Source: Hymenobacter latericoloratus
GTDB lineage: Bacteria; Bacteroidota; Bacteroidia; Cytophagales; Hymenobacteraceae
Assembly: GCF_014199535.1 (NCBI RefSeq)
Contig: NZ_JACHNV010000001.1
Coordinates: forward strand, 868,001 to 932,000
Length of the DNA: 64,000 nt
Reading direction: 5' to 3'
Shown here: positions 1-64,000 of the stretch, piece by piece
How the letters are laid out: each line of letters begins with the position of its first letter
Position numbering within the stretch: position 1 is the first letter of the stretch
Notes under the pieces: model-generated
What the model saw: only the letters and a program-made list of their open reading frames with translations
What the model was told of the DNA's origin: nothing
The model's database searches: none
Made by a program: the position numbers and the translations under genes

Positions 1-1315
1 CCCGGTTTTTCATGTCGGGCCGGGTAGGGTTGGCCAGAATGCTGCGGTGCCCCAGCGCCCGCTGCCCCAGTTCCGAAGCGCCCTGAAACCACCCCAGCAC
101 CTGCCCATCGTGGAGCAGAGCGGCCGTGACCGACAGCAGGTCGGCGGGGCGCTCGTAGCGCAGCTTGCGCCGCTGCAGCTCGGCCTCCATTTCCGCTTCG
201 GCATATTCGCGCCCGAAAAAGTTATGCGTGCTGGCTGGGGCCACTGGCAGGGGTAGCCCCAGTAGGTATTGCCGGCCGTACAATGCACTGCCCACGCTGA
301 TGCCCGTATCGTCGGGGGTGGCGCCGATGAATACTTCCTGGTAGGGCGTGTAGCGCGTGAGCTTGCCGTTGAGCACGGAGTTCATCAGCACGCCCCCGCC
401 CAGCACCAGGCGGTGCCCACCGGTGCGGGCGTGTAGGTTGCGGAGCAGCTCACACACTACCTCCTCCGTGATGCGCTGTACAGCGGCCACGATATCAAAC
501 TCGCGTTGGGTTGGCTCGGCGCCGGGGGGTAGGGGCGGCCCCAGCAACTCCACCAGCTTGGGCGAGTAGTAGTGCGGGGTGAAAAACAGGAAAAACTCGA
601 AGTAGCGCAGGTCCAGCTCAAACTGCAAACCATTCACCTGAATGAGCGGCCGCAGCAGCTCATAATACGTCTGGGGGGTGCCGCGGGCGGCCAGGGCCAT
701 AATTTTCCACTCGTCGCCGTTGGGCCGAAATCCCAGAAACTCCGTGAAAGCCCCATAGAAGAGGCCCAGCGAGTGGGGGGTGCGGTTAGCCGCCAGCTCC
801 TGCAGGCCCGCCGCCGTGGCCATACCCAGCATTCCCGTGGTGGTTTCCCCAAACCCATCGGCCACGAAGAAATCAGCTTCGGCAAACCTGGATTGCAGCA
901 GGGCATTGGCCAGGTGGGCGCGGTGGTGGTCCACGTAGTGCAGGCGCATCGGGGAGCCCCGTAGCCCCGTTAACGTTTGGCTGATGCTGCTGACGCCGCC
1001 CTGCAGCGCGGCCAACTCATTGAGGGTGAGCTGGGCCAGCTTGCCCCGGTTCTGCAGCGCATCAGCCAGGGGTTGCTGGGGCTGCAGCAGGTAGGGAGCC
1101 GGGTTCCAGCCGATAAACACATCCGAAATATCCGTCAGCTCAATGCCGGCCGTTTCGCAGCAGTACCGGATGGCCAGGCGCGGAAACGACTTGTCCTGCT
1201 TTATGCGGCTCAGCCTCTCCTCGGCAATGGCTACCCGCACCCGCCCATCGGGCCCCAGCAAGCAAGCCGACGAGTGAAAACCACTGCAGTTAATGCCGAG
1301 AATATGTTGTGCCAT
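1..1315 (-). CDS. NodU/CmcH-family carbamoyltransferase, 3' end outside window
   Basis: An open frame runs on the minus strand from ATG at 1315 off the left edge; about 438 codons are visible. It begins MAQHILGINCSGFHSSACL, typical of the ASKHA-fold (Kae1-like) N-terminal domain. VDHHRAHLANAL (residues 128-139) holds the histidine cluster that binds metal in this family. The visible end, with GWFQGASELGQRALGHRS near residues 413-430, is the start of the conserved C-terminal domain. The family moves the carbamoyl group of carbamoyl phosphate onto a hydroxyl of a sugar or secondary metabolite, usually through a carbamoyl-adenylate. The acceptor cannot be read from sequence. It lies downstream of recQ but behind a terminator, so it is probably transcribed separately. 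The nearby kdsD and manC genes hint at cell-surface glycans, but that is inference. Confidence 0.88.
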   Translation of the reverse strand, partial: MAQHILGINCSGFHSSACLLGPDGRVRVAIAEERLSRIKQDKSFPRLAIRYCCETAGIELTDISDVFIGWNPAPYLLQPQQPLADALQNRGKLAQLTLNELAALQGGVSSISQTLTGLRGSPMRLHYVDHHRAHLANALLQSRFAEADFFVADGFGETTTGMLGMATAAGLQELAANRTPHSLGLFYGAFTEFLGFRPNGDEWKIMALAARGTPQTYYELLRPLIQVNGLQFELDLRYFEFFLFFTPHYYSPKLVELLGPPLPPGAEPTQREFDIVAAVQRITEEVVCELLRNLHARTGGHRLVLGGGVLMNSVLNGKLTRYTPYQEVFIGATPDDTGISVGSALYGRQYLLGLPLPVAPASTHNFFGREYAEAEMEAELQRRKLRYERPADLLSVTAALLHDGQVLGWFQGASELGQRALGHRSILANPTRPDMKNR

Positions 1316-1425
1316 CAGAAAAGCCAGAAGGAAAAAAGTCCGCGTCACCCCAAAAGTACACGCACCGGCGCGGCTAACCACGCTCCCATCACCCGGCAGC
1401 TCTTTCCTACCCCCAACCGCACGAA

Positions 1426-1450
1426 AAAGCCCCGCCAAAGGCGGGGCTTT
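1426..1450 (-). terminator. Rho-independent terminator after recQ
   Basis: A perfect 11-bp stem (AAAGCCCCGCC, 1426-1436, with its complement 1440-1450) and a 3-nt loop. Read on the minus strand it ends in a T run, 63 nt past the recQ stop. Confidence 0.85.
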
Positions 1451-1512
1451 CAATCAGATGTGGCCGCAACCAAAATCCGCGAAATCCAAAGAATCTGCGT
1501 CAATTCGCGAGG

Positions 1513-3723
1513 TTAGTTGGCTACCTCGCTCAGGAACTTGATGCGCATTAAACGCAGGTCCTCCTCGGTGTAGTCGTCGGTCCCGAGTTCCTTGAGGGCC
1601 ACGGCAATATTATCGGTCTGGGCCGTCATGAAGTAGTCGTAGATTTCTTCCTGCCGCTCCTCGTCCAGCACCCCGTCGATGTAGTAATCGAGGTTGAGCT
1701 TGGTACCTGAGTAGCAGATGTGCTCGATTTCCTCCATCAGCTCCCGCATATCAATGCCCTTGGAGGAAGCAATTTCCTCCAGATCCATCTTTTTGTCGAT
1801 CTGCTGAATGATGTAAATCTTGATTTTTGACTTGTTGACGGCCGATTTCACCACCACGTCGGCGGCCGTGACAATGTCATTTTCGTCCACGTACTTCTGG
1901 ATCAGAGCCAGGAAAGGCGCACCAAACTTCTGGGCCTTGCCCTGGCCTACCCCCGAGACGTGGGCCAGGTCGTCCATCTTGGTGGGGAAAGTCGTGGCCA
2001 TTTCCTTCAGGCTCGGGTCCTGAAACAGCACGTAGGGGGGCAGATTTTTCTGCTGGGCCACTTTCTTGCGCAGGGCCTTCAGCATGTCGAACAGGGCCTC
2101 GTCGTGACCGGCCGCCTGCTGAACTTCTTCTTGTTCCTGTTCTTCTTTCACCTCTTCCTCGTAGTTATGGTCCTTGGTGAGCTTGATTGAATGCGGATTT
2201 TCAATGAAGTCGATACCCTTGGCCGTAATCTTTACCACGCCAAAGTTTTCGATGTCCTTTTCTAAGTAACCATTCAGCAACGTCTGACGCAAGAGCGAGT
2301 GCCAGAATTGGGCGTCGTGCTCTTTGCCCTGCCCGTAAATGGGCAGCTGGTCGTGGCCGTAGCTTTCTACGTGCGGGTTGTTCATGCCCATGAGCACGGT
2401 GCCAATGTGGTCGAGGCCGAACCGCTCGTCGGTTTGCACCACGGCTTTCAGGGCCATTACTACCTCATTTTTGGCCTCAAACCGCTCCTTGGGGTGCTTG
2501 CAGTTGTCGCAGAAGCCGCAGTCCTTCTCGAAATGCTCGCCGAAATAGTGCAGCAGCTGCTTGCGCCGGCACACCGCCGAGTCGGCGTAGTTGGCCATTT
2601 CCTGGAGCAGCAGCTTGGAGTTGTCGCGCTCCGTTACGGGCTTGTCTTTGTTGAACTTCTCCAGCTTCACGATGTCGTCGTAGCTGTAGAACATCAGGCA
2701 GTCACCCTCCAGGCCGTCGCGGCCACCGCGGCCGGTTTCCTGGTAGTAGCCCTCAATGCTCTTGGGCGTGTCGTAGTGAATCACGAAGCGCACGTCGGGC
2801 TTATCAATGCCCATGCCGAAGGCAATGGTGGCCACAATCACGTCGCACTCCTCATTCAGAAAGGCATCCTGGTTGGCCATGCGCACGTGGGGGTCGAGGC
2901 CGGCGTGGTAGGGGAGGGCCCGCACGTCGTTGACTTTCAGCAGCTCGGCAATTTCTTCTACCTTCTTGCGGCTCAGGCAGTACACAATGCCGGCCTGGCC
3001 CTTGCGCAGCTTCACGTACTGAATCAGCTGCTTTTTGGTGTTGTGCTTGGGGCGTACCTCGTAGTAGAGGTTGGTGCGGTTGAACGAGGTCTTGAACACC
3101 GAGGCATCATCCATCTGCAGGTTCTTCTGGATGTCCTGCTGCACCTTGGGGGTAGCCGTGGCCGTGAGGGCGATGATGGGCACCTGCACGCCCAGCCCGT
3201 CAATAATGCTGCGGATTTTGCGGTACTCGGGCCGGAAATCGTGGCCCCACTCCGAAATGCAGTGGGCCTCGTCAATGGCCACGAAGCTGATGGTCGCCTT
3301 GTTGAGGAACTCGATGGTTTCGTCCTTGGTCAGGCTTTCGGGCGCTACGTACAGCAGCTTCACCTCGCCGCTAATCACGTCCTTTTTCACCTTGTTCATC
3401 TCTGACTTAGACAAGGTCGAGTTCAGAAACTGCGCGTTTACCCCAAAGGCGTTGAGCTGATCGACCTGATTTTTCATCAGGGCAATCAGGGGCGAAATCA
3501 CAATGGCCGTGCCCGGCAACACAAGCGCCGGAAGCTGGTAGCACAGGCTTTTGCCCGCGCCGGTAGGCATAATCACGAACGTGTTATTGCCGGCAATAAC
3601 GTTCTGAATGATGTCTTCCTGTACGCCCCGGAACTGACCGTACCCGAAAACTTCCTTTAACTTGCCTTTCAAATCAGCCTCTCGCTGCACTTGTTGTTTC
3701 ACGGCTGGCATGGACATCCTCAC
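1513..3723 (-). CDS. recQ: ATP-dependent DNA helicase RecQ
   Basis: A 736-residue RecQ, a 3'-to-5' DNA helicase in recombination and fork repair. In order it shows Walker A MPTGAGKS (52-59), DEAH box (151-154), helicase motif VI around [10 protein letters not shown] (328-337), the RecQ zinc cluster (Cys385, Cys402, Cys405, Cys408), a winged-helix region, and an HRDC domain at about 541-612. About 120 further residues follow the HRDC domain, a longer tail than in E. coli RecQ and usual for Bacteroidota homologues. The start could be the first Met (MRMSMPAV) or the Met four codons later; nothing decides between them. It is transcribed alone, divergent from kdsD, and ends before a strong terminator. 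Confidence 0.97.
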
Positions 3724-3886
3724 TTACTCAATTGGGGTGGTAGATTGGATAAACGACACGACGGTGTTGTTACCTCAATCTAGGGATTTTATGGTAGTTG
3801 GTACTAAGCAGTTAGGGGAAAGAATTCGGGTTTATTCCTGAAAATGCGCTACTGCTCAGCTTCCGATACGCAATACCAAATTTAGA

Positions 3887-4864
3887 TTGAAACCACAGAA
3901 CGAACTCAACTTACTTGCAAAAAAAGTGCTTCAGCAGGAAGCGGAAGCCATTCAGGGAGTTGCCGATGCCATAGCGCATACTCCTGATTTTGCACAATGC
4001 GTAGAAGCTATTCTCTCTTTGCGAGGCCGGGTAGTGGTAACTGGTATTGGTAAGAGTGCCCACATTGCGGGCAAGATGGTGGCCACGCTTAACTCTACCG
4101 GCACGCCCGCCCTGTTTATGCACGCCGCCGACGCCATCCACGGCGACCTGGGCATGATTCAGGCCGATGATTTTGTTATTGCCATCAGCAAATCCGGCGA
4201 CACGCCCGAAATCAAGGTGCTCGTGCCCCTGCTCAAGCGCAAAGGCGTGCCGCTGGCGGCCTTAGTCAGCAACGCCGACTCCTACCTTGCCGTGCAGGCC
4301 GACTACGTGCTGCACGCCCCCGTGGACCGTGAGGCCTGCCCCCACAACCTGGCCCCCACCACCTCCACTACCGCCGCCCTGGCCCTGGGCGATGCCCTGG
4401 CCGTGTGCCTGCTGGAAAGCCGGGAGTTTACCCGCCAGGATTTTGCCCGCCTGCACCCCGGCGGCACCCTGGGCAAGCAGCTCTACCTGAAGGTAGGCGA
4501 CCTGAGCCGCCAGAACCAGCAGCCCCAGGTAGCAGATACGGCGCCGCTCAAAGACATCATCCTGGAAATTTCGGGCAAGCGCCTGGGCGCTACCGCTGTG
4601 CTCAGCGACGATGGTAAGCTGGTCGGCATCATTACCGACGGCGACTTGCGCCGCATGCTCACCACTTTCGAAGGGCGCCTACAGGCAGTGCGGGCCAGAG
4701 ACATCCTTACTCCCCATCCCGTGACAATTGATATTGAAGACTTTGCGGCGGAAGCACTAACCCGCATGCAGGACCGCAATATCACGCAGTTGGTGGTAAC
4801 GGAGCAAGGCCGCTTCGCTGGGTTCATTCACCTCCATGATTTGCTGCGGGAAGGATTGGTATAG
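3887..4864 (+). CDS. kdsD: KpsF/GutQ-family arabinose-5-phosphate isomerase
   Basis: A 325-residue sugar isomerase that interconverts ribulose 5-phosphate and arabinose 5-phosphate, the first committed step to Kdo of lipopolysaccharide. A SIS domain (about 38-175) carries GIGKSAHIAGKM and the SKSGDTPE phosphosugar-binding loop. Two CBS domains follow (about 205-325), the standard architecture and length for the family. The start is a TTG codon at 3887: an in-frame stop lies at 3839-3841 and no ATG or GTG occurs between. It is divergent from recQ and is followed by manC after a 250-nt A+T-rich gap, so both neighbours supply sugar precursors for surface polysaccharides. Confidence 0.93.
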   Translation: MKPQNELNLLAKKVLQQEAEAIQGVADAIAHTPDFAQCVEAILSLRGRVVVTGIGKSAHIAGKMVATLNSTGTPALFMHAADAIHGDLGMIQADDFVIAISKSGDTPEIKVLVPLLKRKGVPLAALVSNADSYLAVQADYVLHAPVDREACPHNLAPTTSTTAALALGDALAVCLLESREFTRQDFARLHPGGTLGKQLYLKVGDLSRQNQQPQVADTAPLKDIILEISGKRLGATAVLSDDGKLVGIITDGDLRRMLTTFEGRLQAVRARDILTPHPVTIDIEDFAAEALTRMQDRNITQLVVTEQGRFAGFIHLHDLLREGLV

Positions 4865-5114
4865 CCTACCAGTATGTGCAGTGTGCGCTTAGCCAACTGG
4901 CAGGAGGCAGTGTGTAATAAATGGATATAATTAAATAATTTACAGATATTATTATACATAATAAATATTCCACTATCATTGCCCGAAAGCCCAAGTCTAA
5001 TTGAAATCAGTTTCTGCGTAGTTACACCCATTATACGGAGAGTCTGAATTTCCCTATTTTGGCTTTTTGCAGAGTATATTCCTTTCCTAAACACGGGCGT
5101 TACGTCCGGCTTCG

Positions 5115-6242
5115 ATGGAACAACATACGTATCTCGTGGTAATGGCTGGTGGTATTGGCAGCCGTTTTTGGCCTTTCAGCCGCACCCATCACCCCAAGCA
5201 GTTTCATGATGTGTTGGGGCTGGGGCGCTCCATGCTTCAGCTCACGGTAGATAGGTTCCGAGGCATTTGTCCGGCTGAAAACGTGTTTGTGGTTACCAAC
5301 CGCGACTATACGGAGCTGGTGCACCAGCACCTGCCGGAGCTACCCTTCGACCAGATTCTGGGCGAGCCCATCGGCCGCAACACCGCGCCCTGCATTGCCT
5401 ACGCCAGCTACCGCATTGCCCAGCGCGACCCCGAGGCCGTGATTGTGGTAACCCCCGCCGACCACGCCGTGATGCACGAGGAAAATTTCCGGGAGGCTAT
5501 CCGGACGGCCGTGGACGGCGCCCGCACCCACAACGTGCTGATTACGCTGGGTATTCAGCCCTCGCGCCCCGATACCGGCTACGGCTACATTCAGTTTATT
5601 GATGAGGTAGTGCAGCCAGAGCACGTGCAAACTGCCCCCGGCCACGAGGATGGCGTTTTCCCACAGGCCCTTCGGAAAGTGAAAACCTTCACCGAAAAGC
5701 CAAATCTGGAACTGGCCAAGATGTTTGTAGCCAGCGGCGACTTTCTGTGGAACTCGGGCTTGTTTGTGTGGCGGGCCGATGCCATCATTCACGCCTTCCA
5801 TCAGTACCTCAGTGATATTGCCGAGGTGTTTGACGAAGGCCGGGACGAGCTGGGAACCTCCCAGGAAGAAGACTTCATTTCCCGCGCCTACACCCGCTGC
5901 CGCAACATCAGCATTGACTACGGGGTGATGGAAAAGGCCGATAATGTGTATGTGCTACCCGCCGACTTCGGCTGGAGCGACCTGGGCACCTGGGACTCCC
6001 TGCACCGCATGGGCCAGCACGATGCCGACGAAAACGTAGTGGACGGCAATGCCCTGCTCTATGATACCAGTGAATGCGTTATCAAAACGCCGCCCGAGCG
6101 CCTCGTGGTAGTGCAAGGCCTGGAAGGCTACATCGTAGCGGAGTACGACAACGTGCTGCTCATCTGCAAGCGCACCGAAGAGCAGCGCGTAAAAGAGTTC
6201 GTCGCCGATGTGAAGTCGAAGAAGGGCGTAGGGTATAATTAA
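5115..6242 (+). CDS. manC: Mannose-1-phosphate guanylyltransferase
   Basis: A 375-residue cytoplasmic enzyme that makes GDP-mannose from mannose 1-phosphate and GTP. The nucleotidyltransferase signature VMAGGIGSRFWPFSR is at residues 9-23, followed by KQFHDVLG and the GEPIGRNTAPCIAYAS block near 76-91. A left-handed beta-helix-type end closes the protein. There is no fused phosphomannose isomerase domain, so this is the short form. The stop codon at 6240-6242 overlaps the first bases of the large inverted repeat at 6241-6344, and rlmB converges on the same repeat. GDP-mannose feeds mannosylated or fucosylated surface glycans. Confidence 0.96.
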   Translation: MEQHTYLVVMAGGIGSRFWPFSRTHHPKQFHDVLGLGRSMLQLTVDRFRGICPAENVFVVTNRDYTELVHQHLPELPFDQILGEPIGRNTAPCIAYASYRIAQRDPEAVIVVTPADHAVMHEENFREAIRTAVDGARTHNVLITLGIQPSRPDTGYGYIQFIDEVVQPEHVQTAPGHEDGVFPQALRKVKTFTEKPNLELAKMFVASGDFLWNSGLFVWRADAIIHAFHQYLSDIAEVFDEGRDELGTSQEEDFISRAYTRCRNISIDYGVMEKADNVYVLPADFGWSDLGTWDSLHRMGQHDADENVVDGNALLYDTSECVIKTPPERLVVVQGLEGYIVAEYDNVLLICKRTEEQRVKEFVADVKSKKGVGYN

Positions 6243-6344
6243 TTAACAATTAAGAATTAACAATGAAGAGTTGGGCAGTTCAACGCTCCGTAATGAGGAG
6301 GTTGAACTGCCCAACTCTTCATTGTTAATTCTTAATTGTTAATT
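6241..6344. repeat. Perfect 44-bp-arm inverted repeat (element A)
   Basis: The left arm 6241-6284 and right arm 6301-6344 are exact reverse complements over 44 bases. A short extra stem (6286-6289 with 6297-6300) closes the 16-nt centre. The outer half of each arm iterates TTAATTG/TTAATTC-like heptamers; the inner half is unique. It contains the end of the manC stop and encodes the last three residues and stop of rlmB (SINN, then TAA at 6332-6334). Transcripts from either side could fold into a very stable hairpin, so it may act as a two-way terminator, but it lacks a plain T tract. Confidence 0.95.
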
Positions 6345-7300
6345 GACTTCAGGCGCTGCCGCAGTACCTCGTAGAGCATGATGCCGCTGGCTACGGATAC
6401 GTTGAGGGAACTGATCTGACCAGCCATCGGGATGCGTAGCTTGTGGTCGGCGAGGCGCAGGTACTCGGGGCTGATGCCGTCCTCTTCGCTTCCCATCAGA
6501 ATAGCTAAAGGCCCGGTCAGGTCCACGGTTTCGGCTTCCAGGCTGGCGTCCGACTTCTCCGTACAAGCCACTACCTGCACCCCCGATTCGCGTAGGAAAG
6601 TGAGCGTGTCTTTCAGGTTGGGCTCCCGGCATACCGGAATCAGGTTCAGGGCGCCGGCCGAGGTTTTCAGAGCGTCGCCGTTTACCTGGGCGGCGCCGCG
6701 GCTGGGCACCACAATGGCATGCACGCCCATACACTCGGCGTTGCGGGCAATAGAGCCGAAGTTGCGCACGTCGGTGATGCGGTCCAGCACCAGCAGAAGC
6801 GGAGTTTTGCCTTCCTCGTACAAGCTGGCCAGAATGCTGTCCAGGGGCATGTAGTCAATCGGCGAAACATAGGCTACCGCGCCCTGGTGGTTTTTGCGGG
6901 TGATGCCGTCGAGCTTTTCAACGGGCACCATCGACACCGGAATATTGGCCGTTTTGGCCAGGGCCGTAATATCCTGGGTCATGGAGTTCTTGGTGCCGCG
7001 CAGCAAGAAAATCTTGTCTAGGGTACGCCCGGCGTTCAGGGCTTCCAGAATCGGGCGCAACCCAAAAATCATGTCGATGCTGCGGTCCTGGGCCGGGCGG
7101 TGGGGGTAGCGCGGCTTGTCCGATCGGCTGCCTTCGTAACGGCCACCTTCAGCGCGGCTGCCCTCAAATCGTCCTTCCTCGGCACGACCTTCGGCGTCGC
7201 GCGAAGCTGGCCGCCGATTGGGTACCGGGCGGTTTTCAGAATCAAAAAATTGGCGGCGCTCAGTTAGCGGCCGGGGCGGGCGGTTCGTCCTTTTCTCCAT
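6332..7300 (-). CDS. rlmB: SPOUT 23S rRNA 2'-O-methyltransferase, RlmB/TrmH type
   Basis: A 322-residue member of the SpoU family that methylates a ribose 2'-O on RNA, most likely G2251 of 23S rRNA. The first 70 residues are Arg/Glu/Gly-rich and probably disordered, with repeated EGSR units. The RNA-binding substrate domain begins near MIFGLRPILEALNAG (77-91). The SPOUT catalytic part has the motifs VLDRITDVRNFGSIARNAE, GSEEDGIS and IPMAGQISSLNVSVASGIMLYE. The final residues SINN and the stop are encoded by element A. Its start overlaps the end of the next gene upstream (GWxTD protein) by 37 nt, which suggests co-transcription. RlmB versus another TrmH-like target is not certain. Confidence 0.92.
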   Translation of the reverse strand: MEKRTNRPPRPLTERRQFFDSENRPVPNRRPASRDAEGRAEEGRFEGSRAEGGRYEGSRSDKPRYPHRPAQDRSIDMIFGLRPILEALNAGRTLDKIFLLRGTKNSMTQDITALAKTANIPVSMVPVEKLDGITRKNHQGAVAYVSPIDYMPLDSILASLYEEGKTPLLLVLDRITDVRNFGSIARNAECMGVHAIVVPSRGAAQVNGDALKTSAGALNLIPVCREPNLKDTLTFLRESGVQVVACTEKSDASLEAETVDLTGPLAILMGSEEDGISPEYLRLADHKLRIPMAGQISSLNVSVASGIMLYEVLRQRLKSINN

Positions 7301-8472
7301 TGCTCCACGGCGGCATACCAGAGTTGTTCGTGCTCGGGGCGGCGCACCAGTTCATAGTTATCAGGTGCAAAGGTACTGGGTTTGGCGCGGAACACGAAGG
7401 TGCCGCCCATGCCTTGGTCGGCGCGGTACACCCAGCGTTCCTCGCCGGCCTCCCGATACACGCTTTCCGGTGGCCCCAGCACCAGATACAGCAGGCCACG
7501 GTCGGTGAGCCAGCCGGCCTTGTGGGCTGAAAAAAACTGGTTGGCTTCCTGCACTCGCCCATAGTACGTCCGGATCAGCTGCTTGGCAATGGTTTGATTA
7601 TTTCCGGCCACCGTAAGCCAGAACTGATCCACGGCCTTCTTGGGCTCGGGCGCATCAAACAGCTTTTTGCGCTCCACGGAGGTAGTAAGGTAAACCAAGG
7701 GCGCAATCAGCTCATCGGCGGAAGTAAGCGCCGGGAAGGTATTCTCTTCCACCAAAATGCCACTGCGTGGCTCCGCAGGGTTTACTCGCAGCAGATACAT
7801 GCCCGGTTGCAGGCGCAGCAGGCTACCAGCCCGGTAGCGCGCCGAATCCTGGGCGCTGAGCTTGCGGGGCTGGGCGGGCATGGCGCCGGGACTCGTCATG
7901 GGTGGGGCCGCGGGTAGGGAGCTGAGCGGGTAGCGGTAGGCCTGCACGTTCAGATCTTCGCCGTAGGAATCAACCATAAACGGCTCTCCGGCCCGCACGT
8001 AGTGGCGCAGTAGCGGCTGCCCTACGGAGTCCGTCAGGATAAAGGAGCGGGTAAGATGTTCCGGGGTCAGACGCAGCCAGCCAGCCTCGCCGGAGGCAGC
8101 TTCATCAGCAGGACCAGCAGCCAGGCTGAGCACCTGGCCGGCTCGCAGCCGCGGCAGGGGTAGGCAGAAATCTATGCGGGCACCTTCACCATCGGGCTGC
8201 AGACGCCGGCTGAAGCGCCGAACGGTATCCTGCCAGAGGGCCCGCTTGGCATCGTAATCAGCCCAAAGCGCTACGTGCAGCGGGAAGCCCCGCCTAATAA
8301 GCGTGGTATTTGGGAAGCGCAGATAAAGCCGCACACTGTCGCCTTCCCGCCGGGTGTCGATGATGATACGGCGTTCGGCCCGGTACTGGGTGGCAAAATC
8401 CCGACGCGGCGCGGCCTGGAGGGCGCTACCCAGGCTCAGCAAGACGACTAACAACAGATAAAGGGGTTTCAC
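7264..8472 (-). CDS. GWxTD-domain secreted protein
   Basis: A protein of about 402 residues with the GWxTD signature (AGWLTDRGLLYLVLGPPESV) near the C-terminus, a domain largely of Bacteroidota and relatives with no settled function. I place the start at GTG 8472: it gives a clean signal peptide (MKPLYLLLVVLLSLGSALQA, then APRRD). The only upstream ATG (8565) lies on the far side of a strong terminator hairpin that ends the preceding gene. A beta-rich region follows the signal peptide. It overlaps rlmB by 37 nt. Export to the periplasm or outer membrane is inferred. Confidence 0.85.
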   Translation of the reverse strand: MKPLYLLLVVLLSLGSALQAAPRRDFATQYRAERRIIIDTRREGDSVRLYLRFPNTTLIRRGFPLHVALWADYDAKRALWQDTVRRFSRRLQPDGEGARIDFCLPLPRLRAGQVLSLAAGPADEAASGEAGWLRLTPEHLTRSFILTDSVGQPLLRHYVRAGEPFMVDSYGEDLNVQAYRYPLSSLPAAPPMTSPGAMPAQPRKLSAQDSARYRAGSLLRLQPGMYLLRVNPAEPRSGILVEENTFPALTSADELIAPLVYLTTSVERKKLFDAPEPKKAVDQFWLTVAGNNQTIAKQLIRTYYGRVQEANQFFSAHKAGWLTDRGLLYLVLGPPESVYREAGEERWVYRADQGMGGTFVFRAKPSTFAPDNYELVRRPEHEQLWYAAVEQWRKGRTARPGR

Positions 8473-8523
8473 GGCAAGGAAGGGGGTAGGGAGCAGAAAC
8501 TTCAAGGTATGCTTTCTAACGAA

Positions 8524-8555
8524 AGAAGCCGGCTCCGTTTCCGGAGCCGGCTTCT
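8524..8555 (-). terminator. Terminator after the DUF2723 gene
   Basis: A 14-bp perfect stem (8524-8537 with 8542-8555) and TTTC loop. On the minus strand it is followed by TTTCG. It sits 23 nt past the stop of the DUF2723 gene and argues against a translation start at 8565 for the next gene. Confidence 0.85.
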
Positions 8556-8577
8556 GGAGCGACAAAAATCGTGCGGC

Positions 8578-11565
8578 TTAGCGCTGGTAGTACTGCTGCA
8601 ACAGGCTGATGGCCTTAGTAGCCCGCTGCTGGTCGCCGATCTGCTCGGCGGCGCGGCCGATGCTGTTCAGCGACATCAGATAGGTCTGGAACTCCTGGTC
8701 GAAGAGGGCGCTGTTGTGGGTGCTGTAATAAGCCAGAGCCCGCTCGGCGCGGCCGGTCATCGTGTCCATGATTTCGTTGGCGCGCTGCTGCTCACCCACG
8801 GCTACCAGGGCCGGAATGAACTGGGGTACATAGTAATCATAGGGAATGGCCTTGTCAGGCATCACCTCAAACGCTTTGTCGAGTACCTGTTTAGCACGGG
8901 CTTTGTCGCCTTGAGCCAGTAGGGCATTGGCCAGGCGCGAGAACTTGTCGCGGTAGTTGGCCGGGAAGCGCAGGTTGTTCTCGTCGTAGAAGATGCTGGA
9001 GTTGTTCAGGCCCCGGAAGGCGAATTTCTTCATCAGGTTCTCGTACATCAGCTCCGTGGCCACGTAGCCTTCGTCGCCCCCTTTGGGGTCGTAGTTGGGG
9101 TCTTTGGCCGGCAGGATGCGGTAGGCCATGCCATCGAGCTGGAAGTAGGGCTGCAGGCCCATGAAGTCGCGCGAGTCCACGGTGCTGGAGAAGTACACCG
9201 GGCGCTGCCAGTTGTTGGTAGCCAGAATGTCGAGAATCACGAGGCTCTTCTTCTCGATGGCGCTCTTGCCTACTTCCCACTCCATGCGCGGCACCAGCTG
9301 CTTGCGGCGGCCAGCCGGAATGATGTTCATTTTCTCGACGGCGGCCGTGTCAATAGGCAGGTAGAACTTGCGGGAAGGGAAGGACAGCAGGGACTTCGAG
9401 CCGTCGCCGTAGCTTACCTGCAGCAGGGGGCTGTTCTGGTTCACCAATTGCATGAACTGGCGCACATCAATGTCCTTAACCGAGGGTTTCTCGGCGTAGG
9501 GAAGGTAATCGTTGGTGCCTTGCTTGTAGTTGGCATTCTCCATGGAGATGGGCAGCGGCTGCGACTTATAAGCCCGGCGCTTCATCTGGTCGATGTACCA
9601 GTCGGTGTTCAGGTAGCTGAGTACCGCCACGCGCACGTCGGTACGCACGCCCTCCACTTCCTGGGCGTACCAGAGCGGGAAGGTGTCGTTGTCGCCGTTG
9701 GTGAACAGAATGGCATTCGGCGCCAGCGAGTTCAGCAGGTTTTGGGCCGAATCTACCGACAGGTAACGGTCGGAGCGGTTGTGGTCGTCCCAACCCTGGG
9801 CCACCATAATGCCCGGTACTACTAGGCCCAGCAGCGTTACTACGCCAGCCCGCGCCGTTTCTGATTTCACCACTTTCTCCAGCAGTTCCGCCAGGGCCAG
9901 CACACCCAGGCCAATCCAGATGGCAAAGGCGAACGTGGCACCCGCGAAGGTATAGTCCCGCTCACGCGGCTCAATGGGCGGCTGGTTCAAATACAGTACA
10001 ATGGCCAGGCCCGTAAACAGGAACAGCAGGCCCACGATGAAGGCATTGCGGCCGTCGCGGCGGACGTGAAGGAATAAGCCCAGTACGCCCAAAATAAGGG
10101 GTAGGGCGAAGAAGGCGTTACGGGCGGGGCTGTCGGCAATGCGCTCGGGCAGGCCGGCGCCAGCGCCGCTACCCCACAAAATGCCCGACTGCTGAATGTC
10201 GCCCTCGCGGCCCACGTAGTTCCACATGAAGTAGCGCCAAAACATGTGGCCCATCTGATACTTGAACAGGAAGCTCAGGTTCTGACCCATGGTCGGCTTC
10301 ACCCCATCCTGAATATCCACCCACTTCTTATAGTTGTAGAGGTGGAGCGGGTCGTTGCTGTATAGGCGGGGTAGCAACATTTTGTCCTCGGAGGCATACT
10401 GCAGCACGGGGCGGTATTCAGCCACCACGTACTTGTCGCCCTGGCGCACGTAGCGCGGGGCGCCGTCTTCCTGAGCAATGGGCTGGGCGTTGAACTGCGG
10501 GCCGTAGAGCAGGGGCCGGTCGCCGTACTGCTCGCGCTTCAGGTAGCTCACGAAGGACAGTACATCCTCCGGGGCGTTTTCATTGATGGTGGGGTGGTAG
10601 GAGCTGCGGATGGGTACAATCAGGTAGCTCGAATAGCCAATCAGGATGAACACCAGGCTGAGCATAACGGTGTTCAGCAGGCGGCTGCGGCGCTTGAACG
10701 ACTGCTGAAAGCCAAACCAAAGCACACCCACGAACAGGAGCAGGAAGAACACCAGACCCGAGTTGAAGGGCAGCCCGAAGGAATTAACAAAGAACACTTC
10801 GAAGGCACCCGCCAGGGTAGGAAGACCGGGGATGATACCGGCCAGAATCAGACCCACAATAATGCTGCTCACTACCAGGGTAATGATGCCGCCTTTAGTG
10901 GTAGGGTTTTGGGTGCGGCGGTAGTAGTAGATAAAGCCCAGCGCCGGAATGGCCAGCAGGTTCAGCAAGTGCACCCCAATGCTAAGGCCAATTACGTAGG
11001 CAATGAGTACCAGCCACCGGTCGGAGTCGGCCTCGTCGGCGCGGTTTTCCCACTTCAGCATCAGCCATACCACGGCCGCCGTGCACAACGACGACATGGC
11101 GTACACCTCGGCTTCTACGGCATTAAACCAGAACGAATCGGAGAAGGCGTAAGCCAAAGCGCCCACCGCGCCGGCGCCCAGAATCAGCAGAGTTTGGCCC
11201 GAAGTCGGCTCCAGGTTCCGGTCGTCGTGCAGGCCGGGGCGGTGCAGCACCAGCTTCTTGGCCAGCATGGTGATAGTCCAGAACAGGAATAGCACCGTGA
11301 ACGAAGAGCTCAGCGCCGACAGGGCATTCACCAGCACCGATACTTTGGTGACGTCACCGAAGGAAAGCAGGGAAAACAGGCGGCCCAGCAGCAGGAAAGT
11401 AGGTGCCCCAGGAGGGTGGGGTACCAGCAGCTTGTAGGAGCAGGCAATGAACTCGCCGCAGTCCCAGAACGAAGCCGTAGGCTCCAGGGTGAGTAGATAC
11501 GTGATGGTGGCAAGGGCAAATACCAGCCAACCGACCAGATTATTCAGGCTTTTGTAACTCCGCAT
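8578..11565 (-). CDS. DUF2723 multi-pass membrane protein (protein O-mannosyltransferase-like)
   Basis: A membrane protein of about 995 residues. After a first hydrophobic segment it has FWDCGEFIACSYKL and PHPPGAPTFLLLGR, hallmark motifs of DUF2723, a GT-C-fold family thought to glycosylate exported proteins. About ten or more transmembrane helices fill the first 600 residues. A soluble part then carries LFTNGDNDTFPLWYAQEVEG, and the last 150 residues look like TPR helices. ATG 11565 (MRSYKS) is preferred over ATG 11589, since it leaves a short positive N-terminus before the first helix. A TACTTTTG promoter box lies at 11647-11654. General glycosylation of periplasmic proteins is known in Bacteroidota; assigning it to this gene is inference. 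Confidence 0.9.
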   Translation of the reverse strand: MRSYKSLNNLVGWLVFALATITYLLTLEPTASFWDCGEFIACSYKLLVPHPPGAPTFLLLGRLFSLLSFGDVTKVSVLVNALSALSSSFTVLFLFWTITMLAKKLVLHRPGLHDDRNLEPTSGQTLLILGAGAVGALAYAFSDSFWFNAVEAEVYAMSSLCTAAVVWLMLKWENRADEADSDRWLVLIAYVIGLSIGVHLLNLLAIPALGFIYYYRRTQNPTTKGGIITLVVSSIIVGLILAGIIPGLPTLAGAFEVFFVNSFGLPFNSGLVFFLLLFVGVLWFGFQQSFKRRSRLLNTVMLSLVFILIGYSSYLIVPIRSSYHPTINENAPEDVLSFVSYLKREQYGDRPLLYGPQFNAQPIAQEDGAPRYVRQGDKYVVAEYRPVLQYASEDKMLLPRLYSNDPLHLYNYKKWVDIQDGVKPTMGQNLSFLFKYQMGHMFWRYFMWNYVGREGDIQQSGILWGSGAGAGLPERIADSPARNAFFALPLILGVLGLFLHVRRDGRNAFIVGLLFLFTGLAIVLYLNQPPIEPRERDYTFAGATFAFAIWIGLGVLALAELLEKVVKSETARAGVVTLLGLVVPGIMVAQGWDDHNRSDRYLSVDSAQNLLNSLAPNAILFTNGDNDTFPLWYAQEVEGVRTDVRVAVLSYLNTDWYIDQMKRRAYKSQPLPISMENANYKQGTNDYLPYAEKPSVKDIDVRQFMQLVNQNSPLLQVSYGDGSKSLLSFPSRKFYLPIDTAAVEKMNIIPAGRRKQLVPRMEWEVGKSAIEKKSLVILDILATNNWQRPVYFSSTVDSRDFMGLQPYFQLDGMAYRILPAKDPNYDPKGGDEGYVATELMYENLMKKFAFRGLNNSSIFYDENNLRFPANYRDKFSRLANALLAQGDKARAKQVLDKAFEVMPDKAIPYDYYVPQFIPALVAVGEQQRANEIMDTMTGRAERALAYYSTHNSALFDQEFQTYLMSLNSIGRAAEQIGDQQRATKAISLLQQYYQR

Positions 11566-11646
11566 ACGAAATAAAGTGAGGCTGACCACGGCCAGCCCGC
11601 TGCTGAACGACGGGTTTTAGGGTCCGGAAGGAAATCAGTGAAAGAT

Positions 11647-11654
11647 CAAAAGTA
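11647..11654 (-). promoter_or_regulatory. Bacteroidota -7 box for DUF2723 gene
   Basis: TACTTTTG on the minus strand fits the TAnnTTTG consensus, about 80 nt upstream of ATG 11565. No convincing -33 TTTG was seen. Confidence 0.55.
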
Positions 11655-11732
11655 GAGAATAAGTAGCGAGAGCCGCGAATCAGGTTGCGTGCTACCGGCT
11701 AGTTTCTACTGAGCTACCCCCATGGGCACAAA

Positions 11733-11760
11733 AAAAGCAGCTCCATAGGAAGCTGCTTTT
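11733..11760 (-). terminator. Terminator after small T9SS protein
   Basis: A 10-bp stem AAAAGCAGCT (11733-11742) with its complement at 11751-11760 and an 8-nt loop, with A/T runs on both sides. It lies 20 nt past the stop at 11781. Confidence 0.82.
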
Positions 11761-11780
11761 CTAATTTTATTCAGAAGGAC

Positions 11781-12230
11781 TTAGTTCTGTAGCACCAAGC
11801 GTTTGGTAGAAACTACCTTATCGTTCTGCACTAGGCTATAGAAGTACATGCCGGGCGGCAAATCCGAAAGGTTGAGGTTCATGCCCCCATCAGCGGCTTC
11901 CGGCCGCAGCAGCACGCTGCGCACCTCCCGCCCAATGATGTTGCTCAGGCGTAGCTTGTAGTCGCCCCAAGGTAGCTTCTGACCCACCGATACCGTAATC
12001 AGGCCTCGCGAAGGGTTAGGATAAACCGATAGAGCCGGGGCCAGCGCCCGGGCGGCCGCCGAGGTGTTAACACCAACGGCGGGGGTAGCAGCCGTAGGAG
12101 TTACCTGTTGCAGGGGCCGGGAAGGGGTAGCATGCCGCAGGCTAGCTTCCAGCCGGACCGTGGCAGCCAGCAGGGGCAGTTGCCACAGCAGCAGCAGTAG
12201 TACTGGGAGAAAGCGCGTAGTAAGTTTCAT
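11781..12230 (-). CDS. Small secreted protein with T9SS sorting domain
   Basis: A 149-residue protein starting at ATG 12230 (MKLTTRFLP) with a signal peptide ending LPLLAA. A low-complexity stretch of Thr, Ala and Pro (about 30-65) leads to a C-terminal sorting domain of the T9SS type A kind: LSVYPNPSRGLITV, then NIIGREV, then LPPGMYFYSLV and a terminal TKRLVLQN. Such domains send proteins through the type IX system across the outer membrane. Apart from the sorting domain almost nothing is left, so its cargo function is unclear. It could be a remnant of a longer secreted protein or a small surface protein. Confidence 0.83.
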   Translation of the reverse strand: MKLTTRFLPVLLLLLWQLPLLAATVRLEASLRHATPSRPLQQVTPTAATPAVGVNTSAAARALAPALSVYPNPSRGLITVSVGQKLPWGDYKLRLSNIIGREVRSVLLRPEAADGGMNLNLSDLPPGMYFYSLVQNDKVVSTKRLVLQN

Positions 12231-12583
12231 GGCATTCAGTCGGCGTCTGGAGCGCACGGCCAAGCCGCGCGGCAAAGTCAAATAAGTACGATTGTCCTCC
12301 GCAGGACAAAGCGGCAGAAACGGCCGCCTGCCTCTGGATAGACAACTACCATGCCTCATTGCGGAGGCTGTGTTGTAAGGCAGATGCGTAAGTAAGGAAT
12401 AAGGTTGCATAGATGTTTAAGTAAACTTACGACGAGGTATGGTAAAGGGTTGAAGATGAGGGAAGTAAAATTGAATAGAATTATTGCCTTTGGCGCAGTC
12501 CGAGGCTACCACGACGGCTGGCAGCGGATGTGTACAGCAGGCAGAGCCTATACGGCTCCTACTCTCCCGCGACACGCCGACCT
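12231..12583. other. Intergenic region, 353 nt
   Basis: Lies between the start of the T9SS protein and the end of birA (both minus). It should contain the promoter of the T9SS protein. No clear TAnnTTTG box, RNA gene or repeat was recognised. Confidence 0.5.
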
Positions 12584-13345
12584 TCATATATAGCGAATTT
12601 CTTTTAAATCGAAATAATGCAGTTTCCCTTTCGTTGCTACTGCTAAGCGGCCGGTTTCATCCACACCCACAATCTGGCCCCGCAAGCGGCGGCCGGCAGC
12701 TTCGTACTCATGCTCTTCCTGAAAGCGGTACAGCACCTGCAGGTACTCTGCCCGCAACGTACCCACCTTGCCGGAGCGCAGCTGTAGGTAGCGCCGCTCC
12801 AGACTTTCGAGCAGCCGGGCTACTAAAGTTGGCAAGGAGTAGGCGCGGCCGGTCAGGCAGGCCAGGGAGGTAGCGGTGGGTACCGCAAATTGCCGCTGGT
12901 TGATATTTAATCCTATCCCGACGATGCTGTGCTGAATCTTCGGGCCGCTAAGTGTGTTCTCAATCAGAATGCCCCCCAGCTTCTGACTTCCAAAAAAGAT
13001 ATCATTCGGCCACTTTACCCGCAGCGCGGGGTCGGGGCCAAGCAGGGTTACCAGCCAGTCATGCACGGCCAGCGCTACGGCCTGGCTTAGCAGAAACTGG
13101 TCGGCGGCTGGCAAAAAGCCAGGGTGCCATACCACGGACAGTGTCAGGTTTTCGCCCGGCGCTGCTTCCCATTGGTTGCCACGTTGGCCGCGACCAGCGG
13201 TCTGTTTGTCGGTAATGACGCAGCAACCATCCGTGGCCCGGTTTTGGACAGCCAGTTGGTATGCCTCGGTGTTCGTCGAGGGGCATTCGGGCAACCAGAC
13301 AAGCTGTTGGCCCGTGAAGAGCGTTTGGGGGTATATAGCCTCCAC
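12584..13345 (-). CDS. birA: Biotin--[acetyl-CoA-carboxylase] ligase
   Basis: An enzyme of about 253 residues that attaches biotin to the biotin carboxyl carrier protein through biotinyl-AMP. The biotin/ATP-binding loop TAGRGQRGNQW and KWPNDIFFGSQKLGGILIE are present, as is GIGLNINQ. There is no N-terminal helix-turn-helix, so it is not a repressor like E. coli BirA. I propose GTG 13345 as start (MEAIYPQTLF), because a -7 box TAGGTTTG lies at 13370-13377 and would make upstream TTG starts untranscribed. The frame stays open to 13453. It is divergent from rsfS with almost no gap, an order I recall from other Bacteroidota. Confidence 0.92.
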   Translation of the reverse strand: MEAIYPQTLFTGQQLVWLPECPSTNTEAYQLAVQNRATDGCCVITDKQTAGRGQRGNQWEAAPGENLTLSVVWHPGFLPAADQFLLSQAVALAVHDWLVTLLGPDPALRVKWPNDIFFGSQKLGGILIENTLSGPKIQHSIVGIGLNINQRQFAVPTATSLACLTGRAYSLPTLVARLLESLERRYLQLRSGKVGTLRAEYLQVLYRFQEEHEYEAAGRRLRGQIVGVDETGRLAVATKGKLHYFDLKEIRYI

Positions 13346-13369
13346 CTGTTTTTCGTACTTTGTGACGTT

Positions 13370-13377
13370 CAAACCTA
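13370..13377 (-). promoter_or_regulatory. -7 box for birA
   Basis: TAGGTTTG on the minus strand matches TAnnTTTG. Its position, just 10 bases before rsfS and 25 before GTG 13345, is the main argument for the birA start chosen. Confidence 0.5.
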
Positions 13378-13387
13378 ACAATACCCC

Positions 13388-13783
13388 ATGAAAAGTACCC
13401 TGGTTCGGCAGGATTCGGACAAGTTGGCAGATGTAGTAGTGCGCGGCATGCAAGAGAAGAAAGCAGCCGATATCGTGGTACTCAACCTCAAAGACCTAAA
13501 AAATGCCGTGGCCGATTATTTTATAATCTGCTCGGCTTCTTCAGATACGCAAATTGACGCTATTGCCCGCTCGGTAGAAGAGGAGGTAGAAAAGCTTACC
13601 GGCCAGAACCCTTGGCAAACCGAAGGGCGCATGAACCGGGAGTGGGTGCTGCTCGACTACGTGGACGTGGTAGTGCACGTTTTCCTGCGCGACCGGCGCC
13701 AGTTCTACGGCTTGGAAGAGCTCTGGGGCGACGCGCAGATTACCTACGTAGAGGAAGAGGAAACTCCGGCGGCGGTAAGGTAA
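13388..13783 (+). CDS. rsfS: Ribosome silencing factor RsfS
   Basis: A 131-residue protein of the RsfS/DUF143 family, which binds ribosomal protein uL14 and blocks subunit joining when nutrients are short. The typical core is present: DIVVLNLKDL, VADYFIICSASSDTQIDAIA, and GRMNREWVLLDYVDVVVHVF, with the acidic end common in this phylum. Length is as usual. It is the first gene of a likely rsfS-ftsH unit. A near-consensus box TACTTTG lies at 13356-13362, overlapping the region of the divergent birA start. Confidence 0.95.
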   Translation: MKSTLVRQDSDKLADVVVRGMQEKKAADIVVLNLKDLKNAVADYFIICSASSDTQIDAIARSVEEEVEKLTGQNPWQTEGRMNREWVLLDYVDVVVHVFLRDRRQFYGLEELWGDAQITYVEEEETPAAVR

Positions 13784-13882
13784 AACCTTCCCTTCGGCGT
13801 CTTGCAAAATACTGGCGGATGCGCCAACAAACAATCGAGTGGCGTGTTGCGCCTTTGTTTATTGTCTTAGCAACCTCAATTC

Positions 13883-15997
13883 ATGTCTGATACGACGCCC
13901 AAAAAGAAAAAACCTATGCTGCCGAATCCCGCGCCCCGGCCCGGGATGCAGCTCTGGGTGCTGACGGGCTTGGTGGTGCTCATCCTGGGGATGGTGTACC
14001 TCTCCCGCAGCAATCCGCTTATTGAAATTACGCAGAAGCGCTTCGAGCAGATGCTCAGCGCCGGCGACGTGCGCGACATTACTCTCGTGAACGACCGGCA
14101 GGTAGAAGTTTCGCTTAAAAAGGAGGCCATTCAGAAGGCGCCCTACGATGCCGAGCTGAAGCGCCGCGGTCCGCTTTCTATGGACCAGGGTGCCCAGTAC
14201 GGCTTCCGGGTGGTAGATGGCAAAACCTTCAAGGAAGACCTTGACAAGGTACAGGCCACCCTACCCCCCGACCGGCAGGTAGGCCTGAAAGTTACAGACC
14301 GCACGGGCTACGGCGAGTACGTAACCACGTGGGGCTTCATGATTCTGCTGTTCGTGGGTTTCTGGTTCCTGATGCGCCGCATGAGCGGAGCGGGCGGACC
14401 CGGCGGTCAGATCTTCAATATCGGTAAGTCCCGCGCGGCCCTGTTTGAGGGTGGCGACAAGGTGAAAGTTACCTTTAAGGATGTAGCCGGCCTGGAAGAG
14501 GCCAAGGAGGAAGTGCAGGAAATCGTGGAGTTCCTCAAGAACCCCTCGAAGTTCACCATCCTCGGCGGTAAAATTCCGAAAGGCGCCCTGCTGGTTGGTC
14601 CTCCCGGTACGGGTAAAACTCTGCTGGCCAAGGCTGTAGCTGGCGAAGCTGATGTTCCGTTCTTCTCCTTGTCGGGTTCCGACTTTGTGGAGATGTTTGT
14701 GGGGGTAGGCGCGGCCCGTGTGCGCGACCTGTTCAAGCAGGCCAAAGCCAAGGCACCGTGCATCATCTTTATCGACGAGATTGACGCCATTGGCCGCAGC
14801 CGCTCGCGTGGTAACGTGCCCGGCGGCAACGACGAGCGGGAAAACACCCTGAACTCCCTGCTGGTAGAAATGGACGGTTTCGGTACCGATTCCGGGGTTA
14901 TCATCCTGGCTGCTACCAACCGCCCCGATACGCTGGACTCGGCGCTGCTGCGTCCCGGCCGTTTCGACCGTCAGATCAGCATTGACAAACCAGACATCAA
15001 CGGCCGCACCCAGATTTTCAATGTGCACCTGAAGCCGCTGACCCTGGGCCCCGACGTGGAAGCCAAGAAACTGGCCGCTCAGACGCCTGGTTTTGCCGGT
15101 GCTGAAATTGCCAACGTCTGCAACGAAGCCGCCCTGATTGCCGCCCGCCGCGACAAGAAGATGGTGACCATGCAGGACTTCACCGACGCCGTGGACCGCG
15201 TGATTGGTGGCCTGGAGAAAAAGAACAAGATCATTAGCCCCGGCGAGAAAAAGATTGTGGCCTACCACGAAGCGGGTCACGCCATTGCGGGCTGGTTCCT
15301 GGAGCACGCCGATCCGTTGGTAAAGGTGAGCATTGTACCCCGTGGGGTAGCGGCGCTGGGTTACGCTCAGTACCTACCGCGCGAACAGTTCCTGTATAAT
15401 ACCGAGCAGCTCATGGACGAAATGTGCATGACGCTGGGTGGCCGCGCCGCTGAGGAGCTGGTATTCGGGAAGATTTCGACCGGCGCCCTCTCTGACTTGG
15501 AGCGCATCACGAAGGTAGCCTACAGCATCGTGACCATGTACGGCATGAACGCCAAGCTCGGCAACGTATCGTTCTACGACTCGAAGGGCCAGAATGAGTA
15601 CGGTTTCACCAAGCCTTACTCAGAAGCTACCTCCCAGATGATTGACGAGGAAGTACGCGCCATCATTGAGCAGGCGTACGTGCGCACCAAAGAGCTGCTG
15701 ACGGAGCGCCGCCACGAGCTGGAGGTAGTGGCGAAGGAGTTGCTGGAAAAGGAAATCCTGCTGCAGGATGACCTGGAGCGCCTCGTGGGCAAACGCCCCT
15801 TCGATAGCCAGACTACCTACCAGGCGCACATGTCGGGCACGGACCGCTCGGAAACGCTGAGCGAGCGGAAGCAGGAGCACCCCGGCGTTCCGCTGGGCAA
15901 CGACCTGCCCGACCTGAAGCTGCCGGGCGTTGACAACGGCACCGACTCGGCCGGTTCGGCTACTGAGCCCACGGGCAGCGCCGTAACGCCGGTGTAG
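13883..15997 (+). CDS. ftsH: ATP-dependent zinc metalloprotease FtsH
   Basis: A 704-residue inner-membrane AAA+ protease that removes misassembled membrane proteins and some short-lived regulators. Two transmembrane helices (about 25-41 and 149-164) flank a periplasmic domain. Walker A is GPPGTGKT (239-246), Walker B FIDEID (296-301), the second region of homology ends in [10 protein letters not shown], and the zinc site is HEAGH (462-466). A C-terminal tail of about 60 residues rich in Gly, Ser and Pro replaces the usual short end. It follows rsfS by 100 nt, and a strong terminator follows it. Confidence 0.98.
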
Positions 15998-16015
15998 CTT
16001 GGTTAAACCTCATAT

Positions 16016-16051
16016 AAAAAAACCGCTGCCGGAGTAGGCAGCGGTTTTTTT
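16016..16051 (+). terminator. Terminator after ftsH
   Basis: A 9-bp G+C stem ACCGCTGCC (16022-16030) with its complement 16037-16045, flanked by A and T runs, 19 nt past the ftsH stop. It also lies at the 3' side of the minus-strand small gene ending at 16085. Confidence 0.9.
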
Positions 16052-16084
16052 GTGAGTACAGAAGTGTGCTGCATACGCGTAAGC

Positions 16085-16273
16085 TTATGGCACCGGCTGC
16101 CCCCGTTCCTGCAGGTAGCTCTGGAAAGCAGGCAGCTGACAGCCTTTCTCGAAGCCTTGTTGCGCAATGGCCGCTCCAATACCAGGCAATAACTCAGCTA
16201 CCCATTGCGCAAAGTCGGCTGCCGTAGGCTCATAAGCATCCGATGAAGGGGAACAGGGAGGCATATTATTCAT
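16085..16273 (-). CDS. Small hypothetical protein, 62 residues
   Basis: Not recognised. From ATG 16273 it reads MNNMPPCSPSSDAYEPTAAD and then an amphipathic helical part with AQWVAELLPGIGAAIAQQGF and a short helix ending in QSYLQERGQPVP. No signal peptide, no cysteine motif. It ends against the ftsH terminator and is convergent with ftsH. Third-position G+C looks like real coding sequence, and the composition is ordinary for a small soluble protein, but a chance frame cannot be excluded. Confidence 0.5.
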   Translation of the reverse strand: MNNMPPCSPSSDAYEPTAADFAQWVAELLPGIGAAIAQQGFEKGCQLPAFQSYLQERGQPVP

Positions 16274-16650
16274 TGTCAAGTGTTTTGGGGGTAGCTTGCT
16301 AAAAAAGTGCCAGCAGTAAGGCCGCCTTGCTTTTATGCAATTCCAGGCGGCTGCCTCCAAGTCTGAAATCAACCCGAAACGCCTTGCACAGCCCGTTCGC
16401 ACGGCTTACACAGCAGATGCTACCCCATAATCTTGTGAGGTCAGTCAATTCAGGGTTAGTGGTAGTCAGGCGTTTATCTCAGGCCAGAAGATGCCAGGCA
16501 CGCCAGTAGCTTTTGCTGCTGATGGTTGGGGTAGGGAAGTAAGCTGCTGCCACTCCCGGGTATGGCCATACGCCATTCGCCCAGAGCCAGCCGGCTCCGG
16601 CCACTTGCACGGGCAGAGGGGGCAGGGGTGGTACGCATGCCTAATCCTTG

Positions 16651-16658
16651 TACCTTTA
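16651..16658 (+). promoter_or_regulatory. -7 box abutting the LUD gene start
   Basis: TACCTTTA matches TAnnTTTG in seven of eight positions and ends only 4 nt before ATG 16663. The transcript would have almost no leader, so leaderless translation is likely. Confidence 0.55.
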
Positions 16659-16662
16659 CCGT

Positions 16663-17325
16663 ATGGCGGAAACCTCTCGTGACCTGATCCTGCGCCGTAT
16701 CCGGGAATCGTTGCGGCAACCCGCGCCGCAGCCAACTCGCCCCGATTTTACCGCGCCCCTGCACCCCCGGCCCACCTCCGCCGACGACCTGGCCGTGGCC
16801 TTCGCCCAGAGCTTTGTGCGGGTAGGCGGCGTGTTCTATTACTGCGAATCGGTGGAGCACTTTTACGACCAGCTCTTCACTTACAAGAAGGAGAAGAACC
16901 TGGAGCACCTCTACGTGTGGGAGCCGGAGCTAAAGAAACTGTTGCACGAAGGAAACATCGTGTTTCAGGGCGATGAAGCCGATTTCCGGACCCAGGCCGA
17001 CGCCGGCCTGACCAGCTGCGAAGCCCTAGTGGCCCGCACCGGCAGCGTGCTGGTAGCCGCCGCTACGGCCAGTGGCCGCCGCCTCAGCATCTACCCCGAC
17101 CAGCATTTGGTGGTAGCCCGTACCTCCCAGGTGGTAGCCGACATCGGCGACGCGCTGAAGCTGATGCAGCAGAAATACGGCCCCGACAAGCTGCCCTCCA
17201 TGATTTCCCTCACCACCGGGCCTAGCCGCACGGCGGATATTGAAAAAACGCTGGTGCTCGGTGCCCACGGCCCGCGCAGCATCGTGTTGTTTTTACTGGA
17301 TGACGCGCCCGCCGCAACTGCCTGA
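16663..17325 (+). CDS. LUD-domain (LutC/YkgG-like) protein
   Basis: A 220-residue soluble protein starting MAETSRDLILRRIRESL, with the LUD fold: GLTSCEALVARTGSVLV and GRRLSIYPDQHLVVA, then TGPSRTADIEKTLVLGAHGPR, which is the family signature. LutC proteins belong to the LutABC lactate dehydrogenase, but no lutA or lutB is nearby. In Bacteroidota a lone LUD gene often follows rsfS-ftsH, so its role is probably different and is unknown. The end overlaps lpxH by 26 nt, which points to coupled translation with a lipid A enzyme. Confidence 0.88.
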   Translation: MAETSRDLILRRIRESLRQPAPQPTRPDFTAPLHPRPTSADDLAVAFAQSFVRVGGVFYYCESVEHFYDQLFTYKKEKNLEHLYVWEPELKKLLHEGNIVFQGDEADFRTQADAGLTSCEALVARTGSVLVAAATASGRRLSIYPDQHLVVARTSQVVADIGDALKLMQQKYGPDKLPSMISLTTGPSRTADIEKTLVLGAHGPRSIVLFLLDDAPAATA

Positions 17326-18088
17326 CCTCGCGCTGCCCGCCGGCCGCCGCGTGTACTTTGCTTCTGATTTTCACTTGGGTGCCCCCGATGCCGCCCGCTC
17401 CCTGGAGCGGGAGCGGCGCATCGTGCGCTGGCTCGACGCGGCCGCCCAGGATGCCGCCGCCATTTACCTGCTGGGGGATATTTTCGACTTCTGGTTTGAG
17501 TACCGGCATGCTATTCCGCGCGGCTTTATCCGGCTGCAGGGCAAGCTGGCCGAACTGACCGATGCCGGCTTGCCCGTGACGTTTTTTACCGGCAACCATG
17601 ATATGTGGATGTTCGACTACTTCACCAAAGAGCTGAACATTCCGGTGCTGCGGCACCCGGTCAGTCAGCGCATTGGGGGGCACCAGTTTCACATCGGGCA
17701 CGGCGACGGCCTGGGCCCCGGCGACCATACCTATAAGGTGTTGAAGCGCGTGTTTGCCTCGCCGGTGGCGCAGTGGCTGTTTGCCCGCCTGCACCCCAAC
17801 CTGGGCATTGGCATTGCCAACCGCTGGAGCCGGCATAGTCGCCTGCAGAATGGCGCCGCCGATGAGCAGTATTTCGGCGACGATGAGTGGCTGCTGACCT
17901 ACTGCCGCGAGGTGCAGCAGCAGTTTCCGCATGAGTACTACGTGTTCGGCCACCGCCACCTACCCCTCGATGTGGAAGTAGAGGTAGGGAGCCGCTACAT
18001 AAACCTGGGCGAATGGGTCAATTATTGCTCCTACGGCGTGTATGATGGCAACCAACTGGAGCTTCGGCACTTTGAGCAGGAGAAATAA
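17300..18088 (+). CDS. lpxH: UDP-2,3-diacylglucosamine diphosphatase
   Basis: A 262-residue calcineurin-like phosphoesterase that hydrolyses UDP-2,3-diacylglucosamine to lipid X in lipid A synthesis, at the inner face of the inner membrane. Metal-binding motifs occur in order: DFHLG (DxH), GDIFDFW (GDxxD), GNHDMW, HIGHGDG and GHRHLP. ATG 17300 (MTRPPQLP) is chosen because it places the first motif about 25 residues in. It overlaps the LUD gene by 26 nt. The stop at 18086-18088 is followed directly by repeat element E. Confidence 0.92.
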   Translation: MTRPPQLPDLALPAGRRVYFASDFHLGAPDAARSLERERRIVRWLDAAAQDAAAIYLLGDIFDFWFEYRHAIPRGFIRLQGKLAELTDAGLPVTFFTGNHDMWMFDYFTKELNIPVLRHPVSQRIGGHQFHIGHGDGLGPGDHTYKVLKRVFASPVAQWLFARLHPNLGIGIANRWSRHSRLQNGAADEQYFGDDEWLLTYCREVQQQFPHEYYVFGHRHLPLDVEVEVGSRYINLGEWVNYCSYGVYDGNQLELRHFEQEK

Positions 18089-18175
18089 AGCTGAACAGCT
18101 GGTGCTGAGAACCAGAAAGCAAGTAGCAACTGGCTTTTTAACTCTCAGCTCGGTCTGCTTAGCTCTTAGCTCAGC
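18089..18175. repeat. Two-armed iterated repeat covering a signal peptide (element E)
   Basis: Arms at about 18089-18120 and 18140-18175 contain iterations of AGCT, CTGAGA and TTAGCTC-like units in opposite orientation, an imperfect inverted repeat. It starts at the lpxH stop and contains the likely GTG start and signal-peptide codons of the next gene. Less regular than element A, so the call is weaker. Confidence 0.5.
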
Positions 18176-19010
18176 ATACGCCCAGACCACGGCGCCGGCC
18201 GCCGGCTCGGTAGCGCCCGCCGGGCAGGCCGCGCCCGTGGTTACAATACCCGCCGATACCAGGGAAGCGGCTGCCGCTTGGGTACCGGTGCGCACCATTG
18301 CCCTGCCCCAACCGGGCCCGGCCTCCCTGGACCGACGCGGCAACCTCTACGTAACCGACGCCCAAAACAACCTGCGCCAGTACGGCCCCGATGGGCAACC
18401 CCTTAACACCTTTTCGCCCCCGCTGCCTGGGCACACGGCCCAGGTAGAAGCCTGGAACACGGCCAAAGTGCTGGTGTTTTATGATGACCGCCAACAGGTA
18501 GTGCTGCTGGACCGGTTTCTGACGCCCATAGCCGAAGTACGCTGGCAGGATTACCTCGACGGGCAGATTCGCGCGGCTACCCTGGCCCCCGACGACCGGT
18601 ACTGGCTGCTCAACGAATCAGACCTGACGCTCCGGCAGTTCGATACCAGCCAGAAGCGCTTCTCCATCACTACCCCCCTCGACCTGCTCATCGGCCGCAG
18701 CCGGCCCGACTTCCGGTTTCTGCGCGAATACCAGAACAACCTCTATCTCGTGGACCGCAACAGCGGCATTTACGTGTTCGATAACCTGGGCAACTACCGC
18801 AAAAAGCTGCCGCTACCCGGCCTGAGCTACGTAGGTTTCCGCGGCGACGAGCTGTATTATCCGGGACCTGACGGGCTGCATTTCTGGCACCTTTACAATC
18901 AAACGGACCGCCTGCTCCCCTTGCCCACGGCCGGAGCCCAGCAGGTGCTGGTGGGTGAGCAGTACGCCTATGTGCTGACGAGTGCGGAAGTACAAGTGTA
19001 TAAAATATAG
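18102..19010 (+). CDS. Secreted beta-propeller-like protein
   Basis: A protein of about 302 residues. GTG 18102 gives a good signal peptide: VLRTRKQVATGFLTL, a hydrophobic stretch, then SSAYAQ before TTAPAAG. An ATG at 18042 is in frame but lies inside lpxH and would give a poor signal. The mature part has spaced blade-like units (RGNLYVTDAQNNLRQYGPDG, LVDRNSGIYVFDNLGNYRKK) like NHL or six-bladed propellers. No enzyme motif was seen. It follows lpxH immediately, so it may be co-transcribed. The signal-peptide codons fall inside repeat element E. Confidence 0.75.
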   Translation: MLRTRKQVATGFLTLSSVCLALSSAYAQTTAPAAGSVAPAGQAAPVVTIPADTREAAAAWVPVRTIALPQPGPASLDRRGNLYVTDAQNNLRQYGPDGQPLNTFSPPLPGHTAQVEAWNTAKVLVFYDDRQQVVLLDRFLTPIAEVRWQDYLDGQIRAATLAPDDRYWLLNESDLTLRQFDTSQKRFSITTPLDLLIGRSRPDFRFLREYQNNLYLVDRNSGIYVFDNLGNYRKKLPLPGLSYVGFRGDELYYPGPDGLHFWHLYNQTDRLLPLPTAGAQQVLVGEQYAYVLTSAEVQVYKI

Positions 19011-19204
19011 GTTCTTCGGGCAGAGAACCACCGTCGAGGTTGCCTCTGGGAACCGCAAATACCGGCCAGATTGAGGCTTTAGAGCTGGTGAAGGGGTAGG
19101 GGGCCGCTGCTTTGGGGCGTAACTCCCTGGCCCGGCGAGGCGTTAGCGGATGAGCTGGCCCTGTGGTCAGCGGCTGTTCATCCACTCCACAACCCTGGTT
19201 AGCT

Positions 19205-20368
19205 ATGAAAGCACTCGTGTATCACGGAATCAAAGACGTGCGCGTCGATACCGTAGAGGATCCGAAGATTGAAGACGCCCGCGACGCCATTATTCGCGTG
19301 ACGAGCACGGCCATTTGCGGCTCCGACCTGCACATTTACAACGGCAGCATCCCGCAGCCCCGGCCCATGGTGCTGGGCCACGAGTTTATGGGCATTGTGG
19401 AGGAAGTAGGCAAGGGCGTGGGTGGCAAGCTGAAGGTCGGCGACCGGGTAGTGGTGCCGTTCCCGGTGGCCTGCGGCACCTGCTATTTCTGCAACCACGC
19501 CCTGCCGGGCCACTGCGAGAACTCCAACCCCGACCACTACGGCCCCGAGGGCGGCCTGCTGACGGAAAAAGGCGGGGCCCTGTTCGGCTACACCGATTTG
19601 TACGGCGGCTACAACGGCGGCCAGGCCGAGTACGTGCGCGTGCCCTACGCCGATTACGGACCCCGCGTCATTCCGGATAGCCTCACCGACGAGCAGGCCC
19701 TGTTCCTGACCGATATTTTCCCGACCGGCTATTCCGGCATTGACTGGGGCGAAGTGAAGGGCGGCGAAACGGTAGCCATTTTCGGTGCCGGCCCCGTGGG
19801 CATTATGGCCGCGAAATCGGCGTGGCTGCGCGGAGCCGCCCGGGTGGTTATTGTGGACACGCTACAATACCGCCTCGACAAAGCCCGGTACGCCACCAAC
19901 TGCGAAACCATATTGTGGGAAAATGCCAAGGATGTGGTGGAGCAGATTCGGGACATGAGCGGCGGCCGGGGCGCCGATGTGTGCGTAGAGGCCGTAGGCT
20001 TCGAGCCCGACCGTGGCCTGCTGGATCGGGCCAAAGCAGTGGTCAACTTCGAGAAAGGCTCGCCTAAAGTGCTGGAAGCCTGCATGAGTGCCGTGCGCCG
20101 CGGCGGCATCGTAACGGTACTGGGTGTGTACGGTACCCCCTTCGATAATTTCCCCGTAGGGCAGTTCTTCGATAAAGGCATCAAGCTGGTAGGCGGCCAG
20201 GCCCCGGCCCACAAGCACATCGACAAGTTGCTGCAGTATGTAATTGAGGGTAAAGTGGTGCTGGATGATATCATTACCCACCGCCTGCCCCTGTCCGAGG
20301 CCGCCCACGGCTACGACATCTTCCGCAACAAGAAGGACAACTGCGTGAAAGTGGTCCTGAAGCCCTAG
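19205..20368 (+). CDS. Zinc-dependent alcohol dehydrogenase, formaldehyde dehydrogenase-like
   Basis: A 387-residue medium-chain dehydrogenase. Catalytic zinc ligands are Cys38 (ICGSDLH), His59 and Glu60 (GHEFMG). Structural zinc ligands are Cys90, Cys93, Cys96 and Cys104. The NAD-binding Rossmann motif is FGAGPVGIMA. The long loop after the structural zinc (NPDHYGPEGGLLTEKGG) and the FEKGSPKVLEACMSAVRRGG part match the glutathione-independent formaldehyde dehydrogenase branch. The substrate cannot be fixed from sequence. ATG 19205 aligns with the family N-terminus; an earlier ATG at 19163 would add 14 residues. A terminator follows. Confidence 0.9.
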   Translation: MKALVYHGIKDVRVDTVEDPKIEDARDAIIRVTSTAICGSDLHIYNGSIPQPRPMVLGHEFMGIVEEVGKGVGGKLKVGDRVVVPFPVACGTCYFCNHALPGHCENSNPDHYGPEGGLLTEKGGALFGYTDLYGGYNGGQAEYVRVPYADYGPRVIPDSLTDEQALFLTDIFPTGYSGIDWGEVKGGETVAIFGAGPVGIMAAKSAWLRGAARVVIVDTLQYRLDKARYATNCETILWENAKDVVEQIRDMSGGRGADVCVEAVGFEPDRGLLDRAKAVVNFEKGSPKVLEACMSAVRRGGIVTVLGVYGTPFDNFPVGQFFDKGIKLVGGQAPAHKHIDKLLQYVIEGKVVLDDIITHRLPLSEAAHGYDIFRNKKDNCVKVVLKP

Positions 20369-20391
20369 CCCACCCGGGCGTGCTACCCCCT

Positions 20392-20418
20392 AAAAGGCCG
20401 GCAAGTTGCCGGCCTTTT
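20392..20418 (+). terminator. Terminator after the dehydrogenase
   Basis: An 11-bp stem AAAAGGCCGGC (20392-20402) with its complement 20408-20418 and a T run, 24 nt past the stop. Confidence 0.88.
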
Positions 20419-20457
20419 TCGTGCCAGCGGGGGTAGGGGCAAGCGGCTATTTCTGCC

Positions 20458-20465
20458 TACATTTG
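20458..20465 (+). promoter_or_regulatory. -7 box for the S8 protease
   Basis: TACATTTG matches TAnnTTTG exactly, 62 nt upstream of ATG 20528. Confidence 0.6.
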
Positions 20466-20527
20466 AAAGAGACGACTCTGGTCGTTGTTCCCGCCCTGCT
20501 GCCTTCTGCCACAACCAATTCCTTGCT

Positions 20528-23158
20528 ATGTCTGCTGCCGTTTACTGCCGCCGGTATCTTCGTTATTTACTGCTTGCGGCGGCTAGTATCGGCGGTAGTT
20601 CAGCCCTGGCGCAAACGACAGGACCCGTCCGGCCCCGCGCCCGGCTGGCGCCCGGTCTGGAAGCCAACCAAGCCGGACGCGTATTACGGGTAAGCGTATC
20701 CGATGAGGCTGGGTTTCGGGAGTGGCTGGCTCAGAAGCAGCCCCGGGCCGTAGCCAGTCAGGAGCCCCATCAGGCGGGCCTCTGGCAGGTACGCGGTACC
20801 ACGGCTACCATGCTGAGCCAGTGTCCCTACGTGAGCTTTGTGGAAGTAGCCGACCGGGCCGCCCGGCCGGAGCGCCAGCTCAACGGCGCCGACTTCGCGG
20901 CCAACAAAGTAACTGCGGTGCACACGCGCTACCCCCAGCTGGCGGGACAAGGCCTGACGGTATCCGTCAAGGAAGGCCCCCTGGATATAAACGACATCGA
21001 CTTCAAGGGCCGCCTGGTAAACCCTAATCCGCAGGCTCAAACACTGAATTCGCATTCCACCCTGATGGCTACCCTGATTGCTGGGGGCGGCAACTCGGCC
21101 CCGGCGGGCAAAGGAGCCGCCTGGCAGGCGCGCATTGCGCAGGCCAGCTACAGCAATCTGCTGCCCGATGATGATGCCACCCTGGCCGGCCAGGGGGTTT
21201 CGGTGCAGAACCACTCGTACGGGGTAAGTGTGGAGAATTTTTACGGCCTCGAAGCCCGCGCCTACGACCAGCAGGTGCTGCGGCGCCCGGAGCTGCTGCA
21301 CGTCTTTTCTGCCGGCAACTCCGGCAGCCAGCCGGCCCCGGCGGGCCCGTACGCCGGCCTGGCCGCGGTAGCCAACCTGACGGGGCAGTTCAAAAACTCG
21401 AAAAATACCCTCACGGTAGGCGCCACCGATGCTTTCGGGCAGGTAGCTCCGCTTAGTTCCCGCGGCCCCGCCGCCGATGGCCGCATTAAGCCGGAGCTGG
21501 TAGCCTTCGGCGACGGTGGTACTTCCGATGCCGCGGCTCTGGTATCGGGCGTGAGCTTGCTGGTGCAGCAGGCCTACCGCGACCGGCAAGGGCGCCTACC
21601 CTCGGCAGCCTTGGTGAAGGCTGCGTTGCTGAACTCGGCCGATGATACCGGGCGCCCCAACGTGGACCACGTAGCTGGCTACGGCCAGGCCGACGCCCTG
21701 GGAGCCGTGCAAACTATACTGGAGCGGCGCTTTTCCGAAGGTTCCGTTGCCCAGGGGCAGGAGCAGGTGGTACCCCTGATGGTACCGGCAGGCACCCACC
21801 GGCTGAAGGTTACCCTGGTCTGGCACGACCCGGAAGCGGCGGCCAATGCCCCAGCCACCCTGCTCAACGACCTTGACTTGACGCTGGTCCGGGCCACGGA
21901 CGCGCAACGCTGGCTACCCTGGACGCTGAGCACCTTTCCTCACCCCGATTCGCTGGCCCTACCGGCCCGCCGCCGCCCCAACCGCCGCGACAATGCCGAG
22001 CAGATAACCCTGGATGCCCCGGCGGCCGGTACGTATCAGCTGCGGGTGCGGGGCTACGCTGTGCCGCAGGGGCCGCAGGCATTCAGCCTTGTGTATGAGT
22101 TTGAGTCGGGCCTGACGTGGATAAATCCTACCGCGGCCCGCACCCTGCGTGCTGCCGAAGCAGCGGTGTTACGCTGGCAATGGGCCGGGCCCGCCACCAC
22201 GGCGCAGCTGCAGTACCGCCCGGTGGGCCAGCCTACCTGGACCACGCTTTCGGCTTCCGTTGATTTGCAGCAGCAAGCCTTCCGCTGGACTGCTCCTTCG
22301 GGGCCAACGCTGGCCCAGGTGCGCCTGCTGACGGGAGCTGGCGCTGTCGAGTCAGATACGTTTTTTGTGGCCCCGCCCCTAGCGGTGCAGGTGCTCTACA
22401 GTTGCCCCGAAGAAACCCTGCTGGCTTGGAAACGAGTACCGGGAGCTACCCAGTATCAGCTTTACCGGTTGGGGGCCACGCACCTGGAGCCCTACCGCCT
22501 GCTTACTGATACTGCGGTGGCGCTGTCGGGCCCGGATGCAGCCGCGCTGTACTATGCTGTCGGGCCCTGGGTGGGGGGGCAGGTACGGGAGCAGGGCCTT
22601 ACCGCCAACGTTGGTCCGGAAAATAATGGGTGCTACATTCAGTCCTTCCTACCTGCCCAGCCAGTGGCCGACAACGTACGCTTCAACCTGCTGCTGAGTA
22701 CCACTTACCGGCTGCAAACCGTAACGTTGGAGCGCCGCAACCCCGACGGGAGCTTCGGGGCCGTGCAACGCCTGGCCTCCGTGCCCGGTACTGCCCTGGA
22801 GCTGTCGGACCCCAGTCCCCAGCCCGGCCGGGGTGAGTACCGGGTCCGCCTCGATCTGAATAACGGCCGCACTTATTATAGTGCCGTAGAGGCCGCGTTT
22901 CTCGTGCGCAGCACTGCCGATGTGCTCGTGTACCCGGTGCCCGTGGTGGCCGGCGAGCCGCTGACCATCGTAGGCCCGCAGGATCAGGCCCTGCACATCC
23001 GGGTGTATGACCTGACTGGTCGTCTGCGCCTCGATCTTACCACCAGCAGCAGTTCCCAGCATGTCCTTGATAGTCAGGCACTGGGGCGGGGTACGTTTCT
23101 GCTGAGGTTCAGCACGCCCGGCGGGCAAGAAATAACGCGCCGTATCCTGGTATTATAG
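20528..23158 (+). CDS. S8-type serine peptidase with T9SS sorting domain
   Basis: An 876-residue secreted protein. Signal peptide (about 1-29, ending SSALAQ), subtilase domain (about 130-400), a beta-sandwich P-domain-like region, fibronectin-like repeats, and a C-terminal T9SS sorting domain (VYPVPVVAGEPLTI, then VYDLTGRLRL, then GTFLLRF and RRILVL). Catalytic His176 (NSHSTLMATLIAG), oxyanion Asn264 (SAGNSG) and Ser333 (GGTSDAAALVSG) are present. The Asp motif, however, reads VSVKEGPLDINDIDFKGR, so Glu149 stands where the catalytic Asp is expected. It is probably exported to the surface; activity is uncertain. It stands alone between two terminators. Confidence 0.9.
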   Translation: MSAAVYCRRYLRYLLLAAASIGGSSALAQTTGPVRPRARLAPGLEANQAGRVLRVSVSDEAGFREWLAQKQPRAVASQEPHQAGLWQVRGTTATMLSQCPYVSFVEVADRAARPERQLNGADFAANKVTAVHTRYPQLAGQGLTVSVKEGPLDINDIDFKGRLVNPNPQAQTLNSHSTLMATLIAGGGNSAPAGKGAAWQARIAQASYSNLLPDDDATLAGQGVSVQNHSYGVSVENFYGLEARAYDQQVLRRPELLHVFSAGNSGSQPAPAGPYAGLAAVANLTGQFKNSKNTLTVGATDAFGQVAPLSSRGPAADGRIKPELVAFGDGGTSDAAALVSGVSLLVQQAYRDRQGRLPSAALVKAALLNSADDTGRPNVDHVAGYGQADALGAVQTILERRFSEGSVAQGQEQVVPLMVPAGTHRLKVTLVWHDPEAAANAPATLLNDLDLTLVRATDAQRWLPWTLSTFPHPDSLALPARRRPNRRDNAEQITLDAPAAGTYQLRVRGYAVPQGPQAFSLVYEFESGLTWINPTAARTLRAAEAAVLRWQWAGPATTAQLQYRPVGQPTWTTLSASVDLQQQAFRWTAPSGPTLAQVRLLTGAGAVESDTFFVAPPLAVQVLYSCPEETLLAWKRVPGATQYQLYRLGATHLEPYRLLTDTAVALSGPDAAALYYAVGPWVGGQVREQGLTANVGPENNGCYIQSFLPAQPVADNVRFNLLLSTTYRLQTVTLERRNPDGSFGAVQRLASVPGTALELSDPSPQPGRGEYRVRLDLNNGRTYYSAVEAAFLVRSTADVLVYPVPVVAGEPLTIVGPQDQALHIRVYDLTGRLRLDLTTSSSSQHVLDSQALGRGTFLLRFSTPGGQEITRRILVL

Positions 23159-23561
23159 CTTCGGTGCCACGCGCCGTGAGTTGGGGCGCCGGCTGCTCTC
23201 TGCTTATGCAAGCAGATAAGGGCCGTTGTCACGGGCGCTTTCGAGCTGCGGAGCAGCCCCGGTCAGACACGTCTGATCTACCTGGTTGACTTTCTGTTGA
23301 CGCTTGGGGGTAGGAAACCAGCCCGTAGCGTACAGGCCGCCGTGTTGGCCCTGTCCCGCTAGCCTGCGCGGTGGTAGTGGGGTAGCAACCTCGGTTTGAG
23401 TTTGCCAGATGCCGCTTTGCACTCCGCATAGCCGCCGGGAGCTAAGCAGAAATAGTTGCTGTTCTGCCCCCTTTTATTCAGCTGGTTCATGCCGCTAAAA
23501 CAGAAAACGGCCCCGGCTCATGTGAGCCGGGGCCGTTTTTTAACCAGTGTTAAGCGGTTGC
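23159..23561. other. Intergenic region, 403 nt, convergent genes
   Basis: Separates the stops of the S8 peptidase and the M57 lipoprotein. It contains the terminator at 23504-23539 and two CTACCCC/GGGGTAG heptamers. No supported gene or RNA was seen. Confidence 0.6.
23504..23539 (-). terminator. Terminator for M57 lipoprotein (possibly both directions)
   Basis: A 16-bp stem beginning AAAACGGCCCCGGCTC with a 4-nt loop and T runs on either reading. It ends 23 nt before the lipoprotein stop. Confidence 0.9.
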
Positions 23562-24368
23562 TTAGTACACGTAGCTCAGTGCAACACGGTCGTTGCTGTT
23601 GAACGGACGGCTTACGCCGTTGCCCACGCAGGCCAGCATCCAGGAGTTCGGGTCAGCGCCCGAGGGAGTGCCGGGGATGAGGATAGCGCCCACCGTGCTG
23701 GCGCCTTCGTTCGTGGCCGAGCCACCGCAGCTATAGGCACGGTTGAAGTAGTCAGTGTGGCGGAAACCGATGCAGTGGCCGATTTCGTGTGCCATGATGG
23801 TGGCAATGTAGCCCACGTTGGTGCTATTGATGGCCGTCGGCGACAGTTTGAAGCCGGGAGCCGGGTTGCCGCCCGAGGGGAAGCCACCCGACTGGCCCAG
23901 CACGCCGGGGCCCAGGTTAGCAGAAGTGATGGGCAGGTTAGCCGTGCCCGACGTGATGCGGCGGAACGTCAGGCGCAGACCTTCGGCGTTATAGCGGCGG
24001 ATGGCTTCGTCGATGGCCGATACGTAGGCCGAGGGGAACGAGCCTTCCAGCTTAACCGTCAGAACGCGGGGCAGGCCCGACACCAGGTTGGTGGTGCGGT
24101 ACTGCTCGTCTTCGCCAACGCGCAGCAGCTCTCCGGCAGGGGCGCTGGCTAGCATTTCGTTGGTCAGCAGAATGTCGCCCTCTACCCGTACGCCGCCCTC
24201 AACCTGCTGAGCGCCAGCGGCCGTAAAGCCCAGAGCACGAATCTGGTTGATGGTGGTTTCCGAAACCTGACCTTTTACTTCAACATTGGCTTTTTCTTGG
24301 CAAGAGGAAAGCGAAAGGCTGGTAACGGCGAGCAAAGCCAGGGGAGCGAGTACTTTAAATTTCTTCAT
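23562..24368 (-). CDS. M57-type (HEIGH) metalloprotease lipoprotein
   Basis: A 268-residue lipoprotein starting at ATG 24368 (MKKFKVLAPL). The lipobox LSSC puts the lipidated Cys at 23. The zinc site HEIGHCIGFRH (194-204) is the extended HExxHxxGxxH motif of metzincin-like peptidases, and FRHTDYFNR follows as in the dual-action HEIGH peptidase family (M57). An N-terminal part of about 100 residues is probably a propeptide. After the zinc motif, NPNSWMLACV and a near-terminal SNDRVALSYVY follow. It would sit on the outer membrane or be released. The upstream region is strongly A+T-rich. Confidence 0.9.
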   Translation of the reverse strand: MKKFKVLAPLALLAVTSLSLSSCQEKANVEVKGQVSETTINQIRALGFTAAGAQQVEGGVRVEGDILLTNEMLASAPAGELLRVGEDEQYRTTNLVSGLPRVLTVKLEGSFPSAYVSAIDEAIRRYNAEGLRLTFRRITSGTANLPITSANLGPGVLGQSGGFPSGGNPAPGFKLSPTAINSTNVGYIATIMAHEIGHCIGFRHTDYFNRAYSCGGSATNEGASTVGAILIPGTPSGADPNSWMLACVGNGVSRPFNSNDRVALSYVY

Positions 24369-24451
24369 GGGTTTGGTTGTGGATGGATGAAAGAACGTTG
24401 TAAACATAGGCTTTTATTAGGGATATTTCAAAATATGGCGTTGTTAATTAT

Positions 24452-24459
24452 CAAAATTA
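24452..24459 (-). promoter_or_regulatory. -7 box for M57 lipoprotein
   Basis: TAATTTTG on the minus strand fits TAnnTTTG, about 84 nt upstream of ATG 24368 in A+T-rich sequence. Confidence 0.5.
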
Positions 24460-24696
24460 TATACAACATGATTCTCTATTGATGAGTTGTTAATACAGTC
24501 TGAAAGCGCGCAAAAATTGCACTATTTTGTTTTATCATTATTCGGTGATAATTGATTATTTGCGGTAGAAGTTAATTTTCACCAGTAGTAACCTATCTGT
24601 AGAATAGGACTGTTGTAGCTACATCAAATCTGGCGTTTTACCGGCAAACTATTTTCACTGCGCAAGAGTGGGCAAGGCCCTCCGTCTCTAAATCTG

Positions 24697-24704
24697 TATC
24701 TTTG
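24697..24704 (+). promoter_or_regulatory. -7 box for RicT-like gene
   Basis: TATCTTTG, an exact TAnnTTTG match, 60 nt before ATG 24765. Confidence 0.65.
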
Positions 24705-24764
24705 TCTAGAACCGATTTCAGGCGGACCAATCCTTTCCGCTTTACCATATAGATCTTTCAGGCC

Positions 24765-26351
24765 GTGGCTTGCTCATCCTGCTCCTCCTCCGGCGGGGGC
24801 TGCTCCACTACTTCTGCCAAGGGCTGCGGCTCCAAGGGCAGTTGCAGTAGCGGCTGTACCCGCCTCAACGTATTCGACTGGCTCCAGGACCTGGAGTTGC
24901 CCAGCGACTTTAAAGAATTTGACTTAGTAGAAGTCCGTTTCAAGGGCGGACGCAAAGATTTTTACCGCAATAAGAGCCGCCTACCCCTTATTACCGGCGA
25001 CGCCGTAGTGGTGGAGTCGGCGGGTAGCGGTTGGCATCTGGGCCACGTCTCGCTGAAAGGCGAGTTGGTGCGCCTGCAGATGAAAAAGAAGAAAGTGCCC
25101 CAGGACTCGAAGGACATCCGCACTATTCTGCGGGTAGCCACCGAGCAGGACGTGGAGCGCTGGCAGGCCGTGCGCGACCTGGAAACCGGCACCATGTTCA
25201 AGGCCCGGGCCGTGGTGGATGAGCTGCGCTTGAAAATGAAGCTCTCCGACGTGGAGTACCAGGCTGACCGCACCCGCGCTACCTTCTTCTACTCCGCCGA
25301 TGACCGGGTGGATTTCCGCGACCTGATCAAGCGCCTGGCCGATGAGTTTCGGGTGCGGGTGGAAATGCGCCAGATTTCCCTGCGCCACGAAGCCGGCCGC
25401 CTGGGTGGTATTGGCTCGTGCGGGCGGGAGCTGTGCTGCTCCACCTGGCTCACCGATTTCAAGAGCGTAAGCACTACCGCCGCCCGTTACCAGAACCTGA
25501 GCCTGAACCCGGCCAAGCTCTCGGGCCAGTGCGGCCGCCTGAAGTGCTGCCTCAACTACGAGCTGGACACGTACCTCGACGCCCTCAAGGACATTCCGCA
25601 GGTGCAGCGCCCGCTCCAGACCGAGAAAGGGGACTATACGCTCCAGAAAACCGACATCTTTAAAAGAAAGATGTGGTTTGCCGTGCGCGGCGACAATAAC
25701 TGGGTGGTAGTGCCCACGGAGCGCGTGCGCGAAGTGCTGGAGCTGAACAAGCGCGGTGAAAAGCCCGAAAGCTTGCTGGCCCCCGTGCTGGAAGAGGAAA
25801 AAGCGCCCGAGGTAACGGCCATCGTGGAAGGCTCGCTCGAGCGCCTCGACGACAAGATTAAGGCCTCCAAGCGCAGCAAGCGCGGCAAAAAGAAGCGGGA
25901 GAAAGGCCCGGAAGATGCGGCCGTGGCTACTGCGCCTACCCCCCGGGCTGGCCGCAATGCCCCCGGCCGGCCGGCCACCCCGCCGGAGCAGAACAGCGAA
26001 ACGGCCGACCTGGTTGCCTCTCCGGAAACCGAGGGTGTGTCCCCGACTGAAGAACGAAGCCGTCCGCGGGGAGCGGCAGCCCGCCCCCTGAACCGCCGTG
26101 GCCGCGGCCGTGGCGAAGGCAAACGCGCCGCCGACGGCAACCGAACTCCGGATGCTCCCTCCGAGGCGCCCCGCCCGCCGCGCGAAGGCCGACCGCCCCG
26201 GGCGGCTACCCCCGGCGAGGCACCCGAGGGCGGCGCGGGTAGAGGAGAAGGCGGCGAGGGCCGGCGGGGCGGGCGCTCCGGCCGGCGTGGTAGTCGCCCG
26301 GGCCGCTCCGGCGGCCCCGCCGAAGCTGGTTCAACCCCCTCTGCCTCCTGA
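24765..26351 (+). CDS. PSP1-domain protein, RicT (YaaT)-like, with extended ends
   Basis: A 528-residue protein. The PSP1 core (about 50-290) has the signature cysteines GIGSCGRELCC and GQCGRLKCCLNYE. In Bacillus subtilis the relative RicT joins RicA and RicF in an Fe-S complex that affects RNase Y; whether this holds here is unknown. Two additions stand out: an N-terminus with six Cys in 31 residues (3, 6, 13, 21, 27, 31), and a tail of about 180 residues rich in Arg, Gly, Pro and Glu that looks disordered and may bind RNA. Its stop overlaps the possible first codon of gldH (TGATG), so the pair is likely translated together. Confidence 0.88.
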   Translation: MACSSCSSSGGGCSTTSAKGCGSKGSCSSGCTRLNVFDWLQDLELPSDFKEFDLVEVRFKGGRKDFYRNKSRLPLITGDAVVVESAGSGWHLGHVSLKGELVRLQMKKKKVPQDSKDIRTILRVATEQDVERWQAVRDLETGTMFKARAVVDELRLKMKLSDVEYQADRTRATFFYSADDRVDFRDLIKRLADEFRVRVEMRQISLRHEAGRLGGIGSCGRELCCSTWLTDFKSVSTTAARYQNLSLNPAKLSGQCGRLKCCLNYELDTYLDALKDIPQVQRPLQTEKGDYTLQKTDIFKRKMWFAVRGDNNWVVVPTERVREVLELNKRGEKPESLLAPVLEEEKAPEVTAIVEGSLERLDDKIKASKRSKRGKKKREKGPEDAAVATAPTPRAGRNAPGRPATPPEQNSETADLVASPETEGVSPTEERSRPRGAAARPLNRRGRGRGEGKRAADGNRTPDAPSEAPRPPREGRPPRAATPGEAPEGGAGRGEGGEGRRGGRSGRRGSRPGRSGGPAEAGSTPSAS

Positions 26352-26362
26352 TGTTGTTTTCT

Positions 26363-26866
26363 ATGCGCTTCCTCTCCCGGATACTACCCGCCTGGGGCAT
26401 CGGGCTGCTGCTGCTGACGGCCTGCGACCCAAATCAGGTATTTGAGAAAAACATCGACCTCAAGTCGCCGGCCGGCGACCCCTACGTGTGGGCCGTGCAG
26501 GACAAGCCCACCTTCGAGTTTGATATTGCCGATACCACCCAGCGCTATCAGGTGTACTTCAACATCCGCAACGCGGCCGACTACGAGTACTACAACCTGT
26601 ACGTGAAGCAAACCCTGTGGGGGCCCGATGGGAAGGTGATTTCGCGCCGCCTGCACCAGATGCTGCTGCTGGACCCCAAAACCGGGGAGCCCCGCGGCAA
26701 CGGCACCGGCGATATTTATGACCACCAGATTCTGGCTCTGCCCAACCAGCAGTTTCGGCAGGTGGGTCGCTACCGCATTATGCTGGAGCAGTACATGCGC
26801 CAGGATCAGCTGCGCGGCATTATGGCCGTGGGCGTGCGGGTAGCCAAGCGGGCTGCGGAGCAATAG
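26363..26866 (+). CDS. gldH: Gliding-motility lipoprotein GldH
   Basis: A 167-residue lipoprotein from ATG 26363 (MRFLSRILPA); an ATG at 26351, overlapping the stop of the previous gene, would add four residues. The lipobox is LLTAC, followed by DPNQVFEKNIDL. The FEFDIADTTQRYQVYFNIRN and NLYVKQTLWGP segments fit GldH, a lipoprotein needed for gliding and linked to T9SS function in Flavobacterium. A PSP1 gene just upstream is a common neighbour of gldH in this phylum as I recall it. T9SS substrates elsewhere in the window fit this. Confidence 0.85.
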   Translation: MRFLSRILPAWGIGLLLLTACDPNQVFEKNIDLKSPAGDPYVWAVQDKPTFEFDIADTTQRYQVYFNIRNAADYEYYNLYVKQTLWGPDGKVISRRLHQMLLLDPKTGEPRGNGTGDIYDHQILALPNQQFRQVGRYRIMLEQYMRQDQLRGIMAVGVRVAKRAAEQ

Positions 26867-26888
26867 CCGGCCCGCGAAACAGGCAAAG

Positions 26889-26922
26889 AAAAACCCCGAT
26901 CGGCCAGCCGATCGGGGTTTTT
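26889..26922. terminator. Shared terminator, gldH and cold-shock gene
   Basis: A 15-bp perfect stem AAAAACCCCGATCGG (26889-26903) with its complement 26908-26922, loop CCAG, with A and T runs. It lies between two convergent genes and can serve both. Confidence 0.92.
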
Positions 26923-26942
26923 CTTTGCCGTGCAACCTGAAG

Positions 26943-27134
26943 TTAAATGCGCTCTACCTTCACGGCGTTCTGGCCCTTCTTGCCGTCAATGATGTCGAAG
27001 GTTACCCGGTCATTCTCCCGGATTTCGTGCACGAGGCCCGTCTGATGGACGAAGATCTCCTGACCATTTTCGTCTTGAACAATGAAGCCGTAGCCTTTCG
27101 ATTCATTAAAAAACTTCACTTTGCCGGTTTTCAT
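26943..27134 (-). CDS. Cold-shock-domain protein
   Basis: A 63-residue single cold-shock domain: MKTGKVKFFNESKGYGFIVQ contains RNP1 (KGYGFI), and EIFVHQTGL is RNP2. Such proteins bind single-stranded RNA and DNA and melt RNA secondary structure. Start at ATG 27134 fits the family exactly; the frame stays open further upstream but is not coding. It has a good promoter at 27173-27203 and is divergent from the hydrophilic disordered protein. Confidence 0.97.
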   Translation of the reverse strand: MKTGKVKFFNESKGYGFIVQDENGQEIFVHQTGLVHEIRENDRVTFDIIDGKKGQNAVKVERI

Positions 27135-27172
27135 AGCGGGGCGTAAGCGGTTGTGGGGTGAAAGAATGGCGG

Positions 27173-27202
27173 TAAATCTACATGGTTTTCCAACTTGGCA
27201 AA
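27173..27202 (-). promoter_or_regulatory. Promoter of cold-shock gene
   Basis: On the minus strand TTTG (27202-27199) is followed after 18 nt by TAGATTTA (27180-27173), close to the Bacteroidota TTTG-N19-TAnnTTTG arrangement. ATG 27134 lies about 40 nt on. Confidence 0.6.
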
Positions 27203-27263
27203 ACCCACCCGGGCTGAACGCGGGCCCCCTGGCTGCGTATGCAAGTGGATTCCAGCTCATCTA

Positions 27264-27271
27264 TATCTTTT
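27264..27271 (+). promoter_or_regulatory. -7 box abutting the hydrophilic-protein start
   Basis: TATCTTTT (seven of eight to TAnnTTTG) ends 4 nt before ATG 27276, which predicts a leaderless transcript. Confidence 0.5.
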
Positions 27272-27275
27272 TGTC

Positions 27276-28253
27276 ATGACTGATTCCACCTCCCCCGGAC
27301 CCACTACTTCCGCTTCTGCCAGTGCTGCTGGCGGCTCCCAGCCCCAGCAGCCGGCCGCCGTTCCTACCGGCGGCCCGGCTAACTCAGCCCAGGCGCAGCC
27401 TCCTTCTCAGCCCGCAGCCGAGCCCCACGAGCTGCAAGCCCCGGCCAATACCACCGGCCAGCAGCCCTTCGCCCACGATGCCAACCACGAGCAGAATGAA
27501 GTAGCCGGCGCCAGCCGGGGCGAGTTTGGGCGGCAATCAGACCAGGGCATTACCCAGGGCGGCTACGGTGCCGAGCTGAGCCGTGGAGGAGCTACCTACG
27601 CCGGAACTCTTGACACGCCCGCGGCTACCACCGGCTACATCGGCGAGCGGGAGCAGCGTCCGGCCGGTTTCGAGGATGCCGGCAACGGCAGCTACGGAAC
27701 CCAGCCGGTGGGAGGTACCGCGCCCGCCGGCTCTGCCGTTGGGGCGCAGTTTGCCAACGACAACGCCGCCCCCCAGGGTCCCGACTCGGGCTTCGCGGAT
27801 AACTACGGCACCTCGTCGTTGGGCGGAACCCGAGCCGGAAGCAGCCAGCCCGATGCTACCCAGCGCAACCAGCGGGAAGACTACCGCCCCAGCCACCCCG
27901 ACGGCGGGCCTGAGGGCCAGCGCACGGGTGTAGCCGCTACGAATACCAGCCAGGGCACCGATGAGGCCGACGCTACGCCTACCGCCGGCTCGCGCAGCGG
28001 CTACGAGGCCGCCAACTCTCCCGATGCCCAAGGCAGCGAAAAAACGGGGTTCGGCTCCCGCGGCGGATCGTATAACGATGAGTACGATGCGGCTACTAAC
28101 TCCGGCGACCAAACCGACAGCTCGCCCTCCCGTGGGGACTATAGCCAGGAAAACGCGGCCCGTAATTACGGTGGCGCTTCCGACGACCGGACCAGCTCCG
28201 ACCGCCGCCCCGACTACGGCCCCATGCCCGGCCGGCCCGGCTCACCAGAATAA
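27276..28253 (+). CDS. Very hydrophilic, disordered protein
   Basis: Not recognised. A 325-residue protein with no signal peptide and no hydrophobic segment. It is made almost wholly of Gly, Ala, Ser, Pro, Gln, Asp, Asn, Thr and Arg, with no cysteine. Loose repeats include SRGEFGRQSD, GSYGTQPVGG, DNYGTSSLGG and ARNYGGASDD, so Tyr-Gly or Asn-Tyr-Gly steps recur. Such composition is seen in hydrophilin-like stress proteins and in low-complexity proteins that form condensates. Its place back-to-back with a cold-shock gene and its probable leaderless transcript support a stress role, but this is inference. A shared terminator follows. Confidence 0.75.
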   Translation: MTDSTSPGPTTSASASAAGGSQPQQPAAVPTGGPANSAQAQPPSQPAAEPHELQAPANTTGQQPFAHDANHEQNEVAGASRGEFGRQSDQGITQGGYGAELSRGGATYAGTLDTPAATTGYIGEREQRPAGFEDAGNGSYGTQPVGGTAPAGSAVGAQFANDNAAPQGPDSGFADNYGTSSLGGTRAGSSQPDATQRNQREDYRPSHPDGGPEGQRTGVAATNTSQGTDEADATPTAGSRSGYEAANSPDAQGSEKTGFGSRGGSYNDEYDAATNSGDQTDSSPSRGDYSQENAARNYGGASDDRTSSDRRPDYGPMPGRPGSPE

Positions 28254-28279
28254 GGAGAAGCTCTGGGTACTATTACGCG

Positions 28280-28301
28280 CCCCGCCGGCCAGCCGGCGGG
28301 G
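28280..28301. terminator. Shared terminator between convergent genes
   Basis: A 9-bp G+C stem CCCCGCCGG (28280-28288) with its complement 28293-28301 and loop CCAG, followed by TTTATT on the plus strand. Confidence 0.8.
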
Positions 28302-28302
28302 T

Positions 28303-29166
28303 TTATTGTTTGCGCGTGGCCAGGAACAGTTTGCCCTTCTCGTTGCTGAAAACGAAGTTCTGGTCGGCTACAAACACCACCGCTTCCGTTTGGCCCGACC
28401 CCGGCGTATCAAGCGTGCTTTTCAGGCCGTCGAAGAGACGGCGGCCGGGCAGGCGCTCAAACAAATACACTTTCTCGGCGCCCAGCAGGGCCACGCGCTT
28501 GCCGTCGGGGCTGATGTCGGCGCTGGTAACCCAGGTAGGCAGCTGCAGGCTGTCGGCGAGGCGGGCGGTGTGCCGGCCGGGGCGGGCGGGTAGCACGTAC
28601 TGCTTTAGCCACCGGCTTTCCCCGCGGTTTTTCGTGAACAGATACAGACTGTCCTGATAATAGTAAAACGCTTCGCAGTCGAAATTGCGCCGTGGTTTGC
28701 GTGGTGGAAATTCGTGCTGGTCGGCGTACCGGAACCGAATGGTATCGGCTTGCTGCAGGGTAGGACCGCTGAGCCGGTAGATGCACAGGTTGCGCCGTTT
28801 GTTCTGGTTGTTACCGAAGTCGCCGAGGTAAAGGCGGTGTTCATCGTCCTGGGCCAGGTCTTCCCAATCAATGTTCTGGAGCGGTTCCAGATTCAGGGTC
28901 TGCAGCAGGTCGCCCTGCCGGGTTATTTTGTAGAGGCGAGCCGTGTTGCCGCCATCGGCGTGGGTCCACAGGTCGCCCTCGGGGCTGGCTATGGCCAGGC
29001 CGGAGCTTTCGGCTACCTGCTCCCGGTTGAGCCGCCCTACTTCCTCTATCTCATACTGGTCATTTACGCTGGCGAAGCCGCCGCGGCCCTGGTCGGAGGA
29101 GCAGCCCGTGAGCAGGGGCGGCAGCAGGCAGAGAGCAAACGGGACAAGGCGCGGCGGGCAAAGCAT
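28303..29166 (-). CDS. Lipoprotein with beta-propeller-like fold
   Basis: A 287-residue protein from ATG 29166 (MLCPPRLVPFALCL) with lipobox LLTGC at 16-20. The mature part reads like a propeller: SSGLAIASPEGDLWTHADGG, then DEHRLYLGDFGNNQNKRRNL, FDCEAFYYYQDSLYLFTKNR, and TSADISPDGKRVALLGAEKV. The GDFGNN and DCEAF motifs recall the SdiA-regulated/esterase-like phytase-like propellers, but no catalytic residues can be assigned. It is probably an outer-membrane lipoprotein of unknown role, transcribed alone. Confidence 0.75.
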   Translation of the reverse strand: MLCPPRLVPFALCLLPPLLTGCSSDQGRGGFASVNDQYEIEEVGRLNREQVAESSGLAIASPEGDLWTHADGGNTARLYKITRQGDLLQTLNLEPLQNIDWEDLAQDDEHRLYLGDFGNNQNKRRNLCIYRLSGPTLQQADTIRFRYADQHEFPPRKPRRNFDCEAFYYYQDSLYLFTKNRGESRWLKQYVLPARPGRHTARLADSLQLPTWVTSADISPDGKRVALLGAEKVYLFERLPGRRLFDGLKSTLDTPGSGQTEAVVFVADQNFVFSNEKGKLFLATRKQ

Positions 29167-29463
29167 AAGGCGGGCACGAAAACAAGGCCCCGGCCAACCC
29201 TGGCCAGGGGAATACACACACTGGCAGTGCTGGAGCGCCCGCCGCCCGAAAATTACCACTTCCGGCCGGAAGCAGCTGACATCCGGCTTCGGGGGCTAGG
29301 TTTTTAGCTGCCTCCTCAGCCGTAGTTTCGGGGGCTTGCTGGCCACGGCGCCCGGGTTACGGCCGTTTCTGCAACCCGGCAGGCCAAGCAGGGCCCGCCG
29401 CCGTACCCGGATGCGCCAGAACGTGCTGGCGGCTTGGGGGCTGGTTCACTTGTTCTGCGCCAG

Positions 29464-30501
29464 CTACTTCAGGACCAGGTAGGGCATCAGCTTCTCGTAG
29501 GTGGCTTGGTCCAGAATCCGGATCTGGCGCAGGTCGGTGGGCTGCCGGAAGGGCCCGTGCTGCTGTCGGAAGGCTACCAGCACGCGGGCCAACCGCTTGC
29601 CTACATACGGGTGCGCCTGCAGCACCTCAAAGGAAGCATTGTTCACATCGAGGGGGGTAGGGGTGAAGCCCGGGGCCACGAAGGTGTACTTGCGCAGGCT
29701 GTCCACCAGGTCGGGCGCGTCGCGCAGCACGTAGATTTCGGCCGTTTGATCTTCTTTCTGAAAGCCTCCCAGTCGCTGCCGGTACTCCACAATGCGCCGG
29801 GCATACCCCCGCCCAATACCCCGGATCTGCATGAGCTGGGTGGTGTCGGCCGCATTCAGGTCGAAGGGGGCCAGGCGGGTTGGCTTGCGCGGAAACCGGC
29901 TTTTCTCAGCGCCCCCAAAGGCGGTACGCTCCGGGTAGGAACCGGGCCGGCTGCCGGCGTAAGGGCGGGCTTCGCGGGGCGGGAGCTGGTCGGGCAGGAG
30001 CATGTAGGGCGCCAGGCGGGCAAATACCGAATCGGGCAGGCCGTAGGTGCGCCGGATCTGCTCTTTGGCTTTGAAGCCGCCCAGCACCGTGCGGTAGTTT
30101 ACCAGGCGGCGCACCACGTAGCGCGGCAGGCCCCGGGCTTCCCAATCGGTTTCCGTCAGCTGGTTGGGGTCAAAGGGGGCCAGGGCTACCCGGGGTACGG
30201 GCGCACGACGGGGGTAGCGGCTGGCGTAGGCCGGCCGGGTGGTGCGGCGCGCAGCCAACTCGGCTGCCCACGCATTGAGGCGCTGCTGATCGGGCGCCGG
30301 GTTATAGGCCGGCAGGGCCGGCCGCAGCAGGTAGGGCAGGCCCAGCCAGAGCAGCATCAGGAGCAGCAGAGCCACAAAGCCGGAGGTTTCGCGGCGGGAA
30401 AAGCCAAAGTAGCGCCGGATAGCCCGCAGCCACGGATAAGAGGCCTTGGCGTGACGCGAGGGGGTAGCGGGCTGCGGAGCGGCCGGGCGCGCGGTAGGCA
30501 T
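29464..30501 (-). CDS. Membrane-anchored helix-hairpin-helix (ComEA-like) protein
   Basis: A 345-residue protein starting at ATG 30501 (MPTARPAAPQ). After a basic Pro-rich start there is one transmembrane helix (about 43-58, GFVALLLLMLLWLGLPYLL). The rest carries three helix-hairpin-helix repeats: FDPNQLTETDWEARGLPRYV, FDLNAADTTQLMQIRGIGRG and LDVNNASFEVLQAHPYVGKR. These resemble the DNA-binding repeats of ComEA, which holds incoming DNA in competence. The triple repeat with an N-terminal anchor is common in Bacteroidota, where its role is not established. Orientation would place the repeats in the periplasm only if the N-terminus stays inside. Confidence 0.85.
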   Translation of the reverse strand: MPTARPAAPQPATPSRHAKASYPWLRAIRRYFGFSRRETSGFVALLLLMLLWLGLPYLLRPALPAYNPAPDQQRLNAWAAELAARRTTRPAYASRYPRRAPVPRVALAPFDPNQLTETDWEARGLPRYVVRRLVNYRTVLGGFKAKEQIRRTYGLPDSVFARLAPYMLLPDQLPPREARPYAGSRPGSYPERTAFGGAEKSRFPRKPTRLAPFDLNAADTTQLMQIRGIGRGYARRIVEYRQRLGGFQKEDQTAEIYVLRDAPDLVDSLRKYTFVAPGFTPTPLDVNNASFEVLQAHPYVGKRLARVLVAFRQQHGPFRQPTDLRQIRILDQATYEKLMPYLVLK

Positions 30502-30596
30502 AACAACGGATAGGTAGCGCGGAAATAAGCTAAAACACAACCAGTATAAAAGAAAGCCGGCAAACCAGCAAGCCGCGCCGGCGGCGGCCGGGCCGC

Positions 30597-31571
30597 CTAC
30601 TTCCGGATTTTTACGTCCACCTCGTAGCGGTAGCGTGGGGGGCCGCCCAGCGGAATGGCAAAGAAGGGCAGGGCCACGTCGTATTGGTCCGTGACGTAGA
30701 ACACCAGGTCATTGGAGGCTTTGGACAGGGAAGTAATCTGCAGATCCAGCGAAAGGCCGTGCTCTTTGGCCGCAATGGCGTGCACGCTGCTGGCCCAGCG
30801 CTGATCGGGGCTGATGGTGGCCGGGTGCCCGTTTTTCGCGACGCTGAAAATCTTGAGCAGGAGGTCGTCGTCTCCGTCGAAATTGCTTTGCCGGATGCTG
30901 ACCACCCGCTCGTTGATGAAGGGGTAGAGGTGAGTTTTGGCCCCGCGCTCCGGCGAAAGGCGAAAAGAGTATTCGTAGGTGAAAGCGTTACCGCCTTCCA
31001 CGGCCACGTTCTGGGTAGGAGAGCTGCTGAGAAAATAACGGTACAGGTTACCGTCGTCGCCTTTTCTGCCCTGGGTTACCAGCTTGAACACGTACCCGTC
31101 GAACTCCGGCACGAACTCGCCCTCCAGCGGATTCAGCGGCCCAAAGGTAAACCACTGGTTGTCGTAGGTCGGCTCCGGTCCAAAGGTGCGGGTTTTCAGC
31201 AACGTACCCGAGCGGAAAGTGCCTTTGGGCTCCGTGCTGCGGGCATCGGGGCCGGAGTGCGCGCCGGAGCCGCCGTAAAGGCTGAACTCGGTGGTGGTAT
31301 TCCAACCCGACTTGGCCTCGTCGTGGCGCCCGCCGCAGTCGGGGTCGAAGACGCGGATGTACACGGGTTGGCGGTTGCCCTTGGGCACCAGGAAAAAGAA
31401 GGTCTGGGTGAAGTCATCGTCGCCCCAGCTTTTGTCGCCCTGGGCCCCAAACGTCACCAGAAAAGCAATGTTCTCGCCCGGGTTGGGCACGGCCTGCGCC
31501 GCCACGGGCAGCGGCCCCAGCAGGCCCCAGGCGCCCAGCAGGCTCAGCAGGCAGGAAAAGAAACGCACCAT
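30597..31571 (-). CDS. Secreted protein of unknown function
   Basis: Not recognised by family. A 324-residue protein from ATG 31571 (MVRFFSCLLSLLGAWGLLG) with a signal peptide ending PVAAQA. The mature protein is beta-rich with repeated Asp/Gly turns (DPDCGGRHDEAKSGWN, NFDGDDDLLLKIFSV) that could bind calcium. Single Cys in the mature region. A box TACCTTCG lies 5 nt before the start, so translation may be leaderless. It ends next to the helix-hairpin-helix gene on the same strand, with a 95-nt gap. Confidence 0.7.
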   Translation of the reverse strand: MVRFFSCLLSLLGAWGLLGPLPVAAQAVPNPGENIAFLVTFGAQGDKSWGDDDFTQTFFFLVPKGNRQPVYIRVFDPDCGGRHDEAKSGWNTTTEFSLYGGSGAHSGPDARSTEPKGTFRSGTLLKTRTFGPEPTYDNQWFTFGPLNPLEGEFVPEFDGYVFKLVTQGRKGDDGNLYRYFLSSSPTQNVAVEGGNAFTYEYSFRLSPERGAKTHLYPFINERVVSIRQSNFDGDDDLLLKIFSVAKNGHPATISPDQRWASSVHAIAAKEHGLSLDLQITSLSKASNDLVFYVTDQYDVALPFFAIPLGGPPRYRYEVDVKIRK

Positions 31572-31694
31572 GCCCCGAAGGTACGCTACCACCTGAATTT
31601 TAAGTGAATCGGAGGGGCCGCGTACGACTAGCGTTGCCGAAACCGTTTGGGGGCTGTATCATTACAGTAGATTCTGCCTTATTGCCCGTCAACC

Positions 31695-32267
31695 ATGAGC
31701 GCCACTGCCCGTCGTACCACTGATTTTCTGGACTCTCTGGCTGCTGATTTGCAGCGGGTGCGGGAAGTTACCCACCGCCGCTTCCGCCCCCTCACCGACG
31801 ACCAGCTGAACCGCGGGCCGGGGCCGGGCAAGTGGAGCGTGGGCCAGTGCCTGGAGCACCTCAACATTGTGGGCGGCTTGTACCTGCCCGCGATGAATCG
31901 AAAAATCAAGGCTGCCAAAGAGCGGGGCTCCAGCCCGGCGGAAACGGTGGTGCACGGCTTTTTTGGCAAGAAAATGACCGAGGCCATGCGGGTGCCGGCC
32001 AGCGAAAAGCCCATGAAAACGCCCCAGCAGTACGCGCCCAGCGGCTCGCGGCTGCCGCGCACGGTGGTGGAGGTATTCAGCCGCCAGCTCGATGAGCTGG
32101 AGAGCCTTATTGGCCAGGCGCGCACGATCAACGCCAACGCCGTCCGGATTCCGAACCCCATCGTGCCCCTGCTGCTGCCCCGCCTCACCGATGCCCTGGA
32201 GCTGCTGGTAGAGCACATGAAGCGCCACATTCAGCAGGCCGAGCGGGTGCTGGACAGCCGCAGCTGA
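31695..32267 (+). CDS. DinB-family protein
   Basis: A 190-residue four-helix-bundle protein. The segment FLDSLAADLQRVREVTHRRF followed by GPGPGKWSVGQCLEHLNIVG is the typical DinB_2 start, with His in QCLEHLN, and the last helix has LVEHMKRHIQQAERV. In the superfamily three His bind a metal and several members are thiol S-transferases; many have no known substrate. At least two of the usual histidines are present here. Transcribed alone and followed by a long perfect palindromic terminator shared with the barrel protein. Confidence 0.85.
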   Translation: MSATARRTTDFLDSLAADLQRVREVTHRRFRPLTDDQLNRGPGPGKWSVGQCLEHLNIVGGLYLPAMNRKIKAAKERGSSPAETVVHGFFGKKMTEAMRVPASEKPMKTPQQYAPSGSRLPRTVVEVFSRQLDELESLIGQARTINANAVRIPNPIVPLLLPRLTDALELLVEHMKRHIQQAERVLDSRS

Positions 32268-32282
32268 GCTACCCCCCCAACG

Positions 32283-32320
32283 GCAAAAGCCCTCGTAACC
32301 CGGGTTACGAGGGCTTTTGC
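32283..32320. terminator. Shared palindromic terminator
   Basis: A 38-nt perfect palindrome (19 bp each side, centre at 32301/32302) with AAAAG and CTTTT arms, between convergent DinB and barrel genes. Confidence 0.9.
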
Positions 32321-32345
32321 TGTTGGGGGGGGGTAGGGCAACGGC

Positions 32346-33104
32346 TTACTTGCCGCCGAAGAAGTAGGCTACCGACAGCTGCACGCCCCGGTTGCGTATT
32401 TTCTCCTTTGCGTCGTCATCGTCGTCGTACTTCGGAATCAGGTTGCCCAGGCCCAGGCCGTAGCCCAGCTGCGCCTGGAAAGGCCCGGCCTTATAGCCCA
32501 GCCCGGCATTGATGCCGAAATCGATACGGCGGAACTCGGGCTCGTTGCCGTCGGTGCCCTTGCCCACAAATTTGATGTCCTCCGTCTCCTCACTGGAGCC
32601 CGAGGAGGATTCATCTACCTGCCCGTTTACCGTGGTCATGATGCTGCCCTTCGCTTTGTACTGGCCATTAAGACCTATGCCAACGTAGGGCCCGGCAAAT
32701 ACCTGAAAGCCGCCTTCTTCGCCGCTGGTGTTATACACCAGGTTCACCGGAATTTCGAGGTAGTTGAGGCGTATGTCCACCTTTTCCTCGCCTTTCACCG
32801 CTACGGTGTAGCCAAAGTCCTCGTCCGTGTAGGAGGCATCAATTTTCTCCTCAAACCGGGCCCCCTTCTGCGAGAACAGCAGGGAAGGCTGCAGGGAAAA
32901 ATGGCCGAACTGCGCGTTTAGCGTAAGCCCTACCTGCGGTCCGTAGATAGACTTCGTATCAGGCGAATCATCTTCGATGTCAAAATTGAGCGTGCTGGCA
33001 TTCAGGCCAATGCGCGGCCCGATGGTAACCTGAGCCTGGGTAGTTAAAGCGCCGCCCAGCAGCACGCCCGCCGTCAGGCAGGTCCGGAATACAGAAGAAA
33101 TCAT
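32346..33104 (-). CDS. Outer-membrane beta-barrel protein, paralogue 1
   Basis: A 252-residue protein with signal peptide (ending LTTQA) and mature start QVTIGPRIGLNAST. Alternating polar and apolar strands (FSLQPSLLFSQKGARFEE, IRLNYLEIPVNLVYNTSGEE, FQVFAGPYVGIGLNG) and the C-terminal LSVAYFFGGK fit the eight-stranded OMP_b-brl_2/PorT-like family. It is a tandem duplicate of the next gene upstream (33164-33892): the NYLEIPVNLVYNTSGEEGGF block is identical. Transport or structural role unknown. The acidic insert DESSSGSSEETED marks an extracellular loop. Confidence 0.88.
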   Translation of the reverse strand: MISSVFRTCLTAGVLLGGALTTQAQVTIGPRIGLNASTLNFDIEDDSPDTKSIYGPQVGLTLNAQFGHFSLQPSLLFSQKGARFEEKIDASYTDEDFGYTVAVKGEEKVDIRLNYLEIPVNLVYNTSGEEGGFQVFAGPYVGIGLNGQYKAKGSIMTTVNGQVDESSSGSSEETEDIKFVGKGTDGNEPEFRRIDFGINAGLGYKAGPFQAQLGYGLGLGNLIPKYDDDDDAKEKIRNRGVQLSVAYFFGGK

Positions 33105-33163
33105 CAGAGAAAAAATAAAGAAACGAGAATGGGCTTATGATCAGCGTAACGTGCTTGCTCCGG

Positions 33164-33892
33164 CTATTTGCCGCCGAAGAAATAGTTTAGAGAAACCTGT
33201 ACGACCCGGTTGCGCAGCTTGGCTTCGGGCTCGCTTCCATCGGCCGAATCCGGAATCAGGTTGGAAAGGCCCAGGGAATAGCCCGCCTGAACCTGGAACG
33301 GGCCCGCTTTGTAGCCCAGCCCGAAGTTGGCGCCGAAATCGGGCTGGCGCACAAACTGCTGGTCGCTGTTCGCGTCGTCTTGGTTAGCGAACTTGACGTT
33401 AGTGGATTCCGAGACGTTAAAGGAGCTGCCGCCGCCGCTGAAATCGACTTCCGTTTTGGCTTTGCCACCCAGGCCAATGCCAACGTAGGGTCCGGCAAAA
33501 ATCTGGAAGCCACCCTCTTCACCGCTGGTATTGTAGACCAGGTTTACCGGAATTTCGAGGTAGTTGAGGCGCATGTTGCCTTTCACGCTGGCCGAGTACA
33601 CTTCGCCGTCTTCCACACCGCTTATCTCCTCCTCTACCTTGAACCCCTTCTGCGAAAACAGCAGCGAAGGCTGCAGCGCCAGGTTGCCAAACTGGGCGTT
33701 CAGCGTAACTCCTACCTGAGGGGCGAGGATCATTTTAGGATCGGCCTCGAACCCATCGAATTCTGTGTCGCCCGACACGGTGGCCAGGTTCAGCCCAACG
33801 CGCGGACCAATAGTAACCTGTGCCTGAGCAAACTGAGCCCCAGCCATCAGCATGGCTGTAATCAGGAGGGGGGCGTGTTGTTTTGCAATCAT
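33164..33892 (-). CDS. Outer-membrane beta-barrel protein, paralogue 2
   Basis: A 242-residue barrel from ATG 33892 (MIAKQHAPLLITAMLMAGAQ), signal ending FAQAQ. Strands and the terminal VSLNYFFGGK match paralogue 1, with divergence mainly in loops (GGGSSFNVSESTNVKFANQD). It lies 59 nt upstream of paralogue 1 on the same strand, so the pair is probably one transcript. An ATG at 33952 is in frame but would spoil the signal peptide. The box TACCTTCG at 33934-33941 may be its promoter. Confidence 0.88.
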   Translation of the reverse strand: MIAKQHAPLLITAMLMAGAQFAQAQVTIGPRVGLNLATVSGDTEFDGFEADPKMILAPQVGVTLNAQFGNLALQPSLLFSQKGFKVEEEISGVEDGEVYSASVKGNMRLNYLEIPVNLVYNTSGEEGGFQIFAGPYVGIGLGGKAKTEVDFSGGGSSFNVSESTNVKFANQDDANSDQQFVRQPDFGANFGLGYKAGPFQVQAGYSLGLSNLIPDSADGSEPEAKLRNRVVQVSLNYFFGGK

Positions 33893-34223
33893 GATAGATA
33901 AAGGTGAATAAAATGGCTTACTGGGCCACGGCACGAAGGTAGAAGGCTTCATCCAACCTTTATCTACCCATTTATAGGTATATTTTATTGTTGAAATAGA
34001 TTTACGGGAGATAATAAGCCAGACCCCTGAAAACCTTCTTGCACGTCAGCAATAGCGCGGAGGTAGCCAGGGCCCGGCCCGCGTGGTACTATAAGCTCTG
34101 TGTCATTTGTTTGGCTCGGCCACGAGGCGTAATTGCGCTTGTTTTTTGCGGGGAGCTTATGGAATCGGGGCTTGGCAGGCATCTACTATTTACCAACTTG
34201 CCCGCCTGTTACGTTCTGCCCCT
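33893..34223. other. Divergent promoter region, 331 nt
   Basis: Between the barrel gene (minus) and the alpha-2-macroglobulin gene (plus). The part 33950-34020 is A+T-rich. It holds a TACCTTCG box at 33934-33941 (minus) and TAGATTTA at 33997-34004 (plus), the latter a weak candidate for the macroglobulin. Confidence 0.5.
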
Positions 34224-37200
34224 ATGCGCCCTGTCCTGTTAAGCTTACTGCTGCTCCTGCTCTTGTTTTCCGCCGGCTCCTCCCAAACGAATCCTACCCC
34301 TCCCGGTGCCGGCAACCCCGCCGCCTGGAAGAAAATTGACCAGCTGCTGGCCAAAGACCAAACGGCTTCGGCCGCCAAGCTGCTGGAGCCCCTCTACCAG
34401 CAGGCCCGCCAGCGCCAGGATGCGCCCGAGTATCTGCGGGCCCTGCTCTACAAGCTGCGCCTGCTGGAAGCCAAAGAGGAAGAATCCGATGTGCAGGCCA
34501 TTGCCCTGGTAGCGGCCGACCTGAAAACCGCCCGGTTTCCGGCCCGGCCCATGTTGCACAGCCTGCTGGCCCAGCTCTACGCCAACTACTACCAGCAGCA
34601 CCGCTACCAGCTCTACGACCGCACCACCCCGGCCGCTGCTGACCCCGCCGACGCCAGCCAGGCCGACATCCGCACCTGGGATGCTGCCCGCCTCGGCAGC
34701 GCCGTTATCCGCCACTACCGCGCCTCGTTGCAAGAAGAGCCCCAGCGCCTGCAGCAGCTGAAGCTGGCCGCCCTGGGCTACGCCGTAACCGGCGGCGACG
34801 CCGAAAGTCGCGCTTTGGTGCCCACGCTCTACGACGTGTTGGCCCGCCGCGCCATTGAGGGCCTCGGCAACGATGAATACTATATCACCAAGCCCGCCGA
34901 GCAGTTTGAGCTGAAAGAAGCCGCGCTGTTTGGGCCGGCCGCGGCCTTTGCCAGCCTGCAGCTAACCGCGCCGCCGTCCGATTCGCTTAATGGCCAGCTG
35001 CAGGTGTTGCGGGTGCTGCAGCAGCTTACCGCGTTCCGGCTGCAGGATGCCGCCAACCCCGCCGCCCTGGCCGACGTGGACCTGGCCCGCCTGCGCTTCG
35101 TGCACCAACACGCCACGCTGCCCAACAAAGACGAGCTTTACCGTGCCGCGCTAAGCCAGGCCACCACTACCTACGCGGCGCTACCCATCGTCACGCGGTT
35201 TATGTTTGAGCAGGCTTCCCTGGAGGAGGAAACCAATGCCGCGAAAGCCCGCGCCCTGGCCCTGGAAGCTGAAAAGCGTTTCCCGAAGTCGCAAGGGGCA
35301 GCCCAGGCCCGGGCGCTGCGGCAGAGCATTGAGCAGGTTGAAGTAACCTTCACGACCGAGGAAACGGTGCTGCCCGGCCAGCCGTGGCTGCTGAAGCTGC
35401 AGGTGCGCAACGTGACCCGGCTCTACGCCAAAGCCTACCGTATCAGCAACGCCTACAACGTCCGGCTTTCCGAGCCCGTCTCCGCCGATGAGCCATACAG
35501 CTTCCAGAAGACCTTCTCCCGCGCCCTGGCCGGCAAGCCGGCCGCGGCCTGGACGCTGAACGTGCCCGCTCCGGCCGACTATAAAGCCCATACCGTGCAG
35601 CACGCTGGCCCGGCTTTGCCGCTGGGCCACTACCTCATTGTGGTGAGCACCGCCGCTGAAAACCCGACCAAGGAGCGGGCCGGCGTCATCACGGCGCGTT
35701 CTTTCCTGAGCGTGAGCGAGCTGAGCCAGGTGCGGCGCAGCTCGCCCGAGGGCACCAGCCTGCTGGTACTGCACCGCCAAAGCGGGCAGCCGCTGGCCGG
35801 GGTGCGGGTGCGGCCCCTGTTTCAGTACTACGACCAGAAAGCCCGCCAGTACAAGCAGCGCCGCGGCGCGGTACTGACCACCAATACCGAGGGCCAGACG
35901 CACATTGCGCAGGGTACGCAAACCGGTGAAAACGAGCAGCTCAGCAACCTGTTCCTGACCTTGGGCCGCGACTCGCTGCTGGTTGAAAACGTGGGCTACT
36001 ACTACCCCCGCCGCCCCCGCAACCCCGAAGCCGTGCAGCCCCAGCGCCGCGCGTTCCTCTTCACCGACCGCGCCATTTACCGTCCCGGCCAGACGCTCTA
36101 CTTCAAAGGTATCCTGACCGAAACCCGCGCCGGCAAATCACAGCTTCTGACCCGGCAAGCCGTGTCGGTGCACCTCATGGACGTGAACGGCCAGACCGTG
36201 CAGACGCTACCTTTCACCACGTCGGAATTCGGCTCTTTCCACGGCTCTGTGGTGCTGCCCACCGGCCTGCTCAACGGCGAAATGAGCCTGCAAACCGATG
36301 ATGGCAGCATCAGCTTCGCGGTGGAGGACTACAAGCGCCCTACCTTCCAAGTGACGTTTGCGCCCGTAGCCGGTACGCCCGGGCTGGGGCAGGAAGTAAC
36401 CGTGCGCGGCAAAGCCAGCGCCTACGCCGGCCAGCCCATTGACGGGGCCACGGTGCAGTACCGCGTGGTGCGCCGCACGTTCTGGCCCCTGTTCGGGATG
36501 GGCTACCGCAGCCTCTACGGCCACCAGGGCCGGCCGGAAGTGGAAATCCTCAACGGTACCGCCCAGACCGATTCCGCCGGCGGCTTCGTGGTGAAGTTCA
36601 TAGCGAAAGGGGAGGACCTGAGCGCGGCCAAGCGCGGCCCCTGGAACCCCGGCTACGTATTCGAGGTAACCGCCGACGTGACCGACGCGGCCGGCGAAAC
36701 CCGCACCGGCCAGCAGTCCGTCAGCCTCGGCACCAATGCCCTGAGCTTGCGCCTGGAAGTGCCTGAGCTGCTGAACCGGGAGCAAGTACCCGCCTTACGG
36801 CTGCTCAGCACCAACGCCACCGGCGAAGCCCTGCCCGCCCAGGGCCAGTTGCGCCTCTACCGCCTCACGCCGCCCGCCCGTGCCCTGCGCCCGCGCGCCT
36901 GGGAACGGCCCGAGCTGGAAGCCCTAAGCCTGGAGGAGTTCAAGCGCCAGTTCCCGCTCGATGCTTACGCCCGCGAAGACAACGACAGCACCTGGGCCCG
37001 CACGCTGGTCGTCACCCAGGACTTCAACACCGAAAAAAGCTCGCTGCTGCCCGACATGGCGCAGGCCCTGAGCAGCCAGCAGCCCGGCCGCTACGTGCTG
37101 GAAGCCACCGCCACCGCGCCGGCCTCCACGCCCCCCGCCAAAACGGAGCAGGTGTTTACTCTCTATTCGACGGCGGCCAAGACCCTGCCCATCCCTACCC

Positions 37201-40200
37201 CCGATTGGTTCGTGAACCTCCAGGACAGCGTAGCGCCGGGCCAGGCCGCGCGCTTTTTGGTGGGCAGCTCCGAAGCCGGGGCGCGCTTGCTGCTGGAAGT
37301 AGAAGCCAAAGGCGAAACTCTGCGCCGCGAGTGGCTGACCCTGGCCGCCGGCGAGCAGCGCGTCATCGAAGTGCCGACCACTGCCGCGCTGGAAGGCGCG
37401 CCGCTGTACGCCCACCTCACCCAGGTGCGCGACAATCGCCTTTATACCCACAGTGCCACCGTGCAGGTCGCCACGCCGCCCGCGCCGCTGGTGCTCAGCA
37501 TTGCTACCTTCCGCGACAAGCTGCAGCCCGGCCAGAAGGAAACCTGGCGCGTCACGATTCATAACACCGCCGGTCAGCCCGCCAACGCCGAGCTGCTGGC
37601 TACTCTCTACGATAAGTCCCTGGATGTTTTCCGGGCGCACTCCTTCACGGAGCTGGAATTTCCGAAGCCGTATTACCCTGCCCTGTTGGCCTGGAACGGC
37701 CGGTTCGGCACGCAAGAGTCGGATGAGCTATTTGACGGTGACAATGATGCAATAGAGGTGGCCGAGTTAGTGTATCCTCACTTAAATATGTGGGGCTACA
37801 TGGGCGAGGACGAAGATAGATTTGGCGCAGGCGGTTCGGACAAAGCCCAGGGGTTCATCGCCAGCCCAGTTATAATGCAGGACGCGGAAGTCCGGGTGCG
37901 CGGCAATGGGGTGATGGCCGAGGCCGCTGCCCCCCAAATGGCTATGCGAAAGATGCCCCCACCACCGCCCCCACCTAGTGCGCCACCCAGACCTGGTGAA
38001 ACAGATGAGCTTCCGGATATGGAGGAGCTAGTAGATAAATCTAGCTCCGACCTCTCCAATGTCCAGGTCCGCAAAGATTTCCGCGAAACGGCTTTCTGGC
38101 TGCCCGAGCTGCGTACTAATGCCCAGGGCGAAACCGTGTTGGAATTCCAGATGCCCGAAGCCGTGACCCGCTGGCAGCTGCTGGCCCTGGCCCACGACCA
38201 GCAGCTGCATTCCGGCCTGTTGCAGCGGGAGCTGGTGACGCAAAAGCAGCTGCAAGTGACGCCTAACGCCCCGCGCTTCTTCCGCGAAGGCGACCAGCTC
38301 ACGCTCAGCGCCAAGCTCAGCAACCTCTCCGAGGCACCCCTGAGCGGCAGCGCCCAGCTGTTCCTGCTCGATGCCCGCACCCAGCAGCCCCTGGAAAGCA
38401 AGCTGCTGAAAAGCCCTGCCCAGCTAAAATTCAGCCTAAAGGCCAACCAAAGCAGCGCCGTAAGCTGGAACCTACAGATTCCGGAAACCGCCGAAGGCCA
38501 AGTACCCCTCGAAGCCATTACCTACCGCGTGGTGGCATCGGGTAGTCAGTTGTCAGTTGTCGGTTCTCAGTTGTCAGGCAAAGACAAGAAGGAGCAGCGC
38601 AAGCAGCGCCGCCAGAACAAACCGGCAACCGGCAACTCACAGCTGGCAACTGTACAAGATGGCGAGGAAAACACCCTGCCCGTGTTGCCCAACCGCTTGC
38701 TCATCACCGAGAGCCTGCCCCTACCCCTGGTGGGGCCCGCAACCCGGGAGTTCGAGCTGAAAAAGCTCACCAGCACTACCTCGCCCACGCGCCGCAACTA
38801 CTCGCTCACGCTGGAAATGACCCAAAACCCCGCGTGGTACGCCGTGCAGGCGCTGCCCTACCTCATGGAGTACCCCTACGAGTGCTCCGAGCAGGTGTTC
38901 AGCCGCCTCTACGCCAACCTGCTGGCTGCCAAAATTCTGCAGAGCAACCCGCAGCTGCGCACCACGCTGGCCGAATGGAAGCGCGCCGCCGACGCCGGCG
39001 ACAAAGCGGCCCTCACCAGCAAGCTGGAGCAGAACCAGGAGCTGAAAAACCTGCTGCTCCAGGAAACGCCCTGGGTGCGCGATGCGCAGTCGGACACGGA
39101 GCGTATGCGCCGCCTCTCGGAGCTGTTCGATGAGCCGCGCCTGCAGGCCGAAACCAGCCGCGCCCTGGCCAAGCTGCTGCAGATGCAGCAGTCCAATGGG
39201 GCCTTCCCGTGGTTTGAGCGCATGCCCGACGACCGGTACATCACCCAACTCATTGTGGCTGGTTTTGGCAAGCTGCAGAAGCTGGGCGCGCTGAATGTGC
39301 AGCAAACCCCGCAGGCCCAGCAAATCGTCAACAATGCCCTTATCTACCTCGACACTCAGCTGCAGCGCGACTACACCGAGCTACGCAAACAGCCTCAGGT
39401 GGACCTCCAGCAGCAGCACGTAGCCGATATCCAGGTGCAGGCCCTGTACGCTCGGAGCTTCTGGCCAACGGAGGCCGTGTCGAAAGCCGCGCAACCAGCT
39501 CTGGCCTACTACCGGCAACAGGCCGCTACCTACTGGAAAGCCCAAACCCGCTACCTCCAGGCCCAGACGGCCCTGGCCCTGCACCGCCAGAAAGCCCAGC
39601 CCGCCGCCGTGAAAACCATCCTGACGGCCCTCGCAGAAAACGCCCTGCACTCACCGGAGCTGGGTATGTACTGGAAGGAAGTGCGCGGCGGCTACTACTG
39701 GCGCGAAGCTCCCACCGAAACTCAGGCAACCCTCATCGAGGCCTTCGACGAAGTGCTCAGCGACCAGAAATCGGTGGATGAAATGAAGCTCTGGCTGCTC
39801 CAGCAGAAGCACACCCAGAACTGGGAAAGCACCCGTGCCACCGCCGATGCCTGCTACGCCCTGCTGCTGCGCGGCACCAGCTGGCTGCAGCCCACCCAAC
39901 CCCTGCACGTGACGGTAGGAGGGAAGCCCGCCCCCGCTGCGGCCCAGCAGGCCGGCACGGGCTACTACAAAACCACCTGGCCCGCCGCCGAAATTCAGCC
40001 AGAGCTGGGCAAAGTAGTAGTGCAGAAAACCGACGCGGGCGTGGCCTGGGGCGCGCTGTACTGGCAGTATTTCGAGCAGCTGGATAAGATTGCCCCCGCC
40101 GCCACCGGCCTGCAGCTGGAGCGCCAGCTCTACCGCGAGCAGCGCACCGCCGCCGGCCTTACCCTACAGCCCCTCACGGCCGCTACCCCCCTGCGGGTGG

Positions 40201-40535
40201 GTGATGTGCTGGTAGTGCGCCTCGTGCTCCGCTCCGACCGGAACCTGGAATACGTGCACCTGAAGGATCAGCGCGCCGCCGGCCTGGAGCTGATCAGGCA
40301 AACTTCCGGCTACCGCTACCAAAGCGGCCTGGGCTACTACGAAAGCCCCCGCGACGCGGCCACCAACTTCTTCATCAGCTACTTCCCCAAAGGCACCCAC
40401 ACCTTCGAGTACCGGCTGCGGGCCGCGCAGGCCGGTAATTTCTCCGGTGGCCTCTCGCAGCTGCAGTGCCTCTACGCCCCGGAGTTCACCACGCACTCGG
40501 CCGGCACGCGGCTGCAGATCGGAGCTCAACCGTAA
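34224..40535 (+). CDS. Alpha-2-macroglobulin family protein
   Basis: A protein of about 2103 residues from ATG 34224 (MRPVLLSLLLLLLLFSAGSS), with a signal peptide. A helical N-terminal part of about 350 residues precedes the macroglobulin (MG) domains: FTDRAIYRPGQTLYFKG marks MG2. A Pro- and Asp-rich linker (about 1190-1275, with seven Pro in a row) leads to RKDFRETAFWLPELRTN, the start of the A2M domain. The thioester motif is ECSEQ with Cys1554 and Gln1557 kept. The family traps proteases by thioester-linked capture, in bacteria usually in the periplasm. No pbpC is next to it. A repeat-derived segment (about residues 1441-1478) lies in frame before the thioester domain. Confidence 0.93.
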   Translation: MRPVLLSLLLLLLLFSAGSSQTNPTPPGAGNPAAWKKIDQLLAKDQTASAAKLLEPLYQQARQRQDAPEYLRALLYKLRLLEAKEEESDVQAIALVAADLKTARFPARPMLHSLLAQLYANYYQQHRYQLYDRTTPAAADPADASQADIRTWDAARLGSAVIRHYRASLQEEPQRLQQLKLAALGYAVTGGDAESRALVPTLYDVLARRAIEGLGNDEYYITKPAEQFELKEAALFGPAAAFASLQLTAPPSDSLNGQLQVLRVLQQLTAFRLQDAANPAALADVDLARLRFVHQHATLPNKDELYRAALSQATTTYAALPIVTRFMFEQASLEEETNAAKARALALEAEKRFPKSQGAAQARALRQSIEQVEVTFTTEETVLPGQPWLLKLQVRNVTRLYAKAYRISNAYNVRLSEPVSADEPYSFQKTFSRALAGKPAAAWTLNVPAPADYKAHTVQHAGPALPLGHYLIVVSTAAENPTKERAGVITARSFLSVSELSQVRRSSPEGTSLLVLHRQSGQPLAGVRVRPLFQYYDQKARQYKQRRGAVLTTNTEGQTHIAQGTQTGENEQLSNLFLTLGRDSLLVENVGYYYPRRPRNPEAVQPQRRAFLFTDRAIYRPGQTLYFKGILTETRAGKSQLLTRQAVSVHLMDVNGQTVQTLPFTTSEFGSFHGSVVLPTGLLNGEMSLQTDDGSISFAVEDYKRPTFQVTFAPVAGTPGLGQEVTVRGKASAYAGQPIDGATVQYRVVRRTFWPLFGMGYRSLYGHQGRPEVEILNGTAQTDSAGGFVVKFIAKGEDLSAAKRGPWNPGYVFEVTADVTDAAGETRTGQQSVSLGTNALSLRLEVPELLNREQVPALRLLSTNATGEALPAQGQLRLYRLTPPARALRPRAWERPELEALSLEEFKRQFPLDAYAREDNDSTWARTLVVTQDFNTEKSSLLPDMAQALSSQQPGRYVLEATATAPASTPPAKTEQVFTLYSTAAKTLPIPTPDWFVNLQDSVAPGQAARFLVGSSEAGARLLLEVEAKGETLRREWLTLAAGEQRVIEVPTTAALEGAPLYAHLTQVRDNRLYTHSATVQVATPPAPLVLSIATFRDKLQPGQKETWRVTIHNTAGQPANAELLATLYDKSLDVFRAHSFTELEFPKPYYPALLAWNGRFGTQESDELFDGDNDAIEVAELVYPHLNMWGYMGEDEDRFGAGGSDKAQGFIASPVIMQDAEVRVRGNGVMAEAAAPQMAMRKMPPPPPPPSAPPRPGETDELPDMEELVDKSSSDLSNVQVRKDFRETAFWLPELRTNAQGETVLEFQMPEAVTRWQLLALAHDQQLHSGLLQRELVTQKQLQVTPNAPRFFREGDQLTLSAKLSNLSEAPLSGSAQLFLLDARTQQPLESKLLKSPAQLKFSLKANQSSAVSWNLQIPETAEGQVPLEAITYRVVASGSQLSVVGSQLSGKDKKEQRKQRRQNKPATGNSQLATVQDGEENTLPVLPNRLLITESLPLPLVGPATREFELKKLTSTTSPTRRNYSLTLEMTQNPAWYAVQALPYLMEYPYECSEQVFSRLYANLLAAKILQSNPQLRTTLAEWKRAADAGDKAALTSKLEQNQELKNLLLQETPWVRDAQSDTERMRRLSELFDEPRLQAETSRALAKLLQMQQSNGAFPWFERMPDDRYITQLIVAGFGKLQKLGALNVQQTPQAQQIVNNALIYLDTQLQRDYTELRKQPQVDLQQQHVADIQVQALYARSFWPTEAVSKAAQPALAYYRQQAATYWKAQTRYLQAQTALALHRQKAQPAAVKTILTALAENALHSPELGMYWKEVRGGYYWREAPTETQATLIEAFDEVLSDQKSVDEMKLWLLQQKHTQNWESTRATADACYALLLRGTSWLQPTQPLHVTVGGKPAPAAAQQAGTGYYKTTWPAAEIQPELGKVVVQKTDAGVAWGALYWQYFEQLDKIAPAATGLQLERQLYREQRTAAGLTLQPLTAATPLRVGDVLVVRLVLRSDRNLEYVHLKDQRAAGLELIRQTSGYRYQSGLGYYESPRDAATNFFISYFPKGTHTFEYRLRAAQAGNFSGGLSQLQCLYAPEFTTHSAGTRLQIGAQP
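38544..38655. repeat. Two-armed iterated repeat inside a CDS (element D)
   Basis: The left arm 38544-38577 iterates TCAGTTG-like heptamers. The right arm 38622-38655 iterates the opposite strand (GGCAACC, GGCAACT). The core between is A- and G-rich and encodes a Lys/Arg/Gln-rich stretch. It stays in frame in the macroglobulin and encodes SQLSVVGSQLSGKDKKEQRK and about 18 residues more, ending with NSQLATVQ. Confidence 0.8.
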
Positions 40536-40630
40536 CAGTTATTATTGTAATTTGAGCCGGTGCAGCTGCACTATTACAACAGATTGTCTGCGCTTTACCC
40601 CCGCAGCTTGAGACTACCAGCCGCTGATTG

Positions 40631-40638
40631 TACCTTTG
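40631..40638 (+). promoter_or_regulatory. Promoter of basic-tail protein
   Basis: TACCTTTG, an exact TAnnTTTG box, with CTTG (40607-40610) 20 nt upstream as the -33 element. ATG 40662 lies 23 nt on. Confidence 0.7.
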
Positions 40639-40661
40639 CGCCTCGTTTGTTTTTCAGAAGG

Positions 40662-41120
40662 ATGAAGTTGATGCATAAACTAGGAATGGTTGCCGCAGTA
40701 CTGCTCCTGAGCGGTACTACGGCGTGGGCTCAGGGAGACAAGAAAACGACAGCTACCACTACCCCCACCCAACTGCCGGGTGAAGAAAAACTATCGGCCC
40801 AGGAGCGCGCCGAGCGCGACTTTCTGATGCCGGTGCGCCGCAAGCAGGCCGCCGCCCTGCGTGCTACTGCCGAAGAAGCCGGTGTGCACCAGCCCGCCGT
40901 GGAAGTAACCGCCCGCAACCTGGAGGCCCCCGAAGAAGACAAGCCCGCTACCGAAGCCGCTGAGGCAAAGGCCGCCCCGGCTGCCGTGCACCGCACCAGC
41001 ACCCGCAGCTACCACCGGCGTAGCTCGCCTGGCCGCCGCCGTTCGTCAGTCTCTGCGCGCGGAAAGACCACTGCCAAGAAATCAACGGCCAAAAAGAAAA
41101 AGACTACCCGCCGGCGCTAA
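40662..41120 (+). CDS. Exported protein with histone-like basic tail
   Basis: A 152-residue protein from ATG 40662 (MKLMHKLGMVAAVLLLSGTT) with a signal peptide ending AWAQG. The mature part begins with a Thr-rich stretch, then an acidic helical middle (about 45-105), and ends in a tail of Ser, Lys, Arg and Thr like histone H1 or Bacteroidota Hc1-type tails (KKSTAKKKKTTRRR). The family is not recognised. A basic tail on an exported protein could bind lipopolysaccharide, peptidoglycan or extracellular DNA; if the signal were not used it could bind the chromosome. Promoter and terminator are both clear, so it is a single-gene unit. Confidence 0.75.
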   Translation: MKLMHKLGMVAAVLLLSGTTAWAQGDKKTTATTTPTQLPGEEKLSAQERAERDFLMPVRRKQAAALRATAEEAGVHQPAVEVTARNLEAPEEDKPATEAAEAKAAPAAVHRTSTRSYHRRSSPGRRRSSVSARGKTTAKKSTAKKKKTTRRR

Positions 41121-41141
41121 CCTGCCGTACCCCTGGCCACC

Positions 41142-41177
41142 AAAAAAGCCGGCCCGAATTTATCGGGCCGGCTTTTT
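41142..41177 (+). terminator. Terminator after basic-tail protein
   Basis: A 10-bp stem GCCGGCCCGA (41148-41157) with its complement 41163-41172, flanked by six A and five T. Confidence 0.9.
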
Positions 41178-41328
41178 CAGTCCCTGGCCTACCCACTCAC
41201 TCGACCAAGGGCCTGGGAGCCCGGCACCCCGGGAGCAGGTGTAGAGCCGCGCAACTCGGCATGCCCTGCTTGTATAGTGCGTTGTGCTGCTGTCCGGACG
41301 TCATACAGTTCCATCAAGCAAGTAGAAG

Positions 41329-42183
41329 CTAGTTCTCATCGGGGTCCTCGGCTGGCTCGGCGTCGGGGTTGGGGGTAGGGGGCAAGCTGTAGCGGGGCGT
41401 GCCGGGGCGCACAGTGGCGGCCGGGCCGGCGCCCCACTGCCAGCCGTAGCCCAATTGCACCAGGGCTGCCGAACCGCGCATCGAAACGACAAAGCGGCCG
41501 TCAGTACGTAGGCCGCTGTGGGTATCGGGGTAGCTGGTCTGCACAGACTGCACCTCGCCCAGGCGGCGCAGGCCCCACTGGTAGCCGGCATTGAGCAGCA
41601 CAAAATGCCGCTCAGAAAGCTCGTAGCGCAGCAGCAACTCGGCCCCTAGCAGCAAGGTGCTGCGGTGGTGGCTGTGCGCCTGCCAGCGTGCTCCTAGTCC
41701 GTTGTCCGGAGTGCCGGTTATGCCCTCGGCAGTGGCGTAAGCGCGGGGCGCCCAGCCGTAGGCCACGTGCCCGGCCGCGTCTAAAGCCAAGCGCGGACTG
41801 ATAGGCCACAGCTCCCGCTTGCGCAGTCCCAGCCCAACTTGCCACAGATCCAAGGCGGGCAGGCCACTTCCGCCTTGGGCCACAAAGTTTTGGCCCGACA
41901 CACGGTAGCGCAGCCCCGGGCTTAGGCCTTGCACCTGGGCCCGGGCCTCCACGGCCCACAAGTTCCGAAGTGGCAGCGTCAGACGCAGGCTGGTGGCCAG
42001 GTGCGGGTTAGTACCTGCCCGGAACACCCGCGGCATATCGTAGCGCCTGATGCCTGGGTGCACCAAGCTCAGGCCGCCGCTTAGGCTCAGCGCTGGACCC
42101 TGCTGAGCCCGTGCCGGTGAGCAGGCCGCACCCCAAAGCCCGGCAGCTACCAGCCGGGCTCCCCATTTGTAACAATAGCGCAT
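41329..42183 (-). CDS. Probable outer-membrane barrel protein
   Basis: A 284-residue protein from ATG 42183 (MRYCYKWGARLVAAGLWGAA), signal ending SPARAQ. The mature part alternates strands of membrane type (LATSLRLTLPLRNLWAVEAR, STLLLGAELLLRYELSERHF, RGSAALVQLGYGWQWGAG) without a known family signature. A Pro/Asp/Glu-rich tail of about 30 residues follows the last strand. No enzyme motif. It is transcribed alone, between the terminator of the ferredoxin gene and a gap of about 200 nt without a recognised signal. Confidence 0.68.
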   Translation of the reverse strand: MRYCYKWGARLVAAGLWGAACSPARAQQGPALSLSGGLSLVHPGIRRYDMPRVFRAGTNPHLATSLRLTLPLRNLWAVEARAQVQGLSPGLRYRVSGQNFVAQGGSGLPALDLWQVGLGLRKRELWPISPRLALDAAGHVAYGWAPRAYATAEGITGTPDNGLGARWQAHSHHRSTLLLGAELLLRYELSERHFVLLNAGYQWGLRRLGEVQSVQTSYPDTHSGLRTDGRFVVSMRGSAALVQLGYGWQWGAGPAATVRPGTPRYSLPPTPNPDAEPAEDPDEN

Positions 42184-42288
42184 CAGTACCACAGAATAAG
42201 AAGGAATGTTAGCATAAGGAGGACGAAGCGTGCCCCGTCGCCTAACGCCCCGTCCCGAACCCGTAGTATAGTCTATATATACAACCAA

Positions 42289-42313
42289 AAAGCCAGGCAC
42301 GGGGCCTGGCTTT
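42289..42313 (-). terminator. Terminator after ferredoxin gene
   Basis: A 10-bp stem AAAGCCAGGC (42289-42298) with its complement 42304-42313; the minus-strand transcript ends in a T run. It lies 31 nt past the stop at 42344. Confidence 0.85.
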
Positions 42314-42343
42314 GGGGCAACTATGGGCAACAGCCGCAGAGGC

Positions 42344-42670
42344 TTACGCGTCCTGGGGCATGAGGCGCACCACCAGCCCATCTACGCGCGGGGTCAGCCG
42401 GATCTGGCAGGAAAGGCGGCTGCCCTGGGTCATGACGGGTAGGCTCTCCAGCATGGCCAGCTCATCGTCGCCGGGCTCCGGCAGCTCCGGGCCAGCCAGC
42501 ACCTCTACGTGGCAGGTGCCGCACAGCGCCATGCCCCCGCAAGTGGCCTGAATGTCGTACCCATCGGCCTTCATAATTTCCATCAGGCTCAGGCCCATAT
42601 CGGTAGGAGCCACAATTTCGCGCCGCTGACCCGGCGCTTCCTCTACATATACGCGTACTTCGTCGGTCAT
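42344..42670 (-). CDS. 2Fe-2S ferredoxin, adrenodoxin type
   Basis: A 108-residue ferredoxin. Cys44, Cys50 and Cys53 (ATCGGMALCGTCHVEV) and Cys88 (RLSCQI) give the C-x5-C-x2-C-x34-C spacing of adrenodoxin-type and Isc-type ferredoxins rather than plant type. It carries electrons between a reductase and a partner enzyme. The gene upstream on the same strand is an NADP-ferredoxin reductase, so the pair forms a redox chain. Repeat element B separates them. The final acceptor is not encoded nearby. Confidence 0.94.
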   Translation of the reverse strand: MTDEVRVYVEEAPGQRREIVAPTDMGLSLMEIMKADGYDIQATCGGMALCGTCHVEVLAGPELPEPGDDELAMLESLPVMTQGSRLSCQIRLTPRVDGLVVRLMPQDA

Positions 42671-42679
42671 ATACTATCA

Positions 42680-42771
42680 GTGGTGAAATAGAGAGATGGT
42701 GAAATAGTGAGTTGGCTGTTTTAGCAGCGCGGTACTACCGGGCGTAAAACTCACCATCTCCCTATTTCACC
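42680..42771. repeat. Two-armed iterated repeat between reductase and ferredoxin (element B)
   Basis: The left arm 42680-42713 and right arm 42748-42771 are inverted copies of a GGTGAAATAG-based unit. Compared with the right arm the left arm holds one extra 8-nt unit (AAATAGTG). The core is unique. The right arm is almost identical to the right arm of element C at 60941-60968, so B and C are copies of one dispersed repeat. Confidence 0.85.
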
Positions 42772-42778
42772 CTTTCAC

Positions 42779-43792
42779 TTACAGCGTGGGTACCCCGTTT
42801 ACGGTCGTGTACTTGAGCACGTACTTCTTGTCGGGGTTGATGTACTTGAAGGCACCCTGGCACATGAGCGCGGCCTCGTGGAAGCCGCACAGAATCAGCT
42901 TCAGCTTACCGGGGTAAGTGTTGATGTCGCCGATGGCGTAGATGCCCGGCTCCGAGGTAGAGTAGTCCACGGTATTCACCTTCACGGCGTCGTCTTCCAG
43001 TTCCAGGCCCCACTCGCCAATGGGCCCCAGCTTGGGCGTCAGGCCGAACAGGGGAATAAAGCTGTCCACGTTTACCGTTTCGGTTTCGCCGTTATTGGCC
43101 GTAATAGTCACGGCTTCAAGCTGGCCGTTGCCGTGCACATGCGTTACGTTGGAGCTCAGCACCAGCTTCACTTTGCCCGCCTCGTGCAGGTTCTTCACTT
43201 TCTCGGCCGAGTCGGCGGCGCCGCGGAAGGTGGTGCCGCGGTGGACCAGAGTTACCTCTTTCGCCACGTCGGCCAGGAAGATGGTCCAGTCCAGAGCCGA
43301 GTCGCCGCCGCCGGCAATAACCAGGCGCTGGTTGCGGAAGGTTTCCGGGTCGCGCACCATGTAGTACACGCCTTTGCCGCTTTCATAATCCGTGAGCCCG
43401 TCGATGGCCGGTTTGCGCGGCTCGAAGGAGCCCAGGCCGCCGGCAATGGCAATGGCTTTGCACAGGATTTCAGTGCCGTCAATGGTCGTCACGCGGAAGG
43501 AACCATCTGCCAGCTTTTCGTAGCCCTCTACCCGCTCCCCCAGCGTGAAGGTGGGATGGAAGGGCTCAATCTGCCGCATCAGGTTCTGAATCAGGTCACC
43601 GGCCAGTACTTCGGGGTAGCCCGGAATGTCATAGATCGGCTTCTTCGGGTAGATTTCGGAGAGCTGACCGCCTACCTGAGGCAGCGCGTCCACTACGTGG
43701 CAGCGCAGCTTCAGCAAGCCGGCTTCAAATACAGCAAACAGGCCTACCGGGCCGGCCCCAATAATGCAGATATCAGTGGAAATAGAATTCAT
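42779..43792 (-). CDS. Ferredoxin--NADP reductase, thioredoxin-reductase-like type
   Basis: A 337-residue flavoprotein from ATG 43792 (MNSISTDICIIGAGPVG). The FAD dinucleotide-binding motif GAGPVG is at 12-17, the NADPH motif is AGGGDSALDW, and GIYAIGDINTYPGKL is the FAD-binding end. There is no CxxC redox pair, so it is the YumC-type ferredoxin reductase rather than thioredoxin reductase. It passes electrons from NADPH to ferredoxin, likely the one encoded just downstream. Promoter box TATCTTTG at 43889-43896. An earlier ATG at 43906 lies upstream of the promoter box and is rejected. Confidence 0.94.
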   Translation of the reverse strand: MNSISTDICIIGAGPVGLFAVFEAGLLKLRCHVVDALPQVGGQLSEIYPKKPIYDIPGYPEVLAGDLIQNLMRQIEPFHPTFTLGERVEGYEKLADGSFRVTTIDGTEILCKAIAIAGGLGSFEPRKPAIDGLTDYESGKGVYYMVRDPETFRNQRLVIAGGGDSALDWTIFLADVAKEVTLVHRGTTFRGAADSAEKVKNLHEAGKVKLVLSSNVTHVHGNGQLEAVTITANNGETETVNVDSFIPLFGLTPKLGPIGEWGLELEDDAVKVNTVDYSTSEPGIYAIGDINTYPGKLKLILCGFHEAALMCQGAFKYINPDKKYVLKYTTVNGVPTL

Positions 43793-43888
43793 CAGCGAAA
43801 AGTGAAAACAAAACAACGAGCGGGCGAAGCGCCGGGGTACTAACCACCAAACCCGCCAAAACGTTGGGGGATGCCTCACTTGCGGGCG

Positions 43889-43896
43889 CAAAGATA
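43889..43896 (-). promoter_or_regulatory. -7 box for reductase-ferredoxin unit
   Basis: TATCTTTG on the minus strand, an exact match, about 97 nt upstream of ATG 43792. Confidence 0.6.
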
Positions 43897-43940
43897 GGCA
43901 GGCCACGGCAGCTAGCCCACCCCCGGCCTGTTCTACTTCG

Positions 43941-44348
43941 CTAAGCGGGCTGGGCCAGGCTGTAGCCCAGCAAAAAGTACTCGGCCTCAGCGCGGTCCGT
44001 AAACTGGTATACCGGTAAGGCCAGCCGCTCGCCCAGCAGGCGGCTCAACGACTGCATGGTGAGGGAGGAGGGGTGAACCTCGGCCATGACCGATATACCC
44101 GATTCCTTCAGCAACTCCCGCAGCTGCACGTACAGCGGAACGAGCCGCACGTTGGGGCCCAGCGTCCGCGAGACGTCGCAGAGCACCGTGAAGCCCGGCT
44201 GCACCCGTTGCAGAATGCGCTGCCAGTCAGCCAGGAAGTAGGGCATAGCCTGAGCAAGCGTTTGCTCTTCCCGGCGTTCGTAGGTGATGTGGTTGTGTAG
44301 AGAATCTAAATAAATCCGGTATTCGGGCCGATAGGCGACGAGTTGCAT
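43941..44348 (-). CDS. Hypothetical cytoplasmic protein
   Basis: Not firmly recognised. A 135-residue protein from ATG 44348 (MQLVAYRPEYRIYLDSLHNH). No signal peptide. Alternating helices and strands (AMPYFLADWQRILQRV, GFTVLCDVSRTL, SGISVMAEVHPSS) suggest a small alpha/beta fold such as a STAS or SpoIIAA-like domain, but the phosphorylated Ser motif cannot be identified. A further in-frame ATG at 44414 is possible. It is divergent from the MFS transporter, with an inverted repeat between them. Confidence 0.65.
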   Translation of the reverse strand: MQLVAYRPEYRIYLDSLHNHITYERREEQTLAQAMPYFLADWQRILQRVQPGFTVLCDVSRTLGPNVRLVPLYVQLRELLKESGISVMAEVHPSSLTMQSLSRLLGERLALPVYQFTDRAEAEYFLLGYSLAQPA

Positions 44349-44419
44349 GAAGGTGTGTGCTATGAGGCCAGGAACGTGCCCCCGTAAACGCAGTCGGCGG
44401 CAAAAAAAGTCCATGGATG

Positions 44420-44469
44420 GGAAAATCGTCTGTCTACTATTGGGAAAGAGAAAGTGGAGACGGTTTTCC
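44420..44469. promoter_or_regulatory. Inverted repeat between divergent genes
   Basis: GGAAAATCGTCT (44420-44431) is matched by AGACGGTTTTCC (44458-44469), 11 of 12 positions complementary, with a 26-nt spacer. It lies between a minus-strand hypothetical gene and the MFS gene and could be an operator. Weak evidence. Confidence 0.35.
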
Positions 44470-44639
44470 TGAGGCCAGTGGTTGGCTACGGGCAGTGCTG
44501 GTAAGAGTGCCTCCCGTTAATGGGTCCAATGTGCCGCTGTGGCAGGGCAGCTACTTTCAGCTGCTGCCGTAGGGTAGGCGGACAGCTGTAACGAAAAGCG
44601 TTAGGTACCTTCACCCAACCAACTTGTTCAGCTACGCCA

Positions 44640-45938
44640 GTGCTGCCTTCTCCAATCCACCCACCAGTGCCCCGCGCTCGGCTTTCCCGGGCTTCCCTGG
44701 TAGTAGCCGCCTGCTCTACCATCATTGAGTGGTACGACTTCACGCTGTGCCTGTACTTTGCCACCGTTCTTTCCCGGGTGTTTTTCGGGCCGGGCGAAAC
44801 GTCACTGCTCACGGCCCTGGGCGGGTTTGCGGTATCCTATCTGATGCGGCCGCTGGGGGCACTGGTTTTCGGGCACATCGGCGACCGGTACGGCCGGCGG
44901 CGGATGATGCTGTTATCTATGGCCTTGATGACGGGCGCTATGCTCGCTACGGCGCTACTCCCCACCCACGCTCAGATTGGGAGCCTAGCCGGTTGGTTGC
45001 TCTTGGTGCTGCGGTGCCTGATGGCCTTTTCCGTGGGTGGCGAATACACCGGGGTGGTAGCCTACCTGCTGGAGGGCGCCCCACCCCGCCGCCGGGGGGC
45101 GGTTACCTCGCTGGCCGCGGCGGCCAGCGAGGTGGGGGCCTTGCTGGCCGTAGGGGTGTGCGCCCTGCTCGTGTACGCGCTACCCCCACCTAGCCTAGAT
45201 ACCTGGGGGTGGCGCCTACCCTTCCTGTTCGGGGCAGTTCTGGCCGGCGGCGTCTGGGCGGCCCGCTCTACCATGCAGGAGTCGCCGGACTTCGAGCGGC
45301 AGCAGCAAGCGGGTACGGTGCCTGCCGAGCCTCTGCTCCACACGCTACGGTACCACCGCGCGGCTATTCTGCGCACATTTTCCATTTCCGCCCTTGGCTC
45401 CATTACCTATTACGTGGGCATTACGTACGTGCCAACCTTTCTGGCTACCACCGGCCGGCGCGGCGAAGGGGAGGCGTTGGGCCTCTCGACTGTTGCCGCC
45501 GTCGTGGTCATTCTGGTAACCCCCTTCGTTGGGTTGCTATCCGACCGCCTGGGCCGTAAGCCGGTATTGGCTGTACTGGCCGGAGCCAGCGCCCTGCTAC
45601 CCACCACCTTGTTTTCCTGGATGCGGGGCGGTAGCTCCGGGCAGGCTGTAGTGGGGGCAGTGATACTGGCGGCGGTGGCCGGCGGCGTGAGTGCCGTAGG
45701 TGCCGCTGCCACTGCTGAGCAGTTCCCCGGCGAGGGCCGATTAAGCGGATTAGCCTTGGGTGCCACGGTCGCCACGGCCGTTTTTGGCGGATTAACCCCC
45801 TTCTTGGCGGAACTGCTTATTGCCCGCACGGGTTGGCCGCTCGTGCCCGGAGCTATGATTGCCGTGGTGGCGTTGCTGGTGTTGCCCGTTCTGCTCACTA
45901 TGCCCGAAACTGCCTTCTTGCACAGGAAACAGGCGTAA
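44640..45938 (+). CDS. MFS transporter, metabolite:H+ symporter type
   Basis: A 432-residue transporter with about twelve transmembrane helices. IIEWYDFTLCLYFA near residue 30 and GHIGDRYGRRRMM near 75 are signatures of the MHS branch (relatives carry proline, betaine, citrate, ketoglutarate). LLSDRLGRKPVLA repeats the loop signature in the second half. Start is GTG 44640, with a box TACCTTCA at 44606-44613. The substrate cannot be told. No metabolic genes are next to it; downstream is tRNA-Arg in convergent orientation. Confidence 0.9.
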   Translation: MLPSPIHPPVPRARLSRASLVVAACSTIIEWYDFTLCLYFATVLSRVFFGPGETSLLTALGGFAVSYLMRPLGALVFGHIGDRYGRRRMMLLSMALMTGAMLATALLPTHAQIGSLAGWLLLVLRCLMAFSVGGEYTGVVAYLLEGAPPRRRGAVTSLAAAASEVGALLAVGVCALLVYALPPPSLDTWGWRLPFLFGAVLAGGVWAARSTMQESPDFERQQQAGTVPAEPLLHTLRYHRAAILRTFSISALGSITYYVGITYVPTFLATTGRRGEGEALGLSTVAAVVVILVTPFVGLLSDRLGRKPVLAVLAGASALLPTTLFSWMRGGSSGQAVVGAVILAAVAGGVSAVGAAATAEQFPGEGRLSGLALGATVATAVFGGLTPFLAELLIARTGWPLVPGAMIAVVALLVLPVLLTMPETAFLHRKQA

Positions 45939-46012
45939 GCAAATCCAACCCCAGGATTGCCCCATCAGGCGTACTGAGAGCGGAAAGGAAATCAGAAAAC
46001 CTGAAAAAACGA

Positions 46013-46043
46013 AAAAGCCCTTAGCAGCTTGCTAAGGGCTTTT
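46013..46043 (-). terminator. Terminator of tRNA-Arg (shared with MFS gene)
   Basis: A 13-bp stem AAAAGCCCTTAGC (46013-46025) with its complement 46031-46043, three nt from the tRNA 3' end. Confidence 0.9.
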
Positions 46044-46046
46044 CTG

Positions 46047-46120
46047 TGGTCACGTAGGGAGTCGAACCCCAAACCTTCTGATTCGTAGTCAGATGCTCTA
46101 TCCAATTGAGCTACGCAACC
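46047..46120 (-). tRNA. tRNA-Arg (anticodon ACG)
   Basis: A 74-nt cloverleaf. The acceptor arms are GGTTGCG and CGTGACC with two G-U pairs, the D-loop holds AATTGGA, the anticodon stem TCTGA/TCAGA frames CTACGAA with anticodon ACG (read as ICG after deamination), and the T-loop is GTTCGAC. The discriminator is A and CCA is not encoded. It has its own promoter at 46163-46194. Confidence 0.96.
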
Positions 46121-46162
46121 ATGTTGTTACCATTTCGGGAGCGTTCCACCGTTTTGGTTGTG

Positions 46163-46194
46163 CAAAGATAGCGGGTAAATTTCCGGACCTGCAA
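46163..46194 (-). promoter_or_regulatory. Promoter of tRNA-Arg
   Basis: On the minus strand TTG (46194-46192), 21 nt, then TATCTTTG (46170-46163), a full Bacteroidota consensus, 42 nt upstream of the tRNA. Confidence 0.75.
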
Positions 46195-46251
46195 GCTGTA
46201 AGGTAAAATTCGTGCAGAAAAAGGGAGCGTAAGACTGCAAGATGCTGAAAT

Positions 46252-46977
46252 TCAGCTGAAATTTTTTTGCTCTTTTTCAACACCTCGCTGCAGTGCCCGC
46301 TTGAGAGCCCGGGTAAACAGGAAGTACAAGCCAAATAACGACACGGCTACCAGCACTACCACCAGCACCTTGCCCGCCGTGCCCGTATCGGGGTCCTGAA
46401 TAAGCAGGAGCACATCCTGCGCCTTGGTACCGAGCCAATAGAAAAACAGCGTCCGGGGCAGCATCCCGACCACTGAAGCAGTGAGAAACTGCTGGCGCGG
46501 CACCCCCATTACAGCCAGAATGAACGTGATAAGGGCAAACGGCAGCACCGGCGAAAGCCGGGTGAGCAACACCAGCCGCCAGCTGTCGGCGCGCAACTCG
46601 TGCATGATGGCGTGCGCCTTCGGGAATTTCTCTAGCAGGCCAATCAGCTTGCCCTTGTCCAAGGAGGTAGCCAGCATGTGCCCGAATAAAGCGGCCAGGA
46701 TATAGGTTAACAGCATGCCCGCGAAACCAGGCCAGCCGAAGTAAAACGCCGTGACCAGTACTACCACCGTGGTATGGGTGAGGGCAAACGTCATGGTAAA
46801 AGCCACCACCACAAAGTACAGCAGCATCTGTAAGGCCGAGGGATGCCGCAGCCACTCGGCATTTTCGTGCAGGCCCCAGGCCAGAGCACTATCCCCGACC
46901 AGGGGCAGCACCGCCAGCAGAAACAGGGAAATCAGGGTGGAAGTATTCTGGTGAAAAAGCTCTTTCAGAAAAGCCAT
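46252..46977 (-). CDS. VTT-domain (TVP38/TMEM64, DedA-like) membrane protein
   Basis: A 241-residue inner-membrane protein from ATG 46977 (MAFLKELFHQ). Five to six hydrophobic segments and the family core are present: FGWPGFAGMLLTYILAALFG, then a helix with LRADSWRLVLLTRLSPVLPF and a re-entrant GMLPRTLFFYWLG. This superfamily includes flippases and scramblases for undecaprenyl phosphate and phospholipids; the exact substrate here is unknown. A box TACCTTCG is at 47018-47025, 41 nt upstream. A Met codon five residues earlier is possible. Confidence 0.88.
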   Translation of the reverse strand: MAFLKELFHQNTSTLISLFLLAVLPLVGDSALAWGLHENAEWLRHPSALQMLLYFVVVAFTMTFALTHTTVVVLVTAFYFGWPGFAGMLLTYILAALFGHMLATSLDKGKLIGLLEKFPKAHAIMHELRADSWRLVLLTRLSPVLPFALITFILAVMGVPRQQFLTASVVGMLPRTLFFYWLGTKAQDVLLLIQDPDTGTAGKVLVVVLVAVSLFGLYFLFTRALKRALQRGVEKEQKNFS

Positions 46978-47088
46978 AGGCAGCAATAACACGCGGACCG
47001 GCAGTGTGCGGCCGGCCCGAAGGTAAGAACGTAAGAACCGGCGCGAAGGCTACAGGCTGCCACGCTTAGCCAAGCGCAGGGGGGAGCA

Positions 47089-47119
47089 ACGCACCGGGTA
47101 ACTAAAGCTTCCGGTGCGT
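47089..47119. promoter_or_regulatory. Inverted repeat just upstream of the cystathionine gene -7 box
   Basis: ACGCACCGG (47089-47097) and CCGGTGCGT (47111-47119) are perfect inverted 9-mers with a 13-nt spacer. They end 4 nt before the -7 box, overlapping the -33 zone, which fits a repressor operator. As it lies upstream of the start of transcription it cannot be a riboswitch of that gene. Confidence 0.5.
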
Positions 47120-47122
47120 GGT

Positions 47123-47130
47123 TACCTTTG
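47123..47130 (+). promoter_or_regulatory. -7 box for cystathionine gene
   Basis: TACCTTTG, exact TAnnTTTG match, 41 nt before ATG 47172. Confidence 0.65.
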
Positions 47131-47171
47131 CCAACACGATTACGGACTCTTATTCCTTCAGCTCCCGCCAG

Positions 47172-48311
47172 ATGAAATTCGGAACCAAGGCTATTCACGC
47201 GGGCGTGCACCCCGACCCCACCACCGGGGCCATCATGACGCCCATTTACCAGACCTCAACCTACGTGCAACGCTCGCCCGGCGACCACAAAGGCTTCGAG
47301 TACTCGCGCACCCACAACCCTACCCGCTCCCAGCTCCAGGATGCGCTGGCCGCCCTCGATAACGGCAAGCACGGCCTGGCCTTCGCCACCGGCATGGCCG
47401 CCATCGACTGCATCGTGAAGCTGCTGCAGCCCGGCGACGAGGTGATTTCAACCAACGACCTGTACGGGGGCTCCTACCGCCTCTTCACGAAAGTGTACCA
47501 GAACTACGGCATCAAGTTTCACTTTGTGCCCATGCACGACATGACGGCCGTGGAAGCCGCCGTGACCGAGCGCACCAAGCTGATTTGGGTAGAAACGCCC
47601 ACCAATCCGCTGCTGAACGTAATTGATATTGCCGCCGCCTCGGCCGTGGCCAAGAAAGCCGGTGCCCTGCTGGTGGTGGACAATACCTTCTCCACGCCCT
47701 ACCTGCAAACCCCGCTGGAACTGGGCGCCGATATGGTGATGTACTCCCTGACCAAGTACATGGCCGGCCACTCCGATACGGTGATGGGCGCCGTGATTGT
47801 GAATGATGACGAGCTGCACCAGCGCCTGAGCTTCTACCAGAACGCCTGCGGCGGCACGCCCGGCCCCCAGGACTGCTTCCTGGTGCTGCGTGGCCTCAAA
47901 ACCCTGCACGTGCGCATGCAGCGCCACTGCGAAAACGGCCGCAAAGTAGCCGAGTTCCTCAAGGCTCACCCTAAAGTGGAGAAAGTGTACTGGCCCGGCT
48001 TCGAGGATCACCCCAACCACGCCATTGCCGCGAAGCAAATGCGCGACTTCGGGGGCATGATTTCCTTTGTGCTCAAGGGCGACCGGCAGGCAGACGCCGT
48101 GGCCTGCCTGGAGAAATTCCAGCTGTTTTCCCTGGCCGAGAGCCTGGGCGGCGTGGAAAGCCTCTCGGGCCACCCGGCTACCATGACCCACGCCAGCATT
48201 CCGGCTGAGGAGCGCCGCAAAGCGGGCCTGTCGGACTCGCTGATTCGCCTGAGCGTGGGCATTGAGGACGCCGATGACCTGCTGGAGGACCTGCAGCAGG
48301 CCATTGGGTAG
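47172..48311 (+). CDS. Cystathionine gamma-synthase/lyase (Cys/Met PLP enzyme)
   Basis: A 379-residue PLP enzyme of the Cys/Met metabolism family. The PLP-binding Lys195 is in SLTKYMAGHSD. YSRTHNPTR, GMAAIDCIVKLLQPGDEVI and WVETPTNPLLNV are family blocks, and the C-terminus holds ESLGGVESLSGHPATMTHAS. MetB-like synthase and CGL-type lyase cannot be separated by eye. ATG 47172 (MKFGTKAIHAG) is the conserved start. A strong inverted repeat sits over its promoter, consistent with control by sulfur-amino-acid supply, which is inference. Its stop overlaps the GTG of the next gene. Confidence 0.93.
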   Translation: MKFGTKAIHAGVHPDPTTGAIMTPIYQTSTYVQRSPGDHKGFEYSRTHNPTRSQLQDALAALDNGKHGLAFATGMAAIDCIVKLLQPGDEVISTNDLYGGSYRLFTKVYQNYGIKFHFVPMHDMTAVEAAVTERTKLIWVETPTNPLLNVIDIAAASAVAKKAGALLVVDNTFSTPYLQTPLELGADMVMYSLTKYMAGHSDTVMGAVIVNDDELHQRLSFYQNACGGTPGPQDCFLVLRGLKTLHVRMQRHCENGRKVAEFLKAHPKVEKVYWPGFEDHPNHAIAAKQMRDFGGMISFVLKGDRQADAVACLEKFQLFSLAESLGGVESLSGHPATMTHASIPAEERRKAGLSDSLIRLSVGIEDADDLLEDLQQAIG

Positions 48312-48835
48312 TGCGCGGCTTTGTGCTCCTGATGGGGGTAGGCCGGTTGCTGGGCCCGGCTGGTGCGGCCGTGGCTCAGCAGCCGGGCCCACCCGCCGCT
48401 ACCCCGTTTAGTCGGGCCAACATCATTCGGGTGCAGACTGCCGCTCCGCCGGATTCTGTGCTGGCGCAGCTCAGGCAGCACCTAACTGCCCGCGGCTATA
48501 CCATCGACAGCCTGGATGCCGCCCGCGGCCTGCTGACTACCAGGGTGGTAGTGCCCGCCACACGCCCGGCGGAACAGCTGAAACTGCGCGCCGTGCGCGG
48601 GGCCTTTGGCTGGAAAATAACTGGCCTGTTCACCCTGGAAGGCCCCATGCGCGGCAGTGCAACGGCGTTTCCGGCTCAGTTTCTCGGGCTGGAAAATGCA
48701 CCGGCCAAAACGGCTTTTCGGGAGGTAGAGGCTCTGGCCCGCGCCGTGCCGCGAGGCACCCTAAGCTACGACCGGGCTAAGGTCAGCTTCGGGCCTTTCA
48801 CGAAGCTGGAGGAGGCCTTGAAAGCGGTATGGTAA
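48311..48835 (+). CDS. Secreted hypothetical protein
   Basis: Not recognised. A 174-residue protein whose GTG start overlaps the cystathionine gene stop by one base (TAGTG), so it is probably co-translated. A signal peptide of about 23 residues ends AVAQQ. The mature part reads as a small alpha/beta domain: SVLAQLRQHLTARGYTIDSL, LLTTRVVVPATRP, FGWKITGLFTLEGP. It resembles lipoprotein-like domains that measure a difference between variables but no family can be named. A terminator follows. Confidence 0.65.
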   Translation: MRGFVLLMGVGRLLGPAGAAVAQQPGPPAATPFSRANIIRVQTAAPPDSVLAQLRQHLTARGYTIDSLDAARGLLTTRVVVPATRPAEQLKLRAVRGAFGWKITGLFTLEGPMRGSATAFPAQFLGLENAPAKTAFREVEALARAVPRGTLSYDRAKVSFGPFTKLEEALKAVW

Positions 48836-48854
48836 CGAAATGCACGTAATGCTC

Positions 48855-48882
48855 AAACGCCCGGCCTGCTGGCCGGGCGTTT
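48855..48882 (+). terminator. Terminator after cystathionine unit
   Basis: A 12-bp stem AAACGCCCGGCC (48855-48866) with its complement 48871-48882, loop TGCT, then TGTTTT; 20 nt past the stop. Confidence 0.85.
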
Positions 48883-49016
48883 GTTTTACCGGGTGGCGTA
48901 GCGCACGTGCCGGTCGGGCGGGCTTGGTCCTGGGGGCGCCCGGGAATCAGCCGGTGCAATCTGGGAGCTTTACCAGCCCGTATATGATGGCCTTGTTCTC
49001 TGCTGTGTTTCTGCGT

Positions 49017-49721
49017 ATGCGCCTTCTGGTTTTGTTTTTCCTGCTGCTTGGCTTTGGCTGCACCGAGCCGGCCACCGACCCGGCCCCGCGTACTACCCCG
49101 CCCCAGGCGCCAAAGCCGGCCGCGGCCCAGATCCGCTACCTGGCCCTCGGCGACTCGTACACCATTGGGGAGGGCGTGCCCGCCACGGACCGTTGGGGCG
49201 TGCAGCTGGCCCAGCTGGGCCAATCCGATGGCATTCAGCCGCCCGATATCATTGCCCGCACCGGCTGGACCACCGCCGAGCTGCAGCAGGCCATCAGGGC
49301 GGCCGACAACCGCAACACCTACGAGCTGGTTTCCCTGATGATTGGAGTCAATAACCAGTACCGGGGCCAACCGGTAGCCACTTACCGTACCGAGTTGCGG
49401 GAACTGCTGCAAACGGCTATTCGCTTTGCCGGCGGCCGGCCGGGCCGGGTGTTTATGCTGTCCATTCCGGACTGGGGCCGCTCGCCCTACGCCCGCAACC
49501 ACGACCAGGAGCAGATTACCGCGCAAATAAACCAGTTCAATGCCGCGGCTCAGCAGGAGTGCCGGCAGGCGGGAGTAACCTACCTGAACATCACCGACCT
49601 GACCCGCACCGCTGCCCCCGACGCTACCCAGTTCGCCCCCGACGGCCTGCATTACTCAGGCAAGCATATGCAGCAGTGGGCGCAGCTGGCCTTGCCGGTA
49701 GCCCGGCAACTGCTGCAGTAA
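49017..49721 (+). CDS. SGNH/GDSL hydrolase lipoprotein
   Basis: A 234-residue esterase-like lipoprotein from ATG 49017 (MRLLVLFFLLLGFGCTEP); Cys15 is a probable lipidation site though the lipobox is relaxed. The SGNH blocks are present: block I LGDSYTIGEG with Ser47, block III with Asn in IGVNNQ (about 112), and block V DGLHYSG with Asp209 and His212. Substrate unknown; relatives act on acyl esters of lipids or polysaccharides. ATG codons upstream (48987 region) would add residues before the signal and are less likely. Confidence 0.87.
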   Translation: MRLLVLFFLLLGFGCTEPATDPAPRTTPPQAPKPAAAQIRYLALGDSYTIGEGVPATDRWGVQLAQLGQSDGIQPPDIIARTGWTTAELQQAIRAADNRNTYELVSLMIGVNNQYRGQPVATYRTELRELLQTAIRFAGGRPGRVFMLSIPDWGRSPYARNHDQEQITAQINQFNAAAQQECRQAGVTYLNITDLTRTAAPDATQFAPDGLHYSGKHMQQWAQLALPVARQLLQ

Positions 49722-50257
49722 GGCTCGCCCTCAGGCCTGCCAGGCTGCCACAAACTGCACCGGGCCGGGCAAACAAAATCAGCCGACGGCTGTAGTAGTG
49801 CACAGGTAGCGCCTCTGCCCCGCAGTAAGGGTAGGGCGCTTTCTACCTGGTGCCGCGTGAAAAATCACTTCCTTGTTAGTCTCACTGCTCAGGAAAGCCG
49901 GTTGGATACAGCCTCTGGCTTCCGGAGCCCCCTTGATTTGCTTACCCCCTCGAAGCAGCTGGGGTGTTGTTGCTGTTGGTAGCAGGGCCGGCTGCGGGCC
50001 TGAAGTAAACTGCCGCCTCAATGCGGTTTTCCCGGTGACGTTGCTGGTAAGCTGAACCCTACCAGCCCTTGAGCGCCCCGGTGCGTATGGGGCAGAAGGA
50101 GCCAGTAAAAGTAGGTGAAACGTCCGCCGCAAAGCGGTTGCTCTGGTGTCGTTGGGCTGCCCGTGAGGCCGGCGCGCCTCTTTCCTGTGTTGGGCTGGCC
50201 GCTGACTTCCGTGGGGGAAGCCGGCGGCAGTACGTGTTTTTCTTTTTCTCTTTTCCT
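49722..50257. other. Long region upstream of TonB receptor, 536 nt
   Basis: No supported gene. The sequence has several small G+C stems, for example GCTGGTA/TACCAGC at about 50043-50066, and a purine-pyrimidine run ending in TCTTTTCCT just before the receptor ATG. The length is unusual for this window and could hold a leader RNA. No known riboswitch could be matched with confidence. Confidence 0.5.
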
Positions 50258-53014
50258 ATGAATCACTTATCCGCAAGCCGAATGGGGCTGGTAACGGCGT
50301 TGTCGCTGACCAGTTTTGTTGCCGTGGCCCAGAACATCAGCGTGTCGGGGCGCGTGACCAACGCGGCCGGTCAGGGCCAGCCCGGCGTAACGGTGCTGGA
50401 GCGCGGCACCACCAACGGTACCAGCACCGATGCCGACGGCCGCTACCGCCTGGAAGTGGCGCCCACCGCTACCCTCGTCTTCTCGGCCATCGGCTCTACT
50501 ACCCAGCAGCTGCCGCTCAACGGCCGTACTACCCTCGATGCCCGGCTCACGGATAATGAAACGGCGCTGAATGAAGTGGTAGTAACCGGCTCCCGGGCCA
50601 CCGAGGGGCGCTCCAACATCCTGACCACTTCGCCCGTGGATGTTATTTCGGCCCGCGAAATCAAGGCCTACGCCCAGACCGACGTCACCCAGATTCTCAC
50701 CTACATTGCCCCGTCGTTCCAGAGCAGCCGCCAGACCGTGACGGACGGTACCGACTTTGTGGACCCCGCAACCCTGCGCGGCCTCGGGCCCGATCAGGTG
50801 CTGGTGCTGGTGAATGGGAAGCGCCGCCACACCTCGGCCCTGGTGAACATCAACGGCACGCCCGGCCGCGGCTCGGTGGGTACCGATATGAACGTAATTC
50901 CGCCGGCGGCCATCAAGCGCATTGAGGTACTGCGCGAGGGCGCGGCGGCCCAGTACGGCTCCGACGCCATTGCCGGCGTCATCAACATTCAGCTCAAGGA
51001 CGACACCACCGGCGTATTTGCCAGCAGCACCGTGGGCCAGACCGTGGAAGGCGACGGGGAGCTGGTGCAGGCCGATGCCAACGCCGGCTTTGGGCTGGGC
51101 CGCCGGGGCTACGTGAACGTGAGCGGACAGTTCAGCAACCGCTCCTTCGTGGACCGCAGCCGCCCCGATACGGCCCCCCTGATTTACCTGGGCAGCAACG
51201 GCACCTATCCCGGCAACCTCTCCGACCAGCAGAAGCGCGAGCTGAAAGCCCAGGACGATGCCCTGGTGGCCGGGCGGGGCTTCAACCGCCGCAACATCCG
51301 GGTGGGCAGCTCCGACGTGCGCACCTACGGGGGCTTTCTGAATGCCGCCTACACGGTAGCCCCGCGCCTGGGGCTGGAGGTGTACGTAACGGGCGGCCTG
51401 ACCCGGCGCACCGGCCGGGCCGGGGCCCTCTACCGCCTACCCAACCAAGCCACCCAGAGCGACCTGACGATTTACCCCAACGGCTACCTGCCCTTCATCA
51501 ACAGCACCGTGGATGATGCCTCGCTCATTACCGGCATCCGGGGCACGGTGCTGGGCTTCGCGGCTGATCTGAGCAATACCTACGGCCGCAACAGCCTCCG
51601 CTACGACGTCACGAACACGCTGAACGCCTCCCTACCTCAGGGCACCAGCCCCACCGAGTTTTATGCCGGCACGCTTACCTTCCAGCAGAACACCGTGAAC
51701 CTGGGCTTCTCGCGCAAGTTTACCAGCGTACCGGCCCTGAGCACCCTGAACGTGGCCTTCGGGGGCGAATTCCGAACGGATATGTTTGAGATTGAGGCTG
51801 GCGAAGAGGGCTCTTACCTGGCGGGCACCCGCACCGTGACCGTGAACGGGGCCAGCGCCCGCGCCGCCTTCGGTTCCCAGGGTTTCCCCGGCTACACCCC
51901 CCGCGACGCCACCAACCGCACCCGCACCAACGTGGCCGGCTACCTGGATCTGGAAAGCGACATCACCGAGAAGCTGCTGGTGAGCGTGGCCGGCCGGGCC
52001 GAGCGGTATTCCGATTTCGGCAACAACGTAAGCGGCAAGCTGGCCGCCCGCTATAGCATTCTGCCCGATCTGGCCGTGCGCGGTAACCTGGGCAACGGCT
52101 TCCGGGCCCCCTCCTTGCAGCAGCGCTACTTTACCAACTCCAGCACCCAGTTTACAAGCGGGGAGCTGCGCGAGGTGCTCACCACCAACAACGACAACCC
52201 CCTGACCCGGGCCTTCGGCATTGGCTCCCTGAAGCAGGAGAAATCGAAGAACTACAGCCTGGGCCTGACGGCACGCATCCTCAAAACAATTACGCTGACG
52301 GTGGATGCCTACCAAATTGATATTAAGGACCGGATTGTACTCAGCAGCCAGTTCAACCGCGGCAACGCGGCCGTAAATACCATTCTGGGCACACTGCCGG
52401 TGCAGGGCATTCAGTTCTTTGCCAACGCCGTGAACACCCGCACCCGGGGCCTGGATATTGTGGCCAATGAGCGCCTGCAGCTCGGGCCCGACAGCCGCCT
52501 GACCCTGACGGCGGCGGCCAACTTCAACGAAACCACCGTGCGCAGCTTCAACAGCTCGGCTTTCATTGATGCCAACCCCAGCCTGCAGAACACCCTCTTC
52601 GACCGGGCCCAGCGCGCCCGCCTCGAAAACGGCCAGCCCCGCAGCAAAATCAACCTCAGCGCCGACTACGGCTACAAGATGTTCAGTGCCAACCTGCGCA
52701 CCGTGCGCTTCGGGGAAATCCAGACCAAGGACGCCAACCCCGACCGGTCCTACATTGACCAGACCTTCTCGGCCAAGTGGGTGACGGACCTGGTGCTGAG
52801 CGCCCAGGTAATGAAGAATGTAGGCCTGAGCATCGGGGTTAACAACCTGTTCAACGTGTACCCGGACCGCCTCTACCAGGACCCCAACAACAACGAGCAG
52901 AGCCTGACCTACTCCACCCTGGATGCTACCAACCGGGGCCGCTTCCCCTACAGCTCCAACCAGTTCGGCTACAGCGGGGCCTTCTACTTCGGCCGCCTGA
53001 ACCTGTCGTTCTAA
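50258..53014 (+). CDS. TonB-dependent outer-membrane receptor
   Basis: A 918-residue receptor from ATG 50258 (MNHLSASRMGLVTALSL), signal ending VAVAQ. An N-terminal carboxypeptidase-regulatory-like domain (NISVSGRVTNAAGQGQPGVT) precedes the plug (LNEVVVTGSRATEGRS through ARNIQLKDDT-like strands with LREGAAAQYGSDAIAGVIN). The barrel ends at GAFYFGRLNLSF, with the C-terminal aromatic. It takes up a large ligand with TonB energy. No SusD partner follows, so it is not a typical SusC/D pair. Ligand unknown. The long upstream region may regulate it. Confidence 0.93.
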   Translation: MNHLSASRMGLVTALSLTSFVAVAQNISVSGRVTNAAGQGQPGVTVLERGTTNGTSTDADGRYRLEVAPTATLVFSAIGSTTQQLPLNGRTTLDARLTDNETALNEVVVTGSRATEGRSNILTTSPVDVISAREIKAYAQTDVTQILTYIAPSFQSSRQTVTDGTDFVDPATLRGLGPDQVLVLVNGKRRHTSALVNINGTPGRGSVGTDMNVIPPAAIKRIEVLREGAAAQYGSDAIAGVINIQLKDDTTGVFASSTVGQTVEGDGELVQADANAGFGLGRRGYVNVSGQFSNRSFVDRSRPDTAPLIYLGSNGTYPGNLSDQQKRELKAQDDALVAGRGFNRRNIRVGSSDVRTYGGFLNAAYTVAPRLGLEVYVTGGLTRRTGRAGALYRLPNQATQSDLTIYPNGYLPFINSTVDDASLITGIRGTVLGFAADLSNTYGRNSLRYDVTNTLNASLPQGTSPTEFYAGTLTFQQNTVNLGFSRKFTSVPALSTLNVAFGGEFRTDMFEIEAGEEGSYLAGTRTVTVNGASARAAFGSQGFPGYTPRDATNRTRTNVAGYLDLESDITEKLLVSVAGRAERYSDFGNNVSGKLAARYSILPDLAVRGNLGNGFRAPSLQQRYFTNSSTQFTSGELREVLTTNNDNPLTRAFGIGSLKQEKSKNYSLGLTARILKTITLTVDAYQIDIKDRIVLSSQFNRGNAAVNTILGTLPVQGIQFFANAVNTRTRGLDIVANERLQLGPDSRLTLTAAANFNETTVRSFNSSAFIDANPSLQNTLFDRAQRARLENGQPRSKINLSADYGYKMFSANLRTVRFGEIQTKDANPDRSYIDQTFSAKWVTDLVLSAQVMKNVGLSIGVNNLFNVYPDRLYQDPNNNEQSLTYSTLDATNRGRFPYSSNQFGYSGAFYFGRLNLSF

Positions 53015-53040
53015 CCGATAGCAGCGCACCGCACCAACAG

Positions 53041-53076
53041 CAACGGCCGGCTTCCCACCTGGGGAGCCGGCCGTTG
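53041..53076. terminator. Shared terminator, TonB receptor and T9SS protein
   Basis: A 12-bp perfect stem CAACGGCCGGCT (53041-53052) with its complement 53065-53076, extended by CCC/GGG in the loop. It lies between convergent stops (53014 and 53097). Confidence 0.85.
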
Positions 53077-53096
53077 CTTTGGGTAGGGAAGCCGCG

Positions 53097-54554
53097 CTAC
53101 TCGCGCAGCAAACGGACTTGCTCTTGCCCGTCGGCGGTGCGGGCCAGGTACAGGCCAGGTGTCAGGGCAGGGCCGGGCTGCCACAGCACGCTGCCATCGG
53201 GGCGGCTGGTGAGCTGGGCTACCGCGCGGCCGAGGCCATCTACTACCGTCAGGGAACGGCTACCCGGCTGGCTGAGCTGAAAGCGTACCTGCTCATGGAA
53301 GGGGGTAGGGTAGGCCTCCATAGCTCTGTCAGCGGCCCGTTTGGTGCCTGCAATCACCTGATTGGTTACCACAAAGGTGATGGGGCGGATTTCCTGGCCA
53401 TACTGCTGGCAAAAATCATCTGTTACCGCCAGGCCAAACTGGTAGCGGCCCACGGGCAGCGAGGCCGGTATCTGCCAGGTCAGGCGGGCCTGGGTAGCCG
53501 ATAGTTTCTGTATGGTAGGGAAGCTAGCGGAGGGGTATAAGGCCGAGTAAAGCATGGGAGTGAGGCTGCTGAAAGTCAGCTGTTGCCCGGCATCGGGGTC
53601 AGTAGCGGTCAGGGTTAGCTCAACCGTCTGGCCCGGATTTACGGGAATGGGCCGCGCGAAATCCAGTGTAGCATTGCCACGCTGCAGCGCACTGAAACGA
53701 GGGTTACTATTGGCGGTGGAAACACTGCGCACCAAGTACATGAAATCATGCTGCACGCTGCCGATTTTAGTCCAGCCGCCATTCAGCCGCCGAAATTCAT
53801 TGGCCTGAATGGTAGTTACGTAATGGCCTTGCACCAGTGTGAAGGGCACGGTCTCTAGCACGCCCGTAACCGCATCGAGGCGGAAATGAGGCGGCTGAAA
53901 AAACCCATCTGCCGGCCGGGGGCAGCTCCGGGCGCTAAGGCCCTGTTGTGGCGTCACGAATTCGTACGCAACCGAATCACCGTCAACATCAATGGCCCTG
54001 GCCGTTAAACGGTGATACTGATTGCCGTTTAGGCTGGGGATTTCGGTAGAAATAAACTCCGCTGAGTTATTCACCAAGCCGGTAGAGTTATCCAGGGTTG
54101 TGGCAATGGTACCGGTGGTCGCAACCGAGTTGGAGATGTTGACAATGCCGCCTCGTCGGTTGACGTTATCAACCAGGAGTGTCCAGCGGTTAGGCGGAAG
54201 CGTAATCAGAGCAGTATAAAAGTTCTTTCTGACGGTGAGCGCGCCGCACTGGGCCGAGATAAGCTCAAAGCGCTGCCGCGGTATTCGCACCGTTACCTCA
54301 TTTTGAAGAGCATCAGCGCAGCCTGCCTCCAGGTTGGGCAGGCAATGAAGCACGGTTTCTGGCTCGTCAGCGCTGGGTTGGCCAGAAGAAGTAACATAGT
54401 CTGTGTAGAGAACGACCTGGACTGCGTACTGATTGGCTTGGATGTGACGGTACGTAATGGTACCGCTCAGGTAATGCGTTGCACTGGCGGCCAAGCTGCC
54501 ACACAGCAGCAGGGCACAAATACTTAGGCGGAGTAGGTTATAAGCTGACTTCAT
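53097..54554 (-). CDS. Secreted protein with T9SS sorting domain
   Basis: A 485-residue protein from ATG 54554 (MKSAYNLLRLSICALLL), signal ending AASATH. The start HYLSGTITYRHIQANQYAVQ and the YTDYV, HCLPNLEAGC and SVQHDFMYLV blocks match a Bacteroidota family of gliding-motility-associated or PKD-like surface proteins that bear a C-terminal domain. Cadherin-like units follow (PVNPGQTVELTLTATDPDAG). The last 75 residues have the sorting-domain pattern: YPTPFHEQVRFQLSQPGSR, VDGLGRAVAQL, GLYLARTADG and RLLRE. Export by the type IX system is expected; function unknown. Confidence 0.82.
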   Translation of the reverse strand: MKSAYNLLRLSICALLLCGSLAASATHYLSGTITYRHIQANQYAVQVVLYTDYVTSSGQPSADEPETVLHCLPNLEAGCADALQNEVTVRIPRQRFELISAQCGALTVRKNFYTALITLPPNRWTLLVDNVNRRGGIVNISNSVATTGTIATTLDNSTGLVNNSAEFISTEIPSLNGNQYHRLTARAIDVDGDSVAYEFVTPQQGLSARSCPRPADGFFQPPHFRLDAVTGVLETVPFTLVQGHYVTTIQANEFRRLNGGWTKIGSVQHDFMYLVRSVSTANSNPRFSALQRGNATLDFARPIPVNPGQTVELTLTATDPDAGQQLTFSSLTPMLYSALYPSASFPTIQKLSATQARLTWQIPASLPVGRYQFGLAVTDDFCQQYGQEIRPITFVVTNQVIAGTKRAADRAMEAYPTPFHEQVRFQLSQPGSRSLTVVDGLGRAVAQLTSRPDGSVLWQPGPALTPGLYLARTADGQEQVRLLRE

Positions 54555-54601
54555 AGGGTAGATTGTGTTGTTTGTTATCGGTATCAAGATACAAGAATAG
54601 A

Positions 54602-55609
54602 TTACTTGGTACCTACTGATGAATTGGAATCCAGAATCTTAAGCAGCTCGTTGAGCTTGGGCGTCAGGATGATTTCGGTGCGGCGGTTCAGGGCCTTGTT
54701 CTGGGGCGAGTCGTTGGGGGCGACGGGCACGTACTGGGAGCGGCCCGAAGCTGTGATGCGGGCCGGGGCTACCCCGCCTACCGTCAGCAGCCGGGCAATT
54801 TCGGTGGCCCGCAGCACGCTCAGGTCCCAGTTGTCCTGCATGGCGCCGGCGGGCCGGCTAAAGGGCACGTTGTCGGTGTGGCCTTCCACCACCACGTTCA
54901 CGTCGGGCTGCTGCTGAAGCACGGCAGCCAGCTGCTTCAGGGCCTCCTGGCCCTTGGGGTCCACCTTGGTAGAGCCCGATTTGAACAACAGCTGCTCCGA
55001 GAGCGACACGTACACCTTGCCGTCCTTCATCTGCACCTGCAGATCGGTGCCCTGGAAGCCGCGCAGGGCGTTGCTCACGCTGGCTTTCAGGTTATCCACG
55101 GCCTTATCTTTCTCGGCCAGCGCCTGCTGCAGCTCCGCCAGCCGGGCCTCGCGCACTTTCAGGTCGGCGTTCAGCTTATCAATATCGGTGCGGCTTTTCC
55201 GGAGGGTGGTTTCCAGCTCGCCCAGCTCGGCCTCGCGGCGGGCCAGGTCGCGGGCCACCTTGTTGTAGTCGGCCGACTTATCGGCCATGGCGCGGTCGGA
55301 GTTCTTGAGCAGCTTGTCGTAGGAGTCCGTGAGCTGGGCGTTTAGCTGCTGCAGGCGGCGCAGGCTACGGCCGGTTTCCGTCGAGTCGTCCACGAGGCGG
55401 CGGGTATCGAGGCGCAGCTGGGCCAGCTCATCCGACGCCTTTTTCAGCTCCGCCACGGCCTGGCGCTGTTGGCGCTCCAGGTCGGTTTTGGCTTGCTCGG
55501 TGGCCATTTGGCGGGCTTTCAGGTCGTCGTATTTCTTGGAGGCCACGCAGCCGGGTAGGGCAGAGGCGGTAAGCAAGGTAGCAACCGCGAGAAAGGAAAT
55601 GTTTTTCAC
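54602..55609 (-). CDS. OmpA-family lipoprotein with coiled coil
   Basis: A 335-residue protein. GTG 55609 (MKNISFLAVATLLTASALPGC when read as Met) gives a lipoprotein signal with lipobox LPGC. A long coiled coil (about 30-185) of Lys/Glu/Leu heptads follows. The OmpA C-terminal domain (about 205-335) has VVVEGHTDNVPFSR and NKALNRRTEIILTP, which bind peptidoglycan. It would anchor the outer membrane to the wall at a distance set by the coiled coil, as in MotB- or Pal-like proteins with spacers. It is divergent from accD; no promoter box was clear. Confidence 0.9.
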   Translation of the reverse strand: MKNISFLAVATLLTASALPGCVASKKYDDLKARQMATEQAKTDLERQQRQAVAELKKASDELAQLRLDTRRLVDDSTETGRSLRRLQQLNAQLTDSYDKLLKNSDRAMADKSADYNKVARDLARREAELGELETTLRKSRTDIDKLNADLKVREARLAELQQALAEKDKAVDNLKASVSNALRGFQGTDLQVQMKDGKVYVSLSEQLLFKSGSTKVDPKGQEALKQLAAVLQQQPDVNVVVEGHTDNVPFSRPAGAMQDNWDLSVLRATEIARLLTVGGVAPARITASGRSQYVPVAPNDSPQNKALNRRTEIILTPKLNELLKILDSNSSVGTK

Positions 55610-55988
55610 GAAAAAAGCCTGGGTTGTGCAAGGTGGGGGCGGTAGGCCGCAAGGTCGGGCTTCCCGCGGCAAGGTAAGGCGCCCGGCCGGGAAGTGCTAC
55701 CCCGGCCTCGCCCCGGAACGCTGGTGAAAGTACAAGAAGGAGCCGGCCGGCTCTTGCCTGTCGCGCTGAGGCAGCAGAGGATGGCTTCGGGAAGGTAGCA
55801 GGGGTAGGAAACCGAATGGCCGCCCCGGCAGCGGCTTTTCTGCGGGCGGGCCGGAAAGCAAACTCGCTTGCCTGGCATCTCACTATTTCCGCATCTGGCT
55901 TAACTTGCACCGAGGAAGCCGCTGCTGCCCGGCGGTAGCGGCTTTGCCTGCCTTCCCCCCTCTCACTGACTCAAGCATCTCCCTACCT
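55610..55988. other. Divergent intergenic region, 379 nt
   Basis: Between the OmpA-family lipoprotein and accD. G+C-rich, contains two GGGGTAG/CTACCCC heptamers; no clear TAnnTTTG box, RNA or repeat was seen. Confidence 0.5.
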
Positions 55989-56876
55989 ATGTCCTCCTGG
56001 TTTAAGCGTAAAGAAAAAGGCATCGTCACGCCCACGGAACAGAAGAAGGAAACGCCCGACGGCCTCTGGTACAAGTGCCCCGAATGCAAAACCGTGGCCA
56101 CCATGGCCGAGCACAAGCGCCTGCTCTCCACCTGCGGCAACTGCGGCCACCACGACCGGATTGACGCCGTCGATTACTTCGATTTCCTGTTCGACAATCA
56201 CGAGTACCAGGAGCTGGACGCTGATTTGCGCTCCGCCGACCCGCTGAACTTCGTGGACACCAAGGCCTACCCCCAGCGCGTGGCCGCCACCGAAAAGAGC
56301 ACCGGCCTGAAGGACGCCGTGCGTGCGGCCCACGGCCAGATGAACGGCCTGGGCCTGGTGGTTGCCGCCATGGATTTCAAGTTCATTGGCGGCTCCATGG
56401 GCTCGGTGGTGGGCGAGAAGATTGCCCGCGCCATCGACTATGCCCGCCAGAACCGCCTGCCCTTTCTCATGATTTCGCGCTCCGGTGGGGCCCGCATGAT
56501 GGAAGCCGGCTATTCCCTGATGCAGATGGCCAAAACCTCGGCCAAGCTGGCCCTGCTCTCCGAAGCCGGCCTGCCCTACATTTCCTTGCTGACCGACCCC
56601 ACCACGGGCGGCGTAACGGCCTCGTTTGCCATGCTCGGCGACTTCAACATTGCCGAGCCGGGCGCCCTGATTGGGTTTGCCGGCCCGCGCGTTATTCGCG
56701 AAACCATTGGCAAGGATCTGCCCAAGGGCTTCCAGAGCGCCGAGTTTGTGCTGGAGCACGGCTTCCTCGATTTTATTGTGGACCGCAAGGAGCTTAAGCA
56801 CAAGCTCACGGATTTGCTGCTTATGCTCAAGCCGGCCGAAGTGCCTGCTGCTGAGCCGGCTGAGCTGGTACGATAG
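55989..56876 (+). CDS. accD: Acetyl-CoA carboxylase carboxyltransferase subunit beta
   Basis: A 295-residue subunit of acetyl-CoA carboxylase, the first step of fatty acid synthesis, in the cytoplasm. The N-terminal zinc finger has Cys30, Cys33, Cys49 and Cys52. The carboxyltransferase core holds [40 protein letters not shown] and [20 protein letters not shown] 55989 ([11 protein letters not shown]) is the normal family start; the frame is open upstream but not coding. A hairpin terminator at 56919-56965 follows. It works with BirA above through biotin carrier protein. Confidence 0.97.
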
Positions 56877-56918
56877 GCCCGCGCGCCAGCGGCCTTCTAT
56901 TTTTCGGCAAGCTTTTTG

Positions 56919-56965
56919 GAAAATGCCCGTTGCGTGCACAGATGGTGCCTGCGGCGGGCATTTTT
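56919..56965 (+). terminator. Terminator after accD
   Basis: GAAAATGCCCG (56919-56929) pairs with CGGGCATTTTT (to 56965) around an internally structured loop, with a T run. Confidence 0.7.
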
Positions 56966-57104
56966 ACTGGCCCGCGCCTCTGCCCGGAGCGGGGCAGGTA
57001 GCAGCACCGGCCTCGCCACGTTTGCCGAACATTTTTTGCTCAACCCAAGTAAGTACCCCCAACAGCTCATCGAGCCTCTTTCCCTTCACCCTATTTTCAA
57101 GCAC

Positions 57105-57848
57105 ATGACCTCTCGCACTTCCCTTCTTACGCTACTCATGGCCCTGGTGCTGTTTGTTAGCTCCTGCGCCAGCACCAACACCCGCAACCCCAACATTCCG
57201 GAAGCCGACACCAACGGTACCGGCCCGCGTAAAACCGGCACCAGCCGCACCGTGAAAGGCGGCGCCATTGGCGCCGGCGCTGGCGCCGTAGCCGGCGCCG
57301 TGCTGGGCCGCGTAATCGGGGGCAAATCGGGTACCGCCGCTGGTGCCATCATTGGGGCCGCCGTGGGCGGCACGGGTGGCGCCCTCATCGGCCGCAAAAT
57401 GGACAAGCAGGCCGAAGAGCTGCAGCGCGACATGCAGAACGCCCGGGTTGAGCGCGTAGGCGAAGGCATCAAAATCACCTTCGACGCGGGCATCCTCTTC
57501 GATACCAACAAGAGCGACCTGCGCCCGGCTTCCATGAGTGAAATCCAGAAGATGGCCGAGGTGCTGAAAAAGTACCCCGACACCAACGTACTGGTAGAAG
57601 GCCACACCGACAACACCGGCTCCGATGCCATCAACCAGCCGCTCTCCGAGCGCCGGGCCCAGGCCGTGGCCAACTACACCACGTCGCAGGGGGTAGATGC
57701 CGCCCGCATCACGACCCGAGGCTACGGTTCGTCGCAGCCCCTGGCCGACAACACCACCGCCGAAGGTCGCCAGGCGAACCGCCGCGTAGAAATTGCCATC
57801 TTCGCCAACGAGAAAATGAAGAAAGCTGCCGAAAACGGCACGCTCTAA
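57105..57848 (+). CDS. Glycine-zipper OmpA lipoprotein, paralogue 1
   Basis: A 247-residue protein from ATG 57105 (MTSRTSLLTLLMALVLFVSS). The lipobox VSSC makes it a lipoprotein. Next come a glycine-zipper segment (about 50-105, AVLGRVIGGKSGTAAGAIIG), which can insert in or pack on membrane, and an OmpA C-terminal domain with VLVEGHTDNTGSDAIN, NYTTSQGVDAARI and QANRRVEIAIFANEKMKK. It should bind peptidoglycan from the outer membrane, like YiaD. It shares long identical stretches with paralogue 2 at 58221. Confidence 0.9.
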   Translation: MTSRTSLLTLLMALVLFVSSCASTNTRNPNIPEADTNGTGPRKTGTSRTVKGGAIGAGAGAVAGAVLGRVIGGKSGTAAGAIIGAAVGGTGGALIGRKMDKQAEELQRDMQNARVERVGEGIKITFDAGILFDTNKSDLRPASMSEIQKMAEVLKKYPDTNVLVEGHTDNTGSDAINQPLSERRAQAVANYTTSQGVDAARITTRGYGSSQPLADNTTAEGRQANRRVEIAIFANEKMKKAAENGTL

Positions 57849-57864
57849 TCTTCACGCTCGCAAC

Positions 57865-57907
57865 CACTAAAAAAAAGCCGCTTCCCTCGGGGGCGGCTTT
57901 TTTAGTG
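57865..57907 (+). terminator. Terminator after OmpA paralogue 1
   Basis: CACTAAAAAAAAGCCGC (57865-57881) pairs with GCGGCTTTTTTAGTG (57893-57907), loop about 11 nt. Confidence 0.88.
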
Positions 57908-58161
57908 CCCCTACTACCCCCGGGTAGGGTAGGCAGGGCCAGACAATCAAAAAGGATTATTACAGGTTGCGGCCACCAGGGAGGGTAGGGAAATAGCTTG
58001 GTTCAGAGTTGATTCAGACCTGCAGAATGGCTCGCGAAAGCAGCCTGAGAGGTAGTTAGAGCGGGGTTGCGGATAATTTTCCGGCGGTACGCACGTTTTT
58101 GGCAAGGTGGTTGCAATTCGGGTATTTACGGAAGAAGTATTCGAATGAAAGTTGTACCGAA

Positions 58162-58169
58162 TACCTTTG
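58162..58169 (+). promoter_or_regulatory. -7 box for OmpA paralogue 2
   Basis: TACCTTTG, exact match, 51 nt before ATG 58221. No clear -33 TTTG at the usual distance. Confidence 0.6.
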
Positions 58170-58220
58170 CCGACACATTTTTCCGCACAGTCAAACCAAT
58201 ACACGCTAACTCCCCACGTC

Positions 58221-58925
58221 ATGAAAAATCTTCGTTCCTTGTTTGCCTTGCTGCTGGCCGTGCTGCTGCTGGGCACCAGCGCTGCTGAAGCACAAACCAC
58301 TACCACGAAAAAGCCCTGGAGCAAAACGGCTAAAGGCGCCGTTATTGGTGGGTTGGGCGGCGCGGCCGGCGGGGCTGTGCTGGGCCGCGTAATCGGCGGT
58401 AAGTCGGGCACGGCCAAAGGCGCCATCATTGGGGCCGCCGTAGGCGGTGCCGGCGGCGCCCTGATTGGTCGCCGGATGGACAAGCAGGCCGCTGAGCTAC
58501 AGAAGGAAATGGCCGGCGCTAAAGTGGAGCGCGTAGGCGAGGGTATCAAAATCACCTTCGATTCGGGCCTGCTGTTCGCTAAAAACTCGTCGGCTCTGAC
58601 TTCGTCGGCGCAGGAGAACATCAAAGACTTGGCAAAAACCCTCGTTAAGTACGGCGACACCAACGTTATTGTGGAGGGCCACACCGACAACACCGGCTCC
58701 GATGCCATCAACGACCCGCTTTCGCAGCGCCGGGCTCAGGCCGTAGCCAACTACGCCCAGCAGCAAGGCGTGGATGCTTCGCGCTTCACGGTATCGGGCT
58801 ACGGCTCTAAGCAGCCCATTGCCGACAACTCGACGGAAGCCGGCCGCCAGGCCAACCGCCGCGTAGAAGTAGCCATCTTCGCCAATGAGAAGCTGAAGAA
58901 GGCTGCCGAAAAAGGCACCATCTAA
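58221..58925 (+). CDS. Glycine-zipper OmpA protein, paralogue 2
   Basis: A 234-residue protein from ATG 58221 (MKNLRSLFALLLAVLLLGTS), signal ending AAEAQ; unlike paralogue 1 it has no lipobox Cys, so it is probably released or held only by its zipper. The glycine zipper (GAVLGRVIGGKSGTAKGAII) and the link KVERVGEGIKITFDSGLLF are nearly the same as in paralogue 1. The OmpA domain has VIVEGHTDNTGSDAIN and QANRRVEVAIFANEKLKKAA. It has its own promoter and terminator, so the two copies can be expressed apart. Confidence 0.9.
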   Translation: MKNLRSLFALLLAVLLLGTSAAEAQTTTTKKPWSKTAKGAVIGGLGGAAGGAVLGRVIGGKSGTAKGAIIGAAVGGAGGALIGRRMDKQAAELQKEMAGAKVERVGEGIKITFDSGLLFAKNSSALTSSAQENIKDLAKTLVKYGDTNVIVEGHTDNTGSDAINDPLSQRRAQAVANYAQQQGVDASRFTVSGYGSKQPIADNSTEAGRQANRRVEVAIFANEKLKKAAEKGTI

Positions 58926-58950
58926 GCTCTGGCAGCTTGCAAGCACCTGG

Positions 58951-58986
58951 CCCGGTGGCCCCTAGTGTTGGGGCCACCGGGTTTTT
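58951..58986 (+). terminator. Terminator after OmpA paralogue 2
   Basis: A 12-bp stem CCCGGTGGCCCC (58951-58962) with its complement 58970-58981, then six T. Confidence 0.9.
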
Positions 58987-59058
58987 TGTTGGGCCAGCCC
59001 GCGCCGCGGGCCTAGCCAAGCGTGTAACCTGCCGCCCGGCCCGGCGGTACAACCGGCT

Positions 59059-59820
59059 ATGCCTACCACCTACACCGCACCCGCCGCCGAGAAAACCACC
59101 GAAAATCAACGGATTCTGCAGGAGTTCTACCCCCCGCTAACCCAGGAAACCACCCGCCGCTCACCCATGCGGGAGCTGATTTCTACGGTTCTTTCGCACC
59201 GGACCACCCACGCCGATGAGGAGCTGGCCTACGACCGGATGCTGGAAGCCTTCGGCGACTGGGAGGGGGTAGTAAACGCGCCCACTCAGGAGTTGGCCCA
59301 CGCCATCCGGACCACCCGCTGGCCCGATACCCAGGCCCCCCGGATTCAGGAAATTCTGCGCCGCATCAAGGCCGAGCGGGGCGAGTACAACCTGGATTTT
59401 CTGGAAGAATGGCCCACGGAGAAGGGCATGCAGTGGTTGAATGACATGCCCGGCATTGGGCTGAAAACGGCTTCTTTGGTGCTCCTGTTTAACTTCCGCA
59501 AGCCCGTACTGCCCGTGGATACGCACGTGCACCGGGTGGCCCAGCGCGTGGGCATGATCGGGCCAAAAGCCTCCGTGGAAAAAGCTCACCAGGTGCTGCT
59601 GGATCAGCTGCCGAAGGATTCCTTATTACTGCTCAACTTCCATAAGCACAACTACTGGCACGGCCAGAAAATCTGTTTTTTCACCAAGCCCAACTGCGCC
59701 CGCTGCCCGCTGAAAGGCTTCTGCAACTACTACCTGGAGCACTACGGCCCTGCTACGCCCGAGGCGCTGGCCGCCACCCCCGCCTGCTGGGATACGGCCT
59801 GGGGCGCGCTGCCGCACTAG
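59059..59820 (+). CDS. Endonuclease III-like DNA glycosylase
   Basis: A 253-residue HhH-GPD glycosylase. The hairpin DMPGIGLKTASLVLLF holds catalytic Lys136, PVDTHVHRVA holds Asp154, and the 4Fe-4S cluster uses Cys206, Cys213, Cys216 and Cys222 (C-x6-C-x2-C-x5-C), so the enzyme looks intact. It removes damaged bases and nicks the strand. The N-terminal 30 residues and the LSHRTTHADE block differ from E. coli Nth (LSxQxT), so a divergent substrate range is likely. A second Nth elsewhere in the genome is probable. Confidence 0.9.
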   Translation: MPTTYTAPAAEKTTENQRILQEFYPPLTQETTRRSPMRELISTVLSHRTTHADEELAYDRMLEAFGDWEGVVNAPTQELAHAIRTTRWPDTQAPRIQEILRRIKAERGEYNLDFLEEWPTEKGMQWLNDMPGIGLKTASLVLLFNFRKPVLPVDTHVHRVAQRVGMIGPKASVEKAHQVLLDQLPKDSLLLLNFHKHNYWHGQKICFFTKPNCARCPLKGFCNYYLEHYGPATPEALAATPACWDTAWGALPH

Positions 59821-59892
59821 CGGGGGTAGGCTAGCGCCTATCCTTTCGGTGGTTTCAGTGGTTGTAGGGCGGCGGCTTGTGTTTCCGCGCTG

Positions 59893-59900
59893 TACCTTTA
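59893..59900 (+). promoter_or_regulatory. -7 box abutting radical SAM gene
   Basis: TACCTTTA (seven of eight) ends 7 nt before ATG 59908; a leaderless or near-leaderless transcript is expected, as with the LUD gene. Confidence 0.55.
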
Positions 59901-59907
59901 CTGCCCT

Positions 59908-60891
59908 ATGCGCCTCGTTCGTCATCCGGTTTTGTGCAACTACTACGTCACCTACCGGTGCAATGCGCGGTGTTCGTTCTGCGACATCTGGGAGAAACCC
60001 TCGCCCTATATTCAGCTGGCGGACGTGGAGCGCAACCTGCGGGACCTGAAGCGTCTGGGCGTGTCGGTGGTGGACTTCACCGGGGGCGAGCCCCTGCTGC
60101 ACCGCCAGATTCATGAGTTTGTGGGATTGGCGCACGACATGGGCTTCATCACTACGCTCACTACCAACTGCCTGCTCTATCCCAAATACGCCGAGAAGCT
60201 GCGCGGCAAGGTCGATATGCTGCACTTCTCCCTCGATGCCTCCGAGAAGGAAGTGCACGACAAGGGGAGGGGGGTAGCCTGCTTTGATTTCGTGCTGGAA
60301 AGCATTCGGGTAGCCCGGGAGTTGGGCGAGCGTCCCGACGTGCTGTTCACCGTGTTCCGCGAAAACCTGGCCGACCTGGAAAAGGTGTACCAGCATATAA
60401 CCCAGCCCAATAAGCTGGTGCTGATCCTGAACCCCGCCTTCGAGTACAACGCCGTGAACACCGGCGAGCAGCTCACGCCTCAGGAGCTGAACTACCTTTC
60501 GGCTTTCGGCAAGCTGCCCGGCGTGTACCTCAACGAGGCCTTCATTCAGCTGCGGCGCGACGGTGGCAACCACGTAGCCGCGCCCGTGTGCCGGGCTGCC
60601 AGCACTACCCTGGTTATTTCGCCCAGCAATGAGCTGGTGCTGCCTTGCTACCACCTGGGCGAGCAGAAATTCCCGATTGACGGCCAGCTGTACGACCTCT
60701 ACAACTCGGAGCCGGTACAGCAGCTGGCCGCGCTGGAGGGCCGCCTACCCCAGTGCGAAGGCTGCACCATTAACTGCTACATGCAGCCCAGCTTCGCGGT
60801 AGAAACCAGTAAGTATTTCTGGCAGGCCCTGCCCAGCACCCTCAAGTACAACTGGGAAAAAGGCACCTGGAAACGCATGGTGAAGTGGTGA
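59908..60891 (+). CDS. Radical SAM protein
   Basis: A 327-residue enzyme. The CxxxCxxC motif (Cys18, Cys22, Cys25 in YRCNARCSFCDIW) binds the 4Fe-4S cluster that cleaves S-adenosylmethionine; VDFTGGEPLLHRQ holds the GGE SAM-binding motif. A C-terminal region with CRAASTTLVISPSNELVLPC and LPQCEGCTINCYMQP suggests a SPASM-like auxiliary cluster. The family resembles those that modify peptides or lipids, but the substrate is not known. Its stop lies in repeat element C, and a gamma carbonic anhydrase follows 85 nt on in the same direction. Confidence 0.87.
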   Translation: MRLVRHPVLCNYYVTYRCNARCSFCDIWEKPSPYIQLADVERNLRDLKRLGVSVVDFTGGEPLLHRQIHEFVGLAHDMGFITTLTTNCLLYPKYAEKLRGKVDMLHFSLDASEKEVHDKGRGVACFDFVLESIRVARELGERPDVLFTVFRENLADLEKVYQHITQPNKLVLILNPAFEYNAVNTGEQLTPQELNYLSAFGKLPGVYLNEAFIQLRRDGGNHVAAPVCRAASTTLVISPSNELVLPCYHLGEQKFPIDGQLYDLYNSEPVQQLAALEGRLPQCEGCTINCYMQPSFAVETSKYFWQALPSTLKYNWEKGTWKRMVKW

Positions 60892-60968
60892 GTTTGCTGT
60901 TCGGAAGGCGCCACCAGCGTAGTTTGCGCCACCAGAACGTCAAACTCACCATCTCACTATTTCACCAC
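60887..60968. repeat. Two-armed iterated repeat after radical SAM gene (element C)
   Basis: GGTGAGTTTG (60887-60896) is the short left arm; its complement 60941-60950 starts the right arm, which continues to about 60968 with CACCATCTCACTATTTCACC. The right arm nearly matches that of element B. The core has a direct repeat of GCGCCACCAG. The element contains the radical SAM stop codon (60889-60891). Confidence 0.8.
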
Positions 60969-60976
60969 CCCACCAT

Positions 60977-61492
60977 ATGCCTCTCATTCTTCCGGTTCAG
61001 GGCAAACATCCGCAGCTGGGCCCCGACTGCTTCGTGGCGGAAAATGCCACTATTGTTGGCGACGTGACCCTGGGAGCCAGCTGCACCGTATGGTTCAACG
61101 CCGTAATTCGGGGCGACGTGAACAGCATCCGCATCGGTGACAAAAGCAACGTGCAGGACGGAGCCGTGATACATTGCACGTATCAGAAGGCGGCTACTAC
61201 CATCGGCTCCCGCGTCAGTATCGGGCACAAGGCCATCGTGCACGGCTGCACCGTGCAGGACGACGTGCTGATTGGCATGGGCGCCATTGTGATGGACCAG
61301 GCCGTGGTAGGGGCAGGCTGCATTATTGCGGCCGGCGCCGTGGTACTGGAAAACACCCAGTGCGAACCGGGCTACCTCTACGCCGGCATCCCGGCCCGGA
61401 AAATCAAACCCGTAACCGAGGAGCAGCGCGCCAACATGCTCCGCACCGCCGACAACTATGTGATGTATGCCGGCTGGTTTAAGGCTGAATAA
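60977..61492 (+). CDS. Gamma-carbonic-anhydrase family protein
   Basis: A 171-residue left-handed beta-helix protein. The zinc ligands His66, His84 and His89 (VIHCTYQ, SIGHKAIVHG) and Arg45/Asp47 of IRGDVNS are present, as in Cam and YrdA/PaaY-like proteins. Hexapeptide repeats run through residues 10-150. The extended catalytic loop of archaeal Cam is missing, so many such proteins are weak or inactive CO2 hydratases. It may share a transcript with the radical SAM gene. A shared terminator follows. Confidence 0.93.
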   Translation: MPLILPVQGKHPQLGPDCFVAENATIVGDVTLGASCTVWFNAVIRGDVNSIRIGDKSNVQDGAVIHCTYQKAATTIGSRVSIGHKAIVHGCTVQDDVLIGMGAIVMDQAVVGAGCIIAAGAVVLENTQCEPGYLYAGIPARKIKPVTEEQRANMLRTADNYVMYAGWFKAE

Positions 61493-61510
61493 GGAGTAGG
61501 TTCTTTACAA

Positions 61511-61548
61511 AAGAAAAGGCCCGCAACTGATGCTGCGGGCCTTTTCTT
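61511..61548. terminator. Shared terminator, carbonic anhydrase and CNNM gene
   Basis: A 15-bp perfect stem AAGAAAAGGCCCGCA (61511-61525) with its complement 61534-61548, loop 8 nt, between convergent stops. Confidence 0.92.
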
Positions 61549-61574
61549 GATGTGTAATATGTGGTTGAGGTGGT

Positions 61575-62930
61575 TTACAGATCCAGCGCTTCCTCGGTAT
61601 CCTCGGTTTCTGTTTGGGTAGTAACCCGGAGCTGCACCAGCTCCACGGAGCGGCGGGAGCGTTGCAGCACCCGGAACTCGTAGTTGTCGAGCACGGCCAC
61701 GTCGCCGACCTCCGGAATGTTGCCGTAGAGCACGTTCAGCAGGCCGCCCACGGTTTCGTAGTCGTCGCCCTCGGGCAGGGGGTAGGGGAGGTACTCGTTG
61801 GCGTCGGGAATGGCGGTAGCAGTGTTTACGCGGTACTCGGTTTCCGAAACCTTCTCTACTACCGGCACCTCGTTGTCGTATTCGTCCTGGATTTCGCCTA
61901 CCAGCTCCTCCATGATGTCCTCGATGGTCACGATGCCCGACACGCCCCCAAACTCGTCGGAAACAATGGCCATGTGCATGTGCTTGCGCTGAAACTGGCG
62001 GAGCAGGCGGTTAATTTTCTTGGTTTCCGGCACGAAGTAGGCCGGCCGGATAATCTTGGCCAGCTCAATAGGCTCCTGGCGGCGGATAATCTGGAGCAGG
62101 TCCTTCACGTAGAGCACGCCCACAATGTTGTCGATGTTGCCCTCGTACACCGGAATGCGCGAATAGCCTTCGTTGTACACGGCTTCCAGCACCTCGTCCT
62201 GGGGCGTGCTTACATCAATGGCCGAGAGCTTGGTGCGCGGCACCATAATCTGCTTCACCATCCGGTCGTTGAACTCGAACACGTTTTCCAGCAGCTCGTG
62301 CTCCGACTCCTGAATTTCGCCGCTTTGCTTGCTCTGGTCCAGCAGCAGGCGCAGCTCCTCGGTGGTGTGCACCTCGTGCTCCGAAGCGGGCTGAATACCC
62401 ACCAGGCGCAGAATGGCGTTGCTGAGCATGTTCATCAGCCCGATGATGGGGGAGAGAATCTTGTAGAACACCTTCAGCGGGCCGGCCACGATCAGGCTGA
62501 CCGCTTCGGAGCGCTGAATAGCCAGGGATTTAGGCACCAGCTCGCCCAGCACAATGTGCATGATGGTAATCAGGGCAAAGGAAATCGGGACGGCAATGCG
62601 GTGGGCCAGGGCCTCGTTAACAACCACCCCGAAGTTTTCCAGCAGCGGCTTCAGGCCCGTGTAGGGCAGCACATCCAGCACAATTTCGGCCATTACTTCT
62701 TCGCCCACCCATCCCAGTGCCAGCGAGGCCAGCGTAATGCCCAGCTGCGTGGCCGAGAGGTAGGCATCGAGCTTGTGCACCAGGCCCAGTGTCAGCTTGG
62801 CCCAGCGGTTGCCTTCCTGCGCCCGCAGCTCCAGCTGCGAAACCCTGACTTTAACAAGTGCAAACTCAGCAGCCACAAAAAAGCCGTTGGCTACAACGAG
62901 CAGAATAGTAAATAAGATGTCTAAGCCCAT
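61575..62930 (-). CDS. CNNM/CBS-pair transporter-like protein (hemolysin C family)
   Basis: A 451-residue membrane protein from ATG 62930 (MGLDILFTILLVVANGFFVA). The DUF21/CNNM membrane domain (about 1-190, with AAEFALVKVRVSQLE and LGELVPKSLAIQRSE) precedes two CBS domains (VPRTKLSAIDVSTPQDEVLE, IVSDEFGGVSGIVTIEDIME) and a CorC/HlyC domain. Relatives export Mg2+ or Co2+ or affect their balance; in Bacteroidota the close relative GldE is linked to gliding, but this cannot be claimed for certain. A -7 box TACTTTTG lies at 62975-62982. Confidence 0.92.
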   Translation of the reverse strand: MGLDILFTILLVVANGFFVAAEFALVKVRVSQLELRAQEGNRWAKLTLGLVHKLDAYLSATQLGITLASLALGWVGEEVMAEIVLDVLPYTGLKPLLENFGVVVNEALAHRIAVPISFALITIMHIVLGELVPKSLAIQRSEAVSLIVAGPLKVFYKILSPIIGLMNMLSNAILRLVGIQPASEHEVHTTEELRLLLDQSKQSGEIQESEHELLENVFEFNDRMVKQIMVPRTKLSAIDVSTPQDEVLEAVYNEGYSRIPVYEGNIDNIVGVLYVKDLLQIIRRQEPIELAKIIRPAYFVPETKKINRLLRQFQRKHMHMAIVSDEFGGVSGIVTIEDIMEELVGEIQDEYDNEVPVVEKVSETEYRVNTATAIPDANEYLPYPLPEGDDYETVGGLLNVLYGNIPEVGDVAVLDNYEFRVLQRSRRSVELVQLRVTTQTETEDTEEALDL

Positions 62931-62974
62931 GGGTGCGGAAGCAAGACTCGACCGGCCTGCCTTCCTTTGTAAGG

Positions 62975-62982
62975 CAAAAGTA
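62975..62982 (-). promoter_or_regulatory. -7 box for CNNM gene
   Basis: TACTTTTG on the minus strand, exact TAnnTTTG match, 45 nt upstream of ATG 62930. Confidence 0.6.
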
Positions 62983-63158
62983 CGACATTCGGCGCAAGCG
63001 GTTCGGAATGAATGACGCACCGGCCCCGCAGAAGGTTTCTGCTCAGCCCGAAAGGAAACCGGCGGGTTGGTAAAACTCGTAGCCTAGCGTGGCTGTTGCG
63101 GTTTCTGCCGACCTTTGTTTTTTCATCGGCTTGTTCCTGTCGTTTCTTCCCTGAATTC

Positions 63159-64000
63159 ATGCCTCGCAGTAAATTTCTGTTGCTTCCGCTGGTGCTGCTG
63201 CTCCTGGCCTTCTGGCCGGCGGCGGCCCAAATCCTGACGCCCACTAAGCTCTCCAGCGCCGTTAGCAAGTCGGCGGCGAAGGTGGGCGAGGAAGTGGAGC
63301 TTATCGTCAATGCCCGCATCGACGATAAGTGGCACCTGTACGCCACCAACTTCGACCCCGACCTGGGCCCCACAGTATTTACCTTCACCTTCGCCAAAAG
63401 CCCCGCCTACGAGCTGGTGGGCAAGCCGCAATCCATCGGCACCAAAAAGAAATTCGACGAAGTTTTCAAGGGCGACGTCACCTATTTCGAGCGCACCGGC
63501 CTGATCAAGCAGCGCATCCGGGTGCTGCAGCCCGGCACGCTCACCATTAAGGCGGAAACCGAGTTCCAGACCTGCACCGACGTGGATGGCCGCTGCATTC
63601 CCGGCGAGGAAAGCCTGAGCTTCGGCCCCATTGAAGTAACCGGCAAGGCTGCCGCACCCGCGTCTGCCCCCTCCGGTTCCCCGGGGGCCAGCGTAACGCC
63701 GGTTGCTCCCACTACCCCTGCTACCGCAACAGCTGTTGCACCTGCTGATACAGCCACGTCCGCCACGGCTTCCGCTGCCCCCGCTGCTACCCCCGATACG
63801 GCCGCAAACCCTACCGCAGTTGCTCCGGCTACCACCGCAGCCTCGGCCGCTACCCCGGCAGTAGCTGCCACAGCGCCCACGGCCGCGGCCACTGATACGT
63901 CGGCTGGCGGACTGTGGAGCTTCGCCCTGGCAGCCTTCATGTTCGGGTTAAGCGCGTTGCTGACACCCTGCGTATTCCCTTTGATTCCGATGACGGTGTC
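63159..64000 (+). CDS. dsbD: Thiol:disulfide interchange protein DsbD, 3' end outside window
   Basis: An open frame from ATG 63159 runs off the right edge; 280 codons are visible. A signal peptide (MPRSKFLLLPLVLLLLAFWP) is followed by the periplasmic DsbD N-terminal domain with a Cys pair in FQTCTDVDGRCIPGEES. Next comes an unusually long linker of about 80 residues of Ala, Thr, Pro and Val (about 165-245), then the first membrane helix with LSALLTPCVFPLIPMTV, the CcdA-like redox Cys motif. DsbD moves electrons from cytoplasmic thioredoxin to periplasmic proteins. A near-promoter GACCTTTG lies at 63110-63117. Divergent from the CNNM gene. Confidence 0.92.
   Translation, partial: MPRSKFLLLPLVLLLLAFWPAAAQILTPTKLSSAVSKSAAKVGEEVELIVNARIDDKWHLYATNFDPDLGPTVFTFTFAKSPAYELVGKPQSIGTKKKFDEVFKGDVTYFERTGLIKQRIRVLQPGTLTIKAETEFQTCTDVDGRCIPGEESLSFGPIEVTGKAAAPASAPSGSPGASVTPVAPTTPATATAVAPADTATSATASAAPAATPDTAANPTAVAPATTAASAATPAVAATAPTAAATDTSAGGLWSFALAAFMFGLSALLTPCVFPLIPMTV

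Follow-up and report, generated by a model that had tools for sequence, protein, structure and literature searches.

The DNA analysed here, a window of 64,000 nt from Hymenobacter latericoloratus (GCF_014199535.1, contig NZ_JACHNV010000001.1, positions 868,001–932,000, forward strand), contains five stretches in which two oppositely oriented arms of short tandem units appear to surround a core. They raise the question of whether such arrays are a real class of repeat and, if so, how their form is kept. The initial annotation had invoked a process that makes new short iterated units rather than plain copying. All five elements were found where it had placed them:

Element A, 6241–6344, no strand assigned: arms at 6241–6284 and 6301–6344; flanking open reading frames (ORFs) convergent
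Element E, 18089–18175, no strand assigned: weakly two-armed, spanning a gene junction
Element D, 38544–38655, plus strand: TCAGTTG-type arms, in frame within ORF 34107–40535
Element B, 42680–42771, no strand assigned: arms of GGTGAAAT-type 8-mers
Element C, 60887–60968, no strand assigned: GGTGAAAT-type arms with a GTTTG..CAAAC inner stem, common to the B/C type

Elements A, B, C, and D are genuine and far beyond chance, whereas E is weak. Folding z scores, each obtained against 200 dinucleotide shuffles, were −19.7 for A, −6.4 for B, −5.1 for both C and D, and −1.9 for E; among random 105-base pieces of the window, z fell below −3 in 6 of 200. The tandem period is 7 in A, D, and E, 8 in C, and 16, or two 8-mers, in B, and the period-7 tandem of E spans only 2.1 copies. 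Element A has a 44-base arm pair with zero mismatches and a 16-base loop between the arms, the outer part of which is formed by AATTAAC/AATTAAG heptamers. The two-armed iterated design originally described for all five elements is clear in A, B, C, and D and only weak in E.

Their location at gene boundaries or in frame was borne out. Element A overlaps the ends of both convergent ORFs by a few bases. Both B and C lie between co-directional ORFs: gap B is flanked by a ferredoxin-domain ORF (42344–42670, minus strand) and a pyridine-nucleotide reductase (42779–43906, minus strand), and gap C by a radical-SAM ORF (59908–60891, plus strand) and a hexapeptide-repeat ORF (60977–61492, plus strand). 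Element D lies inside an ORF with alpha-2-macroglobulin domains, in which its core codes for a Lys/Arg-rich stretch. The right arm of E, made of AGCTAAG-like units, codes for the start of ORF 18042–19010, a stretch that by eye resembles a signal peptide.

Unit families in the genome and in other phyla

In the H. latericoloratus genome, the D-type arm pattern has 27 matches and the B/C-type pattern 73, with none for the control patterns. The same genome-wide search found no match to the unit pattern of E, with up to 3 mismatches allowed, and E is therefore unconfirmed as a repeat. The AATTAAG pattern has 33 matches versus 38 for its reversed control, which makes this control uninformative. Chance or low complexity as an origin was ruled out by the zero counts of the D-type and B/C-type pattern controls and of Markov controls, and by folding z against shuffles.

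As first noted, the elements are not copies of a single sequence. Copies of the TCAGTTG and AATTAAG types have arms in common but not cores. A unique core, which had been ascribed to every element, is present in A and D but not in the B/C type, since B/C-type elements of the genome have, as judged by eye, an inner inverted repeat in common. An AGAAC/GTTCT motif occurs in 17 of 83 cores versus 4.9 expected, to which the GTGA family contributes part. Among the own-genome loci listed, 51 of 58 lie between ORFs, with 32 of the 58 between co-directional and 13 between convergent pairs.

Arms of the TCAGTTR type also turn up in Cyanobacteria, Bacteroidota, Poribacteria, Planctomycetota, Acidobacteria, and other groups, and the reason for this spread becomes a testable question; the exact two-armed TCAGTTR pattern, found in 2 of 395 genomes and not in H. 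latericoloratus itself, is too strict for a phylum survey. Slippage alone does not account for identical unit families being shared among many phyla. The proposal that units are made anew each time does not agree with families that recur within the genome, within the genus and, for TCAGTTR, across many phyla, nor with the common inner core of the B/C type.

Hairpin shape and position persist while unit families are replaced

Across the genus, hairpin shape and position persist at gene gaps while the unit family is replaced. Gap B was compared in 61 genomes, 60 of them readable and one lost to a contig end, and its sequence folds with z < −3 in 51 of the 60. These sequences were assigned by eye to 12 classes, one of which is “other” (10 genomes), and on the tree the classes require 32 changes, with a minimum possible of 11. 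Of 55 near pairs, whose flanks are 88–96% identical, 29 have elements that align with each other no better than shuffles. In a sample of 30 gap A loci, 11 were not read across and one of those read had a poor right anchor; a strong stem is present in all 19 readable ones. Gap C (30 loci, one lost) is almost empty in three species. The site D sample comprised 30 loci, one lost and two more with a poor left anchor, and nine further D stretches were left unused. At the site of element E, some relatives have clear iterated arms. Conservation at the same place had been named as a sign of ordinary local sequence; position and shape are so conserved, the sequence is not.

Both filled and nearly empty gaps were seen, at gap C and among the aligned-pair events listed. 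Such a pattern would be expected of mobile palindromic elements (REP/REPIN or MITE-like) that are moved in trans by a transposase into tolerant gaps, with the iterated arms as their termini. REP-like GTCATGCTGAGCG hairpins sit in gap B of 8 genomes, and the inner core common to many B/C-type loci also fits this explanation, as does a tendency to lower TCAGTTG counts in genomes without a PF01797 match (p 0.061). We nevertheless consider it unlikely. Arms are present at gap B in nearly all genomes and switch class in place, and common arms with differing cores are not what such elements predict. PF01797, the transposase family concerned, has three low-scoring matches in H. latericoloratus and none in 18 of the 61 genus genomes, several of which carry arms, with up to 26 TCAGTTG matches. 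TCAGTTG copy number showed no link with gap-B family (p 0.46). The suggested connection to RAYT transposases is thus not a general one, and RAYT as a general cause was rejected because arms persist in PF01797-free genomes, the trend in counts being what is left of it.

Among the aligned-pair events listed, several gaps exchange segments, some of them hairpin-free. Homology-assisted illegitimate recombination might simply swap unrelated short segments between conserved flanks, hairpins being merely frequent among them; in PMC2884548, such dimorphic loci are one of the major classes of small-scale variation found within a bacterial species. This reading is improbable, as it leaves unexplained that hairpins persist through 32 class changes, and also that units change together around an identical core and in pairs, as set out below.

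Joint change of the two arms

The two arms differ jointly in the sequence of their units and, in one clear instance, also in how many units they contain. In that ortholog pair, an identical 39-base core is flanked by 3 + 3 units in one genome and 7 + 7 in the other; among the events listed, one gap has AATTAAT changed to AATTATG in both arms. Over 11 non-overlapping genome pairs with 460 stem pairs, 19 double changes still pair versus 6.5 in shuffles (maximum 14 over 2000), 10 of them involving transversions versus 2.7, and 68 stem pairs are broken versus 87. Broken pairs outnumber the double changes, and seven iterated pairs supply only 10 of the latter. One ortholog pair is a counter-example, with a 23-base core kept and arms unequal on opposite sides. 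Arm similarity is higher within than between genomes in 46 of 48 pairs, a figure biased by the selection of arms by folding. The paired multi-base and unit changes expected of template switching are thus seen in both arms, with this one exception; inverted loops, its other expected sign, were matched once in 300 pairs and forward loops twice, both tiny counts. That arrays are rewritten and not merely copied, as the initial annotation held, agrees with these joint changes and with the differing unit families at one gap in close species.

Covariant stem pairing could also arise from selection on RNA hairpins, such as terminators, at A conceivably a two-way one, or operon-internal stems, in which any pairing sequence would serve and arms would drift by compensatory mutation or be swapped. 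The strong folding at gaps A and B and the prevalence of co-directional and convergent ORF pairs among the loci listed fit this explanation. A functional RNA should tolerate G.U over A.C mismatches on the transcribed strand, and 22 control tRNAs had 17 versus 1. No significant excess was found in the stems: G.U and A.C numbered 51 and 38 at gap B (40 iterated elements, p 0.20), and 25 and 27 in the own-genome loci listed (18 elements, p 0.89). The pairing is therefore probably held at the DNA level, although the nominal G.U excess at gap B leaves room for some RNA selection. Arms within a coding linker (D) and a signal-peptide-like stretch (E), and the almost empty gap C of three species, also speak against RNA selection, to which we give a low but appreciable probability. 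Rfam matched tRNAs alone, and no described RNA family, in the window and in the loci of six relatives; a feature kept as shape and place while its letters are replaced is missed by alignment-based annotation.

The explanation we prefer, at a little short of an even chance, is a hairpin with arms of 7- to 8-base units, mostly in gene gaps, that is upheld because each arm is recopied as DNA from the other, even as the sequence itself is rewritten. One arm would gain or lose whole units by slippage, and replication that switches template across the hairpin would mirror the change into the other. Families may be exchanged outright where copying or recombination brings a different hairpin into the gap, a place that would tolerate or favour the presence of a hairpin. 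Template switching is described as creating and maintaining hairpins (PMC8794818) and as homogenising inverted-repeat arms, coding DNA included (PMC8604942). More tentatively, the elements may represent self-templating hairpins, a widespread gene-gap class that inherits the form of a two-armed array: its letters would be disposable, its own arms recopied, whole 7- to 8-base units gained or lost on both sides together and one unit exchanged for another from a small vocabulary common to unrelated phyla, with neither a dedicated transposase nor RNA selection. Should copying at the DNA level be what maintains pairing, the compensatory changes usually taken to prove a functional RNA could appear without any RNA function, and such gaps would allow this to be watched.

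Comparison with known systems

Elements of the D and A types are tandem degenerate heptamers, mostly intergenic, as are the TAACTGA and cyanobacterial heptamers. Cyanobacterial STRR heptamers and small dispersed repeats are likewise tandem heptamers scattered between genes. The TAACTGA repeats, found in Cyanobacteria, some Bacteroidetes, and Beggiatoaceae, have a unit resembling that of the D type (TCAGTTA) and are mostly intergenic; they differ in being direct, near start codons, with a single indirect copy in the main genome, and are not called hairpin arms where PMC4679880 describes them. REP/REPIN elements resemble ours as short palindromes between co-directional or convergent ORFs, sometimes intragenic, but are presented in PMC3733652 as fixed tagged palindromes, with no tandem 7–8-mers. 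No single palindrome is fixed in all copies here, the inner palindrome of the B/C type aside, and 18 of the 61 genomes lack RAYT-type genes.

In template-switch (quasipalindrome) mutation, one event makes inverted-repeat arms alike, in coding DNA as well; the accounts in PMC8794818 and PMC8604942 treat base changes and loop inversion, and unit-wise growth of both arms goes unmentioned in the parts dealing with these.

A matching design is that of the paired class 1–3 “global regulator binding sites” described for Geobacter metallireducens, which likewise have arms on opposite strands with 3–5 tandem 7–8-mers (units GTTGCTYN, TCTCCGTS, and MTYCTGA), at variable distance and in several families per genome; G. 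sulfurreducens has another multicopy sequence in its proBA gap (PMC2700814). Our elements share the two inverted arrays, the variable spacer, and the several families per genome. By analogy, they could be paired DNA-binding sites of a nucleoid protein or a regulator, as has been suggested for those of Geobacter. We regard this as very improbable: arms are also present in coding DNA, and the unit family at one gap switches between close species, which a single sequence-specific protein would not permit. The passages of PMC2700814 on these arrays read them as protein-binding sites and contain no turnover at orthologous gaps, arm coupling, or strand test. The P6b stem of the Nostoc tRNA-Leu intron is also a heptamer-class stem with repeated replacement of class and region, but at one site in a self-splicing intron and with two classes (PMC4476775), versus many gaps and about a dozen classes here. 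The two-armed design was thus already known from Geobacter, and heptamer-class swaps from Nostoc; what is new is coupled turnover at fixed gene gaps.

The five elements and their copies in the genome

The initial annotation had assigned one design, two opposed arms of tandem imperfect 7-9-mers around a core, to five elements of the window. This description holds for A, B, C and D, which fold at z -5.1 or lower, but E is the weak member of the five, with a z-score of -1.9 and a unit pattern that had 0 matches in a pattern search of the same genome. As background, z is below -3 for 6 of 200 105-base pieces drawn at random from the window.

Elements of the window and their folding z-scores
Element A: 44-base arm pair, 0 mismatches, 16-base loop, at the ends of two convergent ORFs; z -19.7
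Element B: in a gap separating co-directional ORFs; z -6.4
Element C: in a gap separating co-directional ORFs; z -5.1
Element D: in frame within an alpha-2-macroglobulin ORF; z -5.1
Element E: window 18089-18175, spanning a gene junction; z -1.9

The palindrome scan that covered A also contained three near-perfect, non-iterated stems (23504-23539, 26882-26929 and 32272-32331), terminator-like by eye.

That the arms recur beyond the window was confirmed for D and B/C, but not for E. Within the 5.04 Mb genome, which is inferred to be that of a Hymenobacter since a named H. actinosclerus locus matches loci in it at 79-87%, the 19-base D pattern (TCAGTTG arms) was matched 27 times with 2 mismatches allowed, and the 21-base B/C pattern (8-mer arms) 73 times with 3 allowed; the controls gave 0. 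Because matches overlap inside arrays, they outnumber the loci. The A pattern (AATTAAC/AATTAAG arms) has 33 matches versus 38 in its control, which is uninformative. By a crude ORF call, the 58 distinct loci examined, at most 30 from each search, comprise 32 co-directional, 13 convergent and 6 divergent ORF gaps, and 7 positions inside ORFs. TCAGTTG copies have arms but not cores in common; B/C-type copies share an inner inverted repeat, and some carry a large insert in the loop. Of 83 cores from this genome and gap B, 17 contain AGAAC/GTTCT where 4.9 are expected, an excess partly owing to the GTGA family.

Turnover at orthologous places

Gap B, the place of element B between a ferredoxin and a reductase ORF, is readable in 60 of 61 genomes of the genus (the 61st is ended by a contig end) and folds below z -3 in 51 of these 60. 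Its arm units include TCAGTTG, AGTTAAG, AATTAAA, AGCT, CAAGCTTC, GGTGAAAT, GGGTAGGA, GGGTTATG and others, and in eight genomes (G024, G019, G038, G042, G012, G022, G049 and G053) a REP-like GTCATGCTGAGCG hairpin stands in place of iterated arms. Similar hairpins are also scattered through the aligned genome pairs described below. With contents classified by eye, 10 genomes being placed in class 'other', the 12 classes require 32 changes on a tree built from the flanking genes, compared with a minimum of 11 and a shuffled mean of 41.7, which indicates some inheritance and much turnover. Alignment of homologous loci, as the initial annotation had proposed, spoke partly in its favor: in 29 of the 55 genome pairs whose flanks share 88% identity or more, gap B is filled by unrelated elements that align no better than shuffles (p>0.05), even at 92-95% flank identity (e.g., G034/G051, G013/G055 and G046/G044).

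The other places vary as well. Gap A has a strong stem in 19 of 30 loci, the 19 readable ones, and this stem includes iterated arms in the genome of the window, L180, L181, L182 and L192. The contents of gap C range from iterated arms and various hairpins, among them REP-like ones enclosed by the loop of GTGA-type arms (L138, L147), to almost nothing in L124, L135 and L137 (39, 43 and 65 bases). Loops of GTGA-type arms also hold REP-like hairpins or longer inserts at L058/L078, L069 and L087 of the window's genome, so that the loop resembles a target for insertion. At site D, 28 of 29 inserts read are divisible by three, which keeps the reading frame; the arms are TCAGTTG-like, AATTAAG-like or absent depending on species, and are swapped even within the close pair G013/G055. 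At site E, the right arm of the window's element encodes a signal-peptide-like stretch with which a protein of secreted type begins. Among 30 loci examined there, several relatives have other iterated arms, and in L460, L461 and L468 arms with units that differ between species likewise encode this stretch.

Coupled change of the arms and upkeep of pairing

Two aligned genome pairs, G020/G005 (348 kb at 93.9%) and G035/G003 (214 kb at 92.4%), show coupled change of the two arms. In one gap of the former, a 39-base core is identical and ATGTGAAA-type units number three per arm versus seven per arm; in one gap of the latter, AATTAAT units became AATTATG in both arms. There is, however, a counter-example, in which a 23-base core is kept and the arms are unequal on opposite sides. 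Paired changes also exceed expectation in 460 stem pairs, taken from gap-B elements that can be aligned in 11 genome pairs without overlap between the pairs: compared with 2000 shuffles, 19 double changes are still paired versus 6.5 (maximum 14), 10 of them transversions versus 2.7 (maximum 8), and 68 stem pairs are broken versus 87. Seven iterated pairs contribute 10 of the 19 double changes, and REP-like and other elements the remainder.

A hairpin that functions chiefly as RNA should carry more G.U than A.C mismatches when read on the transcribed strand. No significant signature of this kind appears in the 40 iterated gap-B elements (51 G.U, 38 A.C; p 0.20), where a small G.U excess may exist, or in 18 of the 25 co-directional elements tried from the window's genome, 3 being too weak and 4 of unclear strand (25 versus 27; p 0.89). 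Counts are 7 versus 11 in the eight REP-like and 6 versus 7 in four other gap-B elements, and the same count on 22 control tRNAs gives 17 versus 1 (p 1.4e-4). The two strands thus preserve pairing to a similar degree, a result consistent with upkeep by DNA copying. In Rfam, tRNA was the sole family matched in the window and in loci of six relatives. Selection for an RNA role may be an added factor, chiefly at A.

The account with most support is upkeep and remodelling of the hairpins at the DNA level. Slippage would alter the number of units in an arm, template switching would mirror that change into the other arm, and whole elements would be exchanged wherever a gap permits or requires a hairpin. 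What is observed is the swapping of elements, the coupling of the arms, the paired changes and the lack of a significant G.U signature; the steps of the mechanism are inferred.

Movers, distribution and known repeats

The initial annotation had suggested a search for a REP-associated RAYT transposase, a link that does not hold in general: 18 of 61 genomes have no transposase with the RAYT-type domain PF01797, and up to 26 TCAGTTG matches occur among them, with counts tending lower (p 0.061). Overall, the pattern is found in 51 of 61 genomes at 0 to 108 matches per genome (controls 0 to 2). A RAYT in trans is not needed for the arms; other enzymes may act as movers.

The exact two-armed TCAGTTR pattern occurs in at least 114 stretches of the genome collection. 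By record titles, the matches listed include Cyanobacteria, Poribacteria, Planctomycetota, Acidobacteria, Bacteroidota, Chlorobi, Desulfobacterales, Proteobacteria, Calditrichaeota and others, with metagenome bins, in which contigs may be misplaced, as a frequent source; isolates of Fischerella, Anabaena, Hymenobacter and Capnocytophaga are also represented. Only 2 of 395 genomes sampled from the phylum of the window have the exact form, and its own genome has none; exact arrays are thus patchy in distribution, and as a rule the arrays are degenerate. At several Poribacteria loci (L300, L303, L313, L336 and L364), TCAGTTR arms enclose a short inner stem, AAGAG..CTCTT, that may be a core specific to this lineage.

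In titles and abstracts of the open-licence literature we found no report of coupled turnover of two-armed arrays at orthologous gaps, and in that literature none of palindromic intergenic repeats in Hymenobacter. Earlier known repeats include the STRR and the small dispersed repeats of Cyanobacteria. Published sources review REP families (PMC3733652), treat template switching (PMC8794818, PMC8604942), describe microdiversity as segments replaced between conserved flanks (PMC2884548), and place TAACTGA repeats in Beggiatoaceae, Cyanobacteria and Bacteroidetes (PMC4679880). Heptamer stems of the Nostoc tRNA-Leu intron swap class (PMC4476775). The elements described here resemble paired arrays of Geobacter metallireducens, inverted relative to each other and each made of 3-5 tandem 7-8-mers, which were interpreted as regulator sites (PMC2700814).
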